Shown here in pieces: positions 1 through 64,000 of a DNA stretch of 64,000 nt (within the stretch, counting starts at the first letter, position 1; each line of letters starts with the position of its first letter). Where the stretch lies: NCBI GenBank assembly GCA_018268455.1, contig JAFDWM010000002.1:36038-100037 (forward strand). Direction: 5' to 3'. The translations under genes were made by a program, and so were the position numbers. A model generated the notes under the pieces. That model did not search any database, was not told where the DNA came from, and worked only from the letters and a program-made list of their open reading frames with translations. The stretch is from Actinomycetota bacterium. Its GTDB lineage: Bacteria; Actinomycetota; Actinomycetes; Actinomycetales; Microbacteriaceae.

Positions 1-1103
1 TCGCCGGGATCCTGGATACTCATCTGTCGCTGCCGGGCCTGGACCTGTCCGTGTCGCACTGGGTCTCCGACGGCGTGCTGGCGCTGTTCTTCTTCGTCGT
101 CGCGCTCGAACTGCAGTACGAGCTCACCCGCGGCGAGCTGAACAGCGTGCGCGCCGCGATCCAGCCGGCGATCGCGGCGGCCGGCGGCATCCTGGTGCCG
201 ATCGCGATCTACCTCCTGTTCGCCGGGTCGGGACCCACCGCCACAGGCTGGCCCATCCCGACCGCGACCGACATCGCCTTCGCCCTCGGCGTGCTCGCCG
301 TGTTCGGGCGCGGTCTGCCGTCGGCCGTGCGCGCGTTCCTGCTCGCGCTCGCGATCCTCGACGACATCGTCGGCATCGTGTTCATCGCGGTGCTGTTCGC
401 GCACGGACTGAACCTGCTGCTGCTCGGCCTCGGCCTCGTCGCGGTCATCGTGTTCGCGGTGCTCAGCCGTCGCCTGCGCGGGCCCGCCACCCCGGTCGTC
501 GCCGTGCTGATGATCGTCGTCGGCATCGTGGCGTGGGCCCTGTTCGCGGCCTCCGGCGTGCACGCCACGATCGCCGGCGTGATGCTGGGCCTCGTCATGG
601 CGCCGCGTGTCGCAGACCCGGTGCGACACGCACTCGAGCCATGGGTGAACGGGCTCGTGCTGCCGTTGTTCGCGTTCGTCGCCGCGTTCGTGGTGATCCC
701 GCAGGTGCCGCTGAACGAGCTGTCGCCGGCGTTCTTCGGGATCCTGGTCGCGCTGCCGGTGGGCAAGCTGATCGGCATCGCCGCGTTCGGTGCGGTCGCG
801 CAGCGCATCCGTCCGCCGGGAACGCCGCCCGCGATCCGGTTCCCCGACCTGCTCGCGGCGGGCGCGCTCGGCGGGATCGGGTTCACCGTGTCGCTGCTGC
901 TGGCGAACCTCGCCTTCGCCGCGCACCCGGACGTGCGCGACCAGGCGATCCTCGCCGTGCTGCTCGGATCGGTGATTGCGCTGCTGCTCGCCGCCGCGCT
1001 GGTGTCCTGGCGGGCCCGCGCGCACCGGATGGCCGGGGATGCGGAGGATGAGGACGACGAAGAGGACGAAGGAGACGAGGCGGAGGACTGGGATGAGCGC
1101 TGA
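1..1103 (+). CDS. nhaA: Na+/H+ antiporter NhaA, 5'-truncated by window edge
   Basis: Inner-membrane sodium/proton antiporter used for pH and sodium homeostasis. The reading frame is open from base 3 and the first residues (LDTHLSLPGLDLSVSHW) match the family segment before the first conserved helix, so the true start lies upstream of the window and the GTG at 51 is not the start. Conserved NhaA blocks are visible: FFFVVALELQYEL, PTATDIAFALGVLAVFG, a helix with LAILDDIVGIV holding the paired aspartates used in transport, and GGIGFTVSLLLANLAF near the C-terminus. The tail is strongly acidic (runs of Asp/Glu). The stop overlaps the mazG start, so the two are probably co-transcribed. Confidence 0.93.
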   Translation, partial: AGILDTHLSLPGLDLSVSHWVSDGVLALFFFVVALELQYELTRGELNSVRAAIQPAIAAAGGILVPIAIYLLFAGSGPTATGWPIPTATDIAFALGVLAVFGRGLPSAVRAFLLALAILDDIVGIVFIAVLFAHGLNLLLLGLGLVAVIVFAVLSRRLRGPATPVVAVLMIVVGIVAWALFAASGVHATIAGVMLGLVMAPRVADPVRHALEPWVNGLVLPLFAFVAAFVVIPQVPLNELSPAFFGILVALPVGKLIGIAAFGAVAQRIRPPGTPPAIRFPDLLAAGALGGIGFTVSLLLANLAFAAHPDVRDQAILAVLLGSVIALLLAAALVSWRARAHRMAGDAEDEDDEEDEGDEAEDWDER

Positions 1104-1743
1104 GGCGGATCCGCTGCGGCAGGCGGCGGAGGTCATGCGCCAGGTGCGTGCGCGCTGCGTCTGGTCGCAGGCGATGACGCATCGCGAGCTCGTGCCGTAC
1201 CTCGTCGAGGAATCGGCCGAGCTCATCGACGCCGTCGAGCGCGGCGACCGCGCGGAGATGCGCGAGGAGCTGGGCGATCTGCTCTGGCAGGTGCTGTTCC
1301 ACGCAGCGATCGCGGCGCAGGACACCGAGGATCCGTTCGACATCGACGACGTCGCCCGCACGCTCGCCGAGAAGATGACCCGGCGGCATCCGCACGTGTT
1401 CGGCGACGCGATCGCGCGCACCCCGGAGGAGGTGCTCGTGCACTGGAACGCGGCGAAGGCAGCGGAGAAGCGCGAGCGCCGCAGCGTGCTGGACGGCATC
1501 CCGCCCGGCATGCCCGCGCTCGCCCGCGCGCAGAAGGTGCTGGGCCGCGCGGAGAAGGCGGGGATCGTGGCCGAAGGGCCCGGGTCGCCGTCCGTGGCGT
1601 CCGAGGCCGAGCTCGGCGAGGCGCTGCTCGCCCTGGTCGTGACGGCCCGCGCCCGCGGCTGGGACGCCGAGCGGGCCCTGCGTGAGCGGATCCGCACCCT
1701 CGAGGACGACGTCCGAGCCGCCGAGGGATCAGAGCCCGCCTGA
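1093..1743 (+). CDS. mazG: MazG nucleoside triphosphate pyrophosphohydrolase
   Basis: House-cleaning enzyme that hydrolyses (d)NTPs to the monophosphate and pyrophosphate in the cytoplasm; 216 residues. The EExxE...EExxD metal-binding signature is seen as VEESAELIDAVE followed by REELGDLLWQVLFHA. A second block has MTRRHPHVFGD and VLVHWNAAKAAEK, typical of MazG. The ATG at 1093 was chosen because it gives the normal N-terminus (MSAEADPLRQAAEVM) and overlaps the end of nhaA by 11 nt; an in-frame start at 976 would overlap nhaA by more than 120 nt. The C-terminal part is shorter than the two-domain E. coli protein. Confidence 0.93.
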   Translation: MSAEADPLRQAAEVMRQVRARCVWSQAMTHRELVPYLVEESAELIDAVERGDRAEMREELGDLLWQVLFHAAIAAQDTEDPFDIDDVARTLAEKMTRRHPHVFGDAIARTPEEVLVHWNAAKAAEKRERRSVLDGIPPGMPALARAQKVLGRAEKAGIVAEGPGSPSVASEAELGEALLALVVTARARGWDAERALRERIRTLEDDVRAAEGSEPA

Positions 1744-1752
1744 CGGACCTGG

Positions 1753-1764
1753 AAGAATGGATCC
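1753..1764 (+). promoter_or_regulatory. Leaderless-type promoter of hisS
   Basis: A -10-like AAGAAT at 1753-1758 lies exactly 6 nt before the GTG start at 1765, with no Shine-Dalgarno sequence. It lies just after the mazG stop. Inferred from spacing shared with many genes in the window; no clear -35 box. Confidence 0.45.
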
Positions 1765-3060
1765 GTGGCAACGGTCAATCCTCCGCGCGGGATGCGCGAC
1801 TTCCTCCCCGCCGACAAGGCGCGTCGTGAGCGCGTGCTCTCCGTCATCCGCGAGCGCTACCGCGCGCACGGCTTCGACGAGATCGAGACGCCCGTCGTCG
1901 AGGAGTACGACCGGCTGCACGCGGGGATCGGCGGCGACAACGAGAAGCTGTCCTTCAACATCCTGCGCCGCGGACTCGACGCCGACGGCATCCGTGCGGC
2001 CGCGGAGGATCCCGCCGAGCTCAGCGATCTGGGCCTGCGCTACGACCTGACGGTCCCGCTCGCGCGCTTCTACGCGACCAACCGCGGACAGCTGCCCGGT
2101 GTGTTCCGCTCGATCCAGATCGGGCCGGTCTGGCGCGCCGAGCGGCCGCAGAAGGGCCGCTACCGCCAGTTCGTGCAGTGCGACATCGACATCATCGGCG
2201 ACGACTCGGCGCGCGCCGAGGCCGAGCTCATCGTCGCCTCGCTCGACACGATCGACGCGCTCGGCCTCACCGGCGGCATGGTGCGTGTGAACGACCGTCG
2301 CGCCCTGGACTGGATGCTCGACGCGTTCGGCTTCACCGCGGACGAGCGCCCCGGGGTGCTGATCACGATCGACAAGCTCGACAAGATCGGTGCGGACGGC
2401 ATCGTCGCGGAGCTGCGCGAGCGGGGGGCCACGGCCGCGGCGGTCGACGCGTTCCAGGCCTTCCTGCGTCGCCCCCAGACGCTCGAGTACAACCCCTATG
2501 GCGAGCGGCAGATCCGCAAGGCACTCCCGGAGAACGCCCCCGACGAACTCGTCGCACACCTCGTCGGTCTCGGCGAGGCCGTCGCGGCGGCCCGTCCCGA
2601 AGCCTCGGGCATCGATGCCATCCCGCTGCAGTTCGACCCGTTCCTCGTGCGCGGGATGGGCTACTACACGGGCACGATCATGGAACTCGCCCACCCCTCG
2701 GTGTCGTACTCGCTCGGCGGCGGAGGCCGCTACGACGGCATGATCGGGCGCTTCCTCGGCCAGCAGGTTCCCGCGGTCGGGTTCTCGATCGGCTTCGAGC
2801 GGATCGTCGACCTGCTGGAATCCGCCGATGACACGGCGGGCCGGTCGGTGGTGCTCGTGCACGACGGTGACGTGCCGGTGGCCGAGCTCGTCGCACACAA
2901 GGCCGCGCTCATCGCCGGCGGCTCCAGGGTGCGCCTGGAGCGGCGCACCAAGAACCTCAAGGCGCTGCTGGAGCGCGCGGCGGCCGACGGCTACTCCGGC
3001 TTCGCGAGCGTGCGCACGGGTGACGCCGCGGGCTCGCTCGAGGTCAAGCCGCTGTCCTGA
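1765..3060 (+). CDS. hisS: Histidyl-tRNA synthetase
   Basis: Class II aminoacyl-tRNA synthetase charging tRNA-His; 431 residues, the usual length. Motif 2 is visible as WRAERPQKGRYRQFVQCDID, the histidine A-motif as LVRGMGYYTGTIMEL, and motif 3 as GGGGRYDGMIGRFLGQQVPA followed by GFSIGFERI. A C-terminal anticodon-binding domain follows (about residues 350-431). It begins with GTG and probably has a leaderless transcript. Essential housekeeping gene. Confidence 0.97.
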   Translation: MATVNPPRGMRDFLPADKARRERVLSVIRERYRAHGFDEIETPVVEEYDRLHAGIGGDNEKLSFNILRRGLDADGIRAAAEDPAELSDLGLRYDLTVPLARFYATNRGQLPGVFRSIQIGPVWRAERPQKGRYRQFVQCDIDIIGDDSARAEAELIVASLDTIDALGLTGGMVRVNDRRALDWMLDAFGFTADERPGVLITIDKLDKIGADGIVAELRERGATAAAVDAFQAFLRRPQTLEYNPYGERQIRKALPENAPDELVAHLVGLGEAVAAARPEASGIDAIPLQFDPFLVRGMGYYTGTIMELAHPSVSYSLGGGGRYDGMIGRFLGQQVPAVGFSIGFERIVDLLESADDTAGRSVVLVHDGDVPVAELVAHKAALIAGGSRVRLERRTKNLKALLERAAADGYSGFASVRTGDAAGSLEVKPLS

Positions 3061-3197
3061 CGGACGTCGCCGCGGCGCCGCCGCCGCACCACACCGCCGA
3101 GTTCCGTCGCGGGATCGTTCCGGCGTGACGAGGCGATCGCGGACACGTCCGGATCCGGTCGCGGCGGATCCGGTCGGCGGGCGCGCGGCTTCGGCGC

Positions 3198-3722
3198 TCA
3201 GCTCTCCGTTGCGGTGAACGAGGCGGCCCACTCGGCGATGCGTGCCGTGCTCTCCGCCTCCGAGAGGTCCTCGACGCGCGTCATGACCGACCAGCGCACG
3301 CCGAACGGATCCCGGATGCTCGCAAAACGGTCGCCCGAGACGAACGTCGACGGCGCCTCGCGGACCGTGGCGCCCGCGGCCACGGCGCGCTCGACGACCG
3401 TGTCGACGTCGGGCACGTAGAGGCCCATCGAATAGCAGTCGGCGTCGCCGGCGGGCGCGGCGATCAGCCCGTACTCGGGGTTGGGGTCGCCCAGCTGCAG
3501 CACGCCGACGCCGAAGTCGAGGTCGGCGTGCGCGACCACCCCGCCGAACTCGGTGATCTCGATGACGCGCGCGCCGAAGATCTCGCGGTAGAACTCGATC
3601 GCCGACCGGGAGTCGGGGATGGCCAGGAACGGCGTGAGGGAGGTGGCCGAGTTCGGGCGGCCGTTCGTCGTGTACGTGCCGGTGAGGCCGGTCGTGGTGG
3701 TCGTGGTGGTGTCTTCGCTCAT
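3198..3722 (-). CDS. VOC (glyoxalase/bleomycin-resistance) family protein
   Basis: 174-residue protein of the vicinal oxygen chelate superfamily. After an unusual Thr-rich N-terminus (residues 5-11 are almost all Thr) comes one VOC repeat pair: PFLAIPDSRSAIEFYREIFGA, then GLYVPDVDTVVERAVAAGA and FGVRWSVMTRVEDLS. Such proteins bind a metal and act on small molecules or confer resistance; the substrate cannot be read from sequence. The ATG at 3722 was chosen because it has GGAG upstream and removes an unlikely basic extension. It is divergent from an AraC-type regulator 113 bp away, its likely controller. Confidence 0.8.
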   Translation of the reverse strand: MSEDTTTTTTTGLTGTYTTNGRPNSATSLTPFLAIPDSRSAIEFYREIFGARVIEITEFGGVVAHADLDFGVGVLQLGDPNPEYGLIAAPAGDADCYSMGLYVPDVDTVVERAVAAGATVREAPSTFVSGDRFASIRDPFGVRWSVMTRVEDLSEAESTARIAEWAASFTATES

Positions 3723-3823
3723 GTCTCCGAGGCTAGGTCGGGGGCGGGGCGCGGCTCTTGGAGATTCGCGCCACCTTCGGCCGGCCCCCTGCACGGTGGC
3801 GGCTCAACGTCGGAGGTGTCCTC

Positions 3824-3835
3824 TACGCTCCAGGA
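3824..3835 (+). promoter_or_regulatory. Leaderless-type promoter of the AraC regulator
   Basis: TACGCT at 3824-3829 is followed by 6 nt and the ATG at 3836. This spacing supports 3836 over an upstream in-frame TTG at 3758. Confidence 0.45.
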
Positions 3836-4624
3836 ATGGTCGAACCGACTCGTGGCGTGCTGTATCCGGCACGCCTGCCGCAGTTCCACCGCATTCCGCC
3901 GCTCGCCGACGCGGCCGAACTGGTGCAGTGGTGCTGGATCCCGGAATGGGACCTCGAGCCCGGCCGTTCGTCGCGGCAGGACCTCGTGTCGTTCCCTGCG
4001 CTGAACCTGGTCGTCGAGGGCGCGGGCACGGTGCTGTCCGGCGCGACGACGCGGGCCAGCTCCCGCGAGCTGACCGGACGGGGATGGGCCGTCGGCGCGC
4101 TGCTGCGGCCGGCCGCCGTGGCAGCGTTGACCGAGGCGCCCTCGATACTGCTCGACCGGGTGGCGCCCTACTCGGCGCCGGGGTTGGCCGAGGCGGTCGC
4201 GCAGGGGATGTCCTCCGGCGCAGGGCATCGGGAGCGGGCCGTCACTGTGCTGTGCGGCTGGCTGCGCGAGCGCGTGGGCGAGGTCACGGCGCCGGCGCGG
4301 CACGCGAACGCCATGGCCGAGCTGCTCATGTCCGATCCCGGCATCCGCACACCCGAGCAGGCGGCGGCTCGTCTCGCGGTCTCGGTGCGCACCCTGCAAC
4401 GCATGGCGCACCGCCACGTGGGGCTGTCGCCCGCAGCCATGATCCGGAGGCGTCGCCTGCAGGAGGCGGCGGAGCGGATCCGCTCGCATGCCGACACGGA
4501 TCTCGCGACGGTCGCGGTCGAGCTCGGCTATGCGGACCAGTCGCACCTGGCGAACGACTTCCGCGCGGTGCTCGGCTTCACTCCGTCGGCCTATCGCGCC
4601 GACGCCGGTCCCAGTCGAGCCTGA
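3836..4624 (+). CDS. AraC-family transcriptional regulator
   Basis: 262-residue DNA-binding regulator. The N-terminal half (FHRIPPLADAAELVQWCWIP) resembles the ligand-sensing part of small AraC regulators (DUF6597-like). The C-terminal half carries the two helix-turn-helix units of the AraC family: TPEQAAARLAVSVRTLQRM and DLATVAVELGYADQSHLAND, ending in the family hallmark LGFTPSAYR. Divergent orientation to the VOC gene suggests it regulates that gene and itself from the shared 113-bp region. The effector is unknown. Confidence 0.87.
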   Translation: MVEPTRGVLYPARLPQFHRIPPLADAAELVQWCWIPEWDLEPGRSSRQDLVSFPALNLVVEGAGTVLSGATTRASSRELTGRGWAVGALLRPAAVAALTEAPSILLDRVAPYSAPGLAEAVAQGMSSGAGHRERAVTVLCGWLRERVGEVTAPARHANAMAELLMSDPGIRTPEQAAARLAVSVRTLQRMAHRHVGLSPAAMIRRRRLQEAAERIRSHADTDLATVAVELGYADQSHLANDFRAVLGFTPSAYRADAGPSRA

Positions 4625-4663
4625 TCGTTCGCGTGGCGCCGAGGTGGGATCCGGGCCGAGCTG

Positions 4664-5143
4664 TCACGCCTTTGCGGCGGTGACCCGCGGCTTCTCCCTG
4701 ACGTAGACCTCGCGCCGCACCCGGGCGACGACGTCGCCTTCGCGATCGGTGATCTCGGTCTCGAACCACTCGAGCACCTTCGCACCGCCATGGGCGCGCT
4801 CGCGGATCGCATCGACACGATCGGCCGGGACGTGGAACCGCGCAGTGAGTACGCCGCGGCCCGGCTTGACGAACTCGATCTCGCCGCGGGTGTCCCACAC
4901 GACGTAGTCGCGTCCGAGTTGGTGCATCACCAGCATGAAGAAGTACGGATCGGTCATCGCCTGCATCGACCCGCCGAACGCGGTCTTCACGTAGTTGCGG
5001 GTGAGGACGTTCACGTGCAGCTCGACCGTCGCCCGTGTCCAGTCCTCGCTGAATCCGCGCACCCGGATCCCGCTGAACAGGTTCGGGATCCACAGGCTCA
5101 TGCCGACGGCCAGACGACGGGGTGTCACGCGCATGATCCCCAT
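4664..5143 (-). CDS. DUF4442 hotdog-fold (thioesterase-like) protein
   Basis: About 159 residues resembling DUF4442/PaaI-like hotdog proteins. Typical blocks are FGGSMQAMTDPYFFMLVMHQ, where family acyl-CoA thioesterases carry the helix lining the active site, and VWDTRGEIEFVKPGRG. A cytoplasmic acyl-thioester hydrolase role is inferred from the fold only. Start uncertain: ATG at 5143 or 5134 both fit; the frame stays open to 5233 but that extension (EGIQPIPRHEALG) looks non-homologous. Convergent with the AraC gene, 39 bp apart. Confidence 0.68.
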   Translation of the reverse strand: MGIMRVTPRRLAVGMSLWIPNLFSGIRVRGFSEDWTRATVELHVNVLTRNYVKTAFGGSMQAMTDPYFFMLVMHQLGRDYVVWDTRGEIEFVKPGRGVLTARFHVPADRVDAIRERAHGGAKVLEWFETEITDREGDVVARVRREVYVREKPRVTAAKA

Positions 5144-5239
5144 CCTGCGGGCCTCGCGGCCGTCCGGGAAATCGACTGGGTGCCGCCGAATGCCGAGCGC
5201 CTCGTGTCGCGGAATCGGCTGGATGCCTTCCACAATTGA

Positions 5240-5254
5240 TCTAGTTGAACTAGA
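5240..5254. promoter_or_regulatory. Palindromic operator of the GntR operon
   Basis: TCTAGTTGAACTAGA is a 15-bp inverted repeat (7-bp arms around a central G). It overlaps a -10-like TAGAAT at 5251-5256 and lies 24 nt before the GntR start. Position and symmetry fit an autoregulatory GntR/YtrA operator; binding is inferred. Confidence 0.7.
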
Positions 5255-5277
5255 ATAAGTAGCCAGGAGGTGAGGTC

Positions 5278-5721
5278 ATGCTGATCCGCATCGACACCGA
5301 GAGCACGCAGCCGCTGTTCGCGCAGATCGCGGCCTCCGTGCGCGCAGAGGTGCTCGCAGGGCGGTTGCGGCCCGGCGACCGCCTGCCCGCGGCGCGCGAA
5401 CTCGCCGACGCGGTCGACGTGAACGTGCACACCGTGCTGCGCGCATACCAGGAGCTGCGCGACGAGGGGCTGGTCGAGCTGCGCCGCGGCCGGGGAGCCG
5501 TCCTCGCGGCAGCGGCCGCGCCGCTCGCCGATCTCGCGCACGACATCGCTCTCCTCACGCGCCGGGCGGCCGCACTGGGGGTCTCGCCCGCCTCGCTCGC
5601 GGCGCTGCTCGCCAGCAGCGCCGCGGACGGCGCACCCCCGATCCCCGGATCCGCGCCGGATCGCGCGACGCCGCCGGAAGCCGCAGCACAGTCGTCTTCG
5701 AAGAAGGAGAACTCCTCATGA
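5278..5721 (+). CDS. GntR-family regulator (YtrA subfamily)
   Basis: 147-residue repressor-type protein with an N-terminal winged helix (residues about 8-75: [19 protein letters not shown], then [20 protein letters not shown]) and only a short helical tail instead of a large effector domain, as in the YtrA subfamily. Strong ribosome site AGGAGG 6 nt before the ATG. Stop overlaps the next start (ATGA), so it is coupled to two membrane-protein genes. YtrA proteins usually control ABC transporters; here the partners are DUF1648 and CPBP proteins. Confidence 0.9.
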
Positions 5722-6782
5722 ACGTCGGATCCCGCCCCGCCGAGCAGGACCTCACCGCCGTCCCGGCGCATGAGCTGCGCCGTGCCAGGCTCATGCTGCT
5801 GCTGGTCGGCCTCGTGGTGCCGCTCGTCCTATCCGGCGTCGTGCTCGCACTGGTGCTCGGCTGGCTGCCCGAGCTGCCGGACCCCGCGGCCACGCACTGG
5901 GGGCCGAGCGGCGTCGACGGCTTCGGCCCGCCCGTCATGTTCGCCTGGATGACGGTGCTGCTCGGCTTCGTGCTGCCGGCCCTGCTCACGATCACCACGC
6001 TGATCGGCCTGCGCGGGCGCTGGGGCGGTGCTGCCCGGCTGCTCGGCGGACTCGCACTCGGGATCTCGGGGCTCAGCGCCGTGGTGAACCTCAGCGCCGT
6101 CGGATCGCAGCGAGGCGTCGCCGATGCGGGCGGGGCACCCGACCTGGGCTGGGCCATGATCTGGGCGTTCGGTGCCTTCGTGGTGCTGATCGGGCTCGGC
6201 TGGCTCGTACAGCCGCACGTGCGGCCCGCGCCCGCCACCCCGCTGCAGCCCGCGCACGTCGCCGCGATCACGAAGGGGGAGCGGGTCGTGTGGCTCGCGA
6301 CCGCCACCATGTCGCGGACCGCGATCGGCGTGATCGCCGCCGTCGTCGTGCTGATCGTGGGGATCACGGCGTTCATGGCGATCCGCTTCACCGACCGGAT
6401 GTGGGTGCCCCTGCTCACGCTGGCACTGCTCGGCGTGGCCTTCGCCTCATCGACGGCGTTCCGGGTGCGCATCGGCCCCGAGGGGTTCTCCGCCCGGTCG
6501 CTGATCGGCTTCCCGCGCACCGAGATCCCGTTGGACGAGGTGGTGTCGGTGCGGGCCGTGGAGTGCCATCCGTTCGGGGAGTTCGGCGGTTTCGGCTGGC
6601 GACTCGGCCTCGACGGACGCACCGGGATCGTGCTGCGTACGGGTCCCGCGATCGAGATCGAGCGTCGCGACAAGCGGCCGCTCGTCGTGACCGTGGACGG
6701 CGCCGACGTCGGGGCCGGCGTGCTGCAGGCGTACCTGGATGCGCGCGGCGGACGCGGTGCGCAGAACGGTGCGAGCTCATGA
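5718..6782 (+). CDS. DUF1648-domain membrane protein
   Basis: 354-residue membrane protein. Near the N-terminus is the DUF1648 signature region (helix, then [19 protein letters not shown]), with about seven predicted hydrophobic helices in total and a cytosolic C-terminal stretch (about 255-354) rich in beta-type sequence. DUF1648 proteins are often encoded beside GntR/YtrA regulators and are related to SdpI-type immunity proteins; an envelope-stress or immunity role is inferred only. Overlaps both neighbours by 4 nt. Confidence 0.78.
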
Positions 6783-7792
6783 CCGTCCCGGAGCACACGG
6801 AGCGTCCCGCAGGGACACCCGGGCCGCCGGTGATCGGCCTCGGTGCCGTCGCCGCCTACGTCGTGCTCGCGTGCGGGCTGGCCTGGCTTGTCGCGCTGCC
6901 GCTCTGGCTCGGCGACGGCCTGCGCGAGCCGGGAGCCAGGCTCCTGCTGCCGGTGATGATGTACACGCCCGCGCTGGCGGTGCTGGTGGTGCTGTTCCTG
7001 ATGCGGCCGGTGCCGCGCGGGCAGCGGCTGCGCTTCCTCGGCATGTGGCCGCTGCGCCCGGTCAGACGGGTCGTCTGGCTCGCCGTGATCGGGTGGCTCG
7101 CACCGGTGCTGATCGTCGCGCTGACGGTGGTGATCGCGGCCGCGTTCGGCTGGCTCCGGGTCGATCTGGTCGGCTTCTCCGGCTTCAGCCGGATACTCGC
7201 CTCCTCACTCCCCGCCGGTACGCCCATGCCGCCGGCATCGGTCGTGATCCTCGCCCAGCTCGTCTCGATCCCGATCGCCGCCGCCACCGCGAACGCGCTC
7301 GCCGCGTTCGGTGAAGAGCTCGGCTGGCGCGGGTTCCTCGTGCCGGCGCTGCGCCGGTGGGGCACCTGGCCCGCCCTGCTGGGCAGCGGCGTGATCTGGG
7401 GCCTCTGGCACGCGCCGATCATCCTGCTCGGCTATGACTTCACCCGCACCGACATCAGCGGGGTGCTGCTCATGGTCGGCGGCTGCACGGTCTGGGGTGT
7501 GCTCCTCGGCTGGCTCCGGCTGCGGTCTGCCTCGCTGTGGCCCGCGGTCTTCGCGCACGGAGCGCTGAACGCGTCCGCGGCGATGTACCTGTGGTTCTTC
7601 GCCGCGGGGTCCACTCCGGATCCGGCTCTGGTCAGTCCGCTCGGAGTCTCGGGCTGGATCGTCGGCGCGGTCGTGGTCATCGTCCTGCTCGTCACCGGTC
7701 AGTTCCGGCGTCAGCCCGGCCTGGGCCCTGACCGGCCGCGCACCCTGCCGTCGACGCTGCCGCCGGAGGGGGCGGATCCGTACCGGCTCTGA
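6779..7792 (+). CDS. CPBP-family intramembrane protease (Abi/CAAX-like)
   Basis: 337-residue polytopic protein with the CPBP glutamic-type metalloprotease signatures: EELGWRGFLVPAL (Glu179, Glu180, Arg183), GLWHAPI (His211) and HGALNA (His260, Asn264). Members process prenylated proteins or bacteriocin-type peptides, or give self-immunity. The ATG at 6779 overlaps the previous stop, making it the third gene of the GntR operon. C-terminal tail is Pro/Arg rich and probably cytosolic. Confidence 0.87.
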   Translation: MTVPEHTERPAGTPGPPVIGLGAVAAYVVLACGLAWLVALPLWLGDGLREPGARLLLPVMMYTPALAVLVVLFLMRPVPRGQRLRFLGMWPLRPVRRVVWLAVIGWLAPVLIVALTVVIAAAFGWLRVDLVGFSGFSRILASSLPAGTPMPPASVVILAQLVSIPIAAATANALAAFGEELGWRGFLVPALRRWGTWPALLGSGVIWGLWHAPIILLGYDFTRTDISGVLLMVGGCTVWGVLLGWLRLRSASLWPAVFAHGALNASAAMYLWFFAAGSTPDPALVSPLGVSGWIVGAVVVIVLLVTGQFRRQPGLGPDRPRTLPSTLPPEGADPYRL

Positions 7793-7849
7793 TCGGACCC
7801 GGCGGGCCGGGGTCTTGATCCCGTGCGCTCCGGGCACGAAGCTGATCCC

Positions 7850-8518
7850 ATGGCCGATCCGACCCCCGCGAACTGGCGCGCTGCCGACGACTACCTCGCC
7901 GACACCCTGGTCGGGCACGATCCGGGCCTCGAGGCGGCGCTCGCCTCCCAGGCCGCCGCCGGACTGCCGGCCATCGAGGTGGCCCCGGTCGCGGGCAAGC
8001 TCCTCGGTCTGCTCGTGCGGATCGCGGGGGCGCACCGGATCCTCGAGATCGGCACCCTCGGCGGGTACTCGACGATCTGGATGGCGCGGGCGGCGGGTGC
8101 GGACGGGCGCGTGGTGACCGTCGAGGCGGAGCCCGACATCGCCCGCATCGCCCGGCGCAGCATCGACGAGGCGGGGGTCGGCGAGCGCGTCGAGATCCGG
8201 ATCGGACGCGCGTCCGACGTGCTGCCGACGCTGGCCGGATCCGATCCCTTCGACCTCGTCTTCATCGACGCGGACAAGGAGTCCAACACGCTCTATCTCG
8301 ACTGGGCGGCGCGGCTCGGTCGTCCGGGCACGGTCGTCGTCGTCGACAACATCGGCCGCGACGGCGAGATCACGGATCAGAGCAGCGTCGACTCGAAGGT
8401 CGTCGGCACGCAGCGGGCGCTGACGATGCTGGGCACCGATCCGCGCTTCGACGCCACGGCTCTGCAGACCGTCGGCGTGAAGGGGTGGGACGGCGTGGCG
8501 ATCGCCGTCGTCGTCTGA
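7850..8518 (+). CDS. SAM-dependent O-methyltransferase (Methyltransf_3 type)
   Basis: 222-residue cytosolic methyltransferase resembling the CCoAOMT/catechol-type family. SAM-binding motif I is ILEIGTLGGYSTIWMA, motif II region VVTVEAEPDIARIARRS, and the metal-binding loop DLVFIDADKE. A following VVVDNIGRDG block is also typical. The acceptor is unknown. Start ATG 7850 gives a normal N-terminus (MADPTPANWRAADDYL); an in-frame GTG at 7823 is possible. No obvious functional link to neighbours. Confidence 0.88.
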   Translation: MADPTPANWRAADDYLADTLVGHDPGLEAALASQAAAGLPAIEVAPVAGKLLGLLVRIAGAHRILEIGTLGGYSTIWMARAAGADGRVVTVEAEPDIARIARRSIDEAGVGERVEIRIGRASDVLPTLAGSDPFDLVFIDADKESNTLYLDWAARLGRPGTVVVVDNIGRDGEITDQSSVDSKVVGTQRALTMLGTDPRFDATALQTVGVKGWDGVAIAVVV

Positions 8519-8581
8519 GCGGATCCGCCTCGGCTTCCGGACATTCCGTGCCCGGCGCGCCGCGATGTCGCAGGCTCGGGT

Positions 8582-8593
8582 CACAATGGACGC
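8582..8593 (+). promoter_or_regulatory. Leaderless-type promoter of the PH-domain gene
   Basis: CACAAT at 8582-8587, then 6 nt, then the GTG start at 8594; no Shine-Dalgarno sequence. Confidence 0.4.
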
Positions 8594-9157
8594 GTGACGC
8601 AACCGGTGGGGCTGAGCGGGCGGCCGATGACGCCGCCGCCGGGCGTGCCCGCCGAGGAGCGCCTGATCGCGAAGTTCCACCCGCAGGCGCGCCACCTGTT
8701 CTGGCCGGCGCTGGTGCTGATCGCGGTCGCCGGCGCGACCGGCTACTTCAGCGGGAATCTGCCCGAACCGGTGGCCTCGTGGGCGAAGGACTGGATGCTG
8801 TGGGCGGCGGCCGGCGCGATCGTGCTGCTGCTCGTGGTCGTGCCGTTCTGCACCTGGCTGGCGCGGCGGATCACCATCACCACACGTCGCGTGATCGTGC
8901 GCGACGGCGTGGGCGCGCGCCGCAGCCGGGAGATGTCGCACACCCGCGGGTACGAGATCGCGGTGCGCCGCGGCCCGATGCAGCGGCTGTGGGGCTCCGG
9001 CACGATCCAGCTCTCGAACGGCGTCGACCCGCCGATGCAGCTGCGCAACGTGCCGAATGTCGCACTCGTGCAGGAGACGCTCGCCGACCAGATCGAGGTC
9101 GGTCAGATCCTCGCCCATCGCGACGCGCAGGCCGCGCAGAACCCGTACACCGCCTGA
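8594..9157 (+). CDS. PH-domain (bPH2/YdbS-like) membrane protein
   Basis: 187-residue protein with two transmembrane helices (about 35-55 and 70-95) followed by a bacterial PH-like domain: RRITITTRRVIVRDGVG, then MSHTRGYEIAVRRGPMQRLW and GTIQLSNG. This order (helical hairpin then bPH domain) is standard for the family, whose role is poorly known. Located upstream of purK as in several Actinobacteria, though no functional link is established. GTG start. Confidence 0.83.
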   Translation: MTQPVGLSGRPMTPPPGVPAEERLIAKFHPQARHLFWPALVLIAVAGATGYFSGNLPEPVASWAKDWMLWAAAGAIVLLLVVVPFCTWLARRITITTRRVIVRDGVGARRSREMSHTRGYEIAVRRGPMQRLWGSGTIQLSNGVDPPMQLRNVPNVALVQETLADQIEVGQILAHRDAQAAQNPYTA

Positions 9158-9237
9158 GGGTGCACGCCCGGGTGCCGGTGCCGGCCTCGCGCATGCGGGA
9201 GAATGGATCCGGGAATCCCCCGAGGAACGGAGATCCG

Positions 9238-10362
9238 ATGGCGTTGCGTGTGGGTGTGATCGGCGGCGGACAGCTGGCGCGGATGATGATCGCCCCGGCG
9301 GTCGAGCTGGGCATCGACATCCGGGTGCTGGCCGAGGATGAGGGCATGTCGGCGCAGCTCGCGGCGACCGCGGTCGGCGACTACCGCGATCTCGAGACCG
9401 TGCGCCGCTTCGCCGCGGACGTCGACGTGATCACCTTCGACCACGAGCACGTGCCCCAGGAGGTGCTGCGTGCGCTCGTCGCCGACGGCGTGCGGGTGCA
9501 TCCCGGACCCGACGCGCTGCGGTTCGCCCAGGACAAGCTCGACATGCGCGCGCGCCTCACCGAGCTCGACGTGCCTCAGCCCGACTGGGCGCGGGTCGCC
9601 GACGCCGCCCAGCTGCAGGCGTTTCTCGACGCGCACGGCGGACGCGGCGTCGTGAAGACCCCGCGCGGCGGCTATGACGGCAAGGGCGTGCGCGTCGTGT
9701 CCGATGCCGCCGAGGCGGCGGACTGGTTCGCGGACGTGCCGGCCGGCGACGCCCTCCTCGTCGAGGAGCTCGTGCCGTTCGTGCGCGAGCTCGCGCAGCA
9801 GATCGCCCGGCGCCCGAGCGGCGAACTCGCCGCATACCCGGTCGTCGAGACCGTGCAGAAGGACGGCGTGTGTGCCGAGGTCATCGCACCGGCACCCGGT
9901 GTCGACGCGGAGCATGCGGCCCAGGCCGAGCGGATCGGGCGCGTGATCGCCGACGGCCTCGGTGTGACCGGGATGCTCGCCGTCGAGCTGTTCCAGACCG
10001 CCGACGGCCGGATCCTCGTCAACGAACTCGCGATGCGCCCGCACAACAGCGGTCACTGGAGCCAGGACGGCGCCGTCACCGGGCAGTTCGAGCAGCACCT
10101 GCGCGCGGTCGCCGACCTGCCGCTGGGGGAGACGACGCCGCTCAAGGACTGGTCGGTCATGATCAACATCCTCGGCGGACCCGCCGAGGCGGGCATGCTC
10201 GACCGGGTGCCGGCGGCGCTCGCGGCGAGCCCGCACGCCAAGGTGCACACCTACGGCAAGACCCCGCGTCCGGGACGCAAGGTCGGTCATGTGAACGCCG
10301 CCGGCGCGGATCTCGACACCGTGCTTTCGCAGGCGCGGGCATCCGCCGCCGCCTTCGCCTGA
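9238..10362 (+). CDS. purK: 5-(carboxyamino)imidazole ribonucleotide synthase PurK
   Basis: ATP-grasp enzyme converting AIR, bicarbonate and ATP to N5-CAIR in purine biosynthesis; 374 residues, normal length. Visible features are the N-terminal GVIGGGQLARMM dinucleotide-type fold, the ATP-grasp loop TPRGGYDGKGVRVV, and the C-terminal NELAMRPHNSGHWS signature. The ATG at 9238 has the ribosome site GAGGAACGGAG. It is followed by purE, the next step. Confidence 0.96.
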   Translation: MALRVGVIGGGQLARMMIAPAVELGIDIRVLAEDEGMSAQLAATAVGDYRDLETVRRFAADVDVITFDHEHVPQEVLRALVADGVRVHPGPDALRFAQDKLDMRARLTELDVPQPDWARVADAAQLQAFLDAHGGRGVVKTPRGGYDGKGVRVVSDAAEAADWFADVPAGDALLVEELVPFVRELAQQIARRPSGELAAYPVVETVQKDGVCAEVIAPAPGVDAEHAAQAERIGRVIADGLGVTGMLAVELFQTADGRILVNELAMRPHNSGHWSQDGAVTGQFEQHLRAVADLPLGETTPLKDWSVMINILGGPAEAGMLDRVPAALAASPHAKVHTYGKTPRPGRKVGHVNAAGADLDTVLSQARASAAAFA

Positions 10363-10445
10363 CACGCATCGCGCGGGATGCCTCCGAGCGTCGTGATCCC
10401 GGCGCAGCACGGAGTGGTGCGCCGGGATCTCACAGCCGTCGCCCG

Positions 10446-10457
10446 TAGCCTGGACGG
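10446..10457 (+). promoter_or_regulatory. Leaderless-type promoter of purE
   Basis: TAGCCT at 10446-10451, 6 nt spacer, GTG start at 10458. This suggests purE and the LCP gene also have their own transcript separate from purK. Confidence 0.5.
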
Positions 10458-10973
10458 GTGACTGGGACACTGCATGCCTCCGACGCGCCCCTGGTCGGCG
10501 TCGTCATGGGCTCCGACTCCGACTGGCGCGTGATGAGCGCGGCCTCCGACGCGCTCACCGAGTTCGGCATCGCGCACGAGGTCGAGGTCGTCTCGGCGCA
10601 CCGCACGCCGGAGAAGCTGCACCGCTACGGGGTCGAGGCGCGCGCCCGCGGGCTCAAGGCGATCATCGCCGGCGCCGGGGGAGCGGCGCACCTCCCCGGC
10701 ATGCTCGCGTCGGTGACGGCGCTGCCGGTGATCGGCGTCCCGGTGCCGCTCGCCTACCTCGACGGCATGGACTCGCTGCTGTCGATCGTGCAGATGCCGG
10801 CCGGCATCCCCGTCGCGACCGTGTCGATCGGAGGGGCCCGCAACGCGGGGATCCTCGCTGCGCGCATCCTCGGCACCGCGGATCCGGCGCTCGCCGACCG
10901 CATCGAGGCCTACGCACGAGAGTTGGAGGCGCAGGTCGAGGAGAAGAACCGGCGCCTGAAGGACAGCCTGTGA
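10458..10973 (+). CDS. purE: N5-CAIR mutase PurE
   Basis: Class I PurE catalysing N5-CAIR to CAIR; 171 residues. Conserved blocks: [20 protein letters not shown] at the N-terminus, [14 protein letters not shown] (catalytic His in AHRTP), [17 protein letters not shown] and [26 protein letters not shown] start. Stop overlaps the GTG start of the LCP gene, giving translational coupling between a purine gene and an envelope gene. Confidence 0.96.
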
Positions 10974-12427
10974 CGCAACTGATGGCGCGGCCGGGAGGCG
11001 TGTCGGCGTCGAGCCTCGGGCTGATCCGCACCCGTCCGATGCGCGACCCCGACTTCGGCTCGCCGGAGGTGATGACCCGCCGCGGCTGGTGGCTGGTCGT
11101 GCTCAATGTGCTGATCCCCGGATCCGCGCAGGTGCTGGCGGGCAACCGCCGGCTCGGCCGGTTCGGCCTCGGCGCGACCCTCACGATGTGGGCGCTCGTC
11201 GTCGTCGGCGTGCTCACCGCACTGCTCTGGCACCAGGCGCTGCTGTGGCTCACCGTCGGCGGGGGCTGGGTCAGCTGGCTGGTGCTCACCCTCATCCAGA
11301 TTCTGTGCATCGCGTATGCCGTGCTCTGGGTGGTGCTCACCTTCGACACGCTGCGCCTGGTGCGTCTCGTGCGCACGAGGGACTACGCGAAGATCGCGCT
11401 CCCGCTCGTCGCCGTGCTGGTGCTGGCCCTGTGTGGGTCGGGGGCTGCATACGCTGCGACCGTGGTGGGATCCAGCCGCAGCGCGATCAGCACGCTGTTC
11501 GGATCCGGCGGGCCGAGCCTGCCCCCGAGCGACGGCTATTACAACGTGCTCCTGCTCGGCGCCGACAGCGGCATGGGCCGCGATTCCATGCGCTACGACA
11601 GCATCTCGGTCGTCTCGGTCAACGCCGAAACCGGGAGGACCACGATCTTCGGCATCCCGCGCGACATGCCGCACGTGCCGTTCGCGCCGGGGCCCATGCA
11701 CGACCTGTACCCCGACGGCCTGCAGGCGCACGAGGACGAGACGTGCGGCTGGGGGAGCGGCATCAACCAGCTCACCAACGCGGTCGAGTACTGCCACACC
11801 GGCAAGTCGCTGTACCCGGAGTCGACCAAGCATGGCTCCCGTCCCGCGGTGGAGGCCACCAAGGATGCGGCCGAGGGAGTGCTCGGGATCACCATCCCCT
11901 ACTACGTGTTCCTGGACATGAACGACTTCGCCAAGCTCATCGACGCTCTCGGCGGTGTGGACATCGACGTCAAGGAGCGCCTGCCCGAGGGCAACGTGCC
12001 CGAATGGGGCGGCCCCGACAACGCCGAGGAGTGGGCGACCGGCTGGATCGAGCCCGGTCAGCAGCACATGAACGGCGACACCGCGCAGTGGTACGCGCGC
12101 TCCCGGTACACGACGAGCGACTTCGACCGGATGCGTCGTCAGCGGGAGCTGCAGGACGCGCTGCTCAAGCAGTTCACGCCGCAGAACGTGCTCACCCACT
12201 TCAACGAGATCGCCGCGGCGGGCACGTCGGCGGTGGACACCGATCTGCCGCAGGACAAGCTGCCGGAGTTCTTCGATCTGATGATGAAGGCGAAGAAGCA
12301 GAAGCTCACCACGATCGACCTGACGCCGGCCAACGGCGTGGACGAGTTCGACCCGGACTGGAACCAGATCCACGCGATGGTCAAGGCCGCGCTGCACCCG
12401 GAGCCGTCGCCCACCCCTACGAGCTGA
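10970..12427 (+). CDS. LCP-family (LytR-CpsA-Psr) cell-wall glycopolymer ligase
   Basis: 485-residue membrane enzyme. LCP proteins move lipid-linked glycopolymers onto peptidoglycan outside the cell, as Lcp1 does for arabinogalactan. About four N-terminal helices (residues 38-160) precede the extracellular LCP domain (about 190-410): [39 protein letters not shown] followed by IPRDM with the conserved arginine, LGGVDIDV, and [20 protein letters not shown] with the family arginine run. It borders the glycan locus and is its most likely attachment enzyme. GTG start overlaps purE. Confidence 0.92.
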
Positions 12428-12509
12428 CGCAGGCCAGACAGCACTCGAGGAAGGCCCGGGATCGGCGGGGCCCGCGGAGCGCCTCGCCGTCCGGCGGCTG
12501 TCGCGCGAA

Positions 12510-12521
12510 TAGGCTCTGGGC
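12510..12521 (+). promoter_or_regulatory. Leaderless-type promoter of the GT4 gene
   Basis: TAGGCT at 12510-12515, 6 nt, ATG at 12522, no Shine-Dalgarno sequence. It marks the first transcript wholly inside the glycan locus. Confidence 0.5.
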
Positions 12522-13598
12522 ATGGCTGTGCTGCGGGTGGTGCTGGACCAGGCGGGCGACGTCGTCGACCCCGATCAGGCCGACGCCGCCCGCTCCCTCG
12601 TGCGTGGACTCGCCGACACCGCACCGCACCGGTGCACGGTCGAGGCGATCGTGCCCGGAGGTGACACCGCGGGCCTGGAGATCGCCGGGGCCGACAGCGT
12701 GCATCGCCTGGCGCTGGGCCGCCGCGAGCTGCGCGCAGCGTGGCAGCTCGGCGTCGTCGCGGGCGTCGGCGGCGGCATCATCCACGCGCCGAGCCTGTTC
12801 GCGCCTCTCGTCAAGCACGACCGCGCCAACGACTACGACCAGACGGTGGCCACCGTGTGGGATCTGCGCGCCTGGACCGATCCCGAGCAGGTGGGGCGCG
12901 GCAGCGCGGCGTGGCAGCGGGGCATGCTCAAGCGCGCCGTCAAGCACGCCGACGCGATCGTGGTGCCCACGCACGAGATGGCTGCGCGGCTCGCCGAGCA
13001 CGGCGGGTTCGGCGATCGGATCCGAGTGATCCCGGGGGCGGCGGCCGAGGGATTCGGGATCCCGCTGGACGCGGCTGAGAGACGCGCAGCACTCGGCGCA
13101 CCCGACCGCTACGTCGTGGCCACCGGAACCGCGGCGACGCTCGGCCCGGTCTTCGCCGCGGCCGTCGCGCTCGAAGCCGATGCGTTCGTGCTGGACGCGC
13201 AGGACGGATCCGCCGCCGCGATCGCCCAGATCGCGCAGGAGCGTGGCATGGACGCACCGCGCGTGCACGTGCGCGGCGCGCTCGACGCGGCGGATCGGGC
13301 GGCGCTGCTCTCCGGCGCCGTCGCGCTCGCCGCAACCGATCCCGCGCCGGTCTGGCCATGGCGCGCGGTCGAGGCGCTCGTGCTCGGCGTGCCGGTGATC
13401 GCGGTGGATGCCGGCGTGCACCGCGACGTCCTGGCGGACGGCGGCGCGCTGGTGGGCGCCGACGGCTTCGATGAGGCACTGGAGGACGCCGCAGGGGACG
13501 GTGCGCGCCGGCTGTCGGTGCTCGCCTCGGATCGCTCCCGGTCGTATTCGTGGCGCAGTTCCGCGGAGCGGGTCTGGGCGCTGCACGCCGAACTGTGA
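12522..13598 (+). CDS. Glycosyltransferase (GT4/GT-B type)
   Basis: 358-residue cytosolic protein resembling actinobacterial GT4 enzymes. The N-terminal half has GGGIIHAPSLFAPL and AVKHADAIVVPTHEMAARL, typical of the first Rossmann domain. The C-terminal half has ALLSGAVALAATDPAPVWPW, then AVEALVLGVPVIAVDAG, the usual GT4 nucleotide-sugar end; the E-x7-E motif is incomplete. Donor and acceptor cannot be told. Sits between the LCP ligase and an ABC exporter, so a role in the exported glycan is inferred. Confidence 0.75.
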   Translation: MAVLRVVLDQAGDVVDPDQADAARSLVRGLADTAPHRCTVEAIVPGGDTAGLEIAGADSVHRLALGRRELRAAWQLGVVAGVGGGIIHAPSLFAPLVKHDRANDYDQTVATVWDLRAWTDPEQVGRGSAAWQRGMLKRAVKHADAIVVPTHEMAARLAEHGGFGDRIRVIPGAAAEGFGIPLDAAERRAALGAPDRYVVATGTAATLGPVFAAAVALEADAFVLDAQDGSAAAIAQIAQERGMDAPRVHVRGALDAADRAALLSGAVALAATDPAPVWPWRAVEALVLGVPVIAVDAGVHRDVLADGGALVGADGFDEALEDAAGDGARRLSVLASDRSRSYSWRSSAERVWALHAEL

Positions 13599-13644
13599 GA
13601 GTCGGTGCCCGCGGCTCGTCGGGGGATCCTCAGAACAGTTCGCC

Positions 13645-13650
13645 TAGAAT
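13645..13650 (+). promoter_or_regulatory. -10 box upstream of ABC exporter 1
   Basis: TAGAAT at 13645-13650 would start a transcript about 35-40 nt before the GTG at 13691. No good -35 sequence is visible. Confidence 0.4.
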
Positions 13651-13690
13651 GGTGAGACTGCGCGGAACCCCGAATTCAGAGAAAGACGTC

Positions 13691-14596
13691 GTGAACAGCA
13701 GACCTGATCTCTTCGCCACTGTGCCTCGGTCGGAGTTCGACATTCCCGGGCGCAGCCACGGCCTCCTCGATGTGGTGCGCTGGCGGTACCTGCTTCAGCT
13801 CCTCGTGCGCACGGGCGTCACCACGCGCTACCGCAACTCCGTGCTGGGCTGGACCTGGTCGTACGTGCGTCCGGCGGCGCAGTTCCTCGTGTTCTGGGTC
13901 GTCATGGGACTCTTCCTCCGGATGCAGGGAAGCACGCCCAACTACGTGATCTACCTCTTCTCGGGCATCATCGTGATCAACCTGTTCTCCGAGGCCTTCA
14001 AGAACGCGACGACCTCGATCGTCGGCAACGCCGCACTGGTGAGGAAGGTGTTCCTGCCGAGGCAGCTCTTCGCGGTCTCCTCGGTGATCGTCGCGCTGGT
14101 CCACGTCCTCCCGCAGGTCGCGCTGCTCACGATCATCGTTCTCTTCATGGGATGGCTGACCCATGCATCGTTTTTCGCGATCGGCGCGCTGATCGCGGCG
14201 ATCGTGATCATCACGGTCTTCGCACTGGGACTCGGGCTGTTCTTCGGCGCGATCAACGTGCGCTTCCGCGACTCCGAGAACATCGTCGAGCTTCTGCTCC
14301 TCCTCGCGACGTGGGCATCCCCGGTGCTGTACGTGTGGACCATGGTGGAGACCGCGGTGAAGGAGCTCGGCTGGCCGCACTGGATTCTCGAGCTCTACCT
14401 GCTGAACCCCATCACGCAGAGTGTCGAGCTCTTCCACTACGGGTTCTGGCGTCCGACGCTCGCCGACCCCGTGATCCCGATCCCCCCGAACCTCGGGATC
14501 AACACTCTCTGGACGCTTCTCATCGCGATCATCGCCGTTCTGCTCGGGCAGCTCGTCTTCCGACGTCTCGAAGGAAGGTTCGCGCAGGACCTATGA
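13691..14596 (+). CDS. Polysaccharide ABC exporter permease (Wzm type), copy 1
   Basis: 301-residue ABC-2-type permease with six predicted helices. Conserved features are the interface helix TTRYRNSVLGWTWSYVRPAAQF and the C-terminal YLLNPITQSVELFHYGFW, as in O-antigen and teichoic-acid exporters. It flips lipid-linked polysaccharide across the membrane with the ATPase encoded next. GTG 13691 was chosen as first good start after the TAGAAT box; an in-frame ATG at 13649 is an alternative. Stop overlaps the ATPase start. Confidence 0.9.
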   Translation: MNSRPDLFATVPRSEFDIPGRSHGLLDVVRWRYLLQLLVRTGVTTRYRNSVLGWTWSYVRPAAQFLVFWVVMGLFLRMQGSTPNYVIYLFSGIIVINLFSEAFKNATTSIVGNAALVRKVFLPRQLFAVSSVIVALVHVLPQVALLTIIVLFMGWLTHASFFAIGALIAAIVIITVFALGLGLFFGAINVRFRDSENIVELLLLLATWASPVLYVWTMVETAVKELGWPHWILELYLLNPITQSVELFHYGFWRPTLADPVIPIPPNLGINTLWTLLIAIIAVLLGQLVFRRLEGRFAQDL

Positions 14597-15333
14597 GCAC
14601 CACCATCTCCCGACGACCGAGCGTCATCATCGACGCCGTCCACAAGAAGTTCACGCTCAATCATGCGTTCTCGTTCAAGGACCTTCTCGTGTCCTGGATC
14701 CGCCGACGCCGGATCACGTCCTCCTTCGAGGCGCTCAAGGGCGTCGACATCGTCATCAACGAGGGCGAGTCGGTCGCGATCCTCGGCCTGAACGGCTCGG
14801 GGAAGTCCACCCTGCTCAAGCTGATCTCCGGGGTCATGGAGCCGGACGGCGGGCAGGTGCTCACACGCGGTCGGGTCGCCGGACTGATCGAGGTGGGTGC
14901 GGGGTTCCACCCGGAGCTGTCCGGCCGGGAGAACATCTTCCTGAACGCGGCCATCCTGGGGATGAAGCGCAAGGAGATCGAAGAGCGGTACGACCAGATC
15001 GTGGCGTTCAGCGAGATCGAGGAGTTCATCGACCAGGAGGTCAAGCACTACTCGTCCGGGATGTTCATGCGGCTCGCGTTCTCGGTCGCGATCCACGTCG
15101 AGGTCGATGTGCTCCTCGTGGATGAGATCCTGTCGGTCGGCGACGCGCCGTTCCGCGAGAAGTGCCGGAAGAAGTTCGAGGAGCTGATCGCCGCGGGCAA
15201 GACGCTCGTCGTCGTCAGCCATGATCCCGAGATGGTGCGCGAGCTGTGCACCAGGGGCGTCGTGCTCTCGCGCGGCACGATGATCTACGACGGCGAGATC
15301 GAGAACGCCCTCGCCTACGTCGAGCCCGCCTGA
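14593..15333 (+). CDS. Polysaccharide ABC exporter ATPase (Wzt type), copy 1
   Basis: 246-residue ATPase partner of the permease. Walker A GLNGSGKST, a teichoic/O-antigen-type signature YSSGMFMRLAFSVA in place of LSGGQ, Walker B VDVLLVDEILSVGD and the H-loop VVSHD are all present. There is no C-terminal carbohydrate-binding domain, so export should not need a terminal cap as in E. coli O9a; the short form resembles mycobacterial Rv3781. The ATG overlaps the previous stop by 4 nt. Confidence 0.93.
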   Translation: MSTTISRRPSVIIDAVHKKFTLNHAFSFKDLLVSWIRRRRITSSFEALKGVDIVINEGESVAILGLNGSGKSTLLKLISGVMEPDGGQVLTRGRVAGLIEVGAGFHPELSGRENIFLNAAILGMKRKEIEERYDQIVAFSEIEEFIDQEVKHYSSGMFMRLAFSVAIHVEVDVLLVDEILSVGDAPFREKCRKKFEELIAAGKTLVVVSHDPEMVRELCTRGVVLSRGTMIYDGEIENALAYVEPA

Positions 15334-15383
15334 CACGTCGCCGTTCGAGGCGCCCCTCGGGAAGCCTCCAGGCGGCGGCTGGC

Positions 15384-15389
15384 TATGAT
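15384..15389 (+). promoter_or_regulatory. -10 box upstream of the DUF6541 gene
   Basis: TATGAT at 15384-15389, about 75 nt before the ATG at 15462; -35 not recognisable. A leadered transcript is inferred. Confidence 0.35.
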
Positions 15390-15461
15390 CGTTCGGGGCG
15401 TGACCGCCCTTCTGCCGTGCCGGCAGTCTTGCTCTGTCGTGAAGAAAGTGGATTCGATCAG

Positions 15462-17381
15462 ATGACGTGGATCGCCCTCGCCCTCGCCCTCGTCGTCCTT
15501 GCGGCCGTGGTCGTCCTGCCGGGGCTCGCGATCGCCTGGCTGCTCGGTTTTCGCGGGCTCTGGCTGCCCGGGGTGTCCATCGCCGCCGGCGTCAGCGTGA
15601 TCAGCATCGCGGCCACCGCGGCGCCGATGGTGGGGATGCGGTGGGGACTCATTCCGGTGCTGGTGGTCACCGTCGTCCTCGCGGGCATCGCGTTCCTGGC
15701 GCGACGGCTGCTGTGGAGGACCCAGACGCTGAGCGGTCCGCGTCTGAGCCGGGGAGGGATCGTCGCGGTCGGGCTCGCCGTGCTGGTCATCGTGGCACAG
15801 CTGTTGTTTGTCATCCGCACCCCGGACGCGATCTCGCAGACCTTCGACAACATCTTCCATCTCAACGCCATCCGGTTCGCACTCGACACCGGCAGCGCCT
15901 CGCCGCTGACCCTGGGCCAGCTGACCAGCAGCAGTTCCGGCGGTCTGCCGTTCTACCCGTCCGCGTGGCATGCCGTGGCGTCGCTCGTCGTGTCCATCAC
16001 CGGCGTGGCCATCCCCGTCGCGTCGAACGCGGCGACGATCTTCTTCGCCGCCGTGTGGCCGCTCTCCGTGGTCCTGCTCGTGCGGGCGCTGTTCGGCGGC
16101 AGGACTGCGCTCATCGTCGGCGCCATGGCCGTCAGCGTGGCGCTGCCCTCGTTCCCCATCCTCCCGCTCGACTACGGCGTCCTGTTCCCGTTCATGATGT
16201 CCGTCGCGCAGCTCGGCACGGCGCTCGCGCTGCTGTACACCGGGATCGAGATCAAGGGACGGGCGCGCTGGGCGGCGTTCATCGCTCTAGTCGGAATCGT
16301 GCCGGGGATCGTCATCAGCCATCCCGGCGGCTTCATGGCGCTGCTCGCCTTCGGCACTCTCCTGCTCGGCTGGCGCTTCGTCCGCTTCGTGCTTCGCGCG
16401 CCATCGACCGCGGCGCGGGTGTGGGCCTCGGCGGGCGCGGCAGCCTACCTGCTGGCTCTCGTCGTGTCCTGGTCGGTGCTGCGGCCGCCCGCGGCGGCGC
16501 GCACCTGGGCGCCGGAAGGCACCGCGGGGCAGGCGATCGGGGAGGTGATCACGGTGTCGGGCTGGCACGGACCGATCAACTACGTCGTCGCCGTCGCGGT
16601 CATCATCGGCTTGTGCATCGCGGTGCGCAGACGCGGCGTCGCCGACGTCGCGGCGGTGCTGCTGTTCGTCGGCGCGGGGGTTCTCTACGTCGCCGTCGCG
16701 GGAATGACGGATCCGCTCCTGCGCGACATCCTCACCGGACCCTGGTACAACAACGTCCCTCGGCTCGCGGCGCTGATGCCGATCGGCTGGATCCCGCTCG
16801 CGGCGCTCGGCATCGATGCGAGCTGGGGCCGCATCAGGTCGTGGATGCAGCATCGGCAGCCTTCCCGTCTCGTCCGTGTCGCCGTCGCCGTCCTCGCGGC
16901 GCTGCTGCTCGTCGTCGTGCCGCAGTTCACGGTGATGCGCTCGGCGACGGCGGTGGCGCATTTCGGCTACATCCGAGGTGAGGACTCGCCGCTGCTCTCG
17001 GCGGACGAGTGGACGCTTCTGTCCCGGTTGGACAAGGAGACGCCCGCGGACGCGGTCATCATCGGGAATCCGTGGACCGGCACGGCGCTGGCGTACGCGC
17101 TGGCGGGTCGTCGGGTCCTCCTTCCGCATACGCTCACCGACATCACTCCCGAGATGACGGCCATCCTCAACGGTCTGAACACGGCGACCGATGACAGCAA
17201 GGCCTGCCGGGCCGTCCGCGACCTCGACGTGACCTACGTGCTGGATTTCGGAGGACCCGAGATCAACAACGGCAAGGTCGTGTTCCCCGGGTTGACGAAG
17301 CTCTCCCGCTCGGACAACGTGGAGCTCGTCGACCAGCAGGGCAAGGCGAAGCTGTACCGCATCATCGGGTGCGGTGAATGA
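15462..17381 (+). CDS. DUF6541-like polytopic membrane protein
   Basis: 639-residue membrane protein with about a dozen helices and an extracytoplasmic C-terminal region (about 500-639). The loop after the early helices has QTFDNIFHLNAIRFAL, and later SHPGGFMALLAF and GPWYNNVPRLAALMP; this GT-C-like layout matches actinobacterial DUF6541 proteins. Such proteins may be polyprenyl-phosphate-sugar-dependent transferases, but this is not established. ATG 15462 has purine-rich AAGAAAG upstream. Followed after 13 nt by a GT2 gene, so likely one operon. Confidence 0.72.
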   Translation: MTWIALALALVVLAAVVVLPGLAIAWLLGFRGLWLPGVSIAAGVSVISIAATAAPMVGMRWGLIPVLVVTVVLAGIAFLARRLLWRTQTLSGPRLSRGGIVAVGLAVLVIVAQLLFVIRTPDAISQTFDNIFHLNAIRFALDTGSASPLTLGQLTSSSSGGLPFYPSAWHAVASLVVSITGVAIPVASNAATIFFAAVWPLSVVLLVRALFGGRTALIVGAMAVSVALPSFPILPLDYGVLFPFMMSVAQLGTALALLYTGIEIKGRARWAAFIALVGIVPGIVISHPGGFMALLAFGTLLLGWRFVRFVLRAPSTAARVWASAGAAAYLLALVVSWSVLRPPAAARTWAPEGTAGQAIGEVITVSGWHGPINYVVAVAVIIGLCIAVRRRGVADVAAVLLFVGAGVLYVAVAGMTDPLLRDILTGPWYNNVPRLAALMPIGWIPLAALGIDASWGRIRSWMQHRQPSRLVRVAVAVLAALLLVVVPQFTVMRSATAVAHFGYIRGEDSPLLSADEWTLLSRLDKETPADAVIIGNPWTGTALAYALAGRRVLLPHTLTDITPEMTAILNGLNTATDDSKACRAVRDLDVTYVLDFGGPEINNGKVVFPGLTKLSRSDNVELVDQQGKAKLYRIIGCGE

Positions 17382-17394
17382 CCCTGGAGGCCTG

Positions 17395-18285
17395 ATGACC
17401 CTGGAGATCTTCTGCCCGTTCTGGGGCGACCCCGACCTGCTGTTCGAGACCGTGGCGTCCGTGCGCGCGCAGCGCAACGACGACTGGCGTCTGATCGTCA
17501 TCGACGACTGCTACCCCGATGAGACCGTCGCCGGGCGCTTCGCCGCGATCGAGGACGACCGGATCACCTACGTGCGCAACGAGAAGAACCTCGGGATCAC
17601 GGAGAACTACCGTGAGGCGATCCGGCGCGCCACCACGCCGTACATCGCGATCCTGGGCTGCGACGACCTGCTGCACCCGAACTACGTCGACGTCGTGACG
17701 CGTACGATCGCCGAGGCGCCCGGAGCCGACGTGATCCAGCCCGGCGTGATCGTCATCGACGAGCACGGAACGACCGTGACGCCGCTCGTCGACCGCGTCA
17801 AGCAGGGCATGCTGGCGCCGAAGAGCGACGGGCGCAGCGTCATGCTCACCGGCCCCGACATGGCGACCAGCCTCATCCGCGGCGATTGGCTGTACTGGCC
17901 ATCGCTGGTCTTCCGCACCCAGACGCTCCAGCGGATCGACTTCAGGGAGGGGCTCCCGATCATCCAGGACCTCGCGCTGCTGATGGACATCGCCTTCGAC
18001 GGGGGCTCGCTGGCGTTCACGCCCGAGGTCGCGTTCTCCTATCGCCGGCACGGGGCCAGCGCATCCCAGAAGACGATCATGGATGGCCGCCGCTTCCGCG
18101 ACGAGCGCGCCTACTACCGCACGGCGCGGACTCTGGCGCTGGCCAAGGGCTGGAAGAAGACGGCACGGGTCGCCGCGGTGCGGCTGATGTCCCGCCTGCA
18201 CGCCGTGACCGAACTGCCCGGCGTCATCAGGCACGGAAACAGCACTGCGCTAAAATCGACGCTGGCGCACATCTTCGCAGGTTGA
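17395..18285 (+). CDS. Family 2 glycosyltransferase
   Basis: 296-residue GT-A enzyme. N-terminal nucleotide-sugar-binding fold: MTLEIFCPFWGDPDLLFETV, VIDDCYPDETVAGRF and the metal-site region AILGCDDLLHPNYVDVV. The later FSYRRHGASASQ matches the C-terminal element of bacterial GT2 enzymes. ATG 17395 chosen because GGAGG lies at 17386-17390; an in-frame GTG at 17374 is possible. Donor sugar unknown. Part of the DUF6541 operon. Confidence 0.87.
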   Translation: MTLEIFCPFWGDPDLLFETVASVRAQRNDDWRLIVIDDCYPDETVAGRFAAIEDDRITYVRNEKNLGITENYREAIRRATTPYIAILGCDDLLHPNYVDVVTRTIAEAPGADVIQPGVIVIDEHGTTVTPLVDRVKQGMLAPKSDGRSVMLTGPDMATSLIRGDWLYWPSLVFRTQTLQRIDFREGLPIIQDLALLMDIAFDGGSLAFTPEVAFSYRRHGASASQKTIMDGRRFRDERAYYRTARTLALAKGWKKTARVAAVRLMSRLHAVTELPGVIRHGNSTALKSTLAHIFAG

Positions 18286-18344
18286 GGCCTTCGCCGATGC
18301 ATCGAACGCCGTCGATGGCCGCCTGACCGCCGAGGAGAACACCC

Positions 18345-19481
18345 ATGTCCGAACACGTGCTGATCACCGGAGGCGCGGGATTCATCGGAAGCCGCCTGGC
18401 TGCGCGCTTCGTGGCCGACGGTCACACCGTGACCGTGCTCGACTCGCTGATCCCGCAGGTGCACGGCGAGGATCCCGCGACGACCTCGCCGCTGCTGCGC
18501 TCGCTCGAGGGCGTGGCGAACGTGGTCGTCGGCACCGTGTGCTCCAAGGATGATCTTCGCCGCGGGCTTGAGGGCGCGACGATCGTGATCCACCTCGCCG
18601 CGGAGACCGGCACAGGCCAGTCGATGTACGAGATCGACCGCTACGTCGACGCGAATGTCGGAGGCACGGCGAAACTGCTCGACATCCTCGCCAACGAGGA
18701 GAACTCGGTGCGCCGGATCGTCATCGCATCGTCGCGCTCGATCTACGGCGAGGGCGCGTATGAGACCGAGGACGGACGCCGCGTCTACCCCGGGCACCGT
18801 GCCGACGCCGACATGGCCGGCGGCGATTTCGAGGTGCACGCACCCGGGGAGGGCGCGCTGCGCCTCATCCCGACCGACGAGACCGCGCTGGTGCATCCGT
18901 CGTCCGTCTACGGCATCACGAAGCAGATGCAGGAGTCGCTGATCATGACGGTGGCGCCGACGATCGACGTCGAGCCCGTCTCGGTGCGCTACCAGAACGT
19001 CTATGGCCCCGGTCAGTCGCTGAAGAACCCCTACACGGGGATCCTCTCGATCTTCTCGACCCTGATCCGCCAGGGCAAGGACATCAACATCTTCGAGGAC
19101 GGCGAGGAGAGCCGCGACTTCGTCTACATCGACGACGTCGTCGAGGCGACGTTCCGTGCCGCGACCGTCCCCGCCGCCGCCGGCGGCACCTTCAACGTCG
19201 GATCCGGCGTCGCCACCTCTGTGAACGAGGTCGTCGCCGCCCTGTTCGCCGCGTACGGCACGCAGGTACCCACGCACATCTCCGGCAACTACCGCCTCGG
19301 CGACATCCGGCACAACGTGGCGGACACGACGGCGCTGCGCGAGGTCCTCGGCTTCACACCGGCCATGGCCTTCGAGGACGGCGTCAAGCGGTTCGCGGAA
19401 TGGGTGCTGACCGAGCCGATCGAAGCCGACGGCTATGAGCGCTCGCTCAAGGAGATGGCGGAGCGGAAGCTGCTGAAGTGA
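18345..19481 (+). CDS. NAD-dependent epimerase/dehydratase (extended SDR)
   Basis: 378-residue nucleotide-sugar enzyme. Rossmann motif [16 protein letters not shown] at the N-terminus, HLAAETGTGQSMYE, and catalytic YGITK (Tyr-x3-Lys) preceded by HPSSV. FVYIDDVVEATFRA and FNVGSGVATSVNEVV are typical of UDP-glucose/GlcNAc 4-epimerase-like or dTDP-sugar enzymes. Likely supplies an activated sugar for the locus; exact reaction unknown. Ribosome site GAGGAG before the ATG. Stop overlaps the next gene. Confidence 0.88.
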   Translation: MSEHVLITGGAGFIGSRLAARFVADGHTVTVLDSLIPQVHGEDPATTSPLLRSLEGVANVVVGTVCSKDDLRRGLEGATIVIHLAAETGTGQSMYEIDRYVDANVGGTAKLLDILANEENSVRRIVIASSRSIYGEGAYETEDGRRVYPGHRADADMAGGDFEVHAPGEGALRLIPTDETALVHPSSVYGITKQMQESLIMTVAPTIDVEPVSVRYQNVYGPGQSLKNPYTGILSIFSTLIRQGKDINIFEDGEESRDFVYIDDVVEATFRAATVPAAAGGTFNVGSGVATSVNEVVAALFAAYGTQVPTHISGNYRLGDIRHNVADTTALREVLGFTPAMAFEDGVKRFAEWVLTEPIEADGYERSLKEMAERKLLK

Positions 19482-20683
19482 GTGCGGGCCCGGCCTCGGC
19501 GATCGCCTGGTTGCGGACGACTTCCGACTTCCCGTATCGCAGGAACAGTCTGAACCTGTTCCGCCTCATCCTGGCGTTCCTCGTCCTCGTCGCGCACGGC
19601 TACTACATCGTCGGGCGCAACGACAGCCCGGGCTTCAACGGGGAGAACCTCGGGGGATGGGCGGTGATCGGGTTCTTCGTGATCAGCGGCTTCCTGATCA
19701 CCCGCTCGCGGTTCCGCTCGGATCCCGGTGCATTCCTGATCCATCGCATCGGCAGGATCATGCCGGCGTTCGTCGTCTGCCTGATCGTGACGGCCTTCGT
19801 CTTCGCGCCGATCGCACTCTGGGCGACGCACGGATCGCTCGCCGGCTTCCTGCACGACGGGCCGACGCCGCTGCAGTTCGTGTGGAGCAACCTGTTCCTG
19901 CACATGGAGACGTACCAGATCGGACAGTCCCTCTCCACCGTTCCCTACCCGAACGCATGGAACGGCTCGCTGTGGACGCTGTACTTCGAGTTCCTCTGCT
20001 ATCTCATCGTCTGGGTGCTCGGCGGACTGGCGATCTACCGGCGCTCGATCACCGCTGTCGCGGTCGTCTGGGCCGCGACGGTGGCGATCCGCGCGGCGGA
20101 CTTGGTCGGACGGACCGGCGGTCTCGACGGCGACTTCGACCTGCTGTCACGCTTGGCGCCCTACTTCCTGGGCGGATCGCTGATCTATCTCATCATCGAC
20201 CGGTGGGGGCTGAACCGGCTGGTCGGGCTGATCAGCATTCCGCTCGCCGCGGTGCTCATGGTCTTCGTCCCGGGCCTCGGAGGGCCGCTCGCGGCGCCGC
20301 TGATCGGATACGCGCTGCTCTTCCTCTCCACCTTCATCCCGCAGCCTGACTGGGTGGCGCGCAATGACGTCTCCTACGGCTTCTACATCTATGCCTGGCC
20401 GGTGCAGCAGCTCGTCGTGATCTTCGGTGGGGGGCGGTTGAACATCGCGCTCTACACGGCGATCTGCGCGCTGATCACCTTCGCCCTCGCGACCGCGAGC
20501 TGGTTCGGTGTCGAGCGCCACTTCATGCGGCTTGCGAGGAACGCGACGACCTCGCGTGCGCCGCAGGCGCAGGTGCGCGCCGTGTCAGCGGTGGATCTGC
20601 CGGGCCCGCCGTCGGGCGAGACGCCAGAGCCGCAGAAGCAGCAGGCGGGAGCCCAGAGCGGCGCGGAGACCGCGCGGGCGTGA
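19478..20683 (+). CDS. Acyltransferase-3 family membrane protein
   Basis: 401-residue integral membrane acyltransferase of the OafA/NodX family, which adds acetyl or other acyl groups to cell-surface sugars. About ten helices; the first carries the family histidine (FLVLVAHGYYIVGRN), followed by VIGFFVISGFLITRSRFR and YGFYIYAWPVQQL near the end. It lacks the SGNH extension found in the homologue at 30872. GTG start overlaps the epimerase stop. The Gln/Pro/Ala-rich tail overlaps the convergent GT2 gene by 99 bp. Confidence 0.88.
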   Translation: MSAGPASAIAWLRTTSDFPYRRNSLNLFRLILAFLVLVAHGYYIVGRNDSPGFNGENLGGWAVIGFFVISGFLITRSRFRSDPGAFLIHRIGRIMPAFVVCLIVTAFVFAPIALWATHGSLAGFLHDGPTPLQFVWSNLFLHMETYQIGQSLSTVPYPNAWNGSLWTLYFEFLCYLIVWVLGGLAIYRRSITAVAVVWAATVAIRAADLVGRTGGLDGDFDLLSRLAPYFLGGSLIYLIIDRWGLNRLVGLISIPLAAVLMVFVPGLGGPLAAPLIGYALLFLSTFIPQPDWVARNDVSYGFYIYAWPVQQLVVIFGGGRLNIALYTAICALITFALATASWFGVERHFMRLARNATTSRAPQAQVRAVSAVDLPGPPSGETPEPQKQQAGAQSGAETARA

Positions 20684-21331
20684 GCTCGACGCGTTCTCCT
20701 CGTGCACGCGCCGGTACAGGGTGGCCTGCTCGAGGTGGGTCATCCGGCGTGCGGCGTTCGCGACCGTGGCGATCCACAGATCGTGCGATTCGGTGAGTCC
20801 CTCCGGGAACGGGAGCACCAGGCCGAGCGACCCGCGATGGATCGCCATCGCGCAGCCGAAATAGGGGATGTCGCCGGCGAGGATCCGCAGCTCGTTGCGC
20901 ATCGGCCGGGCGCTATCGGCCGAGCGGAGGAGCCACGGACGCCCGCTGAGCGGGGAGCGGAGAGGTTCCTCGGATCCCAGCAGCAGCAGGTTGGACGCCG
21001 CGACACCCGTCGCCGACGCCGCCGCGACGAGCGCGTCGCGGCGTCCGGGGATCCAGACGTCGTCCTGATCGCTGAGGAGGAGCACCTCCCCGGTCGCGAG
21101 ATTCATCGCCCGCTCGAAGGAGCGCACGTAGCCGCGGTTCTGCTCGTTGCGGAAGAGCCTGATGCGGGGATCGTCGTACGACTCGATCACCGACACGGTG
21201 TCGTCGGGACTCGCATCGTCGACGATGACCACCTCGTCATCCGGTCGCAGCTCGGCGAGGATCGAGTCCAGTTGCTCCCGCAGGTAGGCGGATCCGTTGT
21301 AGGTCGCCATGCAGACGCTGACGTGGGTCAT
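20585..21331 (-). CDS. Family 2 glycosyltransferase
   Basis: 248-residue GT-A enzyme: MTHVSVCMATYNGSAYLREQ, VVIVDDASPDDTVSVI and the DxD-region LLLSDQDDVWIPGRRDAL resemble rhamnosyl- and galactosyltransferases of capsule loci. ATG 21331 has AGGGAGAA upstream. Last gene of a five-gene minus-strand operon starting at 24701, 1 nt after the flippase stop. The Arg-rich tail overlaps the convergent acyltransferase. Confidence 0.87.
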   Translation of the reverse strand: MTHVSVCMATYNGSAYLREQLDSILAELRPDDEVVIVDDASPDDTVSVIESYDDPRIRLFRNEQNRGYVRSFERAMNLATGEVLLLSDQDDVWIPGRRDALVAAASATGVAASNLLLLGSEEPLRSPLSGRPWLLRSADSARPMRNELRILAGDIPYFGCAMAIHRGSLGLVLPFPEGLTESHDLWIATVANAARRMTHLEQATLYRRVHEENASSSRPRGLRAALGSRLLLLRLWRLARRRARQIHR

Positions 21332-21332
21332 C

Positions 21333-22601
21333 TCAGCTGTTCTCCCTCTGATGCTGCGGGGAATCATGCCGCGACCTGTGCAGGCTGAGCGCCAGAAGCA
21401 CGCAGATCGCGAGGTTCACGACCTCACCGAGTGCGAATCCGAGGGCGACCCCCACGCCGCCCCAGAGCAGGCCGGACACCACCATGGCGACGAAGGCCAC
21501 GACCGCCGCGGCGATGCTGGCCAGCAGCACCTGGCGGTCGCGCCGGGCGGGGACGAGGATGTTGCGGATGAGCGGCGTCGCCATCGTCAGGCCTACGAAC
21601 GCGATCGCGTAGAAGTGGAAGACGAGCGGGTCGCCGGCCTTGTCCGCGCCGAACATGAGCGCGCTCACGAAGGGGCCGAGGATCGCGAGGACGACCCACC
21701 CGATCAGCGCGACCGCGCCCATGATCGCGAACGCGACGATGTTGCGGCGACGGCGGACCTCTGCCGTGGACTCCAGCACCCAGCCCTGCAGTGCGTTCCC
21801 GGCGGCGATGATCGCCATCAGCCCGTACCGGTAGATCCGGTCGCTCGAGGAGAACGACACGGTTCCGGCGGTGCCGATCAGCGCACCGGCGACCGGGACG
21901 GGAGCGTTCGTGGACAGGCTGGTCATCGTCTCGACGCCCCATGCGGCACGCATGTCGGCGACGTCATCGCGCAACTGCCGTCCGCCCGGCCAGGCGGGCA
22001 GCACCCGGCGGAACGTGCGCAGATGGAAGATGAGCAGGCCCGCGAAGAAGGAGAGCGCGAGCAGCGCGCCGTACCAGAAGATCCGGCCGGTGACCAGGAC
22101 GACGCCGATTGCGAGAGCGGTGGCGATCGCGCGCGGAACCACCTCATACCAGAGCACCAGGCCGGGGGAGGCCACGGCGACCGCGTACCAGCTCAGTGTC
22201 ATCGCGTTGAGGGCGGTGGCCACGGCGAACACCGCTGCTGTCGCGGCCGCCGGAGGGGCGATCACGGCCGCGACGATCCCGCTGGCGGCCGCGGCGAGCA
22301 CGACGGCGATCCCGCGGATGTAGAACGACCGTGCGTAGAGGAGTTCGCGCTCCCGTGATGTCTCCGCCGCGATCACGAGCGGAGTGCCGAGCAGGTTCCA
22401 GCCGACGAGCGCCACGGCGGCGGCGAACGCGCCGACACCCATCCCGATGCCGAGCGCCGCATACTCGTCCCCGCTCGACGCACGCGACATGATCGGCACG
22501 GCGATCAGCGGCAGCACCGAGGCGAAGAACGGCAGCATCGAGAAACCGAGCAGCCGACGGACGATTCCCGGCGATCGCTGCGCGTCGCTCGCGTCGGTCA
22601 C
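21333..22601 (-). CDS. Wzx-type polysaccharide flippase (MOP superfamily)
   Basis: 422-residue protein with about 12-14 predicted helices, beginning LLGFSMLPFFASVLPLIAVP and containing FSSSDRIYRYGLMAIIAAGN near the middle, as in lipid-linked oligosaccharide flippases. It should move undecaprenyl-linked units to the outer face for a Wzy-type pathway. GTG 22601 was chosen because it overlaps the previous stop (GTGA) within a tightly coupled operon; an upstream in-frame extension to 22655 overlaps the neighbour more. Confidence 0.8.
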   Translation of the reverse strand: MTDASDAQRSPGIVRRLLGFSMLPFFASVLPLIAVPIMSRASSGDEYAALGIGMGVGAFAAAVALVGWNLLGTPLVIAAETSRERELLYARSFYIRGIAVVLAAAASGIVAAVIAPPAAATAAVFAVATALNAMTLSWYAVAVASPGLVLWYEVVPRAIATALAIGVVLVTGRIFWYGALLALSFFAGLLIFHLRTFRRVLPAWPGGRQLRDDVADMRAAWGVETMTSLSTNAPVPVAGALIGTAGTVSFSSSDRIYRYGLMAIIAAGNALQGWVLESTAEVRRRRNIVAFAIMGAVALIGWVVLAILGPFVSALMFGADKAGDPLVFHFYAIAFVGLTMATPLIRNILVPARRDRQVLLASIAAAVVAFVAMVVSGLLWGGVGVALGFALGEVVNLAICVLLALSLHRSRHDSPQHQRENS

Positions 22602-23572
22602 GGTCGGTCCCGATCGGGATCCGCGGACGGTTCGGTGACACGCGGTGCGTTCCACGAGATCCCTGCCGCGAGCTCCATGAGCTGCTGCGGCATGCGTCCC
22701 ATCGCTGCTCGGCGACCAGCGCGTCGCCCCTCGCGGAGCAGTCGCCGCAGGGCGCCCCGCGGTTGCGCGAGCATCAGGACGTTCACGAAGTGCAGATGAT
22801 CCAGGATGGTGTCCCGGAGAACACGCGCACGGAATGAGCCGGCGTACTCACGGTTCAGCACGATGCGATTGCGACGTCGGTAGTAATAGCGGAACGGCGT
22901 GCTCACGGTCACCTCGTCGGGGAGGAGACCGCGGATCCCGAATCGACGTCCGAACAGGCGCCGCTCCAGTGCGGTGCCCAGCCGATGTCCCATCCGCACG
23001 CCCGGTGCGGCGACGATGGGGAGCCGCGCCCTGGTCAGACGGAACTCGTACTCGGTGTCCACCAGGTCGATGAAGAAGTCCTCGCGGAAGCCGCCCTGGC
23101 GCTCCCAGACGGCGCGCGGGATGAGCATCCCGGACTGGATCACGTTCGCCGACGCCCACACGCCGGGTGCGATCTCGCCTCGTGCCTGTCGAACGCCGGC
23201 GAAGTACTCCGGAACCACGGCGCCCACCGGCAGTGTGGCCGCCGCATGAAGGTAGGCCTCATGAAGCCGGTGCACGGCGTCGTCAGGGAGCGAGGAATCC
23301 TGGTCGAGTGTGACGACGAACTCGGCGCCGGCATCGAGTGCATGCGCGACGCCACGGTTCAGCGCGGCACCGATACCGGCATTCTCGGGCTGTCGCAGAA
23401 CCGGCACACCGTGCTCGGCGAGCGCGTTCAGCACGCGGTCGGACGCCGCGCCGGACCCGTCGTCGACGACCACCAGCGCGTCCAGCTGTGCGAGCGCCGT
23501 CATCGCCGCGTGCAGAACGTCGTCCTCCGGGCGGAAGCAGCTCATGACGCCCCAGATCACGGGCGCAGTCAT
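22598..23572 (-). CDS. Family 2 glycosyltransferase, rhamnosyltransferase-like
   Basis: 324-residue GT-A enzyme. ALVVVDDGSGAASDRVLNAL, NAGIGAALNRGVAHAL, FVVTLDQDSSLPDDAV (DxD) and GGFREDFFIDLVDTEYEFRL follow the pattern of RfbN/RgpA-type rhamnosyltransferases. With rmlA-rmlCD nearby, dTDP-rhamnose is a plausible donor, inferred by similarity only. ATG overlaps the DUF2304 stop; stop overlaps the flippase start. Confidence 0.87.
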   Translation of the reverse strand: MTAPVIWGVMSCFRPEDDVLHAAMTALAQLDALVVVDDGSGAASDRVLNALAEHGVPVLRQPENAGIGAALNRGVAHALDAGAEFVVTLDQDSSLPDDAVHRLHEAYLHAAATLPVGAVVPEYFAGVRQARGEIAPGVWASANVIQSGMLIPRAVWERQGGFREDFFIDLVDTEYEFRLTRARLPIVAAPGVRMGHRLGTALERRLFGRRFGIRGLLPDEVTVSTPFRYYYRRRNRIVLNREYAGSFRARVLRDTILDHLHFVNVLMLAQPRGALRRLLREGRRAGRRAAMGRMPQQLMELAAGISWNAPRVTEPSADPDRDRP

Positions 23573-23967
23573 CGAGCTCCGGTGCCGTCGCCCGTGTCGG
23601 AGCGCAGAGTCCGCTCCAGCACCGCGAGTCGGTCCTGCAGGCCCTCGATCTCGGCTCGGGAGATGGCGGCCTCCTCGGCTGTCCGGCGGATCTCGTCCTC
23701 CGCCTGAGACAGCTCCCAGGACAGGTGCAGCGCCACGCCCAGCAGCAGCACGATGGCCACGGCGAACAGCATGTTCGCGGGTACCTGCACGCCGAACAGC
23801 TCGGTCGCCCAGAGGAGCAATCCGGGGAAGATCCCGAGGATGAGAAGGGCGAGTGCGATGAGGATCCACATCACCGCGTATTTCTCGCGCATCCGGCGGG
23901 TGAGGAGCATCCAGCCGACGATCGCGAGGATCACGACGGCGACGGTGATGCCGACGACGACGATCAT
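23569..23967 (-). CDS. DUF2304 membrane protein
   Basis: 132-residue protein with three N-terminal helices (about 2-22, 33-55, 65-85) and a C-terminal coiled coil (QAEDEIRRTAEEAAISRAEI onward), the standard DUF2304 layout. These proteins are commonly encoded next to a dolichol/undecaprenyl-phosphate-sugar synthase, as here, and may recruit that enzyme to the membrane (inference). Strong ribosome site AGGAGG before the ATG. Overlaps both neighbours by 4 nt. Confidence 0.85.
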   Translation of the reverse strand: MIVVVGITVAVVILAIVGWMLLTRRMREKYAVMWILIALALLILGIFPGLLLWATELFGVQVPANMLFAVAIVLLLGVALHLSWELSQAEDEIRRTAEEAAISRAEIEGLQDRLAVLERTLRSDTGDGTGAR

Positions 23968-24701
23968 GCCGCAGCCTCCTGGAGGAACCGGCGGCTCGGC
24001 CGGCGCATCATGGACAGCCCGAGGGCGAAGAGCGAACGCAGCAGGTAGAGGCTCGCGCCGATCGGGCCCTGACTCGGGTTGCCGTGCGCTCGTGGCCGCA
24101 TCGCAACGGGCACCTGCGTCACGGCCAGCCCCGCGTGGCACGCGGCGACGAGCGAATCGATCGTGTCGCCGAGGTACTCGGCGGGGTAGTAGCGCACATA
24201 CTGCTCGATGGCCCGGGGGCCTGCGGCGCGGAAGCCGCTGGTCACATCGGTCAGACGGGTCTTGGCCACGCGCGACACCGCACCGGCGAGGAACACCATC
24301 GCCCAGTGCCGGGGACCGCGCACCTTGTAGTCGCCGACGTCGGCGAAACGCGCCCCGATCGAGATGTCCGCGGATTCCAGGCCCGCGAGGACCGTGGCGA
24401 TATCCGCGGGATTGTGCTGCCCGTCGGCGTCCACCTGGATCGCCCGTGAGTAGCCGTTGCGCTTCGCATAGGTGAAGCCGGTGCGCATCGCCCCTCCGAC
24501 ACCGAGGTTGAACGGCAGGCGAAGCACGGTGGCGCCGGCGTCCCGCGCCGTGTCGGCGGTGTTGTCCTCGGAACCGTCATCGATCACGACGACGTCGTAG
24601 GCGCTGTCGGCGGCCCTGATCTCCTGGATCGTGGTGGCCACGTTGCGCTCCTCGTTCCATGCGGGGACGATGACGAGAACACGGTCCGGCATAGAAGTCA
24701 T
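23964..24701 (-). CDS. DPM-like family 2 glycosyltransferase (polyprenyl-P-sugar synthase type)
   Basis: 245-residue GT-A enzyme: VIVPAWNEERNVATTIQEIR, VVVIDDGSEDNTADTARD, FNLGVGGAMRTGFTYAKRNG, IQVDADGQHNPADIATVL and GFRAAGPRAIEQY match enzymes making polyprenyl-phosphate sugars. Probably feeds a membrane GT-C transferase. First gene of the minus operon 24701-20585; TAGGAT at 24716-24711 lies 9 nt before the ATG, so the mRNA is leaderless or almost so. Met4 (24692) is an alternative start. Confidence 0.88.
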   Translation of the reverse strand: MTSMPDRVLVIVPAWNEERNVATTIQEIRAADSAYDVVVIDDGSEDNTADTARDAGATVLRLPFNLGVGGAMRTGFTYAKRNGYSRAIQVDADGQHNPADIATVLAGLESADISIGARFADVGDYKVRGPRHWAMVFLAGAVSRVAKTRLTDVTSGFRAAGPRAIEQYVRYYPAEYLGDTIDSLVAACHAGLAVTQVPVAMRPRAHGNPSQGPIGASLYLLRSLFALGLSMMRRPSRRFLQEAAA

Positions 24702-24789
24702 AGTGCTTGCATCCTATCCGTTCGCTCCTGCGTCACATCTGCGAGCCGTGGAGCAGCGGCTCGTCGCGTGCGTGTCCCGGGCGAGCCGA

Positions 24790-27312
24790 TCAGCGGGGGA
24801 ACTTGGTCAGATATCGGTAGAGGAATGCGGCCATGGCATCGCGGGCCACGTTCTCCGTCGGCCGGAACTCCGCACCGTTCGCGGTGGCCCAGCCCTTGGT
24901 GATGCCGGCATCGGCGAGCCAGGAGATCTCCTTCGAGAAGTCGTTGCCGCCGGCAGTGACGTCGATGAAGGGGTTCTTGGCGGGAGTCGTCCAGGCCGGG
25001 GAACCGGCGTACCGGTAGAGGAACGCGGCCATCGCCTCGCGACTGACGTCCTCCCCGCCGCGGAACTGCCGGCCCGTGGCGGTCGTCCAGCCCGTGCTCA
25101 CCCCGGTGCTGGCCAGCCAGGTGATCTCCTTGTAGGAGGGGCTGTTCACCGACACGTCGGTGAACGGGGACGTGGCGGGTGCGCTGAATGCGGGGCTGCC
25201 CGCCGCCCGGTACAGGAACCCGGCCATGTCGGCGCGGGACACCGACGCGTGCACGCGGAACTCGCCCGTGCCGCAGGTGACGTCGAACCCCGGCATGAGG
25301 CCTCTGCTCGCGACGCTCATGATCTCCGTGTGGAACGGGTATCCGTTCGGGACGTCGCTGAAGGAGACCTGGGTCTGCGCGGTCCCGCAGCCGCCGGCGT
25401 CGCCCGGATAGTCGGCGCCGATGCCGACGGCCTGGATCCCGGCCGCCGTCCATTGCGCGATCTGCAGCGACCTGGCGCCGTTCAGGGCGACGAGATCGGC
25501 GTACTGGAGAACATGCCGCGCGGTTCCGCGATCGAGGTAGTAGACCGCTCCGTCCGGATCCTGGACCAGGAGGGGAGCGGACAGGGTGGGCATCGTGGAC
25601 CGGGCCGGCAGCGACGCGCACTCGGCCTTCGTCAGGGTCGCCGCCTGCACGCCTCCGAGCTCGTTCCCGCTGACCGGGCGGAGGCGCCCGCCGTCCCAGA
25701 TCAGGGCGGCTCCCTCACAGCGCACGAGCGGTCCCAGATCAGCATCCGCCCGGACGCTTCGGGCAAGAGCGGCATCCGGCACGATCGCGAACCTCGTCGC
25801 GCCGAAGTCCGCTGCGAGCGCGAAGCTGGGGATGTGCACGATCGTCGCGGTCGCCGTCGTCAGGTACACGTCGGCGGCGGATGCTGCACGCACCAGCGTG
25901 TTGGGCGCGAAGGCGGTGGCGCCCTCGGTGAGCGCGGCGGCCGCCGTCGGCTCCATTGTCGCGATGTACGGGGAGCGTCCCGCGAACACGGCGGTGAGTG
26001 CCGCCTGATCCCAGATGTGGCGCTTGGACGTGCCGGAGAGCTGGTACACGTCGCTGCTGCCGTACGCCGTGAAGACGGTGCCGACCTCCGCGCCGGTCGG
26101 GTAGGCGTCCGCGACCGCCGCGGGGATGTTCACGAAGGATCCGAAGGCGTACCCGTAGGCCGCGACCGTGCCGGCATCCGGCAGGCGGTGCTTGCTCCCG
26201 TCGGGATCGAGGAGGTACAGAGTGCCTGTCCTCGGATCATGCACATAGCGGCTGATGTCCGGGCCGGTGGGGAGTGCATCGGCGACGGAGCCGCTCACCC
26301 AGCGGAACGATCCGAGCCGCGCGGCGAGCGCATCGAGCCCCAACGACGTGGCGACGTGATACTTCGTCCCGCCCATGATCAGGAACACCTGATTGCGTCC
26401 GGTGACGGCGACCAGTGACGCGGCGGCGCTGCTCTTCTGCGTGCTGCCGAACCAGTCGTTGAAGTAGTTGAAGAAGTTCCGGTTGCCGTACGCCGAACAC
26501 CCGTCGCCCGTGCCATAGCCGGCGTTGAGCGCCGCGGCGTTCGGCTGATACGGCGTGTAGTAGTACAGCGCGGAGGTGGCGGCGTTCTCGATGTACACGG
26601 GGGAGGAGCCGCAGCCCTGGTTCGGGTTGTACAGGATGTTCCAGGTGTGTCCCGGCGCGTACCAGGTGAAGTAGACGCCCTCCAGGTAGATCTTCATCTG
26701 ACGTGCGCCGCCGTACACCTGGGCGAAGAATCCGGCGTAGCTGGGGTCGCAGGGGGCGGTGTCGGGGCAGGCCTGCCCCATGGCCGCGGCATACTGCCGA
26801 TCGATCGGCCAGGTGTCGGTGACGAGTCCCTGTTCCTTCTGCAGCATGACGACGATCACCTGCGGATTGATGCCGCAGGACCGTGCCACCTTCGCGATGA
26901 TCGAACCCGCGGTCTCGTTGCTCGCCCCCGAATAGCCGTTGCAGTAGCGGTCGGCCGATTTGCTCGGCGTGTTCTGCCGGAAGTCCTTCAGGCACACGTA
27001 TCCCGAGCGGCAGGCGGAGACCTTGCCTTGCAGGAACGTCTGAATCTGATCGCCGTTCAGCGTGCCGGCATCGGTGAACACCGCATCCGAGATGATGTTG
27101 CCGGCGCGGAACTGTGAGAGGTCGGCGGCCGGGCGGATGCCGGTGCCGGTCACCGAAGCGGCAGACCGCACGCTGGTGTCGGGAACCGAAACGGTGGCGG
27201 GCGCCGAGGCCGTGGCGGAGGCCGCAGGAGCGAAAGCGAACAGCCCCGCGGCCATGAGAAGCGCCGCCAGCGCGGCGAGGCAACGGGAGAACGCACGTCG
27301 TGTGGGGGGCAC
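24790..27312 (-). CDS. Secreted SLH-domain protein with lysozyme-like N-terminal domain
   Basis: 840-residue exported protein. Signal peptide at residues 1-33 (basic start, Ala/Leu core, APAASA). Residues about 65-290 form a Cys-containing domain with INPQVIVVMLQKEQGLVTDT and CDPSYAGFFAQVYGGARQM, a pattern I associate with lysozyme-like/transglycosylase folds (candidate Glu in QKEQGL). Residues 300-640 hold degenerate repeats, for example DPDGSKHRLPDAGTVAAYGY. Three SLH repeats end the protein, each closing with a variant of AMAAFLYRY; the ligand-binding TRAE motif is SRAD, SREA or ARDA. Such domains bind pyruvylated wall polymers. GTG start; divergent from rmlA. Confidence 0.85.
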   Translation of the reverse strand: MPPTRRAFSRCLAALAALLMAAGLFAFAPAASATASAPATVSVPDTSVRSAASVTGTGIRPAADLSQFRAGNIISDAVFTDAGTLNGDQIQTFLQGKVSACRSGYVCLKDFRQNTPSKSADRYCNGYSGASNETAGSIIAKVARSCGINPQVIVVMLQKEQGLVTDTWPIDRQYAAAMGQACPDTAPCDPSYAGFFAQVYGGARQMKIYLEGVYFTWYAPGHTWNILYNPNQGCGSSPVYIENAATSALYYYTPYQPNAAALNAGYGTGDGCSAYGNRNFFNYFNDWFGSTQKSSAAASLVAVTGRNQVFLIMGGTKYHVATSLGLDALAARLGSFRWVSGSVADALPTGPDISRYVHDPRTGTLYLLDPDGSKHRLPDAGTVAAYGYAFGSFVNIPAAVADAYPTGAEVGTVFTAYGSSDVYQLSGTSKRHIWDQAALTAVFAGRSPYIATMEPTAAAALTEGATAFAPNTLVRAASAADVYLTTATATIVHIPSFALAADFGATRFAIVPDAALARSVRADADLGPLVRCEGAALIWDGGRLRPVSGNELGGVQAATLTKAECASLPARSTMPTLSAPLLVQDPDGAVYYLDRGTARHVLQYADLVALNGARSLQIAQWTAAGIQAVGIGADYPGDAGGCGTAQTQVSFSDVPNGYPFHTEIMSVASRGLMPGFDVTCGTGEFRVHASVSRADMAGFLYRAAGSPAFSAPATSPFTDVSVNSPSYKEITWLASTGVSTGWTTATGRQFRGGEDVSREAMAAFLYRYAGSPAWTTPAKNPFIDVTAGGNDFSKEISWLADAGITKGWATANGAEFRPTENVARDAMAAFLYRYLTKFPR

Positions 27313-27324
27313 CGTCCCATTCTG
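27313..27324 (-). promoter_or_regulatory. Leaderless-type promoter of the SLH/lysozyme-like gene
   Basis: On the minus strand CAGAAT (27324-27319) lies 6 nt before the GTG at 27312. It faces the rmlA promoter across an 87-bp divergent region. Confidence 0.45.
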
Positions 27325-27387
27325 CCCAGTTCCGCAGTGATTTCCCGGGTGCGCCGCACCGATTGCGTCCGCTCAGGCGCCCTGTGG

Positions 27388-27399
27388 CACGATTGAGGA
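27388..27399 (+). promoter_or_regulatory. Leaderless-type promoter of rmlA
   Basis: CACGAT at 27388-27393 followed by 6 nt and GTG at 27400. GAGGA touches the start codon directly, too close to act as a ribosome site. Confidence 0.4.
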
Positions 27400-29267
<1,868 letters not shown>

Positions 29268-29269
29268 GG

Positions 29270-30697
29270 ATGGGCGACGACGCGATGGCCGTCGAATTCG
29301 GCAAGCAGCTCCAGGTCGTCGAGACCCCGATCCCGGGCATGATCGTGCTCGAGCTGCCCGTGCACGGAGATGCGCGCGGGTGGTTCAAGGAGAACTGGCA
29401 GCGCGAGAAGATGACGGCTCTGGGACTCGCCGACTTCGGCCCCGTGCAGAACAACATCTCGTTCAACGACGCCGTCGGCACGACGCGCGGCATCCACGCC
29501 GAACCCTGGGACAAGTGGGTCTCCGTGGCGACAGGGCGCATCTTCGGTGCCTGGGTGGACCTGCGCGAGGGGGAGAGCTTCGGCACCGTCTTCACGACCG
29601 AGCTGGATCCCTCCCGCGCGATCTTCGTGCCGCGCGGCGTGGGCAACTCCTACCAGACGCTCGCGCCGGACACCGCGTACACCTACCTCGTGAACGACCA
29701 CTGGTCGCCGGATGCGAGCTATTCCTTCCTCAACCTCGCCGACGAGACGGCCGCGATCGCGTGGCCGATCCCGCTCGCCGACGTGGAGATCTCGGAGAAG
29801 GACAAGAACCACCCGCGCCTCGCCGACGTCACGCCGATCGCTCCACGCAAGACGCTCGTCATCGGCGCGAACGGCCAGCTCGGTCTCGCGCTGCGTGCCG
29901 AGCTCGGCGACGCCTCTCACATCGAGTACGCGACCCGTGTCGACCTCGACCTCGCCGACCCGCATCTGGAGACGGCTCGCCGCTGGCGCGACTACGGCAC
30001 CGTCATCAACGCCGGTGCGTACACGGCCGTCGACCTCGCCGAGACCCCCGAGGGGCGCCGCGACGCGTGGATCGCGAACGCCGAGGGGCCGGCCCGCCTG
30101 GCACGCATCGCCGCGGCGAACGGCATCACCCTGGTGCACGTGTCCAGCGACTACGTCTTCGACGGAACCGCCGACCGCCCCTACCGGGAGGACGACGCGC
30201 TCGCCCCGCTCGGCGTCTACGGGCAGACCAAGGCAGCCGGCGACGTCGCCGTGGCGACCACGCCGCGGCACTACATCCTGCGCACCTCATGGGTGATCGG
30301 CGAGGGAAAGAACTTCGTCCGCACGATGGCGTCGCTCGCCGAACGCGGCATCGACCCGACCGTCGTCGACGACCAGACCGGGCGCCTCACGTTCACCGCG
30401 GACATCGCTCGCGCGATCGTGCACCTGCTCCGGGTCGAAGCGCCCCATGGCGTCTACAACGTCACCGGATCGGGTGAGCCCGCGACCTGGGCCGAGATCG
30501 CCGGAGAGGTCTTCGCGACGACCGGCCATGATGCCGGCCGCGTCTCGGGCGTGAGCACCCAGGAGTACTTCGCCGCGGCGACGGGTCCGGTGGCGTCACG
30601 GCCGGCCTGGAGCGTGCTGGACCTGGGCAGGATCGAGTCGACCGGGTTCGCCACGCGCGACTTCCGCACGACGCTGCGGGAGTACCTCTCCGCCTGA
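29270..30697 (+). CDS. rmlCD: Fused dTDP-4-dehydrorhamnose 3,5-epimerase / reductase (RmlC-RmlD)
   Basis: 475-residue bifunctional enzyme doing the last two steps to dTDP-L-rhamnose. Residues about 1-200 are an RmlC-type cupin: GDARGWFKENWQREKM, TTRGIHAEPWDKWVSVATG (catalytic His in GIH), FVPRGVGNSYQTL. Residues 200-475 are RmlD: LVIGANGQLGLALRAELGD, NAGAYTAVDLAE, HVSSDYVFDGTADRPYRE, VYGQTKAAGD (Tyr-x3-Lys) and LRTSWVIGEGKNFV. The fusion is known from Actinobacteria. ATG 29270 follows the rmlB stop by 2 nt; ATG 29285 is an alternative. Confidence 0.94.
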   Translation: MGDDAMAVEFGKQLQVVETPIPGMIVLELPVHGDARGWFKENWQREKMTALGLADFGPVQNNISFNDAVGTTRGIHAEPWDKWVSVATGRIFGAWVDLREGESFGTVFTTELDPSRAIFVPRGVGNSYQTLAPDTAYTYLVNDHWSPDASYSFLNLADETAAIAWPIPLADVEISEKDKNHPRLADVTPIAPRKTLVIGANGQLGLALRAELGDASHIEYATRVDLDLADPHLETARRWRDYGTVINAGAYTAVDLAETPEGRRDAWIANAEGPARLARIAAANGITLVHVSSDYVFDGTADRPYREDDALAPLGVYGQTKAAGDVAVATTPRHYILRTSWVIGEGKNFVRTMASLAERGIDPTVVDDQTGRLTFTADIARAIVHLLRVEAPHGVYNVTGSGEPATWAEIAGEVFATTGHDAGRVSGVSTQEYFAAATGPVASRPAWSVLDLGRIESTGFATRDFRTTLREYLSA

Positions 30698-30763
30698 CGG
30701 CCGGATCGCACGAAGACCGGATCGCTGCGCGGCCTGGCGGATGTGCTTCCCAGGCAGCCGGGG

Positions 30764-30769
30764 TAGGCT
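30764..30769 (+). promoter_or_regulatory. -10 box upstream of the SGNH acyltransferase gene
   Basis: TAGGCT at 30764-30769 would start a transcript with a leader of about 95 nt before the ATG at 30872. No convincing -35. Confidence 0.35.
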
Positions 30770-30871
30770 TGTCGTTTCGTGTCGAGCGATGAAGCATCGC
30801 GCGAAGACGAACGCGGAGCCCGACGCAGACCCGAGCACGGGGCTCCGATCCTGCACGAGGAGTCCAACCGC

Positions 30872-32905
30872 ATGACGTCTGTCGTCGCCGAGCGCACAGA
30901 GATCGATGTCGCTCGACCGACCTATCGCAATGACATCGACGGCCTCCGCACGCTGGCCATCTTCCTCGTCGTGGTGTACCACGTCTGGCTCGGCCGGGTG
31001 TCCGGCGGCGTCGATGTCTTCCTGATGATCTCGGCATACTTCCTCACGGACTCCCTGGTCCGGCGGGTCGTGACCGGGCGGCGGCTCCGCCTCGGCGCGT
31101 TCTGGCTGCGGCGCTTCCGACGCCTGCTTCCGGCGGCGGCGGTGACACTCCTCGCCGTGCTGGGGGCGGCCTATCTGCTGTACCCGCCGAATCACTGGCC
31201 GGCGATCTGGGGTGACACCTGGGCGAGCCTGTTCTACTGGCAGAACTGGCACCTCGCGCTGTCCTCCGTCGACTACTACGCGCGGGATGCCGCATCCACG
31301 AGCCCCCTGCAGCATTTCTGGTCGCTTTCCGTGCAGGGTCAGGTGTTCATCATCTGGCCGATCCTGATCGGCCTCGTCGCCCTCGTGCTGGCACGGGCGC
31401 GGCGCTGGGTGCGTCCGACGCTCATCGTGGTGTTCGCGGGTGTGTTCGCGTGGTCTCTGTGGTTCTCGATCGTCGAGACCCGCGATGCGCAGGCGTTCGC
31501 CTATTTCGACACCCGCACCCGGCTGTGGGAATTCGCAGCGGGGTCGCTTCTCGCGCTGATCCTTCCGCTGCTGAAGCTCCCCGTGTGGTTCCGCGCCGTA
31601 CTCGGCTGGCTCGGCGTCGTCGGCGTGGTCTCCTGTGGTCTCGTGCTGGATGTGCGCGAAGGATTCCCCGGCTATCTCGCCCTGTGGCCGGTGCTCTCCA
31701 CGGCGGCCATCCTGATCTCCGGATCGGGCGAGGTCACGAAGGGCGGTCCGGCGCGGCTGCTCTCCTCGAAGCCGCTGCAGTTCTTCTCCGGCGATGCTTA
31801 CGCGCTGTATCTGCTGCACTGGCCGATCCTGATCACGTGGATGGTCGTCACGGGAGAGGATCGCGCAGGATTGCTGAGCGGCGGTGCGATCATCCTCGGT
31901 TCCATGGTGCTGGCGCGCCTGCTCGCACGATGGGTGGAGCACCCGCTGCAGCGCGCGACCTGGTTCGACCAACGCGCCTGGCGCAGTGCGATGGTGATCG
32001 TGCTGTGCCTGGGCCTGGTCGGCGGCTCGGTCGCGACCTGGCAGGGGGCCGAGGAGCGCCGTGCGGCGGAGATCATGGCGTCCGCCGAGGAGGCAGGATA
32101 TCCGGGCGCGGCGGCGGCGGAATCGCCGCTGTCGACGTCGGATCCGTCTCTGCCGATCATCCCGGTCCCGACCGAGCTCGACGCCGAATGGCAGAGCGTG
32201 GGAGAGAGCTGCAGCGGCCGCTTCGCGCCCGGATCCGAAGTCCTCGCAGCCTCATGCAACCAGAACGCGGCCGCCGCAGAAGCCGAGCAGACGGTGCTCA
32301 TCATCGGGGACTCCCACGCGCAGCAGCTTGGAGTGCCGATGGAGAGCTATGCGGACGAGCATGGGATCGGCGTCGTCACGCTGCTCAAGGGCGGGTGCAC
32401 GATCGGTCCGGACGAGCAGGATCGCGGGCCGGACAATCCGTACACCTGTGCCGAATGGCTGCCTGAAGCCATCGACTACGCCGTCGCGCTCAAGCCCACC
32501 GCTGTGTACGTCGTCGCGACGCGCTCGACGGCGGGCGAGCCCGAGCGGCTGCTCGAGGGCGCGGATCAGACGATCGCCACGCTGCTCGATGCGGGGATCC
32601 CGGTGCTCGCGGTGCGGGACAACCCGCGTTTCGACAACGACATGTACGCCTGTGTCATCGCCCGCGACGCGGACTGCTCCGTCCCACGGGACCGGATCCT
32701 GGCGCCGGCGAATCCGGCGGCCGTCCTGGACAAGCGAGTGACGCTCATCGACTACACGCCGTGGCTCTGCCCCGATGGGCTGTGCCAGGGGGAGATCGGC
32801 AACATCGCCGTCTACATCGATGACAACCACGTCTCGCACACGTTCGCGAACACGCTCACCCCGATGCTGGGGAGGATGCTCGCAGCGAGCGGGCCGTTCC
32901 GCTGA
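30872..32905 (+). CDS. Acyltransferase-3 with C-terminal SGNH domain (OafA/YrhL type)
   Basis: 677-residue membrane acyltransferase that would acylate surface glycans or peptidoglycan. Residues 1-390 form the ten-helix domain: NDIDGLRTLAIFLVVVYHVW with the catalytic-type His37, DVFLMISAYFLTDSLVRR, RRFRRLLPAA and ALYLLHWPILITW. An extracytoplasmic SGNH esterase-like domain follows with GDSH at 479-482 and a DxxH pair (Asp650, His653). Two domains of this kind can relay the acyl group. ATG 30872 has GAGGAG upstream; an upstream in-frame GTG at 30779 gives an unlikely acidic/basic leader. Confidence 0.9.
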   Translation: MTSVVAERTEIDVARPTYRNDIDGLRTLAIFLVVVYHVWLGRVSGGVDVFLMISAYFLTDSLVRRVVTGRRLRLGAFWLRRFRRLLPAAAVTLLAVLGAAYLLYPPNHWPAIWGDTWASLFYWQNWHLALSSVDYYARDAASTSPLQHFWSLSVQGQVFIIWPILIGLVALVLARARRWVRPTLIVVFAGVFAWSLWFSIVETRDAQAFAYFDTRTRLWEFAAGSLLALILPLLKLPVWFRAVLGWLGVVGVVSCGLVLDVREGFPGYLALWPVLSTAAILISGSGEVTKGGPARLLSSKPLQFFSGDAYALYLLHWPILITWMVVTGEDRAGLLSGGAIILGSMVLARLLARWVEHPLQRATWFDQRAWRSAMVIVLCLGLVGGSVATWQGAEERRAAEIMASAEEAGYPGAAAAESPLSTSDPSLPIIPVPTELDAEWQSVGESCSGRFAPGSEVLAASCNQNAAAAEAEQTVLIIGDSHAQQLGVPMESYADEHGIGVVTLLKGGCTIGPDEQDRGPDNPYTCAEWLPEAIDYAVALKPTAVYVVATRSTAGEPERLLEGADQTIATLLDAGIPVLAVRDNPRFDNDMYACVIARDADCSVPRDRILAPANPAAVLDKRVTLIDYTPWLCPDGLCQGEIGNIAVYIDDNHVSHTFANTLTPMLGRMLAASGPFR

Positions 32906-32944
32906 CCCTCGGGCTGCGCTCAGAGAGCGGGGCGCACCGCCGGA

Positions 32945-34147
<1,203 letters not shown>

Positions 34148-34184
34148 CGACCCTCGGGTGCACGGGGCCGCGAACCCTGATCGA

Positions 34185-34196
34185 TAGGATCGCCCT
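34185..34196 (+). promoter_or_regulatory. Leaderless-type promoter of ABC exporter 2
   Basis: TAGGAT at 34185-34190, 6 nt, GTG at 34197, no Shine-Dalgarno sequence; one of the clearest examples in the window. Confidence 0.55.
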
Positions 34197-34991
34197 GTGA
34201 CGGTGACGGCTGTGCGCGGCGGGGGCATCTCGCATCGCTATTTCCACTCGCTGTGGCTGCTCTCGGCGCGCGACCTGCGTGTGCGATACGCGACGAGCGT
34301 GCTGGGATACCTCTGGTCGGTGCTGGATCCGCTTGTGATGAGCGCGATCTACTGGTTCGTGTTCTCGATCGTGTTCCACCGCAAGGGCATCGGCGAGGAT
34401 CCGTACATCGTCTTCCTGATCACCGCGCTGCTGCCCTGGGTGTGGTTCAACACGGCGGTCGGCGACTTCACTCGGGCGTTCAAGAAGGACGCACGGCTGA
34501 TCCGCTCCACGGCCATCCCGCGCTCGATCTGGGTGCTGCGGGTGATCGTGACCAAGGGCCTGGAGTTCACCTTCGCGATCCCGGTGCTGGTGCTGTTCGC
34601 CGTCTTCGGCGGGGCCACGGTGAATTGGGGGATCCTGCTGTTCCCGGTCGCGATGATCTGGCAGGCGGTGCTGCTGATCGGCCTCGGCCTGCTCATCGCG
34701 CCGCTCTGCGTGCTCTGGACCGATCTGGAGCGCACGACCGCCCTGATCCTGCGCGCGCTGTTCTACGTCTCCCCGGTCATCTACAGCTTCCGTGATCTGC
34801 CCGAGGCGCTGCACTGGGTGGCCGCGCTCAACCCGCTGTCCGGCATCTTCGCGCTCTACCGCGTGGGTCTCTTCCCGGGACAGTGGCAGCCGGAGCCGGT
34901 CATCGTCGGCGCCGTCGTCACGCTCGTCTTCCTCGCACTCGGCATCTACACGTTCCGCTCGCTCGAGCGCGACGTGCTCAAGGAGCTGTGA
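34197..34991 (+). CDS. Polysaccharide ABC exporter permease (Wzm type), copy 2
   Basis: 264-residue ABC-2 permease with six helices. SARDLRVRYATSVLGYLWSV is the interface helix region, and ALNPLSGIFALYRVGLF the usual C-terminal block. Its position directly after glf parallels the mycobacterial galactan exporter genes next to galactofuranosyltransferases, so export of a galactofuranose polymer is the best guess. GTG start; stop overlaps the ATPase start by 1 nt. Confidence 0.9.
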   Translation: MTVTAVRGGGISHRYFHSLWLLSARDLRVRYATSVLGYLWSVLDPLVMSAIYWFVFSIVFHRKGIGEDPYIVFLITALLPWVWFNTAVGDFTRAFKKDARLIRSTAIPRSIWVLRVIVTKGLEFTFAIPVLVLFAVFGGATVNWGILLFPVAMIWQAVLLIGLGLLIAPLCVLWTDLERTTALILRALFYVSPVIYSFRDLPEALHWVAALNPLSGIFALYRVGLFPGQWQPEPVIVGAVVTLVFLALGIYTFRSLERDVLKEL

Positions 34992-35731
34992 TGGACAGGC
35001 AGCAGGCAGCGATCGACGTCGAGGGGCTCGGCGTGCGCTTCCGTCTGGGCCGGCGCGGGCGGCGCAGCTTCAAGGATCTCTTCGCCGGATCCTCCCGGCG
35101 TAACCGCCCCGGCGAGTTCTGGGCGCTCCGCAATGTCTCCTTCCGCGTGCAGCCCGGCGAGGCCATCGGCGTCGTGGGGCGCAACGGTCAGGGCAAGTCG
35201 ACCCTGCTCAAGCTGGTCGCTGGGGTGCTTCTGCCCGACGAGGGGCACGTACGTGTGCACGGGGGAGTGGCGCCGCTGATCGAGCTCACCGGCGGTTTCG
35301 TCGGCGACCTGACGGTGCGGGAGAACGTGCGGCTCACCGCCGGCCTGCACGGCATGAGCCGGGCTGTCGTCGCGAGCCGCTACGACGGCATCATCGCGTT
35401 CGCCGAACTGGAGAAGTTCCAGGACACCCCGTACAAGCACCTGTCCAACGGCATGAAGGTGCGCCTCGCGTTCGCCGTCGTGTCACAGCTCGAGGAGCCG
35501 ATCCTGCTCGTCGATGAGGTGCTCGCCGTCGGCGACAAGGCGTTCCGGGACAAGTGCTACAAGCGCATCGACGAGCTTCTCGCCGAGGGACGCACGCTCT
35601 TCTTCGTCTCGCACAACGAGAAGGACCTGCAGCGGTTCTGCACCCGCGGGCTGTACCTGAACAAGGGCGGTCTCGTGCTCGACGCGCCCATCGACGAGGT
35701 GCTGGCGCGCTACAACGCCGACAACACCTGA
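34991..35731 (+). CDS. Polysaccharide ABC exporter ATPase (Wzt type), copy 2
   Basis: 246-residue ATPase. Walker A GRNGQGKST, signature LSNGMKVRLAFAVVSQ, Walker B EPILLVDEVLAVGD and H-loop FFVSHNEKDL. Like copy 1 it lacks the C-terminal glycan-binding domain of cap-dependent exporters. Ribosome site AAGGAG just before the ATG. The two ATPases have equal length but clearly different sequences, so they are not a recent duplication. Confidence 0.93.
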   Translation: MDRQQAAIDVEGLGVRFRLGRRGRRSFKDLFAGSSRRNRPGEFWALRNVSFRVQPGEAIGVVGRNGQGKSTLLKLVAGVLLPDEGHVRVHGGVAPLIELTGGFVGDLTVRENVRLTAGLHGMSRAVVASRYDGIIAFAELEKFQDTPYKHLSNGMKVRLAFAVVSQLEEPILLVDEVLAVGDKAFRDKCYKRIDELLAEGRTLFFVSHNEKDLQRFCTRGLYLNKGGLVLDAPIDEVLARYNADNT

Positions 35732-35763
35732 GCCGCACGCGCCCGCGCAGAAGCGCCTGCGGA

Positions 35764-36768
35764 TCAGCGCGTGACGGTCGCGGTCGCCTTGGTGCTTCCC
35801 TTGCCGCCGTCGGGCGTGCGGTACTCCAGCGTCAGCTTGTCGGTGAAGGCGGAGATCAGCACGGCTCCGGTGCCGGAGACGCACTTGCGGCTTCCCGGGG
35901 CCCGCGTGCTCGGGCACTCCGCGGCACCGGTCGAGGCGCCGACGCCCGCGGTGACGTATGTGAGCCCGTCGACCTGAAGCTCCTCCCAGAACCGTTCGTG
36001 ACCGCTGATCACGACGTTCGCGCCCCACGCCTTGTAGTCCCAGCCGTCGGCGGGGCGCATCGCGGTATTGGGCTGCGCGGCTGACGTGAACGGCGGGCGA
36101 TGCACCACGACGATGTTCCAGTAGCCGGGCTCGCTCTCGTGTGCCTGCGTCAGTGCCTGCTGCAGCCACGCCTTCTGCGCCGCCATCGAGTCGGCGTCCA
36201 CCTCGCTGTCGAGCATGAACATGTTGACGGTGCCCGCGTTCAGCTTGTACCAGCGCGGGTCGTCGTTCATCGTGGCCAGGAATCCGAAGGCCTTGAGATA
36301 GGCATCGAGACCGGCACCCGGGGCGGAGTAGTCCTCATCCCCGGGGACCGGATAGAAGCGACCGCCGTCCGCTCCACCCAGGAAGGGCGTGTAATAGTCG
36401 TCCACCGACTGCTGGTAGGGGGTGCAGTCGGCCGCGGAGCGGGCGTTGTCCCCGGCTGTCGCCACCATGCTGATCGGCCAGGAGGCCACCATGTCCGCGA
36501 CCTTGCGCTCGCCGTCGTCGCAGCTGCCGTAGTCCGTGACGAGCGCCAGGGTCGTGGTGAGTGTGCTCTCCGTGGTCACGGTCGGCGCAGGAACGTTCCC
36601 GTCCACGGCCACCGTGGCGGGGCGTCCCTCTCGCTGCGGGGCGGTCGACGTGCACCCCAGCAGCACAGTCGCGCTGAGTGCGACGGCCGCCACCGCGAGC
36701 AGCCGACGGGCGGCCTTCCTCCCATCGGGGTTCGTCGAGGCACGGGGCGCTTCATGACTTCGCTGCAC
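35764..36768 (-). CDS. Metallophosphoesterase-like lipoprotein with altered metal motifs
   Basis: 334-residue exported protein. Lipobox TVLLGC near residue 39 predicts a lipoprotein on the outer membrane face. The calcineurin-like fold is suggested by LVTDYGSCD, TAGDN, PVPGDEDY, VVVHRPPFTS and ISGHERFWEEL, but ligands usual for the family are changed: GNHD is GDED and GHxH ends in Arg. Activity is therefore doubtful, and it may be a pseudo-enzyme or a divergent hydrolase. GTG start with GGAAGGA upstream. Divergent from the pyruvyltransferase fusion gene. Confidence 0.72.
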   Translation of the reverse strand: MQRSHEAPRASTNPDGRKAARRLLAVAAVALSATVLLGCTSTAPQREGRPATVAVDGNVPAPTVTTESTLTTTLALVTDYGSCDDGERKVADMVASWPISMVATAGDNARSAADCTPYQQSVDDYYTPFLGGADGGRFYPVPGDEDYSAPGAGLDAYLKAFGFLATMNDDPRWYKLNAGTVNMFMLDSEVDADSMAAQKAWLQQALTQAHESEPGYWNIVVVHRPPFTSAAQPNTAMRPADGWDYKAWGANVVISGHERFWEELQVDGLTYVTAGVGASTGAAECPSTRAPGSRKCVSGTGAVLISAFTDKLTLEYRTPDGGKGSTKATATVTR

Positions 36769-36844
36769 GGGAGGTCCTTCCGGGTCGGACTACGCTATCA
36801 CGAGGCCTTGCGCCCACCAGCCGCTGGGTTCCAGGCGCCTCATC

Positions 36845-36857
36845 TATACTGAGGGCG
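36845..36857 (+). promoter_or_regulatory. Leaderless-type promoter of the GT2-GT4-pyruvyltransferase gene
   Basis: TATACT at 36845-36850, 7 nt, ATG at 36858. This is the best -10 match to TATAAT in the window and would drive the longest gene of the locus. Confidence 0.55.
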
Positions 36858-39800
36858 ATGCCGCCCGTGAAGTCGAACGATGAAGCCGATGTTGCCATCG
36901 TCCTCACGATGCATGGCGAGGGGCGCACTTTGCTACCCACGGTGCATGCGCTGGGGCGCGCCATCGCGGAGGCTGTAGAGCACGGCGTCAGTGTTGAGGT
37001 CGTCGGGGTCTTCGATCGGGCCGATGACGAGACCCGTCGCGCCTGGGGCGTCGCCCTGGGCGACGTCGATCTCGCGGCGAGCGCGCCGGTGCGCGTGATC
37101 GAAACGGCCCACGGCGATCTCGGTCTCGCACGCATGGCGGGGGTCGAGGCAAGCTCCGCAGCCTTGGTCGGAGTCTTGGACGCGGACAATCTGCCGACAT
37201 CGAACTGGATCCACACTGCCGTCCGTGTGCTCGAGGATCACGGCGGCCCCGCGATCGCCCACCCTGAGCTCATCGTCACCTTCGATGCGAAACGGGAGCT
37301 CTGGCCCCTGCGCTCCTCGGAGGAGGCAGGATTCCGGGCGGGCACTCTGCTCTGGTTCAATCCGTGGGATGCATTCGCGATCGCTTCGCGAGAGGTCTTC
37401 GATCGCTTCCCCTACCGTGAACTTCGCCCCGGATCCGGGTTCGGCCCCGAGGACTGGACATGGAACAGCGAGACGATCGCGGGCGGCGTGCCGCACCTCA
37501 TCGGGGCCGGCACCGCGTTGTTCTACCGCAAGAAGCCGGACGGCTCGCTGGCCGTCGCACACGACAACAGCCTGCTGCCTCGGAACGCGCTGCTGACGTC
37601 CAAGGACGTCGCGCGCGAGGAGATCGCTGCGCTGGCGGCGACTCTGGTGTCCCGCGAGACAGAACTGCCGGACGGCATGCTCTGGCGGATGCGTCGTTCG
37701 GCGGCGGTGCAGCGCGTGCGCAGATCGCGCAATGTCGACCGCGCCGTGCGCGGCGTCCGGTATCTGGTCCGGCCCGTGCAGGATCGCCGGCAGCGCCAGC
37801 GCGTGGGCGACTCGCCGCGGGTACAGGCCGAGCTCCGGGACGCGACACTGCGCGAACGGTGGGCGCAGGCCCACGAGATCCAACCCAGGATCCCCTTCCC
37901 CTCGGAGGCGGTTCTCGCCGAGTACGGTCGCTGGGGTGACGGCTGGGACGAGGAGTTCGTACCCGACCGACTCGCCTACTGGAGCGCGATCGAGGCTCTC
38001 CCCGAGGCGCCGGACATCGTGTTCTTCGCTCCCTGGATCGGAACCGGCGGAGCGGATCTTCTCGCCACCCAGTACATGAACACCGTCTGCCGGCTCCGGC
38101 CGGACGCCTCGGTCGTCCTCATCACCACCGAGCCGCGGCCGTCGACACGGCTCGACGCGCTCGATCCGCGGATCACGGTCTTCGACCTGGGCGCGTTCCG
38201 GCTGCACCACATGCTCGCGGTGCGGGTGATCGCCACGCTCCTCACCCAGCTGCGCCCCGAGACGATCCACATCGTCAACTCGACCGCCGCCTGCCACGCC
38301 GTCGAATGGTTCAGCAGCGCGGTGAGCGCCCATACCAAGGTCTTCCTCTCCACCTACGTCGTGGACAAGGACAGCGATGGCGGGCAGTGGTCGTTCCTGT
38401 TCCACCGGTCGCGGGACTTCTTCGACCATGTGTCGCGGATCATCACCGACAACGCCCCCCTCGCAGACCGTGCTGTCTCGCTCGAAGGCGTCACCCGGGA
38501 GAAGTTCCTCGTTCATCACCAGGTCGTGGACCAGCCGTACCGCGCCCACGAGCCCGCGGTGTTCTCCGCGGAGCGCCCGCTGCGGCTTGTGTGGGTGGGG
38601 CGCTTCGACCTGCAGAAGCGTCTGGACAGGCTTGCGGGGATCGCGGAGATGCTCGTTCAACGTGGCGTCCCGTTCAGCCTGGATGTCTACGGTGAGCCGG
38701 TTCTCGACGATGACCCGACGCTGCCCGACAGCCGGGCTCGGCTGGAGCGGGCGGGTGCCCGCCTGCACCCCGCATATGTCGGAGGTTTCGGCCGGATCGA
38801 TCCGGATCAGCTCGACGCCCTGATCATGACGTCGCAGGACGAAGGCACGCCGAACGTCGTTCTCGAAGCGATGTCGAGCGGGCTTCCGGTGATCGTCCCC
38901 GCCGTCGGCGGTCTGCCGGGTCTCGTCGGAGAGCAGACCGGATTCCTGGTCGACGATCCGGAATCGATCGAGGAGTATGTCGCCGCGGTGATCGCGCTGA
39001 TCACCGATCACTCGGACGCGCTGGTCCGCGCGGCGAACGCACGCGAGCTCGTCGAGACGGAGTATTCGCAGGCGCGTCTCGATCAGACCCTGGAGGAGCT
39101 CGACGGTTACCTGCCAAGAGCACCCGGGGCGGACATCGAAGTCGGCATGGCCGACACGGCCGCGGCAGACAGTGTGCGATGGTTCGCCACCGCCGACACA
39201 CGGGCGGCACTGGCCAACGGCTCTGCCGGCGTGCTGATCTACACCGGTTCGAACGGTTCGTCCAACTTCGGGGACATCCTGCAGACGAAGAACATCGTGC
39301 GCTACTGGCGGGACAGGTCCGACGCTCCGCCGGTGCTCGTGCTCCCCGCTTTCGCGGCCGCTGCGGAGGGGCGCCATCAGCAGCTGCGTGAATGGCTCGG
39401 GGTCGACCACATCGTCTACCTCGGCAGCGACGCCGACGACGATCTCGGCTCGGCGGGGGAGCGGTTCGAACCGAGCCCCGCCTCCGTGCTGTTGCACGTG
39501 GTCGGCGGCGGCTATCTGAACGCGCTGTTCGGCGCACAGCACCTCGCGGCCATCGAGGCGATCGCCGATGCGTTCTCGGTCCGCGGCATCCTGTCGAGCG
39601 GTCTGCAGATCGACGAGACGGTGCTGCCCGCATTGGCGGGCCTGGCGCAGCGGCACAACCTCATCGAGATCGGCGTGCGGGACGCCAGTTCGCTGCGGCT
39701 GGCACGCCAGGCCGGCCTGCCTGTGGAGGACACGTTCGACGATCTCATCGAGGTCTTCCTCGCCTGGGCACCGGCGCAGAGGAGCGCGCGGGTCCCCGGG

Positions 39801-40313
39801 ACCGTGGTGCTGCACCTGAACACCTCCGACTATGCAGGGGGTGAGGATGCGCGTGCCATGTGGCAGCGGGTCCTCGATGACGTCGCTCGCAAGGACATCC
39901 GGCGTGTCATCGTCCTGAACGCCTATGCGGACCGGCGGCGTGAGGTGCGCGATGCCCTGCGCAGCGTGGCAGACCTCGCCGAGGACTTCCCCTTCGCGAC
40001 CTTCGAGGTCGTCGACATCGCGCAGGTCGCGCTGCGCGAAGACGTGCGCGATGCCCTCCCCGAGGCGATGGCTGAGCTGGCGACGGCGGAGTTCGGCCTC
40101 ACCTCCAGCTATCACACGGCGCTGCTCCTGACGTCGCTCGGCGTGCCCACCTATCTGACGAGTGCGAACTCCTACTTCGCGCAGAAGGCTGATCTGTTCC
40201 GGCTGCCGGAGCTGCACACGTTCCTCGAGGATCCCGGCGCTCATCTTCTCGATCTCAGCGACCGGATCGCCGTACGAGCGCGCTGGATCGAGAAGCTCGC
40301 CCGACTCGGCTGA
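36858..40313 (+). CDS. Trifunctional GT2 - GT4 - polysaccharide pyruvyltransferase fusion
   Basis: 1151-residue cytosolic protein with three enzyme regions. Residues about 10-250: GT2-type fold (VAIVLTMHGEGRTLLPTVHA, VGVLDADNLPTSNWIHTA, GFGPEDWTWNSE). Residues about 370-750: GT4 (FFAPWIGTGGADLLATQYM, RLVWVGRFDLQKRLDRLAG, SQDEGTPNVVLEAMSSGLPV). Residues about 780-1151: pyruvyltransferase family (IYTGSNGSSNFGDILQTKNI, HVVGGGYLNALFGAQHL, GLTSSYHTALLLTSLGVPTY). The last domain would place a ketal-pyruvate on the sugar added by the other two. ATG 36858 chosen from the TATACT box. Ends before a 22-bp hairpin, convergent with the CotH-SLH gene. Confidence 0.88.
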   Translation: MPPVKSNDEADVAIVLTMHGEGRTLLPTVHALGRAIAEAVEHGVSVEVVGVFDRADDETRRAWGVALGDVDLAASAPVRVIETAHGDLGLARMAGVEASSAALVGVLDADNLPTSNWIHTAVRVLEDHGGPAIAHPELIVTFDAKRELWPLRSSEEAGFRAGTLLWFNPWDAFAIASREVFDRFPYRELRPGSGFGPEDWTWNSETIAGGVPHLIGAGTALFYRKKPDGSLAVAHDNSLLPRNALLTSKDVAREEIAALAATLVSRETELPDGMLWRMRRSAAVQRVRRSRNVDRAVRGVRYLVRPVQDRRQRQRVGDSPRVQAELRDATLRERWAQAHEIQPRIPFPSEAVLAEYGRWGDGWDEEFVPDRLAYWSAIEALPEAPDIVFFAPWIGTGGADLLATQYMNTVCRLRPDASVVLITTEPRPSTRLDALDPRITVFDLGAFRLHHMLAVRVIATLLTQLRPETIHIVNSTAACHAVEWFSSAVSAHTKVFLSTYVVDKDSDGGQWSFLFHRSRDFFDHVSRIITDNAPLADRAVSLEGVTREKFLVHHQVVDQPYRAHEPAVFSAERPLRLVWVGRFDLQKRLDRLAGIAEMLVQRGVPFSLDVYGEPVLDDDPTLPDSRARLERAGARLHPAYVGGFGRIDPDQLDALIMTSQDEGTPNVVLEAMSSGLPVIVPAVGGLPGLVGEQTGFLVDDPESIEEYVAAVIALITDHSDALVRAANARELVETEYSQARLDQTLEELDGYLPRAPGADIEVGMADTAAADSVRWFATADTRAALANGSAGVLIYTGSNGSSNFGDILQTKNIVRYWRDRSDAPPVLVLPAFAAAAEGRHQQLREWLGVDHIVYLGSDADDDLGSAGERFEPSPASVLLHVVGGGYLNALFGAQHLAAIEAIADAFSVRGILSSGLQIDETVLPALAGLAQRHNLIEIGVRDASSLRLARQAGLPVEDTFDDLIEVFLAWAPAQRSARVPGTVVLHLNTSDYAGGEDARAMWQRVLDDVARKDIRRVIVLNAYADRRREVRDALRSVADLAEDFPFATFEVVDIAQVALREDVRDALPEAMAELATAEFGLTSSYHTALLLTSLGVPTYLTSANSYFAQKADLFRLPELHTFLEDPGAHLLDLSDRIAVRARWIEKLARLG

Positions 40314-40323
40314 TCGCCGAGCC

Positions 40324-40372
40324 GACAGCAGACGGCCGCGACATCTGATGGATGTCGCGGCCGTCTGCTGTC
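40324..40372. terminator. Bidirectional 22-bp hairpin terminator
   Basis: A perfect 22-bp inverted repeat (arms 40324-40345, starting GACAGCAGAC, and 40351-40372) around a 5-nt loop. It lies between two convergent stops (40313 plus, 40411 minus), so it probably ends both transcripts. No strong T-run, as is common in high-GC Actinobacteria. Confidence 0.85.
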
Positions 40373-40410
40373 ACCGGGGGAGGGGCTGTCTCACCCCTCC
40401 CCGGGTGGGA

Positions 40411-43068
40411 TCATCCGAACTTGGCCAGGTAGCGGTACAGGAACGCCGCCATCGCGTCACGCGTGATGTTGTCCTTCGCGCGGAACTCCTGTCCGCTGTC
40501 TGTCGTCCAGCCCTTGCTGATGTCGTTGGCCGCGAGCCACGTGATCTCCTTGTAGAAGATGTTGGTGCTCGGGTCGACATCGATGAACGGATCCGTCGAC
40601 GGAGGCGTCCACGCGGGGCTTCCGGCGAAGCGGTACAGGAACGCCGACATGGCCTCACGGCTGATGTCCTCGTTGGCCCGGAACTCCTTGCCGGAGGGGG
40701 TGTCCCATCCGGTCGTGATTCCCCTGTCGGCCAGCCAGGTGATCTCCTTGTACGCGGGATCCGTCGTACGGACGTCGATGAACGGAGACGTCGTCGGCGC
40801 GGTCCACGCCGGGCTTCCAGCGGCCCGGTAGAGGAAGCCGGCCATGTCGCCACGGCTCACCGGGTTCCACGGACGGAACTCGTTCTGGCCGCAGCCCACG
40901 TCATAACCCGTCATGATGCCCTTGCTGGACATCGACGTGATCTCGGTGTTGAACACGTAGTCCGCGGGGACATCGATGAAGGTGTTCGGTGCGCTCGGGG
41001 TGCACGGCTTCGGCGTGGCTCCCGGCTTGATCAGCAGGCGGATCTGGATCGCCTCGATGCCGAGGGCCCGACCGGTGGTGCCGGCCTGAGCGCCGTTGGT
41101 CACCCAGCCCTGCCAGCCCAGCGTGGCGACGTGCACGCGGTACGAGATGTCGTACGTGGCAGCCATCGCGCCGGTCAGACGCAGCTTGACCGCCTCCATG
41201 CGCAGACCGCTTCCAGGCCTGCCGATGGTGGAGGAGGAGCTCCAGTTGTTCCAGCCGATGTTCTGCTCATGGCTCTGCGCCTGGATGCCGCCGGACTGAC
41301 CCCAGCTGTTCTGCACGCCGAGGGTGAAGCCCTCCAGCCGCAGCGACTGGCCGGTGGTGCCGACGAACTGTCCGGTCATCACCGAGTTGCGCCAGCCCAG
41401 GCTCTGCACGTAGCCGGCCTGTTTCAGCGTCGGGACGGTGCCGTACTCGCTGTTCATGAAGTTCAGACGCGACGAGAGGCGGTTCTTCAGGAAGGAGACC
41501 TCACCCCCGAAAGTGCTCGAGTAGTTGTGGCCCTGGGTGGGGACGAGCAAGGTGCCCCGACCGAGGATCCGCTTGAGGAACGGGTCCTGCGCCGCGGAGT
41601 TCGAGATCTGCTGCTGGTACCCGTCGATCTTGCCCGGCAACGCCATCGCCGCGGCGCCGATGCCGTCGTTCCACAGCTGGTTGGCGCGGTCGACGAACTC
41701 CGGGTTGCGGTACAGGTTCTGGAACAGCGGGCTGCTGGTCTTGCCGGGCCGGTCGGCGCGGCGCAGCCAGTTTCCGTTCTTCACGAACTCCGAGACCGGG
41801 TCGGCGCCGTAGTTCTCCGACTTGTCGTAGTTGAACAACGCGCTGTCGAAGTCCCACACCGGCCCGATGTGCAGCTTGTCGGAGGGGCCGTTCTTGTAGA
41901 AGTAGACGCTCGCGGCGACGATCTCCGGGTTCTCCGTCGTCTCGTACACGAAGTAGTACTTCACGAAGGAGTCGAGATCGATGATCTGGCTGATCGCCGT
42001 CCAGTCAGGATTCTTCGCGTCGAGCAGGGACTCGAGTCGGTTCAGCGTCGCCCTCATGTCATCCCATCCGGCCTGCGTGTCGGCCGGGAGGGGCTGGAGG
42101 ACGCCGTTGATACGGTCGGGAACGTCGCCGTTGGCATCCTTGATGCTGTAGATGTTCCCCCACGTGCTGGACCGGAAGTAGTAGTCCTCCATCGGGTTGG
42201 TCGCGTCGCCCATGTTGTTGTTCTGCTCGACAAGGATGCCGCGCGGGTCACTCAGGTTGACGCGCTCCGACTTGGTCTCGACCTTCTCGGTGAGCAGGTA
42301 GTTGCCGTAGCACGACCCGTTGACACGAAGATCCACGAAGCGGGAGTCCGACGTGTAGGGGAGGCCGATCTTCCGGGCGAAGTCGAGAGTGAGCTTGTTG
42401 CGCATCAGCGAGCCGTCGGTCGCGTTGGCGAGCAGCACCCACGTCTTCGACGAGCTCATGCCGAGGACCTTGGTCTTCTTGTTGAACTTGATCTGGTAGG
42501 GCCGCTTGTAGTCGTTCCCGATCCAGGTGTACTTGCCCAGCAGCCACGTGTAGTTGCCGCGTCCCTTGATCTCACCGCCGGGGGTCGGAGCCAGGTTGTT
42601 GGCCGCGTTCGTCGGGTCGGAGATGCTGAACGTCGCCGCCGCCTTGGTGTCGTGCTGCGGATCTGCATTCACCTGAGCCATGGTGACGTCCCCGGTGGTG
42701 GTGACATCCATGACCGGCGTCCCTGCCGAGCACGGCACCAGCGGAGTCCACGTCGGGGTGGGGGTCGGCGTGGGCGTCGGGGTGGGGGTGGGAGTGGGCG
42801 TCAGCGCCGGAGCGTCCGACGGGGTGGGCGCCGGACTCTGGGTGTCCGTCGGGGACGGACTGTCGGACGGAGCGGGCGCCGGGCTCTGCGGCGCAGTCGT
42901 GTCCGCCGGAGCGGGCTCGGGCGAGACGGTGTCGCTGGACACGGGGGGAACCGTCGGCGGGGGAGAGGTCTCCGCGGACGCGCTGAGCGGCGTCGCCACG
43001 ATCAGGGCTGTCAGCAACGCGAACGTGCTCGCGCCGGCCGCGAGCCGGTTCAGGAATGGTCGCGCCAC
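40411..43068 (-). CDS. Secreted CotH-kinase protein with ChW repeats and SLH domains
   Basis: 885-residue exported protein. Signal peptide 1-32 (LLTALIVATPLSASA), then a Pro/Thr/Ser-rich stalk with eight Thr-Pro pairs (to about 107). Residues about 115-510 are a CotH-like atypical kinase domain: GRGNYTWLLGKYTWIGNDYK, MRNKLTLDFARKIGL, NGSCYGNYLLTEKVE, SFVKYYFVYETTENPE, GPVWDFDSALFNYD. Three ChW-type repeats follow (GWRNSVMTGQFVGTTGQSLR; GWNNWSSSS; GWQGWVTNGAQAGTTGRALG). SLH repeats end the protein (to AMAAFLYRYLAKFG). CotH domains phosphorylate proteins outside the cell in Bacillus spores. GTG 43068 chosen for AAGGAG 6 nt upstream. Confidence 0.9.
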   Translation of the reverse strand: MARPFLNRLAAGASTFALLTALIVATPLSASAETSPPPTVPPVSSDTVSPEPAPADTTAPQSPAPAPSDSPSPTDTQSPAPTPSDAPALTPTPTPTPTPTPTPTPTWTPLVPCSAGTPVMDVTTTGDVTMAQVNADPQHDTKAAATFSISDPTNAANNLAPTPGGEIKGRGNYTWLLGKYTWIGNDYKRPYQIKFNKKTKVLGMSSSKTWVLLANATDGSLMRNKLTLDFARKIGLPYTSDSRFVDLRVNGSCYGNYLLTEKVETKSERVNLSDPRGILVEQNNNMGDATNPMEDYYFRSSTWGNIYSIKDANGDVPDRINGVLQPLPADTQAGWDDMRATLNRLESLLDAKNPDWTAISQIIDLDSFVKYYFVYETTENPEIVAASVYFYKNGPSDKLHIGPVWDFDSALFNYDKSENYGADPVSEFVKNGNWLRRADRPGKTSSPLFQNLYRNPEFVDRANQLWNDGIGAAAMALPGKIDGYQQQISNSAAQDPFLKRILGRGTLLVPTQGHNYSSTFGGEVSFLKNRLSSRLNFMNSEYGTVPTLKQAGYVQSLGWRNSVMTGQFVGTTGQSLRLEGFTLGVQNSWGQSGGIQAQSHEQNIGWNNWSSSSTIGRPGSGLRMEAVKLRLTGAMAATYDISYRVHVATLGWQGWVTNGAQAGTTGRALGIEAIQIRLLIKPGATPKPCTPSAPNTFIDVPADYVFNTEITSMSSKGIMTGYDVGCGQNEFRPWNPVSRGDMAGFLYRAAGSPAWTAPTTSPFIDVRTTDPAYKEITWLADRGITTGWDTPSGKEFRANEDISREAMSAFLYRFAGSPAWTPPSTDPFIDVDPSTNIFYKEITWLAANDISKGWTTDSGQEFRAKDNITRDAMAAFLYRYLAKFG
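42751..42802 (-). repeat. Degenerate hexamer repeat coding (Thr-Pro)8
   Basis: Eight consecutive Thr-Pro codon pairs in the stalk of the CotH-SLH protein. Synonymous bases differ between units, so it is a protein-level repeat and less prone to slippage than a perfect one. Confidence 0.8.
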
Positions 43069-43227
43069 AGGCGTCTCCTTGGAATGAAGCCGACCTGGAC
43101 GTGCGCCGCGGTCGGGTTGGCGAATCCGGTTGGCTTCGCGTCCCCGGAACCTGCAAGCGAGGGAGGCTCCCTGCGGCCAGTCCCACCGCCCGTAGCGAGC
43201 GCCCCACACGCTCCAGACAGTATCTTA
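43069..43227 (-). promoter_or_regulatory. Promoter and possibly structured 5' leader of the CotH-SLH gene
   Basis: On the minus strand TAAGAT (43227-43222) is a -10 candidate giving a leader of about 145 nt. Within it GAAGCCAACC and GGTCGGCTTC (43128-43137 and 43086-43095) form a 9-of-10 inverted repeat just upstream of the ribosome site at 43075-43080. The rest of the gap to 43344 shows no gene. I recognised no known riboswitch consensus. Confidence 0.35.
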
Positions 43228-43344
43228 GGGGGAGATTCCTAGCCGGCGAATATTCACAGGGACCTGTTAGCCGATCGTTCTCTCACGCGTAGCTCTCTGT
43301 TTTCCCGCGCCGGCACGTCGACCGGGGGCAGCGCGCGGGCCCGC

Positions 43345-43908
43345 TCAGGACTGCAGAAGTGCGGTGAGCTCGGCGACGGCGCCGCGCGCCTTCGCCAACG
43401 CGGCGGCATCTGCGGGATTCAGCGAGAGCGCGTCGAGTGCGGCCATGTAGTCCTGCAGGGCCGCACTCCAGCCCTGCTCGATGGACGTCGGTGCCGCGAC
43501 ATCGGCGATCCTCTGCGCATCGCCCTGCAGCTTGGTGACGGTGCCCTGCGGATCCTGGCCCTGTGCGATCAGGTCCAGGCCTTCGCCGGCGGTCACGATC
43601 CGGAAGCCGACCTGGTCGCGGAAGGCCGCGATGTCCGGGACCTCGGGAGTCGGCGCCACGGTGGGAGCCGCCGTGGGGACGGGGCTGGCAGTCGTGGGCG
43701 CCGCGGACGGCGTCGGGGTGGATGACGGCGATGAGGTGGGCGCGACGGCGGGCCTGTCATCGCGTGGGATGAGGAACAGCGCCACGACGCCGATTGCCAC
43801 CAGCGCGAGCACGACCAGTCCGATGGTGAGCGCGATGCGCCCTCCACGCCCCTTCTTCTTGTCCTCGGGGAAGACCCAGACGGCCTCCGGCTGCGGCTGC
43901 TCGCTCAT
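43345..43908 (-). CDS. Single-pass membrane protein with Pro/Thr/Ser-rich linker, unknown function
   Basis: 187 residues: short cytosolic start with EDKKKGRGG, one helix (about 29-52, IALTIGLVVLALVAIGVVAL), a P/T/S/A-rich linker (55-95) and a helical outer region (95-187). Not a family I recognise. ATG 43908 has GGAGG upstream and overlaps the GlfT1-like stop by 1 nt, so it is the last gene of the minus operon 49616-43345. Its place suggests an accessory envelope role in galactofuranan assembly. Confidence 0.7.
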   Translation of the reverse strand: MSEQPQPEAVWVFPEDKKKGRGGRIALTIGLVVLALVAIGVVALFLIPRDDRPAVAPTSSPSSTPTPSAAPTTASPVPTAAPTVAPTPEVPDIAAFRDQVGFRIVTAGEGLDLIAQGQDPQGTVTKLQGDAQRIADVAAPTSIEQGWSAALQDYMAALDALSLNPADAAALAKARGAVAELTALLQS

Positions 43909-44870
43909 CAGTCCTCCAGGGCAGGCATCGGGCGCCAGCTGCGATCCCGGCCGATCTTCCCGCCGTCGCGGAGTCCGCGGAACAGGTTGCTCGTGCCGCG
44001 CACGGTGCGCTCCACGAACACCAGGCGGATGAGCTCCTTGGCGAACGTCATCGTGGTGCCGAGCCCGAACAGCGCCGGGTTGTAGACATCGTGCTCGCGG
44101 TAGTACTGCTTCAGGTGGGCGCGGTTGCGCATGATGTAGTACCGGTACGCGTTGCTGGACGCGTTCATGTGCCGGATGCCCATGTCCCACTGCTTGATCT
44201 CGCGGGTGCGCCGCAGCACGAACTCGTCGACGATCACCGCCTGCGTGCGCCGCGAGGCGAGCCAGCCGTACATCTGGTCGTCCCAGTAGATGAAGAAGCG
44301 CGGATCCGGAAGCCCGATCTCCTTCACGATCGAGCGGTGGATGAACATGCCCTCGAAGCAGCCGCTGTTCATGGGCTTGAACCCGGTCGCGTCGAACCCC
44401 GCGGGAGCGAACGGGATCGGGATCGCCATGCGCTCGGCGATGCGGTACTGCCAGTAGAACGCGCTGCCGTCGTAGTCGTAGCGCCGCCCCTGGATGCTCT
44501 TGAACCGCGGGGCCCAGGCGCCCATGCGGGCGAGTCCGTCGGGGAGCACCTCGACGTCGTCGTCCATCATCCAGATCCATTCGGATCCGAGCTCGTAGGC
44601 GGTGCGCATGCCCTCGCTGAAGCCGCCGGAGCCGCCCGTGTTGGTCTCCAGACGGCGGTAGACGATCTCCGTGCCGAGCCGGTCGCGGAACGAATCGACC
44701 ACATCGGTGGTGTCGTCGACGGAGGCGTTGTCGATCACGACGACGCGCCCCGGCTTCGGATCCATCTTCTCGATGCTGGAGAGCAGACCCGTCAGCAGAT
44801 GCGAGCGGTTGTAGGTGACGACGACGATCGTCGCGGTGGCCGGATCGAACCCGATCCCGGGACCCGTCAC
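43908..44870 (-). CDS. glfT1: Galactofuranosyltransferase, GlfT1-like (GT2)
   Basis: 320-residue GT-A enzyme resembling mycobacterial GlfT1, which adds the first galactofuranose residues to the lipid-linked linker. IVVVTYNRSHLLTGLLSSIE, NTGGSGGFSEGMRTAYELG, the metal motif DDD at 103-105 (WMMDDDVEVLPDG), WDDQ at 196-199 and KQWDMGIRHMNAS fit the family. Acceptor not provable from sequence. GTG 44870 overlaps the GlfT2-like stop by 4 nt. Confidence 0.82.
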   Translation of the reverse strand: MTGPGIGFDPATATIVVVTYNRSHLLTGLLSSIEKMDPKPGRVVVIDNASVDDTTDVVDSFRDRLGTEIVYRRLETNTGGSGGFSEGMRTAYELGSEWIWMMDDDVEVLPDGLARMGAWAPRFKSIQGRRYDYDGSAFYWQYRIAERMAIPIPFAPAGFDATGFKPMNSGCFEGMFIHRSIVKEIGLPDPRFFIYWDDQMYGWLASRRTQAVIVDEFVLRRTREIKQWDMGIRHMNASSNAYRYYIMRNRAHLKQYYREHDVYNPALFGLGTTMTFAKELIRLVFVERTVRGTSNLFRGLRDGGKIGRDRSWRPMPALED

Positions 44871-46777
44871 GAGCGCCCCTCGAAGGTGGATCTCCAGGAT
44901 TCCTCCGACACGAGCTCGGGCAGCGCGGCCCGGTACTCCTTCTGCAGCTGGGGCCACCGTCGGCGCAGGGCCGCGTGCAGCCGCACCGTCTCCTTCAGCA
45001 GTTCGCGGAACTTCTCGCGATCCCGCGTGTAGATGTTGTAACCGGAACCGTCGGCTGCGCTCACCAGAGCGCTGTCGTGCAGGGGCACGCGCCACCAGGC
45101 CGCGTCGCCCTTGCCGAACTCGACCTCGGGCCGGTCCACGTTCGCGGGATCCGGTGTGTGGAACCAGTGCGAGACCAGAGTCGACGCGGTGAACCAGCGC
45201 AGCGCGACGCCCTTCGGGCTGTCGAAGACATGCGCCTTGAGCCGCTTGAACACCTGGCGCCCGCGGCGCGAGCTCAGGGGCACGCCGGAGTCCTTGTGCA
45301 CGATCGTCTCCGGGAAGTCGGCGGCGATCGCGCGCGCCTCGGGCATCGCGGTGCCGAGTCCGGCGCGCATGTGCTGCGGGCCGGAGAGGATATCGCGCAG
45401 CGCCTTCACCCGCAGGGCGACGGGGTAGTACTGCATCATCATCAGGTGCTTGAGGTCGACGCGCCGGCTGTGCCGCAGCAGCGTGCCCCCCCGTCGTGCG
45501 TTCGAGTGGATGAGCGCGGCGGCGATCCGATTGCGGGCGTGGAAGTAGGCCTGCCAGTCGATCGAGTCATCTTTTCCGACCCAGGAGACATGCCAGAGGG
45601 CGACGCCGGGCAGGGAGACCGTGGGGAACCCGGCTTCGCCGGCGCGGAGGCAGAACTCCGCGTCGTCCCACTTGATGAATGCCGGGAGGGAGAGCCCGAC
45701 CTTGCGGATCACCTCGACCGGGATGAGGCACATCCACCAGCCGTTGTAATCCGCGTCCAGACGCATGTGCAGCAGCGGCTGCTGGCGCAGGTTGATCGCC
45801 GAGAAATCGTGCGGCATCTTCTCCTGGAAGAGGTTGCGCCACATGAACGGACCCTCGTCGACGACCTCGGCCCAGGCGTGCAGCTTCGGGCGGTCGAGCA
45901 GGTCGAACATGTGTGCGCCGACGAGGGTCGGCGTCGTGGCGAAGCGGCCGAACGTGATCGAGCGCCGCAGGGCCTCGGGTTCGATGCGCACGTCGTCATC
46001 GAGAAGCTGCACGAAGTCGCTCTCCGGACGCTGCAGGGTCTCGAGCATCGCGCGGGAGAAGCCGCCCGAGCCGCCGAGGTTGGGCTGCGTGATGATCTGC
46101 AGGGTGTCGCCGAGACTCTCCGCGATCGCGGGGTACTCGCTGCGTGCGTCCACGCGCTGCGTACCCTGGTCCATGAGGAAGATCCGGTCGACCAGCTCCA
46201 GGGCCTCCGGTGCGTCGATCAGCGCCTGAAGCGTCTGCACGCAGTAGTCCGGCTTGTTGTAGGTGGTGATCCCCAGGGATGCCTTGCCGGAGCGCGTCGG
46301 CTCCTGCTCGGTCGTCCACTCGGCACCCTCGAACGTCGTCTCCTCGCGGTCTGCGACCATGTCGAACCAGATCCAGCCACCATCGCTGTACTGGTCGAGA
46401 CGGATGTCGAAGGACACCGAAGACGTGCCGGAGACCTCGCGCGTGTCGATCCGCTGTCGGGCGCCCGCCCCGGTGGAGCGGTACACGAGCACGGTCGCCC
46501 TGCCCGACGTGCGCACGGTCAGCCGGATGTCCCGGACCGAGGTCCAGTGCTGCCAGTACGACGCGGGGAAGGCGTTGAAGTAGGACGCGAAGGAAACGCG
46601 GCGGCCGGCGCCGATGCGCGCTCGGGAGCGCCCGAGGATGTTGCCGATATGCGCCCGGCTGGTGACTCGCACCGGCTCCTCGTCGATGACGGACCACGTC
46701 TCCGGGTCTGCGTACAGGGGGAGGAGATCGGGATCCCGCTCGAGCGGGAAGACGACGTTCTGAAGGACGTGAGTCAA
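44867..46777 (-). CDS. glfT2: Galactofuranosyltransferase, GlfT2-like (GT2, processive)
   Basis: 636 residues, virtually the length of M. tuberculosis GlfT2 (637), which polymerises the galactan chain from UDP-galactofuranose. N-terminal beta domain with RRVSFASYFNAFPASYWQHW, then the GT-A domain: ITTYNKPDYCVQTLQAL, NLGGSGGFSRAMLETLQ, DDD at 260-262, WDDAE at 370-374 and His396 in ALWHVSW, matching the catalytic set of GlfT2. Helical C-terminal part. I chose TTG 46777 because GGAG lies 8 nt upstream and it gives the family N-terminus (MTHVLQNVVFP); no ATG or GTG is closer. Confidence 0.9.
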   Translation of the reverse strand: MTHVLQNVVFPLERDPDLLPLYADPETWSVIDEEPVRVTSRAHIGNILGRSRARIGAGRRVSFASYFNAFPASYWQHWTSVRDIRLTVRTSGRATVLVYRSTGAGARQRIDTREVSGTSSVSFDIRLDQYSDGGWIWFDMVADREETTFEGAEWTTEQEPTRSGKASLGITTYNKPDYCVQTLQALIDAPEALELVDRIFLMDQGTQRVDARSEYPAIAESLGDTLQIITQPNLGGSGGFSRAMLETLQRPESDFVQLLDDDVRIEPEALRRSITFGRFATTPTLVGAHMFDLLDRPKLHAWAEVVDEGPFMWRNLFQEKMPHDFSAINLRQQPLLHMRLDADYNGWWMCLIPVEVIRKVGLSLPAFIKWDDAEFCLRAGEAGFPTVSLPGVALWHVSWVGKDDSIDWQAYFHARNRIAAALIHSNARRGGTLLRHSRRVDLKHLMMMQYYPVALRVKALRDILSGPQHMRAGLGTAMPEARAIAADFPETIVHKDSGVPLSSRRGRQVFKRLKAHVFDSPKGVALRWFTASTLVSHWFHTPDPANVDRPEVEFGKGDAAWWRVPLHDSALVSAADGSGYNIYTRDREKFRELLKETVRLHAALRRRWPQLQKEYRAALPELVSEESWRSTFEGRS

Positions 46778-46893
46778 GACGGATGCTCCGATGGTGTGGA
46801 AGTCGACTCGATGTGAATCGCTGTCAACGATACCGTCTGCCTTCCGGTCGGCAGCTGAACGCGGCGCGGCGCGGGGCCCGCGCACCCGGGCTC

Positions 46894-48192
46894 TCAGCGG
46901 TCGCGCAGGGTCGGCGTCGAGCTCGTCTGCACCGCATCGATGTTCTCCCGCCACGAGCGCGACTGGCCGGCCCGCAGTGCGCACAGCACGAGCAGGAACC
47001 AGCCGGCGTTCACGAGGGTGAAGCTCTCGAACGCCGAATCGACGGCGAGCGCGACGAGCACCAGCGGCGCCCAGGCGTACACGACGGAGCGGCGCACGCT
47101 CGCGACCAGCCACGATCGCACGAGGGCGATGCCGCCGAGCAGGCAGAACAGCAGCAGGCCGCCGGCGCCCGTCTGCAGCAGCACGTCGAAGAACGCGTTC
47201 AGGGCGCTGCCGTGATGATCGTTCGTGAGGTAGTTGATGATGTTGAACGGATAGAGCTCGTCCGACCAGAGCCCGAACCAGCCCCACCCCTGCACCGGCC
47301 GCTGCTGCAGGTACGGCACCATCGCCGTCCACAGCTCGACGCGGGTGTTGAAGTCGCTGCCGGCGTCGAGCAGCGCGATGATCCGGCTCCGGAAGACGGC
47401 CGCCGCCACGAGCGCTGCCACCACGACGGCGCCGATCGTCCACTGCAGCGGTCGTCGCCGGGCGGGGCTCACCTGGCGGACCATGACCAGCGCCACGCTC
47501 GCAGCGCCCACGATCGCCGCCAGCACGAGCACGGTGGGCGACGCGGAGAGCAGCGCCAGGAACCCGCCGAGCGCGATCGATGGGATCGCGACGGGTGCGG
47601 ACAGCGACTGCGAGCGCCACTCGACGACGAAGGTGATCACCGCGATCACGGCGATCAGCCCGAGCATGTTGCGCGTTCCGAACAGGCCCTGGATCGGGCC
47701 GCCGACCGCGAGGTCGCCCTGGATGCCGAGGAAGCGGAACGGCACATCCAGCAGGATCCCGCTCATGATCTCGGCGACGAGCGATGCGACGAGCAGGATC
47801 CGCAGTGCGTCGCCCAGCGCGCGCACCGTCTGCAGCGTGTCGCGGATGTGCCCGATCGTCACCGCGATGAGTGCGTAGCCGAGCAGTGCGGACCATGCGC
47901 GCAGCGAGGGCCCCGAGGCGGTCGACCAGAACGTGCTCGCGAGCGTCCAGGCGAGGAACGCGAGGAGTGTCGAGGGTGCGACCCGCAGCGGACTGAGCTC
48001 CTCGCGCCGCACCCACAGGATGCCGGCGCCGACCGCGGCGAGCACGGCGATGATCGTGCTCAGGGTGGTCGCCGAGGTGAACGACGAGATGGCGAAGGAT
48101 CCGAACACCGCCAGCAGGGCGCAGGTCGTGTAGGCGCGTGCCATCTCGACCGAGGCCAGCGTCCGCGCCAGGCGCCGCCGCGGAGTGCTCAT
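46894..48192 (-). CDS. O-antigen ligase/polymerase-like membrane protein
   Basis: 432 residues, about 11-12 helices, with the large outer loop typical of the Wzy_C/WaaL family: AGSDFNTRVELWTAMVPYLQ and RPVQGWGWFGLWSDELYPFN, then HGSALNAFFDVLLQTGAGGL. These proteins polymerise repeat units or ligate glycans outside the membrane. ATG 48192 overlaps the preceding stop. A 116-nt gap before GlfT2 may hold an internal start. Confidence 0.85.
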   Translation of the reverse strand: MSTPRRRLARTLASVEMARAYTTCALLAVFGSFAISSFTSATTLSTIIAVLAAVGAGILWVRREELSPLRVAPSTLLAFLAWTLASTFWSTASGPSLRAWSALLGYALIAVTIGHIRDTLQTVRALGDALRILLVASLVAEIMSGILLDVPFRFLGIQGDLAVGGPIQGLFGTRNMLGLIAVIAVITFVVEWRSQSLSAPVAIPSIALGGFLALLSASPTVLVLAAIVGAASVALVMVRQVSPARRRPLQWTIGAVVVAALVAAAVFRSRIIALLDAGSDFNTRVELWTAMVPYLQQRPVQGWGWFGLWSDELYPFNIINYLTNDHHGSALNAFFDVLLQTGAGGLLLFCLLGGIALVRSWLVASVRRSVVYAWAPLVLVALAVDSAFESFTLVNAGWFLLVLCALRAGQSRSWRENIDAVQTSSTPTLRDR

Positions 48193-49616
48193 GCCGTCCG
48201 CCGCCGAGAGCGGGGCGGTGCGCCCTCGCCGGGACCGGAGCCGACGAACGGCGAGATCTTCATCTTGAACGAGAGCAGGATCAGCAGCATCCAGCCCCAG
48301 AGCATGATCGGCGTGGACTCCGCGATGCCGAGCACGAGGAGCATGCCGACGAGCATCGTCGGAAGCAGCGACAGCGCGGCGAAGGGCCTGTCCTGCACAA
48401 GATCCCAGCGCGGCCGGTCGATGGCGAAGAACCAGGCGCGCCACGCGAACGCGACGTAGGCGATCGCCACGAGCAGCACGCCGATCGCGCCGAGCTGCAG
48501 GAACGCGTCCAGCCACATGTCGTGCGCCATGAACACGGTGATCCGATGGTCGAGGATCCAGTTGTGGAACGCGGGATCCCACGGAACCCAGGGTGAGGAG
48601 AAGCCGTTGCCGAACACCGGGCGCTGGATGGCGCGCTCCCAGACCTTCTGCCAGATCTCGGCGCGCCCGGTGAGGTCCGACGACTTGCCGAGCAGCCCGA
48701 AGAGCGTGTCCCGGAACACGATCGCCCCGCCGATCACGACGATCCCGGCACCGCCGAACAGCAGATAGAGCGGAGTGCGGCGTCCCGGCCGTGCCCGCCG
48801 CATGAGCAGCGCCATGCCGAGCACGGCGATCCCGGCTGCGAACGCCGCGTACGACGTCGCGGATCCGGCCCGAAGGAACAGGAAACCGGCCAGCACGATC
48901 CAGATGAGCAGCGCCGGCCGGCGCCACGCGCCCTGCGTGCCCCGCGAGGTGAGGCCCTGGGCGTAGAGGATGCCGAAGACGACCAGCGCGATCGCGCACA
49001 GGATCCCGAGCGTGTTGGAGTTGCCGACGATCCCCTGCAGTCGGCCGCCGTCGAAGAGGTCGCCGCGCACCCAGTACCAGTGCGGGTCGGGCTTGCCCTC
49101 AGGGAGGTCGTCGAAGAACGGCAGCAGGGGGTGACGCAGCACGAGGGCCACCCACAGCTCCAGCGCGAGCGAGAGACCGATGATCCACTTGAGTGCGCTG
49201 GAGACGGCGCGCACGATCTCGCCCCAGCTCAGCGCGAACGCGATGAACAGCGCGACCGCGGTGATGGCCGCCTGCAGCACCCAGGTGAGCAGCGTCGCCC
49301 ACGGCCATCGCGACCACAGCACCGAGACGAGTGCCAGCGCCAGATAGACGAGCGCCGCCCAGGGCAGGCGGCGCCAGGGGAAGCGGGACGGCAGTGCGAG
49401 CGCGATACGCGGGATCGCCAGCCCCAGCGCGCCCAGCAGCAGCACGCCGAGCACCGCGACCGCGCCGTCGGCACCGAGCAGGTTGAACACGGCCGTGTGT
49501 GCGAACGTCGCGAACAGCAGCAGCACGATGTACCCGCGCAGCAGGAGATGCCGGGTCGACTCCCGCGCGGGAGCGCTCGGCGGGGGAGCCGTGGAGAGTC
49601 GGGAGTGCTGCGCCAT
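48189..49616 (-). CDS. O-antigen ligase/polymerase-like membrane protein
   Basis: 475 residues, about 11-12 helices. Outer-loop motif SSDLTGRAEIWQKVWERAIQ, followed by RPVFGNGFSSPWVPWDPAFH and MAHDMWLDAFLQLGAIGVLL, matches the Wzy_C family. Less than half similar by eye to the adjacent homologue, so an old duplication or two separate roles. First gene of the minus operon 49616-43345; TAGCCT at 49630-49625 is 8 nt before the ATG. Confidence 0.87.
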   Translation of the reverse strand: MAQHSRLSTAPPPSAPARESTRHLLLRGYIVLLLFATFAHTAVFNLLGADGAVAVLGVLLLGALGLAIPRIALALPSRFPWRRLPWAALVYLALALVSVLWSRWPWATLLTWVLQAAITAVALFIAFALSWGEIVRAVSSALKWIIGLSLALELWVALVLRHPLLPFFDDLPEGKPDPHWYWVRGDLFDGGRLQGIVGNSNTLGILCAIALVVFGILYAQGLTSRGTQGAWRRPALLIWIVLAGFLFLRAGSATSYAAFAAGIAVLGMALLMRRARPGRRTPLYLLFGGAGIVVIGGAIVFRDTLFGLLGKSSDLTGRAEIWQKVWERAIQRPVFGNGFSSPWVPWDPAFHNWILDHRITVFMAHDMWLDAFLQLGAIGVLLVAIAYVAFAWRAWFFAIDRPRWDLVQDRPFAALSLLPTMLVGMLLVLGIAESTPIMLWGWMLLILLSFKMKISPFVGSGPGEGAPPRSRRRTA

Positions 49617-49688
49617 CGCCGTTCAGGCTACCGTGCAAAGCCCGCCACGGTCGGTGCGTCGCTCACGCCTCGTCATCGGGTCGCGGGC

Positions 49689-51017
49689 TCAGTGCCGTGA
49701 CCGGCGGCGGCGGATGGCGACCACGGTCCATGCGGCCCCGACCAGGACGAGCGCGCCGCCCAGCACGCCGATGACGATCGCGATCGGCGCGGCGCCGGCC
49801 GCGGGCGCAAGAGTGGGGCTGGGCGTGGGATGTGCCGATGGCGAGGTGGTCGGGACGGTCGGCGTCGCGGAGGGTGTCGGCGCCGCCGTGCCCTGGATGA
49901 GGAAGCTGTCGGCGAGCGCGCCCGCGCACGCGTTCTCGAATGTGCCGGCGAAGGTGGTGTCGGTCACGGTGAACGAGACGTAGCCGCAGTTGTCCGCCCC
50001 GGAATCGGCGACCAGCATGAACGGGAAGTCGCCGTCGTCTGCGTTCACGGCGGAGGGCTTGTGGCCTCCGGTGCCGATGATGAGCTGCACCGGGCCGGCA
50101 CCGCGGACGTAGGGTGCCGCAGGTGAGCCGTCCGCGTCGGTGGTGCAGGCCGCGTCGTACCGGTCGTGGGTGATGCGCGGGCACGCATCGGTCAGGCGCA
50201 GCTGCTTCGAGCGCTGGTAGTTGTGCTCATGGCCGTTCAGGATCAGATCGACCTTCGTCTCGCCGGCGAGTGCGAAGATGTCGCCGAACTGGGGCGCCGT
50301 CGGCGCGTAGTAGCCGGTGGACATGTCCGCACCGTGGTCTGCGCCCGCATTCAGATACGCGACGTGGTAGGTCAGCACGACCCACTCGTGCTTCGACTTC
50401 GCATCCAGGATGGCCTGCTTCACCCAGTCGTACAGTGCCGACCCCTGGCTGTAGTCGCGCAGGCCGCCGGTCCGGTAGGTGAGCCCAGGGTTGATGTTGA
50501 TCACGCGCAGGAGCGGGCTGCTCGCCGGGAAGTCGTAGAACGAGTCCTTGGCGGCGTCGGTGTCCGGATCCGTGGGAAACGACGTGATCGAGCGCAGCGG
50601 ATCGGCGCAGGAGGACGCGCCGGTGTAGTCCTCGATCGCGAACCCGGGTTTGGCGTCCTGCGCCTCATGATTGCCGGCTGCGATGATGTACGGAACCGCC
50701 GTACCGCCGCTCGTGCTGGCGATCTGGCCGTTCGTCCACGTGCACCAGTCGGCACCGGAGTGCACCGACGAGGCCGCGCTCGCGTCGTAGGCGAGGTCAC
50801 CCAGACTCTGGACGAATGCGGGCTGATTCTGGCCGATCATTCGCAGCGTGCGGGACGTCGAGTCTCCGGGGTCACCCGGTCCGTCGGACCCGTTGTCGCC
50901 GACCGCGCCGAACGTGAACCCTCCCGGGTCCGCCGCTGCCGCATTCACTCCGAGGTACGGCGAGGCGAGCACCGCGGCGACGGCGATGGCCAGCAGCACA
51001 CGACGACGTCGTCTCAT
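49689..51017 (-). CDS. Secreted metallophosphoesterase (purple acid phosphatase-like)
   Basis: 442-residue exported enzyme with an intact calcineurin-like metal set: GAVGDNG, SLGDLAYD, AAGNHEAQD, LTYHVAY and LNGHEHNYQR. Signal peptide 1-29 (LLAIAVAAVLASPYLGVNAAAA). After a Pro/Thr/Ser stalk (about 375-405) a C-terminal helix and RRRRSRH tail anchor it to the membrane; no LPxTG motif. Substrate unknown; phosphate ester hydrolysis outside the cell is likely. ATG 51017 has AGGAG upstream. Contrasts with the degenerate lipoprotein at 35764. Confidence 0.88.
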   Translation of the reverse strand: MRRRRRVLLAIAVAAVLASPYLGVNAAAADPGGFTFGAVGDNGSDGPGDPGDSTSRTLRMIGQNQPAFVQSLGDLAYDASAASSVHSGADWCTWTNGQIASTSGGTAVPYIIAAGNHEAQDAKPGFAIEDYTGASSCADPLRSITSFPTDPDTDAAKDSFYDFPASSPLLRVININPGLTYRTGGLRDYSQGSALYDWVKQAILDAKSKHEWVVLTYHVAYLNAGADHGADMSTGYYAPTAPQFGDIFALAGETKVDLILNGHEHNYQRSKQLRLTDACPRITHDRYDAACTTDADGSPAAPYVRGAGPVQLIIGTGGHKPSAVNADDGDFPFMLVADSGADNCGYVSFTVTDTTFAGTFENACAGALADSFLIQGTAAPTPSATPTVPTTSPSAHPTPSPTLAPAAGAAPIAIVIGVLGGALVLVGAAWTVVAIRRRRSRH

Positions 51018-51146
51018 CCACAACTCCTGTCCAGGCGAATCCGTTGCGATCCTATGCGCCGGCGGCGTGTGCGCGACACACCGTTGCGACACGCCGGAGG
51101 ACCGCAAGAAGGTTCAAGGCGCGATTGAGGGTTTACGATCCGCGAC

Positions 51147-51175
51147 TTGACCATCGCGAATGACAAGAGTGTAAT
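51147..51175 (+). promoter_or_regulatory. sigma-A-type promoter of whiB
   Basis: TTGACC (51147-51152), 17-bp spacer and TGTAAT (51170-51175): the best two-box promoter in the window. The start would be near 51182, giving a leader of about 50 nt before the ATG. Confidence 0.65.
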
Positions 51176-51230
51176 TAGTGGTGCAACGCGGCCCGCGGAG
51201 CACCCGGGGGGATACGAGGGAGAGGGCGAC

Positions 51231-51551
51231 ATGACGGCTTACCGTTCAGACGTTCCGGACGACTGGTTCGTCGATCCGGTGCAGTTGGGGGTACCTGGCG
51301 TCAGACGCCCGTCTGAGGGCGATGACGACAGCACCCTGGCCTGGCAGAGTGACGCGCTCTGCGCCCAGACGGATCCGGAGGCCTTCTTCCCCGAGAAGGG
51401 CGGATCCACCCGCGACGCCAAGCGCATCTGCACCTCCTGCGACGTGCGCGGCGAATGCCTCGAGTATGCGCTGGAGAACGACGAGCGTTTCGGGATCTGG
51501 GGCGGGCTGAGCGAGCGCGAGCGTCGCAAGCTCAAGCGCCGCGCTGTCTGA
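51231..51551 (+). CDS. whiB: WhiB-family regulator (WhiB2/WhmD-like)
   Basis: 106-residue [4Fe-4S]-binding transcription factor working with sigma-A. Four cysteines at 44, 67, 70 and 76 (LCAQTDPEAFFPEKGG... ICTSCDVRGECLEYAL), the GIWGG turn at 88-92 and a basic C-terminus RERRKLKRR. WhiB2-type members control septation and cell division genes. ATG 51231 has GAGGGAGAGG upstream. The genes after it keep the order known for the whiB2 neighbourhood in Actinobacteria. Confidence 0.94.
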   Translation: MTAYRSDVPDDWFVDPVQLGVPGVRRPSEGDDDSTLAWQSDALCAQTDPEAFFPEKGGSTRDAKRICTSCDVRGECLEYALENDERFGIWGGLSERERRKLKRRAV

Positions 51552-51703
51552 GCGGTCCGTCGTCGACCGGCGGAGCGGGCGCGCGTCGTCTGCGCTGAGC
51601 GGGTCACGAGATCCCCGCGATCCGGCCGGCCGTCGGGCGGATCGCTCGACGCGCCCGTGCGGAGACCGCCCCGCACAGACCTCCCGCTTAGGCTGACCCC
51701 GTC

Positions 51704-54700
51704 ATGTCTGCCCGAGTACACGCCGTCCTCGTCGCCCGTCCGGGTGCGACGTCCCTCGCGCGCCTGCTGCGCGCCCTCGATGCGCTCGCCGCGCAGACCC
51801 GTCGTCCCGATGTCCTGACGATCGTCGCGTGCGGTCCCTCGTCGACCCTGCGCTCCAGCGGTCGCGTGGCCGAGGCCGCAGAGGCGGTGATCGAGACGAA
51901 GGCCGCGACGTCGGTCGCGGCGGCGGTCGCGCTCGCGCTGCCGCGCGTCTCAGACGACGCCGCGCTCTGGATCCTCACCGAGGACTGCGCCCCAGGCCCG
52001 GCCGCGCTGGAGCAGCTCGCTGGCGCTCTCGAGCGCTCACCGGCCGCCTCCATCGCCGCGCCCAAGCTGCTCAGCGACATCGACGAGCATCGCATCGCAT
52101 CGTTCGGGGTCAGCATGACCAGGCTCGGCCGCGCCGTCGACCCCGCCCGGGGAGAGCTCGACCAGGGCCAGCACGATGGCCACGACGATGCGCTCGGCGC
52201 GGACGTGCGCGGGCTGCTGCTGCGGCCCGGACGCGGGCTGCGCCCGGATCCCGGCCTCGGCGGACGCGATGAGGGGCTCGACCTCGGCGTGCAGGCGCGC
52301 CTGAAGGGCGGGCGCGTGGTGCTCGCCGCGGGCGCGCGCATCGCCGTCGACGACACTGCGCAGGACGGCACGGCGGGCGAGGCGTTCGCGGTGCGTCGCG
52401 CACAGCTGCACCGTCGTCTCAGCTACGCGGCCGCGCCGCTCGTTCCCGTGCACTGGCTGGTCCTGCTGCCACTCGCCCTCTGGCGCACGATCCTTCACCT
52501 CGCCGGCAAGCGCCCGGCAGCGGTGCTGCCGGAGTGGGGGGCGGCCGCGGTCACGATGGTCTCCGGATCCGCTGTGCTGAGCTCCCGCCGTCGGCTGCGC
52601 GAGGATCGCACCGCGGGCTGGGCGAGCCTGGCACCGCTGCGCATCACCCGTGCCCAGCTGCGCCAGCGCCTGGATGACGGGCACGGCACCGAGGCCGGCG
52701 TGCATGAGGATCTCGGCTTCTTCTCCGGTGGCGGCGCCTGGGCGGTGCTCGCCGCGCTCGTCGCCGGCATCGCGATGTTCGTGTCGCTGCTGGCCTGGCC
52801 GGCGCTCGGCGGAGGAGCCCTGCTGCCGCTGCGCGACACGGTGGCGGCCCTGTGGCGTGACGCCGCCTACGGTCAGCGTGGATTCGGCGTCGGGGTGGCA
52901 GGCCCCGCCGACCCGTTCTCCGGCGTGCTCGCGCTGCTCGGCACGCTCTGGCCCGGATCTCCGTCGTATGCGCTCATCCTGCTCTGGGTCGGCGCGCTCC
53001 CGCTGGCGATGCTGGGCGGCTGGTTCGCAGCGACCAGGATCACAGACCGGCCCGGCCTGCGGATCCTCGCGGGCACGATCTGGGCGCTCACCCCGACCTT
53101 CCTCATCGCGCTCGCCGAAGGCCGCCCCGCCGCGGTGCTGCTGCACCTGCTGCTGCCGTGGGTCTTTCACACGGGCCTGGTCGCCGCGCGCTCTTGGGGT
53201 GCCGCCGGAGCAGCATCACTTGCGACGGCCGCCGCGCTCGCCTGCGCGCCGTCGCTGGCCCCCGCCTTCGCGCTGCTCTGGGTGATCGGCATCGTCGTGA
53301 CGCTCGCCCGCCGCTCCGTGCGCGGCGCGGTGCGCGTGTTCTGGGTGCTGATCCCCGCGATCGTCGTGTTCGCGCCGCTGGTCATCTGGCAGACCGTGAA
53401 CGGCACGCTCTGGGCCGTGCTGTCGGATCCTGGCGCGATCGTCGTCGCGCCGCAGGCCACCGCAGATGCGGCCGGCCGGCTGACGCTGCTGGGCGGCCTT
53501 CCGACCATGGACGATGCCGGCTGGCCGGCACTGCTGAGGGGCGCGCCGACGCCGTGGGTGCTGTGGCTCGCGGCGCCGCTCGCCGTGCTCGCACTGGTGT
53601 CCACGATCACGCGCCGGTGGAGCGTGGGCATCGGATCCCTCCTCGTCGCGGCGACGGGGCTCGCGACCGCGTTCGCCGCGGTCGGCATCTCGGTCGCGTT
53701 CGCGCAGTCCGTCCCCGTGCCGATCTGGCCCGGCACGGCGCTCAGCCTGGCCTGGATCGGCGTGCTCGGCGGAGCCCTCGTCACGCTCGACTGCGGGATC
53801 ACGCGCAGCGCATGGCGCGGCGTGGCAGGGGTTGTCGCTGCGGCGGGCGTGATCGCGCTCGCCGCCCCGACGGCGATCGCGCTCGTCACCGGCACCGCCG
53901 CGATCGAGCGCAGCGAGCTGACCACGCTGCCCGCGTACGTGAAGGCGCAGGCCCGCGCCGATCGCGACCTCGGCACGCTCGTGCTGACGGCGCAGCCGGG
54001 CGGCTCCCTCGCCAGCACCGTCGTGTGGGGGGAGAGTGCAACCCTCAGCGCGCAGGCCACCATGATCACGACCGCCGTCACGCCGCACGGCGAGGACCTC
54101 TCGGCTCTCTCCGTCGATCTGCTCTCGGCCCGCCAGTTCGATGCCACGAAGGCCCTGGGCGCGCTCGGCGTGCGTTTCGTGCTCCTGCAGGCCGGACCGT
54201 CCGACGAGACCGCGGCGGTGCGCTCGCTGCGGCTGCAGTCGGCGACGGCCCTCGACCAGCGCGCCGGATTCGTGCGCGTCGGCGAGACGCCGCGCGGCGT
54301 GCTCTGGCGGATGGAGGCCGAGCCGGCCGCACGCCCGGCGCCGAGTGCGGGTCAGCGCGCCACCGCGCAGCTCGTGGTCACCGTCGAGCTGGTGGTGCTG
54401 ATCGCCGCCCTGCTGCTGTCGATTCCGACCCGGGCCTCCCGCAGGGCCGCGCGCGGACTTCCGCGCGCGATCGGCGCACTGCCCGAGCGCCTGCCCCGCC
54501 CCGCCAGGAGCCGGCCGGAGCGTGAGCCGCGCGCGCCGCGGCATCCGCGCAAGGCGTCTCCCGGATCCGTCGTGATCCCGGGGGAGGAGTCGGCCGAACC
54601 CCGCGTCGAGGAGCCCGCGGCGACCGCGACCGGCGACCTGGCGGCGACCGCTACGGAGGAGCCGGCGACGACCGCGACCGACGACCCGGCGGCGACCGGC

Positions 54701-54787
54701 TCGGAACCGGAACCGCCCCGAGTCGCGCAGCCCGAGGCCGATTCCGCCGCCGCAGAGCCCGCCCCCGCGAAGGAGGTCGGCGCATGA
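51704..54787 (+). CDS. Large membrane glycosyltransferase (GT2 domain plus polytopic region)
   Basis: 1027 residues. N-terminal GT2-like domain (about 1-250: AVLVARPGATSLARLLRALD, WILTEDCAPGPAALEQLAGA, SFGVSMTRLGRAVDPARGEL), which is divergent where family enzymes have a clear acceptor-site motif. Around a dozen helices follow (about 255-770), an extracytoplasmic segment, then a last helix and an Ala/Thr/Pro/Glu tail with imperfect repeats (ATATEEPATTATDDPAATG). This protein is conserved beside whiB2 in many Actinobacteria; its product is unknown. TAGGCT lies 9 nt before the ATG. Overlaps DUF5719 by 4 nt. Confidence 0.82.
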   Translation: MSARVHAVLVARPGATSLARLLRALDALAAQTRRPDVLTIVACGPSSTLRSSGRVAEAAEAVIETKAATSVAAAVALALPRVSDDAALWILTEDCAPGPAALEQLAGALERSPAASIAAPKLLSDIDEHRIASFGVSMTRLGRAVDPARGELDQGQHDGHDDALGADVRGLLLRPGRGLRPDPGLGGRDEGLDLGVQARLKGGRVVLAAGARIAVDDTAQDGTAGEAFAVRRAQLHRRLSYAAAPLVPVHWLVLLPLALWRTILHLAGKRPAAVLPEWGAAAVTMVSGSAVLSSRRRLREDRTAGWASLAPLRITRAQLRQRLDDGHGTEAGVHEDLGFFSGGGAWAVLAALVAGIAMFVSLLAWPALGGGALLPLRDTVAALWRDAAYGQRGFGVGVAGPADPFSGVLALLGTLWPGSPSYALILLWVGALPLAMLGGWFAATRITDRPGLRILAGTIWALTPTFLIALAEGRPAAVLLHLLLPWVFHTGLVAARSWGAAGAASLATAAALACAPSLAPAFALLWVIGIVVTLARRSVRGAVRVFWVLIPAIVVFAPLVIWQTVNGTLWAVLSDPGAIVVAPQATADAAGRLTLLGGLPTMDDAGWPALLRGAPTPWVLWLAAPLAVLALVSTITRRWSVGIGSLLVAATGLATAFAAVGISVAFAQSVPVPIWPGTALSLAWIGVLGGALVTLDCGITRSAWRGVAGVVAAAGVIALAAPTAIALVTGTAAIERSELTTLPAYVKAQARADRDLGTLVLTAQPGGSLASTVVWGESATLSAQATMITTAVTPHGEDLSALSVDLLSARQFDATKALGALGVRFVLLQAGPSDETAAVRSLRLQSATALDQRAGFVRVGETPRGVLWRMEAEPAARPAPSAGQRATAQLVVTVELVVLIAALLLSIPTRASRRAARGLPRAIGALPERLPRPARSRPEREPRAPRHPRKASPGSVVIPGEESAEPRVEEPAATATGDLAATATEEPATTATDDPAATGSEPEPPRVAQPEADSAAAEPAPAKEVGA

Positions 54788-56184
54788 CCGGCAAGACCCC
54801 CCGCCGTATCCTCGCCACCGGTGCCCGCCTGGTCGCGGGCATCGCGGTGTCCGCCGCCTGCGTCGCCGGCGCCGTGATCGCCGTGCCGGCCGCCTGGCCG
54901 ACGGTCGCGCACACCCCGGCGAGCACCACGGTGCGACCCGTTCCCGGCGACACCCTGCTCAGCTGCACCGGGCCCTTCCTCGCGCTGGGTCGCGATGCCG
55001 CCGCGGCGACCCGCCTGAGCGTCGCCGGCACGCCGACCGTGACCAGCGGCGCGTCGGCAGGATCCGATCTGACCGCCACCGAGATCGGCGTGACCGGCGT
55101 CGACGGCGCCGGCACCGTGCCGGGCTTCACCGGGGCCCCGAACGATCGGGAACCCGCGCAGATCGCCGCCGCGCAGTCGGTGAAGGTCACCGCCGACGAT
55201 CTGAGCGGCTTCGCGGCCTCCGCATGCCGCCCGCCGAGCATGGAGTCCTGGATCGTCGGCGGCGCCGGAACCACCGGATCCAACGACATCCTGCTCATCG
55301 CGAATCCGGGTGCGGTGACCGCGACGGTGACTCTGACCGAGTACGGCTCCGCCGGAGGGACGCATTCCTCCGAGGTCGTGCTGCCGGCGCGTACGCAGTC
55401 GGCGGTGCCGCTCGCCGCCGGTTCGTCGGGCGAGGCGAGCCCCGTCGTGAAGGTCTCCTCGGACGGCGCGCCGGTGCGTGCGGCTCTGCAGTCCAGCCTG
55501 ATCCGCGCGCTGGATCCCGTCGGCATCGACCTGCAGGACGCGATCGCCCAGCCGCAGAAGCACCTCTCCCTGCTGGGCGTGCGCGCGGTCGTGGGCTCCG
55601 CCGACGACGACAACGCGTCGACGGCGGTGCGGCTGCTCGCCCCCGACGCCGACACGACGGTGACACTGCAGCCGCGCAACGCCGCCAACGGCGCGAAGGT
55701 GGGCGATCCGAAGACCGTCAAGCTCACCGGCGGCCAGGTCGGATCCGTCAACCTGTCCTCGCTCAAGCCCGGCCTGTACGCGATCGACATCACCGCTTCC
55801 TCGCCGGTCGTCGCCGCGGCGTGGCAGACGCAGGGCTTCAGCAAGGGTTCGGACTTCGCCTGGATGACGCCGGCGCCGGACATCACCGGGAGCACGGCGT
55901 TCGCCGTGGCCGACGGCCCGGCGCCGCAGCTGCACCTGCAGAACGCATCCGACAGCGCCGTGACGGTGCAGCTCGCCCCCGCCTCCGGCGGCGCCATGCA
56001 GAACGTGGCCCTGCAACCCCAGGGAGCCGCCACGATCACCGTCAGCCAGGGCACCGTCTACACGCTGTCGTCACCGACGGCGGTGCGCGCGGCGGTCGTC
56101 TACTCGGCACCAGGACAGCTCGCCGGCTATCCGGTGTGGCCGGCGGACGTGGCGGCCGCGCCGATCACCGTCTACCAGCGCTAG
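54784..56184 (+). CDS. DUF5719 family exported protein
   Basis: 466-residue protein with one N-terminal helix (about 15-37) and an extracytoplasmic beta-rich region: SWIVGGAGTTGSNDILLIAN, ANPGAVTATVTLTEYGSAG, and FAWMTPAPDITGSTAFAVAD resemble DUF5719. Function unknown; always next to the large GT, with which it is translationally coupled (ATGA). A joint envelope role is inferred. Confidence 0.85.
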   Translation: MTGKTPRRILATGARLVAGIAVSAACVAGAVIAVPAAWPTVAHTPASTTVRPVPGDTLLSCTGPFLALGRDAAAATRLSVAGTPTVTSGASAGSDLTATEIGVTGVDGAGTVPGFTGAPNDREPAQIAAAQSVKVTADDLSGFAASACRPPSMESWIVGGAGTTGSNDILLIANPGAVTATVTLTEYGSAGGTHSSEVVLPARTQSAVPLAAGSSGEASPVVKVSSDGAPVRAALQSSLIRALDPVGIDLQDAIAQPQKHLSLLGVRAVVGSADDDNASTAVRLLAPDADTTVTLQPRNAANGAKVGDPKTVKLTGGQVGSVNLSSLKPGLYAIDITASSPVVAAAWQTQGFSKGSDFAWMTPAPDITGSTAFAVADGPAPQLHLQNASDSAVTVQLAPASGGAMQNVALQPQGAATITVSQGTVYTLSSPTAVRAAVVYSAPGQLAGYPVWPADVAAAPITVYQR

Positions 56185-56193
56185 GGCGCGCTC

Positions 56194-56631
56194 TCACTCG
56201 TCGAAGCCGCGCGGATCCATCTCCCACGGCTCTCGGCCGATGTACTGGGCGGCAGCGCGGAACACGGCACCCTCGATCGCCACGCGGCGGTGCAGGGCGT
56301 CGTCGTGCCCGTGCTCGAGCAGGCGCTCGATCGGCACGCGGAACAGCACGATGCGCTGCGCCTCGGTGTCGACGAGCCACCGCGGCAGACCGTCCGGGTC
56401 TGCGTGCGACGGCATCGCGGCGATCTCGATGCGCACCGGCCGCAGGTCGGGCCACATCGACCGCAGAAGCTCGACCGCCGAGCCGACGTGCAGATCGAAC
56501 GTATCCAGGCGCCCATCCAGCGGCGGCAGGGGTGGGCGCACGACGGAGCTGCGTCCGAGCCGCCCGTGGCGGCCGTGCCGATCACCACGGCGCGGTGCCG
56601 GGGCACGGCGGGAGGAGCGGATGCGGCGCAT
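56194..56631 (-). CDS. Zincin-like metallopeptidase family protein lacking HExxH
   Basis: 145 residues resembling the actinobacterial "metallopeptidase family": FDLHVGSAVELLRSMWP, LPRWLVDTEAQRIVLFRVPI and the C-terminal VAIEGAVFRAAAQYIGREPW. Where zincins carry HExxH this protein has IEGAVFRAA, so no zinc site is visible and peptidase activity is unlikely. Basic N-terminus. Tail-to-tail with DUF5719, 9 bp apart. TAGACT (56643-56638) 6 nt before the ATG suggests a leaderless mRNA. Confidence 0.75.
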   Translation of the reverse strand: MRRIRSSRRAPAPRRGDRHGRHGRLGRSSVVRPPLPPLDGRLDTFDLHVGSAVELLRSMWPDLRPVRIEIAAMPSHADPDGLPRWLVDTEAQRIVLFRVPIERLLEHGHDDALHRRVAIEGAVFRAAAQYIGREPWEMDPRGFDE

Positions 56632-56643
56632 GCGGCCAGTCTA
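56632..56643 (-). promoter_or_regulatory. Leaderless-type promoter of the zincin-like gene
   Basis: TAGACT on the minus strand (56643-56638), 6 nt, ATG at 56631. It faces the DUF3499 promoter. Confidence 0.5.
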
Positions 56644-56697
56644 GGCGGGCCAGGCGGCGCGGTCGGCGCGGCTCCCGACGACGACGGAGTGCGGGGC

Positions 56698-56710
56698 TAG
56701 CCTGAGGGAG
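56698..56710 (+). promoter_or_regulatory. Leaderless-type promoter of the DUF3499 gene
   Basis: TAGCCT at 56698-56703, 7 nt, ATG at 56711. GAGGGAG abuts the ATG and is too close for a normal ribosome site. Confidence 0.5.
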
Positions 56711-56917
56711 ATGTACGGACGACTCTGCTCCAAGGTGGGCTGCGCACGCGAGGCCGCTGCGACCCTCACCTACGACTACGGTGACCAGATGGCCGCGCTC
56801 GGCCCTCTGGGTGCCGAGAACGATCCGCACGCGCACGACCTGTGCGCCATCCACGCGGAGCGGCTGTCTGTGCCCGCCGGCTGGATCGTCGTGCGGCACG
56901 AGACGCTGCGCGCCTGA
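56711..56917 (+). CDS. DUF3499 small protein
   Basis: 68-residue protein with cysteines and histidines that may bind zinc (CSKVGC at 6-11; HDLCAIHAERL at 42-52). DUF3499 is conserved next to whiB2/manB in Actinobacteria; function unknown. Usually longer homologues exist, and this is a short full version ending RHETLRA. The usual next gene, manB, is missing here. Confidence 0.83.
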   Translation: MYGRLCSKVGCAREAAATLTYDYGDQMAALGPLGAENDPHAHDLCAIHAERLSVPAGWIVVRHETLRA

Positions 56918-56934
56918 CGGATCCCCAGACCCCT

Positions 56935-56953
56935 GCGCGCTGAGCGCGCTCAG
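56935..56953. terminator. Candidate bidirectional hairpin
   Basis: GCGCGC-TGA-GCGCGC (56935-56949) between the convergent DUF3499 and RDD stops; it overlaps a perfect 14-bp palindrome (56940-56953) that includes the RDD stop codon. Short stem, no T-run. Confidence 0.4.
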
Positions 56954-57798
56954 ACGCCGACGTCGACGCCGCTGAGCCGTTGCACGCGCTGATCGGCGAG
57001 GGCCAGCGCGCGGCGCTCGCGCTCGCGACGCAGCACGGTGGCGGCCACGAGCACGGCCTCGGGCGGAACCGGCGGAATCGGTGAGATGTAGTCCGAGGCT
57101 TCGGCGAGCAGCTCCTGCGCGATCCGCGCTCTGGCCGCGGGCAGCAGCTGCGGCGCGCTGTCCAGGAACTGCGAGATGCGCCGGGCGAGCCGGTCCGGCA
57201 TGCGGGCCACATCGGCGATGGTCGCCCATGACTCGAGGCCCACGGGCATGACCGGAATCCGCACCGCCAGGCGAGGCGTCCGTACCCGCTGGCAGTAGGT
57301 GCCGGCGACGAGGTCACCCAGCCGCTGCGACCGCGCGGTGAACGCACCGGTGAGGAAGGCGATCGCACCGAACGTCATGTAGGTCTCGAGCACCCCGATG
57401 AGCGCACGGATGAGCGCATGCCGGAACCCGGCGCCGCCGCCGTCGGCGCGGACGATCCGGCCCCCGACGGCGAGCCGGCCGAGACTGCGACCGTGTGTGA
57501 GCGTCTCCACCGTGCACGGCACGATCACGAAGGCGGTCACCATCGCCAGCACGGTGAGGATCCGGTCGACGGCGTCGTCCGCGAGGGCGGAGAACACCCA
57601 GTAGCGCACCGCGAGGTACCCGAAGAAGATCACGAAGCCGAGCAGGGCGTCGATGGCTGCCCCGAGAGCGCGCAGCAGCAGTCCCACGGGCTGCACCTCG
57701 ATGGCGACGGCCTCGCCGGAGAGCACCTCGTCCGAGGCGTCGAGCGCGTGCGATGCGTGCCCGTCGCCGGCTGCGGTCGAGGCGAGCGGATCCGGCAT
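56950..57798 (-). CDS. RDD-family membrane protein
   Basis: 282 residues. N-terminal RDD domain (about 30-190): VGLLLRALGAAIDALLGFVI, HGRSLGRLAVGGRIVRADGG and RSQRLGDLVAGTYCQRV are the family blocks (Arg, Asp, then a second Asp). The C-terminal part (190-282) is a soluble helical extension. Divergent from the SpoIIM gene with 16 bp between start codons, a pairing common in Actinobacteria. RDD proteins are linked to ion homeostasis; role here unknown. Confidence 0.88.
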   Translation of the reverse strand: MPDPLASTAAGDGHASHALDASDEVLSGEAVAIEVQPVGLLLRALGAAIDALLGFVIFFGYLAVRYWVFSALADDAVDRILTVLAMVTAFVIVPCTVETLTHGRSLGRLAVGGRIVRADGGGAGFRHALIRALIGVLETYMTFGAIAFLTGAFTARSQRLGDLVAGTYCQRVRTPRLAVRIPVMPVGLESWATIADVARMPDRLARRISQFLDSAPQLLPAARARIAQELLAEASDYISPIPPVPPEAVLVAATVLRRERERRALALADQRVQRLSGVDVGV

Positions 57799-57814
57799 GA
57801 GTACAGTAAATCAG
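57799..57814. promoter_or_regulatory. 16-bp divergent promoter region of RDD and SpoIIM genes
   Basis: Contains TACAGT (57802-57807), 7 nt before the SpoIIM GTG, and on the other strand TACTGT (57808-57803), 4 nt before the RDD ATG. The two boxes overlap by five base pairs, so RNA polymerase could not use both at once. Supports leaderless starts on both sides. Confidence 0.5.
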
Positions 57815-58807
57815 GTGGACGCCGACGCACTCGCCGATGCCAGGAGCCGAGAGTGGGCGCGCCTGGAGGAGCTCAGCCGCGAGCGCCTCGACGGCGCGGG
57901 CGTGGACGAGCTGATCACGCGCTACCGCGCCGCGTCAGCCGACCTCGCCGACCTGCAGAGCTCGGTCGGATCCTCGCCGCAGAGCGCGCATCTGTCGACG
58001 ATCCTCGCTCGCGCCCGCCTGCGCCTCACGGGCCAGGGCGAGAACGTGCTCGGTCAGGTCGGGCGCTTCTTCGCGCGGCAGCTGCCCGCGGCGTTGTACC
58101 GGCTGCGTTGGACGACCCTCGTGATCGCACTCGCGAGCCTCGCCGTGATCGTCGGGGTGGCGCTGTGGGTCTCGTCGGATCCGGCGCTCGTCGCGGCACT
58201 CGGGTCGAAGGCCGACCTGCAGTACTACGCGGAGCACTCGTTCACCGACTACTACACGGAGAATCCTGCCGCCGTGTTCGCCGGGATGGTGTGGACCAAC
58301 AACGCCTGGATCGCGGCGCAGTGCGTGCTGTTCGGCGTGACCGGGATCTGGCCCCTCATGGTGCTCATGCAGAACGCCGTCGGCGTCGGCGTGGCCGTCG
58401 CGGTCATGATCGCGTTCGGACGTGGCGACGTCGTGGTGCTGTACCTGCTGCCGCACGGCATGCTCGAGCTGACCTGCATCTTCGTTGCCGCGGCGGCGGG
58501 GCTGCACATCTTCTGGGCCTGGCTGGTGCCCGGCGCGCGCTCGCGGGGCGAGGCGCTCGCGCGTGCCGGGCGGTCGCTGGGCACGGTGGCCATCGGACTC
58601 GTGTTCGCCCTGGGGCTGTCCGGCCTGGTCGAGGGCTTCGTCACCGGCTGGGGGCTGCCCTGGCCGGTGAAGATCGGGATCGGAGCGCTGGCGCTGGGCG
58701 TGTTCCTCGCGTACATGCTGGTGCTCGGCCGCCGCGCCGTGCGCCTCGGCGAGACGGGCGACCTCACCGAGTTCGAGGCCGGTACACCGACGCTCGTCGC
58801 CGGCTGA
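57815..58807 (+). CDS. Stage II sporulation protein M (SpoIIM) family membrane protein
   Basis: 330 residues. Helical soluble N-terminus (REWARLEELSRERLDGAGVD, LITRYRAASADLADL), then about six helices with ENPAAVFAGMVWTNNAWIAA, VLYLLPHGMLELTCIFVAAA and GLHIFWAWLVPG, typical of SpoIIM-like proteins in non-sporulating Actinobacteria, where they are paired with RDD and MoxR/DUF58 genes. GTG 57815 gives the family start (MDADALADARSREW); ATG 57797 would overlap the RDD gene. Confidence 0.86.
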   Translation: MDADALADARSREWARLEELSRERLDGAGVDELITRYRAASADLADLQSSVGSSPQSAHLSTILARARLRLTGQGENVLGQVGRFFARQLPAALYRLRWTTLVIALASLAVIVGVALWVSSDPALVAALGSKADLQYYAEHSFTDYYTENPAAVFAGMVWTNNAWIAAQCVLFGVTGIWPLMVLMQNAVGVGVAVAVMIAFGRGDVVVLYLLPHGMLELTCIFVAAAAGLHIFWAWLVPGARSRGEALARAGRSLGTVAIGLVFALGLSGLVEGFVTGWGLPWPVKIGIGALALGVFLAYMLVLGRRAVRLGETGDLTEFEAGTPTLVAG

Positions 58808-58842
58808 GCCGACCTCGCTCGGCTCCGCGGAATCCGCCGACT

Positions 58843-58865
58843 CCCCAGCTATCGTCTGGCTGGGG
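58843..58865. terminator. Weak hairpin between SpoIIM and hipA
   Basis: CCCCAGC (58843-58849) and GCTGGGG (58859-58865) form a 7-bp stem with a 9-nt loop in the 158-bp convergent gap; no T-run. Confidence 0.35.
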
Positions 58866-58965
58866 TCCCCTGGGTGTTCGCTGATGCGTCGCGTTGTCCT
58901 GGACGTCGTGAAGGTGGCGACAGCCTGTGCAATCACGCGTCAGCACAGGGCGCGCCCCTCGGGAA

Positions 58966-60171
58966 TCACTCACCCAGCGCGACGTTCACATTCCTGCGGA
59001 TGAGCTCGCGCAGCGTCTTTGCCTGTGCGGTATCGAGAGCATCCCATGCCATGTCGTTGTGCTCGCCGACCTTCTGTGCGACGCCGGCGACGATGCCGAG
59101 GACCTCGTCCTCGTCGAGTTCCATTGCGCGTGCGGCCTTGCGCCAGAGTGCTGGGTGCGCGGCTTGTGGGAACACTGTCCCGCCGATCTTCATCGCCAGT
59201 TTCTGGTCGAAGCTCGGATACAACCCGACGGGGACGGCGTCGTAGAGCGGTGCGAGTGAGATCGAGTCGGGGCGCAGCAACAAGGAGTAGTTCTTCGCGT
59301 GCGCGTCTGCGTTGCCGATGAGCACGTTGAATGCCACCTGACGGACGAAGTCCCGGGCGAGTCGCCCGGTCGCATCCGCGTCGCGCAGGAGCTCGGCAAC
59401 TGCCCCGACCTGGATCTTGTACTTGCGTCCCGGCCCTTCCCCGAGCGCCTGCGCCAGGTCCTCGGCATGCAGGCGCCGCAAGACATCTCCCTCGCTCACG
59501 CGGTCGAACCGCTCGGTGACGAAGGCGGTCTGGTCGATGAAGCCTGCGACTTCGGCGGGCGACGCGGCGATGCCGGCCGCACGGGCAAGAACGAGAGCGG
59601 AACTCTCCGCAGCCTCCAGGTTGCGGAGGTCGGGACGTGCGGGCTTGACGATGTGCGTGGAGGGCACGCCGGCGTTGGACCAGTACCAGTCGCCGTCGAT
59701 GTCGGCGAGAGCGAACTTCCCCTGCGTGCCGGCAAGGGAGAACCGTGCGGGCAGATCCTTGGGTGCCCAGTCGTCTGGGTCACGCTTGATGGCGGCAATG
59801 CGGGTGGCGATGTCCTCTTCATCCGCAGGGCTCAGGTTCCCAGGCCCGGGTGACGGTGCCTCACCGCCTGGGGTCAGCACGAGCCCACCGGCGATGTCGC
59901 CTCCGGCACTGAGTAGCAGGTCGTACGTGCGCGCGCTCACGGCGCCGTAGGCCGCGGCCATGCGCTCGCGAGTCTTCGCGTGGTCTGGCAGAAGGTTCTC
60001 GAGGAAGTTCCCCGCGGCGCGCTTCGCAGCGGGGCGGTCACGGGGAAGGGACAGCGATATCGGGGTCGCAGGGGCTCCCTCGTCATACGTGAACGTCACC
60101 GGCTGAGCAGGTTCGAACTCAAAGTTCCCGACGTGGTGGCCTTCGAGCCAGGCTTCGAGTCGGTCGGTCAT
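58966..60171 (-). CDS. hipA: HipA-family toxin kinase
   Basis: 401-residue kinase of type II toxin-antitoxin systems. HipA of E. coli phosphorylates glutamyl-tRNA synthetase and causes persistence. N-terminal subdomain with ISLSLPRDRPAAKRAAGNFL; the Gly-rich ejectable loop FSLAGTQGKFAL with autophosphorylation-type Ser145; STHIVKP; ERFDR; HAEDLAQALG; catalytic Asp289 in NVLIGNADAHAKNYSLL; metal-binding Asp311 in LAPLYDAV. All key residues look intact. ATG overlaps the antitoxin stop. By eye less GC-extreme than neighbours, hinting at transfer. Confidence 0.93.
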   Translation of the reverse strand: MTDRLEAWLEGHHVGNFEFEPAQPVTFTYDEGAPATPISLSLPRDRPAAKRAAGNFLENLLPDHAKTRERMAAAYGAVSARTYDLLLSAGGDIAGGLVLTPGGEAPSPGPGNLSPADEEDIATRIAAIKRDPDDWAPKDLPARFSLAGTQGKFALADIDGDWYWSNAGVPSTHIVKPARPDLRNLEAAESSALVLARAAGIAASPAEVAGFIDQTAFVTERFDRVSEGDVLRRLHAEDLAQALGEGPGRKYKIQVGAVAELLRDADATGRLARDFVRQVAFNVLIGNADAHAKNYSLLLRPDSISLAPLYDAVPVGLYPSFDQKLAMKIGGTVFPQAAHPALWRKAARAMELDEDEVLGIVAGVAQKVGEHNDMAWDALDTAQAKTLRELIRRNVNVALGE

Positions 60172-60791
60172 GACGCGACTCCCATCGGAGGTAGAGCGCT
60201 CGGAACAACATCGAGGGCGCGCAGGACGCGGCGCGACGGCCCGGGGCTGTGTGTCGCACGTCCCCGTTCAAGGTCGAGGACAACGGTTCGTTCCACGCCT
60301 GCCTTCTCGGCGAGCTCGGCGTGACTGAGACCGTGGATGCGGCGCTCCGTGGCAATCCGGTCTGCCAGCCGATCCGCGGTGGAAAGGTAGGCCGGGCGAC
60401 GCCGGCGAAGCTCTTCGCGGACGCCAGCAGTGTCGCCGGCGATTGCGCGCTGCAGCAAGTTGCGCACGTACGCGTCCTTCTCGTTCGCGGTCCCGCCCCA
60501 CCAGTCCAGAAGGATCCGGGCAGGGTTGTCGCTGGTGCGCAGGAGGTGCAGTCGTGCCGCGGTGCGCGACAGCGCCTGTCCGTCGAGTCCGCTCAAGGAG
60601 CGAGAGTGCAGTGCCTTCGCGAGCTGCACTCGCGATGCCGGGGACAGCGGCCGTCGTGAACGCGCGCCGGGCAGGTCCGTGACCACCCACTTGCCGCCGG
60701 ACCTTTGGGCGGGTATCTTCCCCTCACTGATGAGCGCTCGCACTCGCCGCGGAGTCACACCCATCCGGGCTGCCGCCTCATTCACATCCAT
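60168..60791 (-). CDS. hipB: HipB-like antitoxin with two helix-turn-helix domains
   Basis: 207 residues, more than twice E. coli HipB. Residues 1-40 form an excisionase/MerR-type helix-turn-helix (MDVNEAAARMGVTPRRVRAL, GKIPAQRSGGKWVV). A helical middle (50-140) follows. Residues about 143-195 are a Cro/XRE-type domain (LADRIATERRIHGLSHAELA, EKAGVERTVVLDLERG), as in HipB. It would neutralise HipA and repress the operon. Start: ATG 60791 lies 6 nt after TACCCT and inside the first of two direct repeats. Stop overlaps hipA by 4 nt. Confidence 0.85.
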   Translation of the reverse strand: MDVNEAAARMGVTPRRVRALISEGKIPAQRSGGKWVVTDLPGARSRRPLSPASRVQLAKALHSRSLSGLDGQALSRTAARLHLLRTSDNPARILLDWWGGTANEKDAYVRNLLQRAIAGDTAGVREELRRRRPAYLSTADRLADRIATERRIHGLSHAELAEKAGVERTVVLDLERGRATHSPGPSRRVLRALDVVPSALPPMGVAS

Positions 60792-60830
60792 GACACAAGG
60801 GTACCGCTTCGGCATGACACAAGGGTTCCG
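60789..60830 (-). promoter_or_regulatory. Tandem operator-like repeats over the hipBA promoter
   Basis: Two 18-bp direct copies, CATGACACAAGGGTACCG (60789-60806) and CATGACACAAGGGTTCCG (60813-60830), differ at one base and are spaced 24 bp. Read on the minus strand the first contains the -10-like TACCCT and the antitoxin start codon. Likely repressor sites, inferred. Confidence 0.65.
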
Positions 60831-60955
60831 TTTGAGGCTCACTGATCTCCGAACCCGGCATCGCGATCGTGGCGATGACAGTGGGCCAATTCCACGTGCG
60901 GAAGGCTTGTCGCCTTGCCTGACGCGCGACGATGCGCTTGACGCCGCCGAACGTC

Positions 60956-61744
60956 TCAGTCCTGCGCTGCCACCGCGCCTCGGCCGTCGAACAGCGCGCG
61001 ATAGGTGAAGCCGGCGATCAGGGCGCCGAGGATCGGGAAGACGAGGAACACCCACAGCTGGGTGAGCGGTGCGACGCCGCCGTAGATCGCCGTGGACAGC
61101 GACCGCGCGGGGTTCAGCGAAGCATTGTCGACGGGCAGGGTCGCGAGCACGCCGAGCGTGAGCGTCAGTCCGATCGCGACGCCGGCGAACGGCGTACCGC
61201 GCACCGGGTGGGTGACGCCGAGGATCACGAACAGGAACAGCGCCGTGAACACCACCTCGGCGATGATCGCGGCCCAGACCCCGAAGCCGCCGGGGGAGAG
61301 CGCGCCCCAGCCGTTGCTCGCGAAGCCGGCGTCCTGCGCGCGGGGCAGCCAGCCCTCCGGGCCGAACGTGCCGATGAGGGTCAGCACGGTCGACGCGACG
61401 ATGCCGCCCGCGCACTGCGCGACGATGTACGGACCGGCGTCGCGCCACGGGATCCGGCCCGCCGCCGCCGCACCGAGCGTCACGGCGGGGTTGAAGTGCC
61501 CGCCGGAGATGGGGCCGAAGGCATACACGCCGACGAGTACGGAGAGCCCGACGGCCAGGGCGACCGCCAGATAGACGGCGCCCTGCGCACCCGCGTCCGT
61601 GAAGTGCGCCGACGCGAACAGCGCGGTGCCCATCGCCGTGGCGACCAGCAGGAACGTGCCCAGCCCCTCCGCGACAAGACGCGGCGGCATGGCGGGCGCG
61701 GACGAGGCGGATGGGATCGAGGGGGTGTCGACGGGGGAGGTCAT
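60956..61744 (-). CDS. aqpZ: Aquaporin (MIP family, AqpZ-like)
   Basis: 262-residue channel with six helices. Both NPA boxes are present: HFNPAVTLGAAAAG (85-87) and SLNPARSLSTA (211-213), the second followed by the selectivity-filter Arg214. GPISGGHFNPA and GVTHPVRGTPFAG fit water channels rather than glycerol facilitators, though transport specificity is inferred. AAGGAG precedes the ATG. Confidence 0.93.
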   Translation of the reverse strand: MTSPVDTPSIPSASSAPAMPPRLVAEGLGTFLLVATAMGTALFASAHFTDAGAQGAVYLAVALAVGLSVLVGVYAFGPISGGHFNPAVTLGAAAAGRIPWRDAGPYIVAQCAGGIVASTVLTLIGTFGPEGWLPRAQDAGFASNGWGALSPGGFGVWAAIIAEVVFTALFLFVILGVTHPVRGTPFAGVAIGLTLTLGVLATLPVDNASLNPARSLSTAIYGGVAPLTQLWVFLVFPILGALIAGFTYRALFDGRGAVAAQD

Positions 61745-61894
61745 CTGGCTCCTTGCTGTGCCGAGCCGGCGTGCGGCTCCGAGCCGGTCTCGCCGGGCCG
61801 AGCCGGGGTGCGGCTCCGAGAGCGAGACTAGCCGCGCCGGCCCCCTCCCGCGTGCGCGGCGCGGGGGGAGAGCGCAGATCCGCCGTGACGACGA

Positions 61895-61973
61895 TGACCG
61901 CGAGACTGCATCTGCGCGTCGAGACTGCAGTGCAGCACTGCAGTCTCGACACCAGCATGAAGTCTCGCGGTCA
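61895..61973. repeat. Nested perfect inverted repeats (79 bp)
   Basis: Inner pair: GTCGAGACTGCAGTG (61918-61932) and its complement (61936-61950) around CAG, a 33-bp perfect hairpin. Outer pair: TGACCGCGAGACT (61895-61907) and its complement (61961-61973). CGAGACT appears four times in alternating orientation. Lies 36 bp past the katG stop in the 264-bp gap before the aquaporin; could end katG transcription or be a REP-like element. Confidence 0.8.
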
Positions 61974-62008
61974 ACTCCCGTGGGTCGAGAACCCGGGGTC
62001 GGATCCGG

Positions 62009-64000
62009 TCAGCGCACGTCGTAACGGTCGAGCTCGGCGACCTTGACCCATGCCGCGATGAAGTCCTCGACGAAGGTGTCGACGGCGTCGTCACTGGCGT
62101 ACACCTCGGTGAGCGCCCGCAGCTCCGAGTTCGAGCCGAACACGAGATCGGCGCGAGTGCCGACCCAGGTCTTCTCACCGGTCGCGTCGTCGGTGGCCTG
62201 GAAGGCGTGGGAGCCGGGATCCAGGGGCTTCCACGTGGTGTTCAGGTCGAGCACGTTCACGAAGAAGTCGTTCGTGAGCACGCCGGGCGTGTTCGTGAAC
62301 GCACCGTACTCGGATCCGTCCCAGTTCGCGCCGAGCACGCGCAGGCCTCCGACGAGCACCGTCATCTCCGGCGCGGACAGGGTCAGCAGCCCCGCGCGGT
62401 CGACGAGCAGGTGCTCCGCGGGGATCGCCCGGGCCACGTCGCTGACGTAGTTGCGGAAGCCGTCGGCCTGCGGGTTCAGGTACTGGAACGACGCGACGTC
62501 GGTCTGCTCCTGGGTCGCGTCGGTGCGGCCGGGCGTGAACGGGATCTCGACAGTGCGCCCCGCGGAGGCCGCCGCGCGCTTCACGCCGACGTTGCCGGCC
62601 AGCACGACGAGGTCGGCGAACGACACCTGCGCGCCGCCTTCGGCGTTGAACGCCTCCTGCACGCCCTCGAGCGCCGTGATCACCCGCGCGAGCTCGGCGG
62701 GGCGGTTGACCTCCCAGCTGCGCTGCGGCTCGAGCCGGATCCGGCCGCCGTTCGCGCCGCCGCGCTTGTCGCTGCCGCGGAACGAGGCCGCCGCCGCCCA
62801 CGCCGTGGAGACGAGGTCGGACACGCTCAGATCGGCGGCGGAGATCCGCTCCTCGAGCGCGGCGATGTCGGCGGCGTCGATGAGGGCGCCGGTGTGCGCG
62901 GGAACCGGATCCTGCCACAGCAGATCCTCGGCGGGAACCTCGGCGCCGAGATAGCGCGCCTTGGGGCCGAGGTCGCGATGCGTGAGCTTGAACCAGGCCC
63001 GACGATAGGCGTCGGTGAACGCGGCCTGGTCGTCCTTGAAGCGCAGCGCGATCTCACGGTAGATCGGGTCTTCGCGCAGCGCCAGGTCGGTGGTGAGCAT
63101 GCGCGGCTCGCGGCGGCCCGCGCCCTGCGCCTCGGGCACCATGTCGCTGCCCGCGCCGTCCTTCGGCTTCCAGTGCTTGCCGCCACCGGGGCCCGTGGTC
63201 AGCTCCCAGTCGTAGGCGAACAGGATGTGGAAGAACTCGTTGTCCCAGCGGGTGGGGTGGTAGGTCCAGGTGACCTCGAGGCCGGATCCGATCGTGTCGT
63301 TGCCGTGTCCGGTGCCGTGGCTGCTCTTCCAGCCCAGACCCATCTGCTCCATCGGGGCGCCCTCGGGAGACTCACCCACATTGCCGGCCTCGGGGGCCGC
63401 GCCGTGGGTCTTGCCGAAGGTGTGGCCGCCGGCGATGAGGGCGAGCGTCTCCTCGTCGTTCATCGCCATGCGGGCGAACGTCTCGCGGATGTCCTTCGCG
63501 GCCAGCAGCGGGTCGGGGTTGCCTTCCGGGCCTTCGGGGTTGACGTAGATGAGGCCCATCATGGTCGCCGCGAGCGGCTTCTCGAGCGAGCGCTCACTCT
63601 CCTCGTCGACCGAGATGCGGTCGCTGGAGTCGAGCCAGATCTTCTCCGAGCCCCAGTACACGTCGTCGTCCGGCTCCCAGACGTCCGGGCGCCCACCGGC
63701 GAAGCCGAAGGTGGGCATGCCCATCTGCTCGTGAGCGACGTTGCCGGCGAGGATCATCAGGTCGCCCCAGCTGATCGCGCGGCCGTACTTCTTCTTGACC
63801 GGCCAGAGCAGACGGCGCGCCTTGTCCAGGCCCACGTTGTCGGGCCAGCTGTTCAGCGGCGCGAACCGCTGCTGGCCGGTGCCGCCTCCGCCGCGGCCGT
63901 CGAAGACGCGGTAGGTGCCGGCGGAGTGCCACGCCATGCGGATCAGCAGAGGACCGTAGTTGCCGAAGTCGGCGGGCCACCACGGCTGCGAGTCGGTGAG
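62009..64000 (-). CDS. katG: Catalase-peroxidase KatG, 5'-truncated by window edge
   Basis: Heme enzyme removing hydrogen peroxide. The reading frame is open to base 64000; only the C-terminal 663 residues of about 740 are present. The active site is seen at the edge: [14 protein letters not shown] (distal Arg, Trp, His). The Trp-Tyr-Met crosslink partner region is [20 protein letters not shown], and the proximal heme-ligand segment is [17 protein letters not shown]. The C-terminal duplicated peroxidase-like domain is complete, ending [10 protein letters not shown]. Any start at 63937 would delete the catalytic Arg. Confidence 0.96.

Follow-up and report, generated by a model that had tools for sequence, protein, structure and literature searches.

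The 64-kb window (the whole stretch of DNA analysed here) contains a wall-glycan locus, made unusual by an insert of 7.6 kb that separates wzt2 from the glfT genes and carries a GT2-GT4-polysaccharide pyruvyltransferase fusion and a CotH-SLH surface protein. Sequence comparisons suggest, with a probability that we put at about one half, that the fusion adds a pyruvate cap to a wall glycan and that SLH domains read this cap, the glycan being more likely the product handled by the exporter wzm1/wzt1 than galactan. The galactan genes, which formed the headline of the preliminary description of this DNA, are the ordinary part of the locus, and GlfT2 was found in 35 of 150 genomes of the family. 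The locus is organised as follows:

10970..12427, + strand: LCP (LytR-CpsA-Psr) glycopolymer ligase (PF03816, E 8.5e-23), left border, after purK-purE
12522..13598, + strand: GT4-type glycosyltransferase (PF13439, barely above cut-off)
13649..15333, + strand: ABC glycan exporter 1, wzm1 (13649-14596) and wzt1 (14593-15333) (PF01061, PF00005)
15462..17381, + strand: DUF6541 multi-pass membrane protein (PF20176, E 1.6e-160)
17374..24701, no single strand given: four GT2 glycosyltransferases, an NAD-epimerase, an acyltransferase, a flippase-like membrane protein and a small gene, which we take to be DUF2304
24790..27312, - strand: surface protein with an unannotated N-terminal domain (26416-27120) and a C-terminal SLH triplet (24793-25368) (PF00395)
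27400..30697, + strand: rmlA, rmlB and rmlCD, dTDP-rhamnose supply (Pfam)
30872..32905, + strand: AT3-SGNH O-acyltransferase (PF01757, PF19040)
33011..35731, + strand: glf, wzm2 and wzt2, UDP-Galf supply and ABC exporter 2 (TIGR00031 above cut-off for glf; Pfam)
35764..36693, - strand: metallophosphatase-like gene (PF00149, 20.2 bits, under the cut-off of 21.5), opening the 7.6-kb insert
36858..40313, + strand: GT2-GT4-polysaccharide pyruvyltransferase fusion of 1151 aa (PF00535, PF13692, PF04230), last domain at 39162-40310
40411..43068, - strand: CotH-ChW-SLH surface protein (PF08757, PF07538, PF00395), SLH triplet at 40414-40986
43345-43908, - strand: gene without family match
43908-44870, - strand: GlfT1-like GT2 (best NCBIfam model GlfT1, scoring 66.6 bits where the cut-off is 330)
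44867-46777, - strand: GlfT2 (two GlfT2 Pfam domains; matches the solved structure 4fix of GlfT2 with E 3.8e-135)
46894..49616, - strand: two Wzy_C (O-antigen ligase/polymerase-like) proteins, from 46894 and 48189 (PF04932)
49689..50999, - strand: metallophosphatase-like protein (PF00149, 31.3 bits)
51704..56184, + strand: right border, a large protein lacking Pfam and NCBIfam matches, presumably a glycosyltransferase, and a second protein that we assume to be DUF5719-like

Pfam scans bore out most of the gene list drawn up earlier, namely the LCP ligase, two Wzm/Wzt exporters (ABC2_membrane/ABC_tran pairs at 13.6-15.3 kb and 34.2-35.7 kb), the rml genes, two acyltransferases (Acyl_transf_3 proteins from 19478 and 30872), glf (above the NCBIfam equivalog cut-off), GlfT2, two Wzy-like and two SLH proteins, and the pyruvyltransferase domain. 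The GlfT1-like transferase was also recovered, as a GT2; "flippase" is retained as the label of the preliminary description because no Pfam or NCBIfam match was obtained at 21333-22601. The two metallophosphatase-like genes (35764 and 49689) were absent from that list.

The gene order purK-purE-LCP is kept in all seven same-genus genomes examined and the right-border pair in six of them, the sequence of the seventh (G258) stopping short of it. In seven same-genus genomes the locus occurs without SLH and without the window-type fusion, and in 5/7 the site of the insert is empty, with wzt2 directly adjoining glfT1 or a small gene preceding it. The N-terminal domain of the 24790..27312 protein bears LGFP repeats, not SLH, in same-genus G106; a PDB sequence search with this domain gave no useful match, and at least one copy, that of L022, lies away from glycan loci. 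In Demequina, too, SLH genes are neighbours of the fusion.

As judged from the gene families, this locus at a conserved chromosomal site would make lipid-linked glycans that two Wzm/Wzt exporters carry out of the cell and that the LCP ligase attaches to peptidoglycan. In the window genome it would have gained an accessory cassette, the fusion of which would act in the cytoplasm, completing a glycan chain and placing ketal-pyruvate onto its non-reducing end. Outside the cell, the SLH triplets of the CotH-SLH protein, of the N-domain-SLH protein and of a further GH25-SLH protein, whose gene lies in another part of the genome, may then clamp the cap, as their intact triads suggest.

The fusion matches PF04230 (PS_pyruv_trans) only weakly, scoring 24.5 bits over the whole frame and 28.5 bits with the domain alone at a cut-off of 25.3, and at E 0.01 this model matches only 4/9 members. 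Arg173, His318 and Lys342 are invariant in 9/9 members and resemble R148/H308/K328 of CsaB as given in the available text of PMC10435577, the mapping being by motif and spacing only. The domain was modelled with an AlphaFold pLDDT of 89; a sequence search of the PDB returned no relative, and the best 50 of 919 Foldseek matches were mostly UDP-GlcNAc 2-epimerases and glycosyltransferases, none of them named pyruvyltransferase. A strong match to the domain occurs in 6/398 family genomes (up to four candidates scored per genome), and SLH triplets are found in 4/6 of these versus 14/392 of the others (p 4e-5). PF04230 genes as such are common (211/398 genomes; 15/18 SLH genomes versus 196/380 others, p 0.007), and their mere presence carries little weight because PF04230 fails to detect the domain of the fusion in G070 and G233; as a test, proximity to SLH is more useful.

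Judged by position, the proposed link between SLH proteins and glycan loci that bear a pyruvyltransferase is supported. SLH triplets are rare (18/398 family genomes, with up to eight candidates scored per genome in the SLH/Wzt survey), and 10 of these 18 genomes have a pyruvyltransferase-type gene no more than 10 kb away from an SLH gene, when about 0.45 would be expected under a random-placement model using SLH-cluster and gene counts compiled by hand. The genome table (9/0 versus 1/7) leaves out G070, where the only SLH is a Wzt tail. Among named loci from two families, the fusion lies near SLH in five of the eight with the pyruvyltransferase domain, against none of the six without it; in L094, L096 and L099 the domain is present with no SLH nearby. 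SLH genes without a pyruvyltransferase, which the preliminary description had taken to speak against such a coupling, do exist in G096 and G240, by PF04230 as well as by the domain's own profile, and the converse is seen in same-genus G164, which has a PF04230 gene inside the locus and no SLH. Among the papers listed by literature searches, none dealt with SLH in combination with galactan or pyruvate in members of the Microbacteriaceae.

The same description had the GlfT2 galactan itself pyruvylated and serving as SLH anchor, a reading that we consider unlikely. It would fit the insertion of the window cassette next to glf/wzm2/wzt2/glfT, the position of an SLH gene between glf and GlfT2 in G096, G208 and G253 (one genus; not in its fourth genome, G376) and the pyruvylated Galf known from the Klebsiella K12 capsule (PMC6801904, available in part). 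Against this, GlfT2 is missing in 10/18 SLH genomes, including both Pseudoclavibacter, which leads us to reject galactan as a general SLH anchor; 32 of the 35 GlfT2 genomes among the 150 have no SLH, and the two are not clearly associated there (3/5 versus 32/145, p 0.08); and in G096, one of the three genomes with the glf-SLH-GlfT2 arrangement, PF04230 finds nothing, not even with the threshold relaxed to E 0.01. Furthermore, a wzt1-type ATPase with a C-terminal SLH-type tail occurs in at least 3/398 family genomes (P. soli, P. caeni and G040), and by its identity to the window proteins (62-63% with wzt1 versus 47-50% with wzt2) the SLH-tailed Wzt is assigned to the wzt1 lineage and not to that of the glf-linked wzt2. 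Because both Pseudoclavibacter genomes lack GlfT2, the wzm1/wzt1 product is the more likely anchor glycan.

A rival possibility is that SLH domains recognise peptidoglycan or some other anionic cap, that the pyruvyltransferase domain serves an unrelated surface glycan, and that the linkage reflects a shared variable locus. Negativicutes SLH does bind polyaminated peptidoglycan, though the groove motifs are not conserved in their OmpM, according to the accessible part of PMC10628300. The abundance of PF04230 genes, the one in this locus without SLH in G164 and the 8/18 SLH genomes with no pyruvyltransferase gene within 10 kb are compatible with this explanation, which is nevertheless improbable in view of the grooves. 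In SpaA, the SLH triads W13/G29/R43 contact pyruvylated ManNAc, with a preference for the pyruvylated sugar at the non-reducing end (PMC6081394, consulted in part). Scoring a groove as intact when it has Arg or Lys, Gly, plus Trp, Tyr or Phe, grooves 1 and 2 are both intact in 34/34 scored triplets of linked genomes versus 2/9 of unlinked ones (59 stretches, comprising 50 complete triplets, 3 Wzt tails and 6 fragments, the tails and fragments being dropped from the count). Both window triplets have the W13/G29/R43 triads of grooves 1 and 2 intact and a groove 3 without Trp; in those of G096 and G240, damage affects one or two of the three grooves. Each of the nine unlinked triplets retains at least one intact groove and the contrast is therefore a matter of degree. 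The exporter ATPase tail, being cytoplasmic and remote from assembled peptidoglycan, also argues against a peptidoglycan ligand. Two of the six fragments come from a single degenerate SLH protein that the genome of the window encodes (C242).

As for the tail itself, both Wzt proteins of the window, wzt1 with 246 aa and wzt2 with 247 aa, stop at the ATPase domain with no C-terminal recognition domain, and a same-genus Wzt1-type protein has Wzt_C where the relatives have the SLH tail. The count of three is a lower bound, based on at most eight scored candidates per genome and on the part of the matches that was inspected. A class sample of 296 genomes, with up to 10 candidates scored each, gave no further SLH-tailed Wzt; the proteins opened, of G433, G405, G503 and G504, were those with a match crossing the ATPase end into the tail, none having SLH, and shorter candidates (e.g. 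G078, G240, G419) lay outside this set. Both Pseudoclavibacter tails have a Pfam SLH match, none of the tails has a transmembrane stretch, and the modelled tail (AlphaFold pLDDT 85) has Sap/SpaA SLH as all of its 15 best PDB matches. In G040, roughly 160 kb separate the tailed Wzt from a linked pyruvyltransferase/SLH pair, which is not of the fusion type. The third SLH repeat is truncated. All three tails have lost the Trp that repeat 3 would give to groove 2, while the triad of groove 1 (Gly29 from repeat 1, Trp13 from repeat 2 and the Arg from repeat 3) is kept in 3/3. That the tail is a functionless relic of gene fusion, as the truncation and the few genomes might suggest, is quite improbable given its retention in two genera with the groove-1 triad and the confident fold of the P. 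caeni model. Returning to the pyruvate cap, the tails of the Pseudoclavibacter proteins and of G040 may recognise it ahead of export, much as the carbohydrate-binding domain of Wzt recognises a terminal cap when Gram-negative bacteria export O-antigen (PMC9445017, available in part). A single pyruvylated chain-end cap could then act as export pass and anchor, the SLH-tailed ATPase checking it and secreted SLH proteins gripping it, so that only anchor-fit chains are exported; we put this forward tentatively, as a possibility that has the odds somewhat against it. In the partly available literature searched, Wzt and SLH domain coincide as terms only in Klebsiella O1 work.

Compared with the mycobacterial galactan pathway (Glf, GlfT1, GlfT2, Wzm-Wzt, Lcp1), the locus has the same Glf, GlfT2, GlfT1-like transferase, ABC exporter and LCP ligase together, but the GlfT1-like protein and the Wzt proteins (176.1 and 151.6 bits against 400) all fall under the equivalog cut-offs, Wzy-like proteins are present, and no arabinan or mycolate genes are among those recognised in the window. 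With the SLH/CsaB/pyruvylated secondary cell wall polymer systems (Bacillus anthracis Sap, Paenibacillus alvei SpaA) it shares the W/G/R triads and a linked putative pyruvyltransferase-type gene; it differs in belonging to Actinobacteria, in the fusion of the pyruvyltransferase domain to two glycosyltransferases, in having rml/glf and ABC exporters in the locus and, in relatives, in the occurrence of SLH on the exporter ATPase. The known SLH ligands are pyruvylated ManNAc, and no ManNAc gene (MnaA/TagA) was recognised within the window. Pyruvylation of actinobacterial wall glycans is, in the portion of PMC6801904 available, a chemotaxonomic marker of unknown function; the locus names a candidate enzyme for the SLH ligand in Actinobacteria, testable in Pseudoclavibacter soli, P. 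caeni and Demequina. Finally, O-antigen ABC exporters in which Wzt bears a carbohydrate-binding domain (Aquifex aeolicus, E. coli O9a) have the same Wzm/Wzt with a C-terminal domain on the ATPase, as in the relatives, and likewise a candidate cap-adding enzyme in the same locus, as in Pseudoclavibacter. Here, however, the SLH fold replaces the jelly-roll Wzt_C, the window Wzt proteins are tail-less, and the SLH family is also found on secreted proteins; should SLH on the exporter ATPase be a true reader of the cap, export control and surface anchoring would be tied together by one sugar tag.

Pfam and NCBIfam scans of the window, whose source genome amounts to 3.6 Mb in 310 contigs, bore out the gene inventory of the preliminary description, and the anatomy of the following genes was corrected:

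36858-40313: fusion of GT2, GT4 and PS_pyruv_trans domains (1151 residues), the pyruvyltransferase being the final domain
40411-43068: CotH-ChW-SLH protein
24790-27312: second SLH protein, with an unannotated N-terminal domain (N-domain)

The ATPases of the two ABC glycan exporters, Wzt1 and Wzt2, are both short and tail-less. The assignment of GlfT2 from sequence is firm (E 3.8e-135 to 4fix); the GlfT1 and galactan-exporter matches lie far below the NCBIfam equivalog cut-offs. Two further SLH proteins were detected elsewhere in the source genome, one a GH25 muramidase whose SLH triplet is intact (contig C29, L019:1183-2751), the other a GH26 glycosidase whose SLH repeats are degenerate (contig C242, L020:8952-11939). 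A small protein (51147-51551, plus strand) encoded next to a large GT-like gene of the window has relatives 75-84% identical in the nine other loci in which it was observed, a conservation striking for its size.

GlfT2 was found in 35 of 150 family genomes and 25 of 85 genera. When the same chromosomal site was compared in seven genomes of the window's genus (G106, G164, G215, G258, G296, G328 and G355), purK-purE-LCP at the left border, glf, a GlfT1-like gene and Wzy were present in all seven, wzm2/wzt2 in six (absent from G164) and GlfT2 in five (G328 and G355 showed none); the right border was observed in six, the G258 stretch ending before that point. No match to the fusion was detected in these seven loci, the PF04230 gene of the G164 locus being distinct from it, and the SLH-triplet profile found no triplet in the eight same-genus genomes of the sample. 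In five of the seven loci, wzt2 directly adjoins glfT1, or a small gene preceding it, with a gap of ca. 250 bases or less, while another large glycosyltransferase gene occupies this position in G296. In the window, this position is taken up by 7.6 kb that include the fusion and the CotH-SLH gene as well as a metallophosphatase-like gene. From this comparison, the fusion/CotH-SLH pair has the appearance of an accessory cassette, inserted in a glycan locus that is variable.

The N-domain of the second SLH protein (26416-27120, minus strand; ca. 235 aa) has no Pfam match and no PDB match by sequence, the sole NCBIfam match of the protein being weak and outside this domain. It displays an invariant Lys-Glu and a YTPY-PN motif, is represented by 21 distinct copies in the loci fetched, lies inside the glycan locus in all seven same-genus genomes (the L022 copy is outside one) and is possibly a wall hydrolase. 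The C-terminal module of these proteins consists of LGFP repeats in G106, G040 and G180, of FG-GAP repeats in G258 and of SLH in the window and, judging from these architectures, is swapped between genomes.

In the family, SLH triplets were detected by profile in 18 of 398 genomes and 8 of 85 genera, and the Pfam SLH model matched in 5 of 150 genomes. Strong matches to the pyruvyltransferase domain of the fusion occur in six of the 398 (G029, G070, G180, G233, G243 and G000, the window's genome), with two more being weak; SLH triplets are present in four of the six strong-match genomes versus 14 of the 392 others (p = 4e-5). Of the 18 SLH genomes, 10 (G000, G040, G070, G208, G233, G253, G331, G358, G376 and G395, hereafter linked) have a pyruvyltransferase-type gene no more than 10 kb from an SLH gene, for an approximate expectation of 0.45. 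Each of the unlinked ones (G007, G096, G153, G180, G203, G240, G345 and G373) has one or two SLH matches; the pyruvyltransferase domain of G180 is ca. 33 kb from an SLH gene, both in the purE-LCP locus. Different GT2-PS_pyruv_trans fusions adjoin SLH genes in G376 (L078:15223-18363, open frame of 1047 aa) and G253 (L126:787-4152, open frame of 1122 aa).

A scan of named genomes yielded 14 loci encoding relatives of the fusion, eight of which have the pyruvyltransferase domain. SLH was found within the fetched stretch in five of these eight, namely in an Actinomycetota MAG having the window's gene order, Pseudoclavibacter soli, P. caeni (where SLH in the fusion locus is only on the Wzt), Demequina sp. 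NBRC 110053 and D. lignilytica, and in none of the six domain-less loci (p = 0.03). In this comparison the fetched stretches are of unequal length, L092 and L096 being short contigs, and the domain-less loci are at the same time the more distant relatives. L094, L096 and L099 carry the domain and no SLH within the fetched stretch. In the Demequina loci L091 and L093, outside Microbacteriaceae, SLH proteins that carry VanY-type carboxypeptidase domains are encoded after the fusion gene, these domains being detected in both SLH proteins of L091 and in the first of L093 among the proteins scanned.

According to the account of SpaA in PMC6081394, the ligand pocket is made of Arg43, Gly29 and Trp13 contributed by neighbouring repeats, and binds the non-reducing-end pyruvylated sugar. 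This triad was examined in 59 SLH stretches, 50 of them complete triplets outside Wzt; one degenerate SLH protein of the window genome was too fragmentary for scoring. Grooves 1 and 2 are kept in 34 of 34 scored triplets of linked genomes and in two of nine of unlinked genomes, both in G180, counts that are not independent because the genomes are related. Since the remaining seven each keep at least one groove, this contrast is a difference of degree. Within one genus, triplets are intact in linked G395 and not in unlinked G007, G153, G203 and G373; complete triplets are also intact in the named fusion loci (4/4) and in other families of the class (3/3). The fusion-type pyruvyltransferase domain has an invariant Arg, His and Lys whose spacing resembles that of CsaB R148, H308 and K328 as reported in PMC10435577, to which they may correspond.

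SLH was also found as a C-terminal extension of the exporter ATPase, in the following proteins:

L090:15812-17053: SLH-tailed Wzt of P. caeni
L089:20317-21582: SLH-tailed Wzt of P. soli, identical in G233
L023:8340-9530: SLH-tailed Wzt of G040

These tails of ca. 150-165 residues match the SLH profile, and Pfam detected ABC_tran and SLH in the two proteins scanned, those of Pseudoclavibacter. The tail contains no segment with the hydrophobicity of a membrane helix (the highest mean over 19 residues is 0.8) and would therefore be placed in the cytoplasm. The AlphaFold2 model of the P. caeni tail has a pLDDT of 85, with an alignment that included extracellular SLH rows, which favours the model, and its fifteen best PDB matches are all Sap or SpaA SLH domains. 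Only groove 1 is kept in all three tails, its arginine being read from alignments in two of them since it falls beyond the scored stretch. The ATPase part is 62-63% identical to the window Wzt1 versus 47-50% to Wzt2, and a Wzt1-type protein of G355 has a classical Wzt_C domain at the tail position. In P. soli, a single gene run comprises, in this order, rml, an N-domain protein, the fusion, a GT, four SLH proteins, the SLH-tailed Wzt and Wzm; in G040, the purE-LCP locus contains the tailed Wzt, and an SLH/PF04230 pair, whose PF04230 gene is not the fusion, lies ca. 160 kb away. The candidates opened from 296 class genomes included no additional SLH-tailed Wzt.

The preliminary description had proposed a galactan-like polymer as the SLH anchor, an interpretation that is partly supported. 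Its coupling of SLH to pyruvyltransferase genes is borne out, but the galactan is the ordinary part of the locus, and what stands out is the capping/SLH cassette. That the galactan is the anchor would agree with the SLH gene lying between glf and GlfT2 in G096, G208 and G253 and with the window cassette adjoining glf/glfT, yet we consider it unlikely, with a real minority chance, since the SLH tail is on the wzt1 lineage and both SLH-bearing Pseudoclavibacter genomes, which have rml genes in the locus, lack GlfT2. In G133, a third genome of that genus, GlfT2 is present without an SLH triplet. These observations speak for the wzm1/wzt1 product as the anchor.

The gene content, linkage, domain architecture, predicted SLH fold of the tail and triad conservation observed here could be joined in a scheme in which the fusion would transfer pyruvate to the end of a glycan chain, SLH domains would bind this chain-end pyruvate and the SLH tail of Wzt may govern export. 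This scheme has the merit of economy, as both partners are known chain-end readers: Wzt carbohydrate-binding domains are described in PMC9445017 as reading the terminal cap and, in the account of PMC7831098, the B. anthracis polymer has pyruvylated ManNAc in its terminal repeat only. In this scheme, the locus would represent SLH-pyruvate anchoring in a new variant form, which may be tied to export in a new way.
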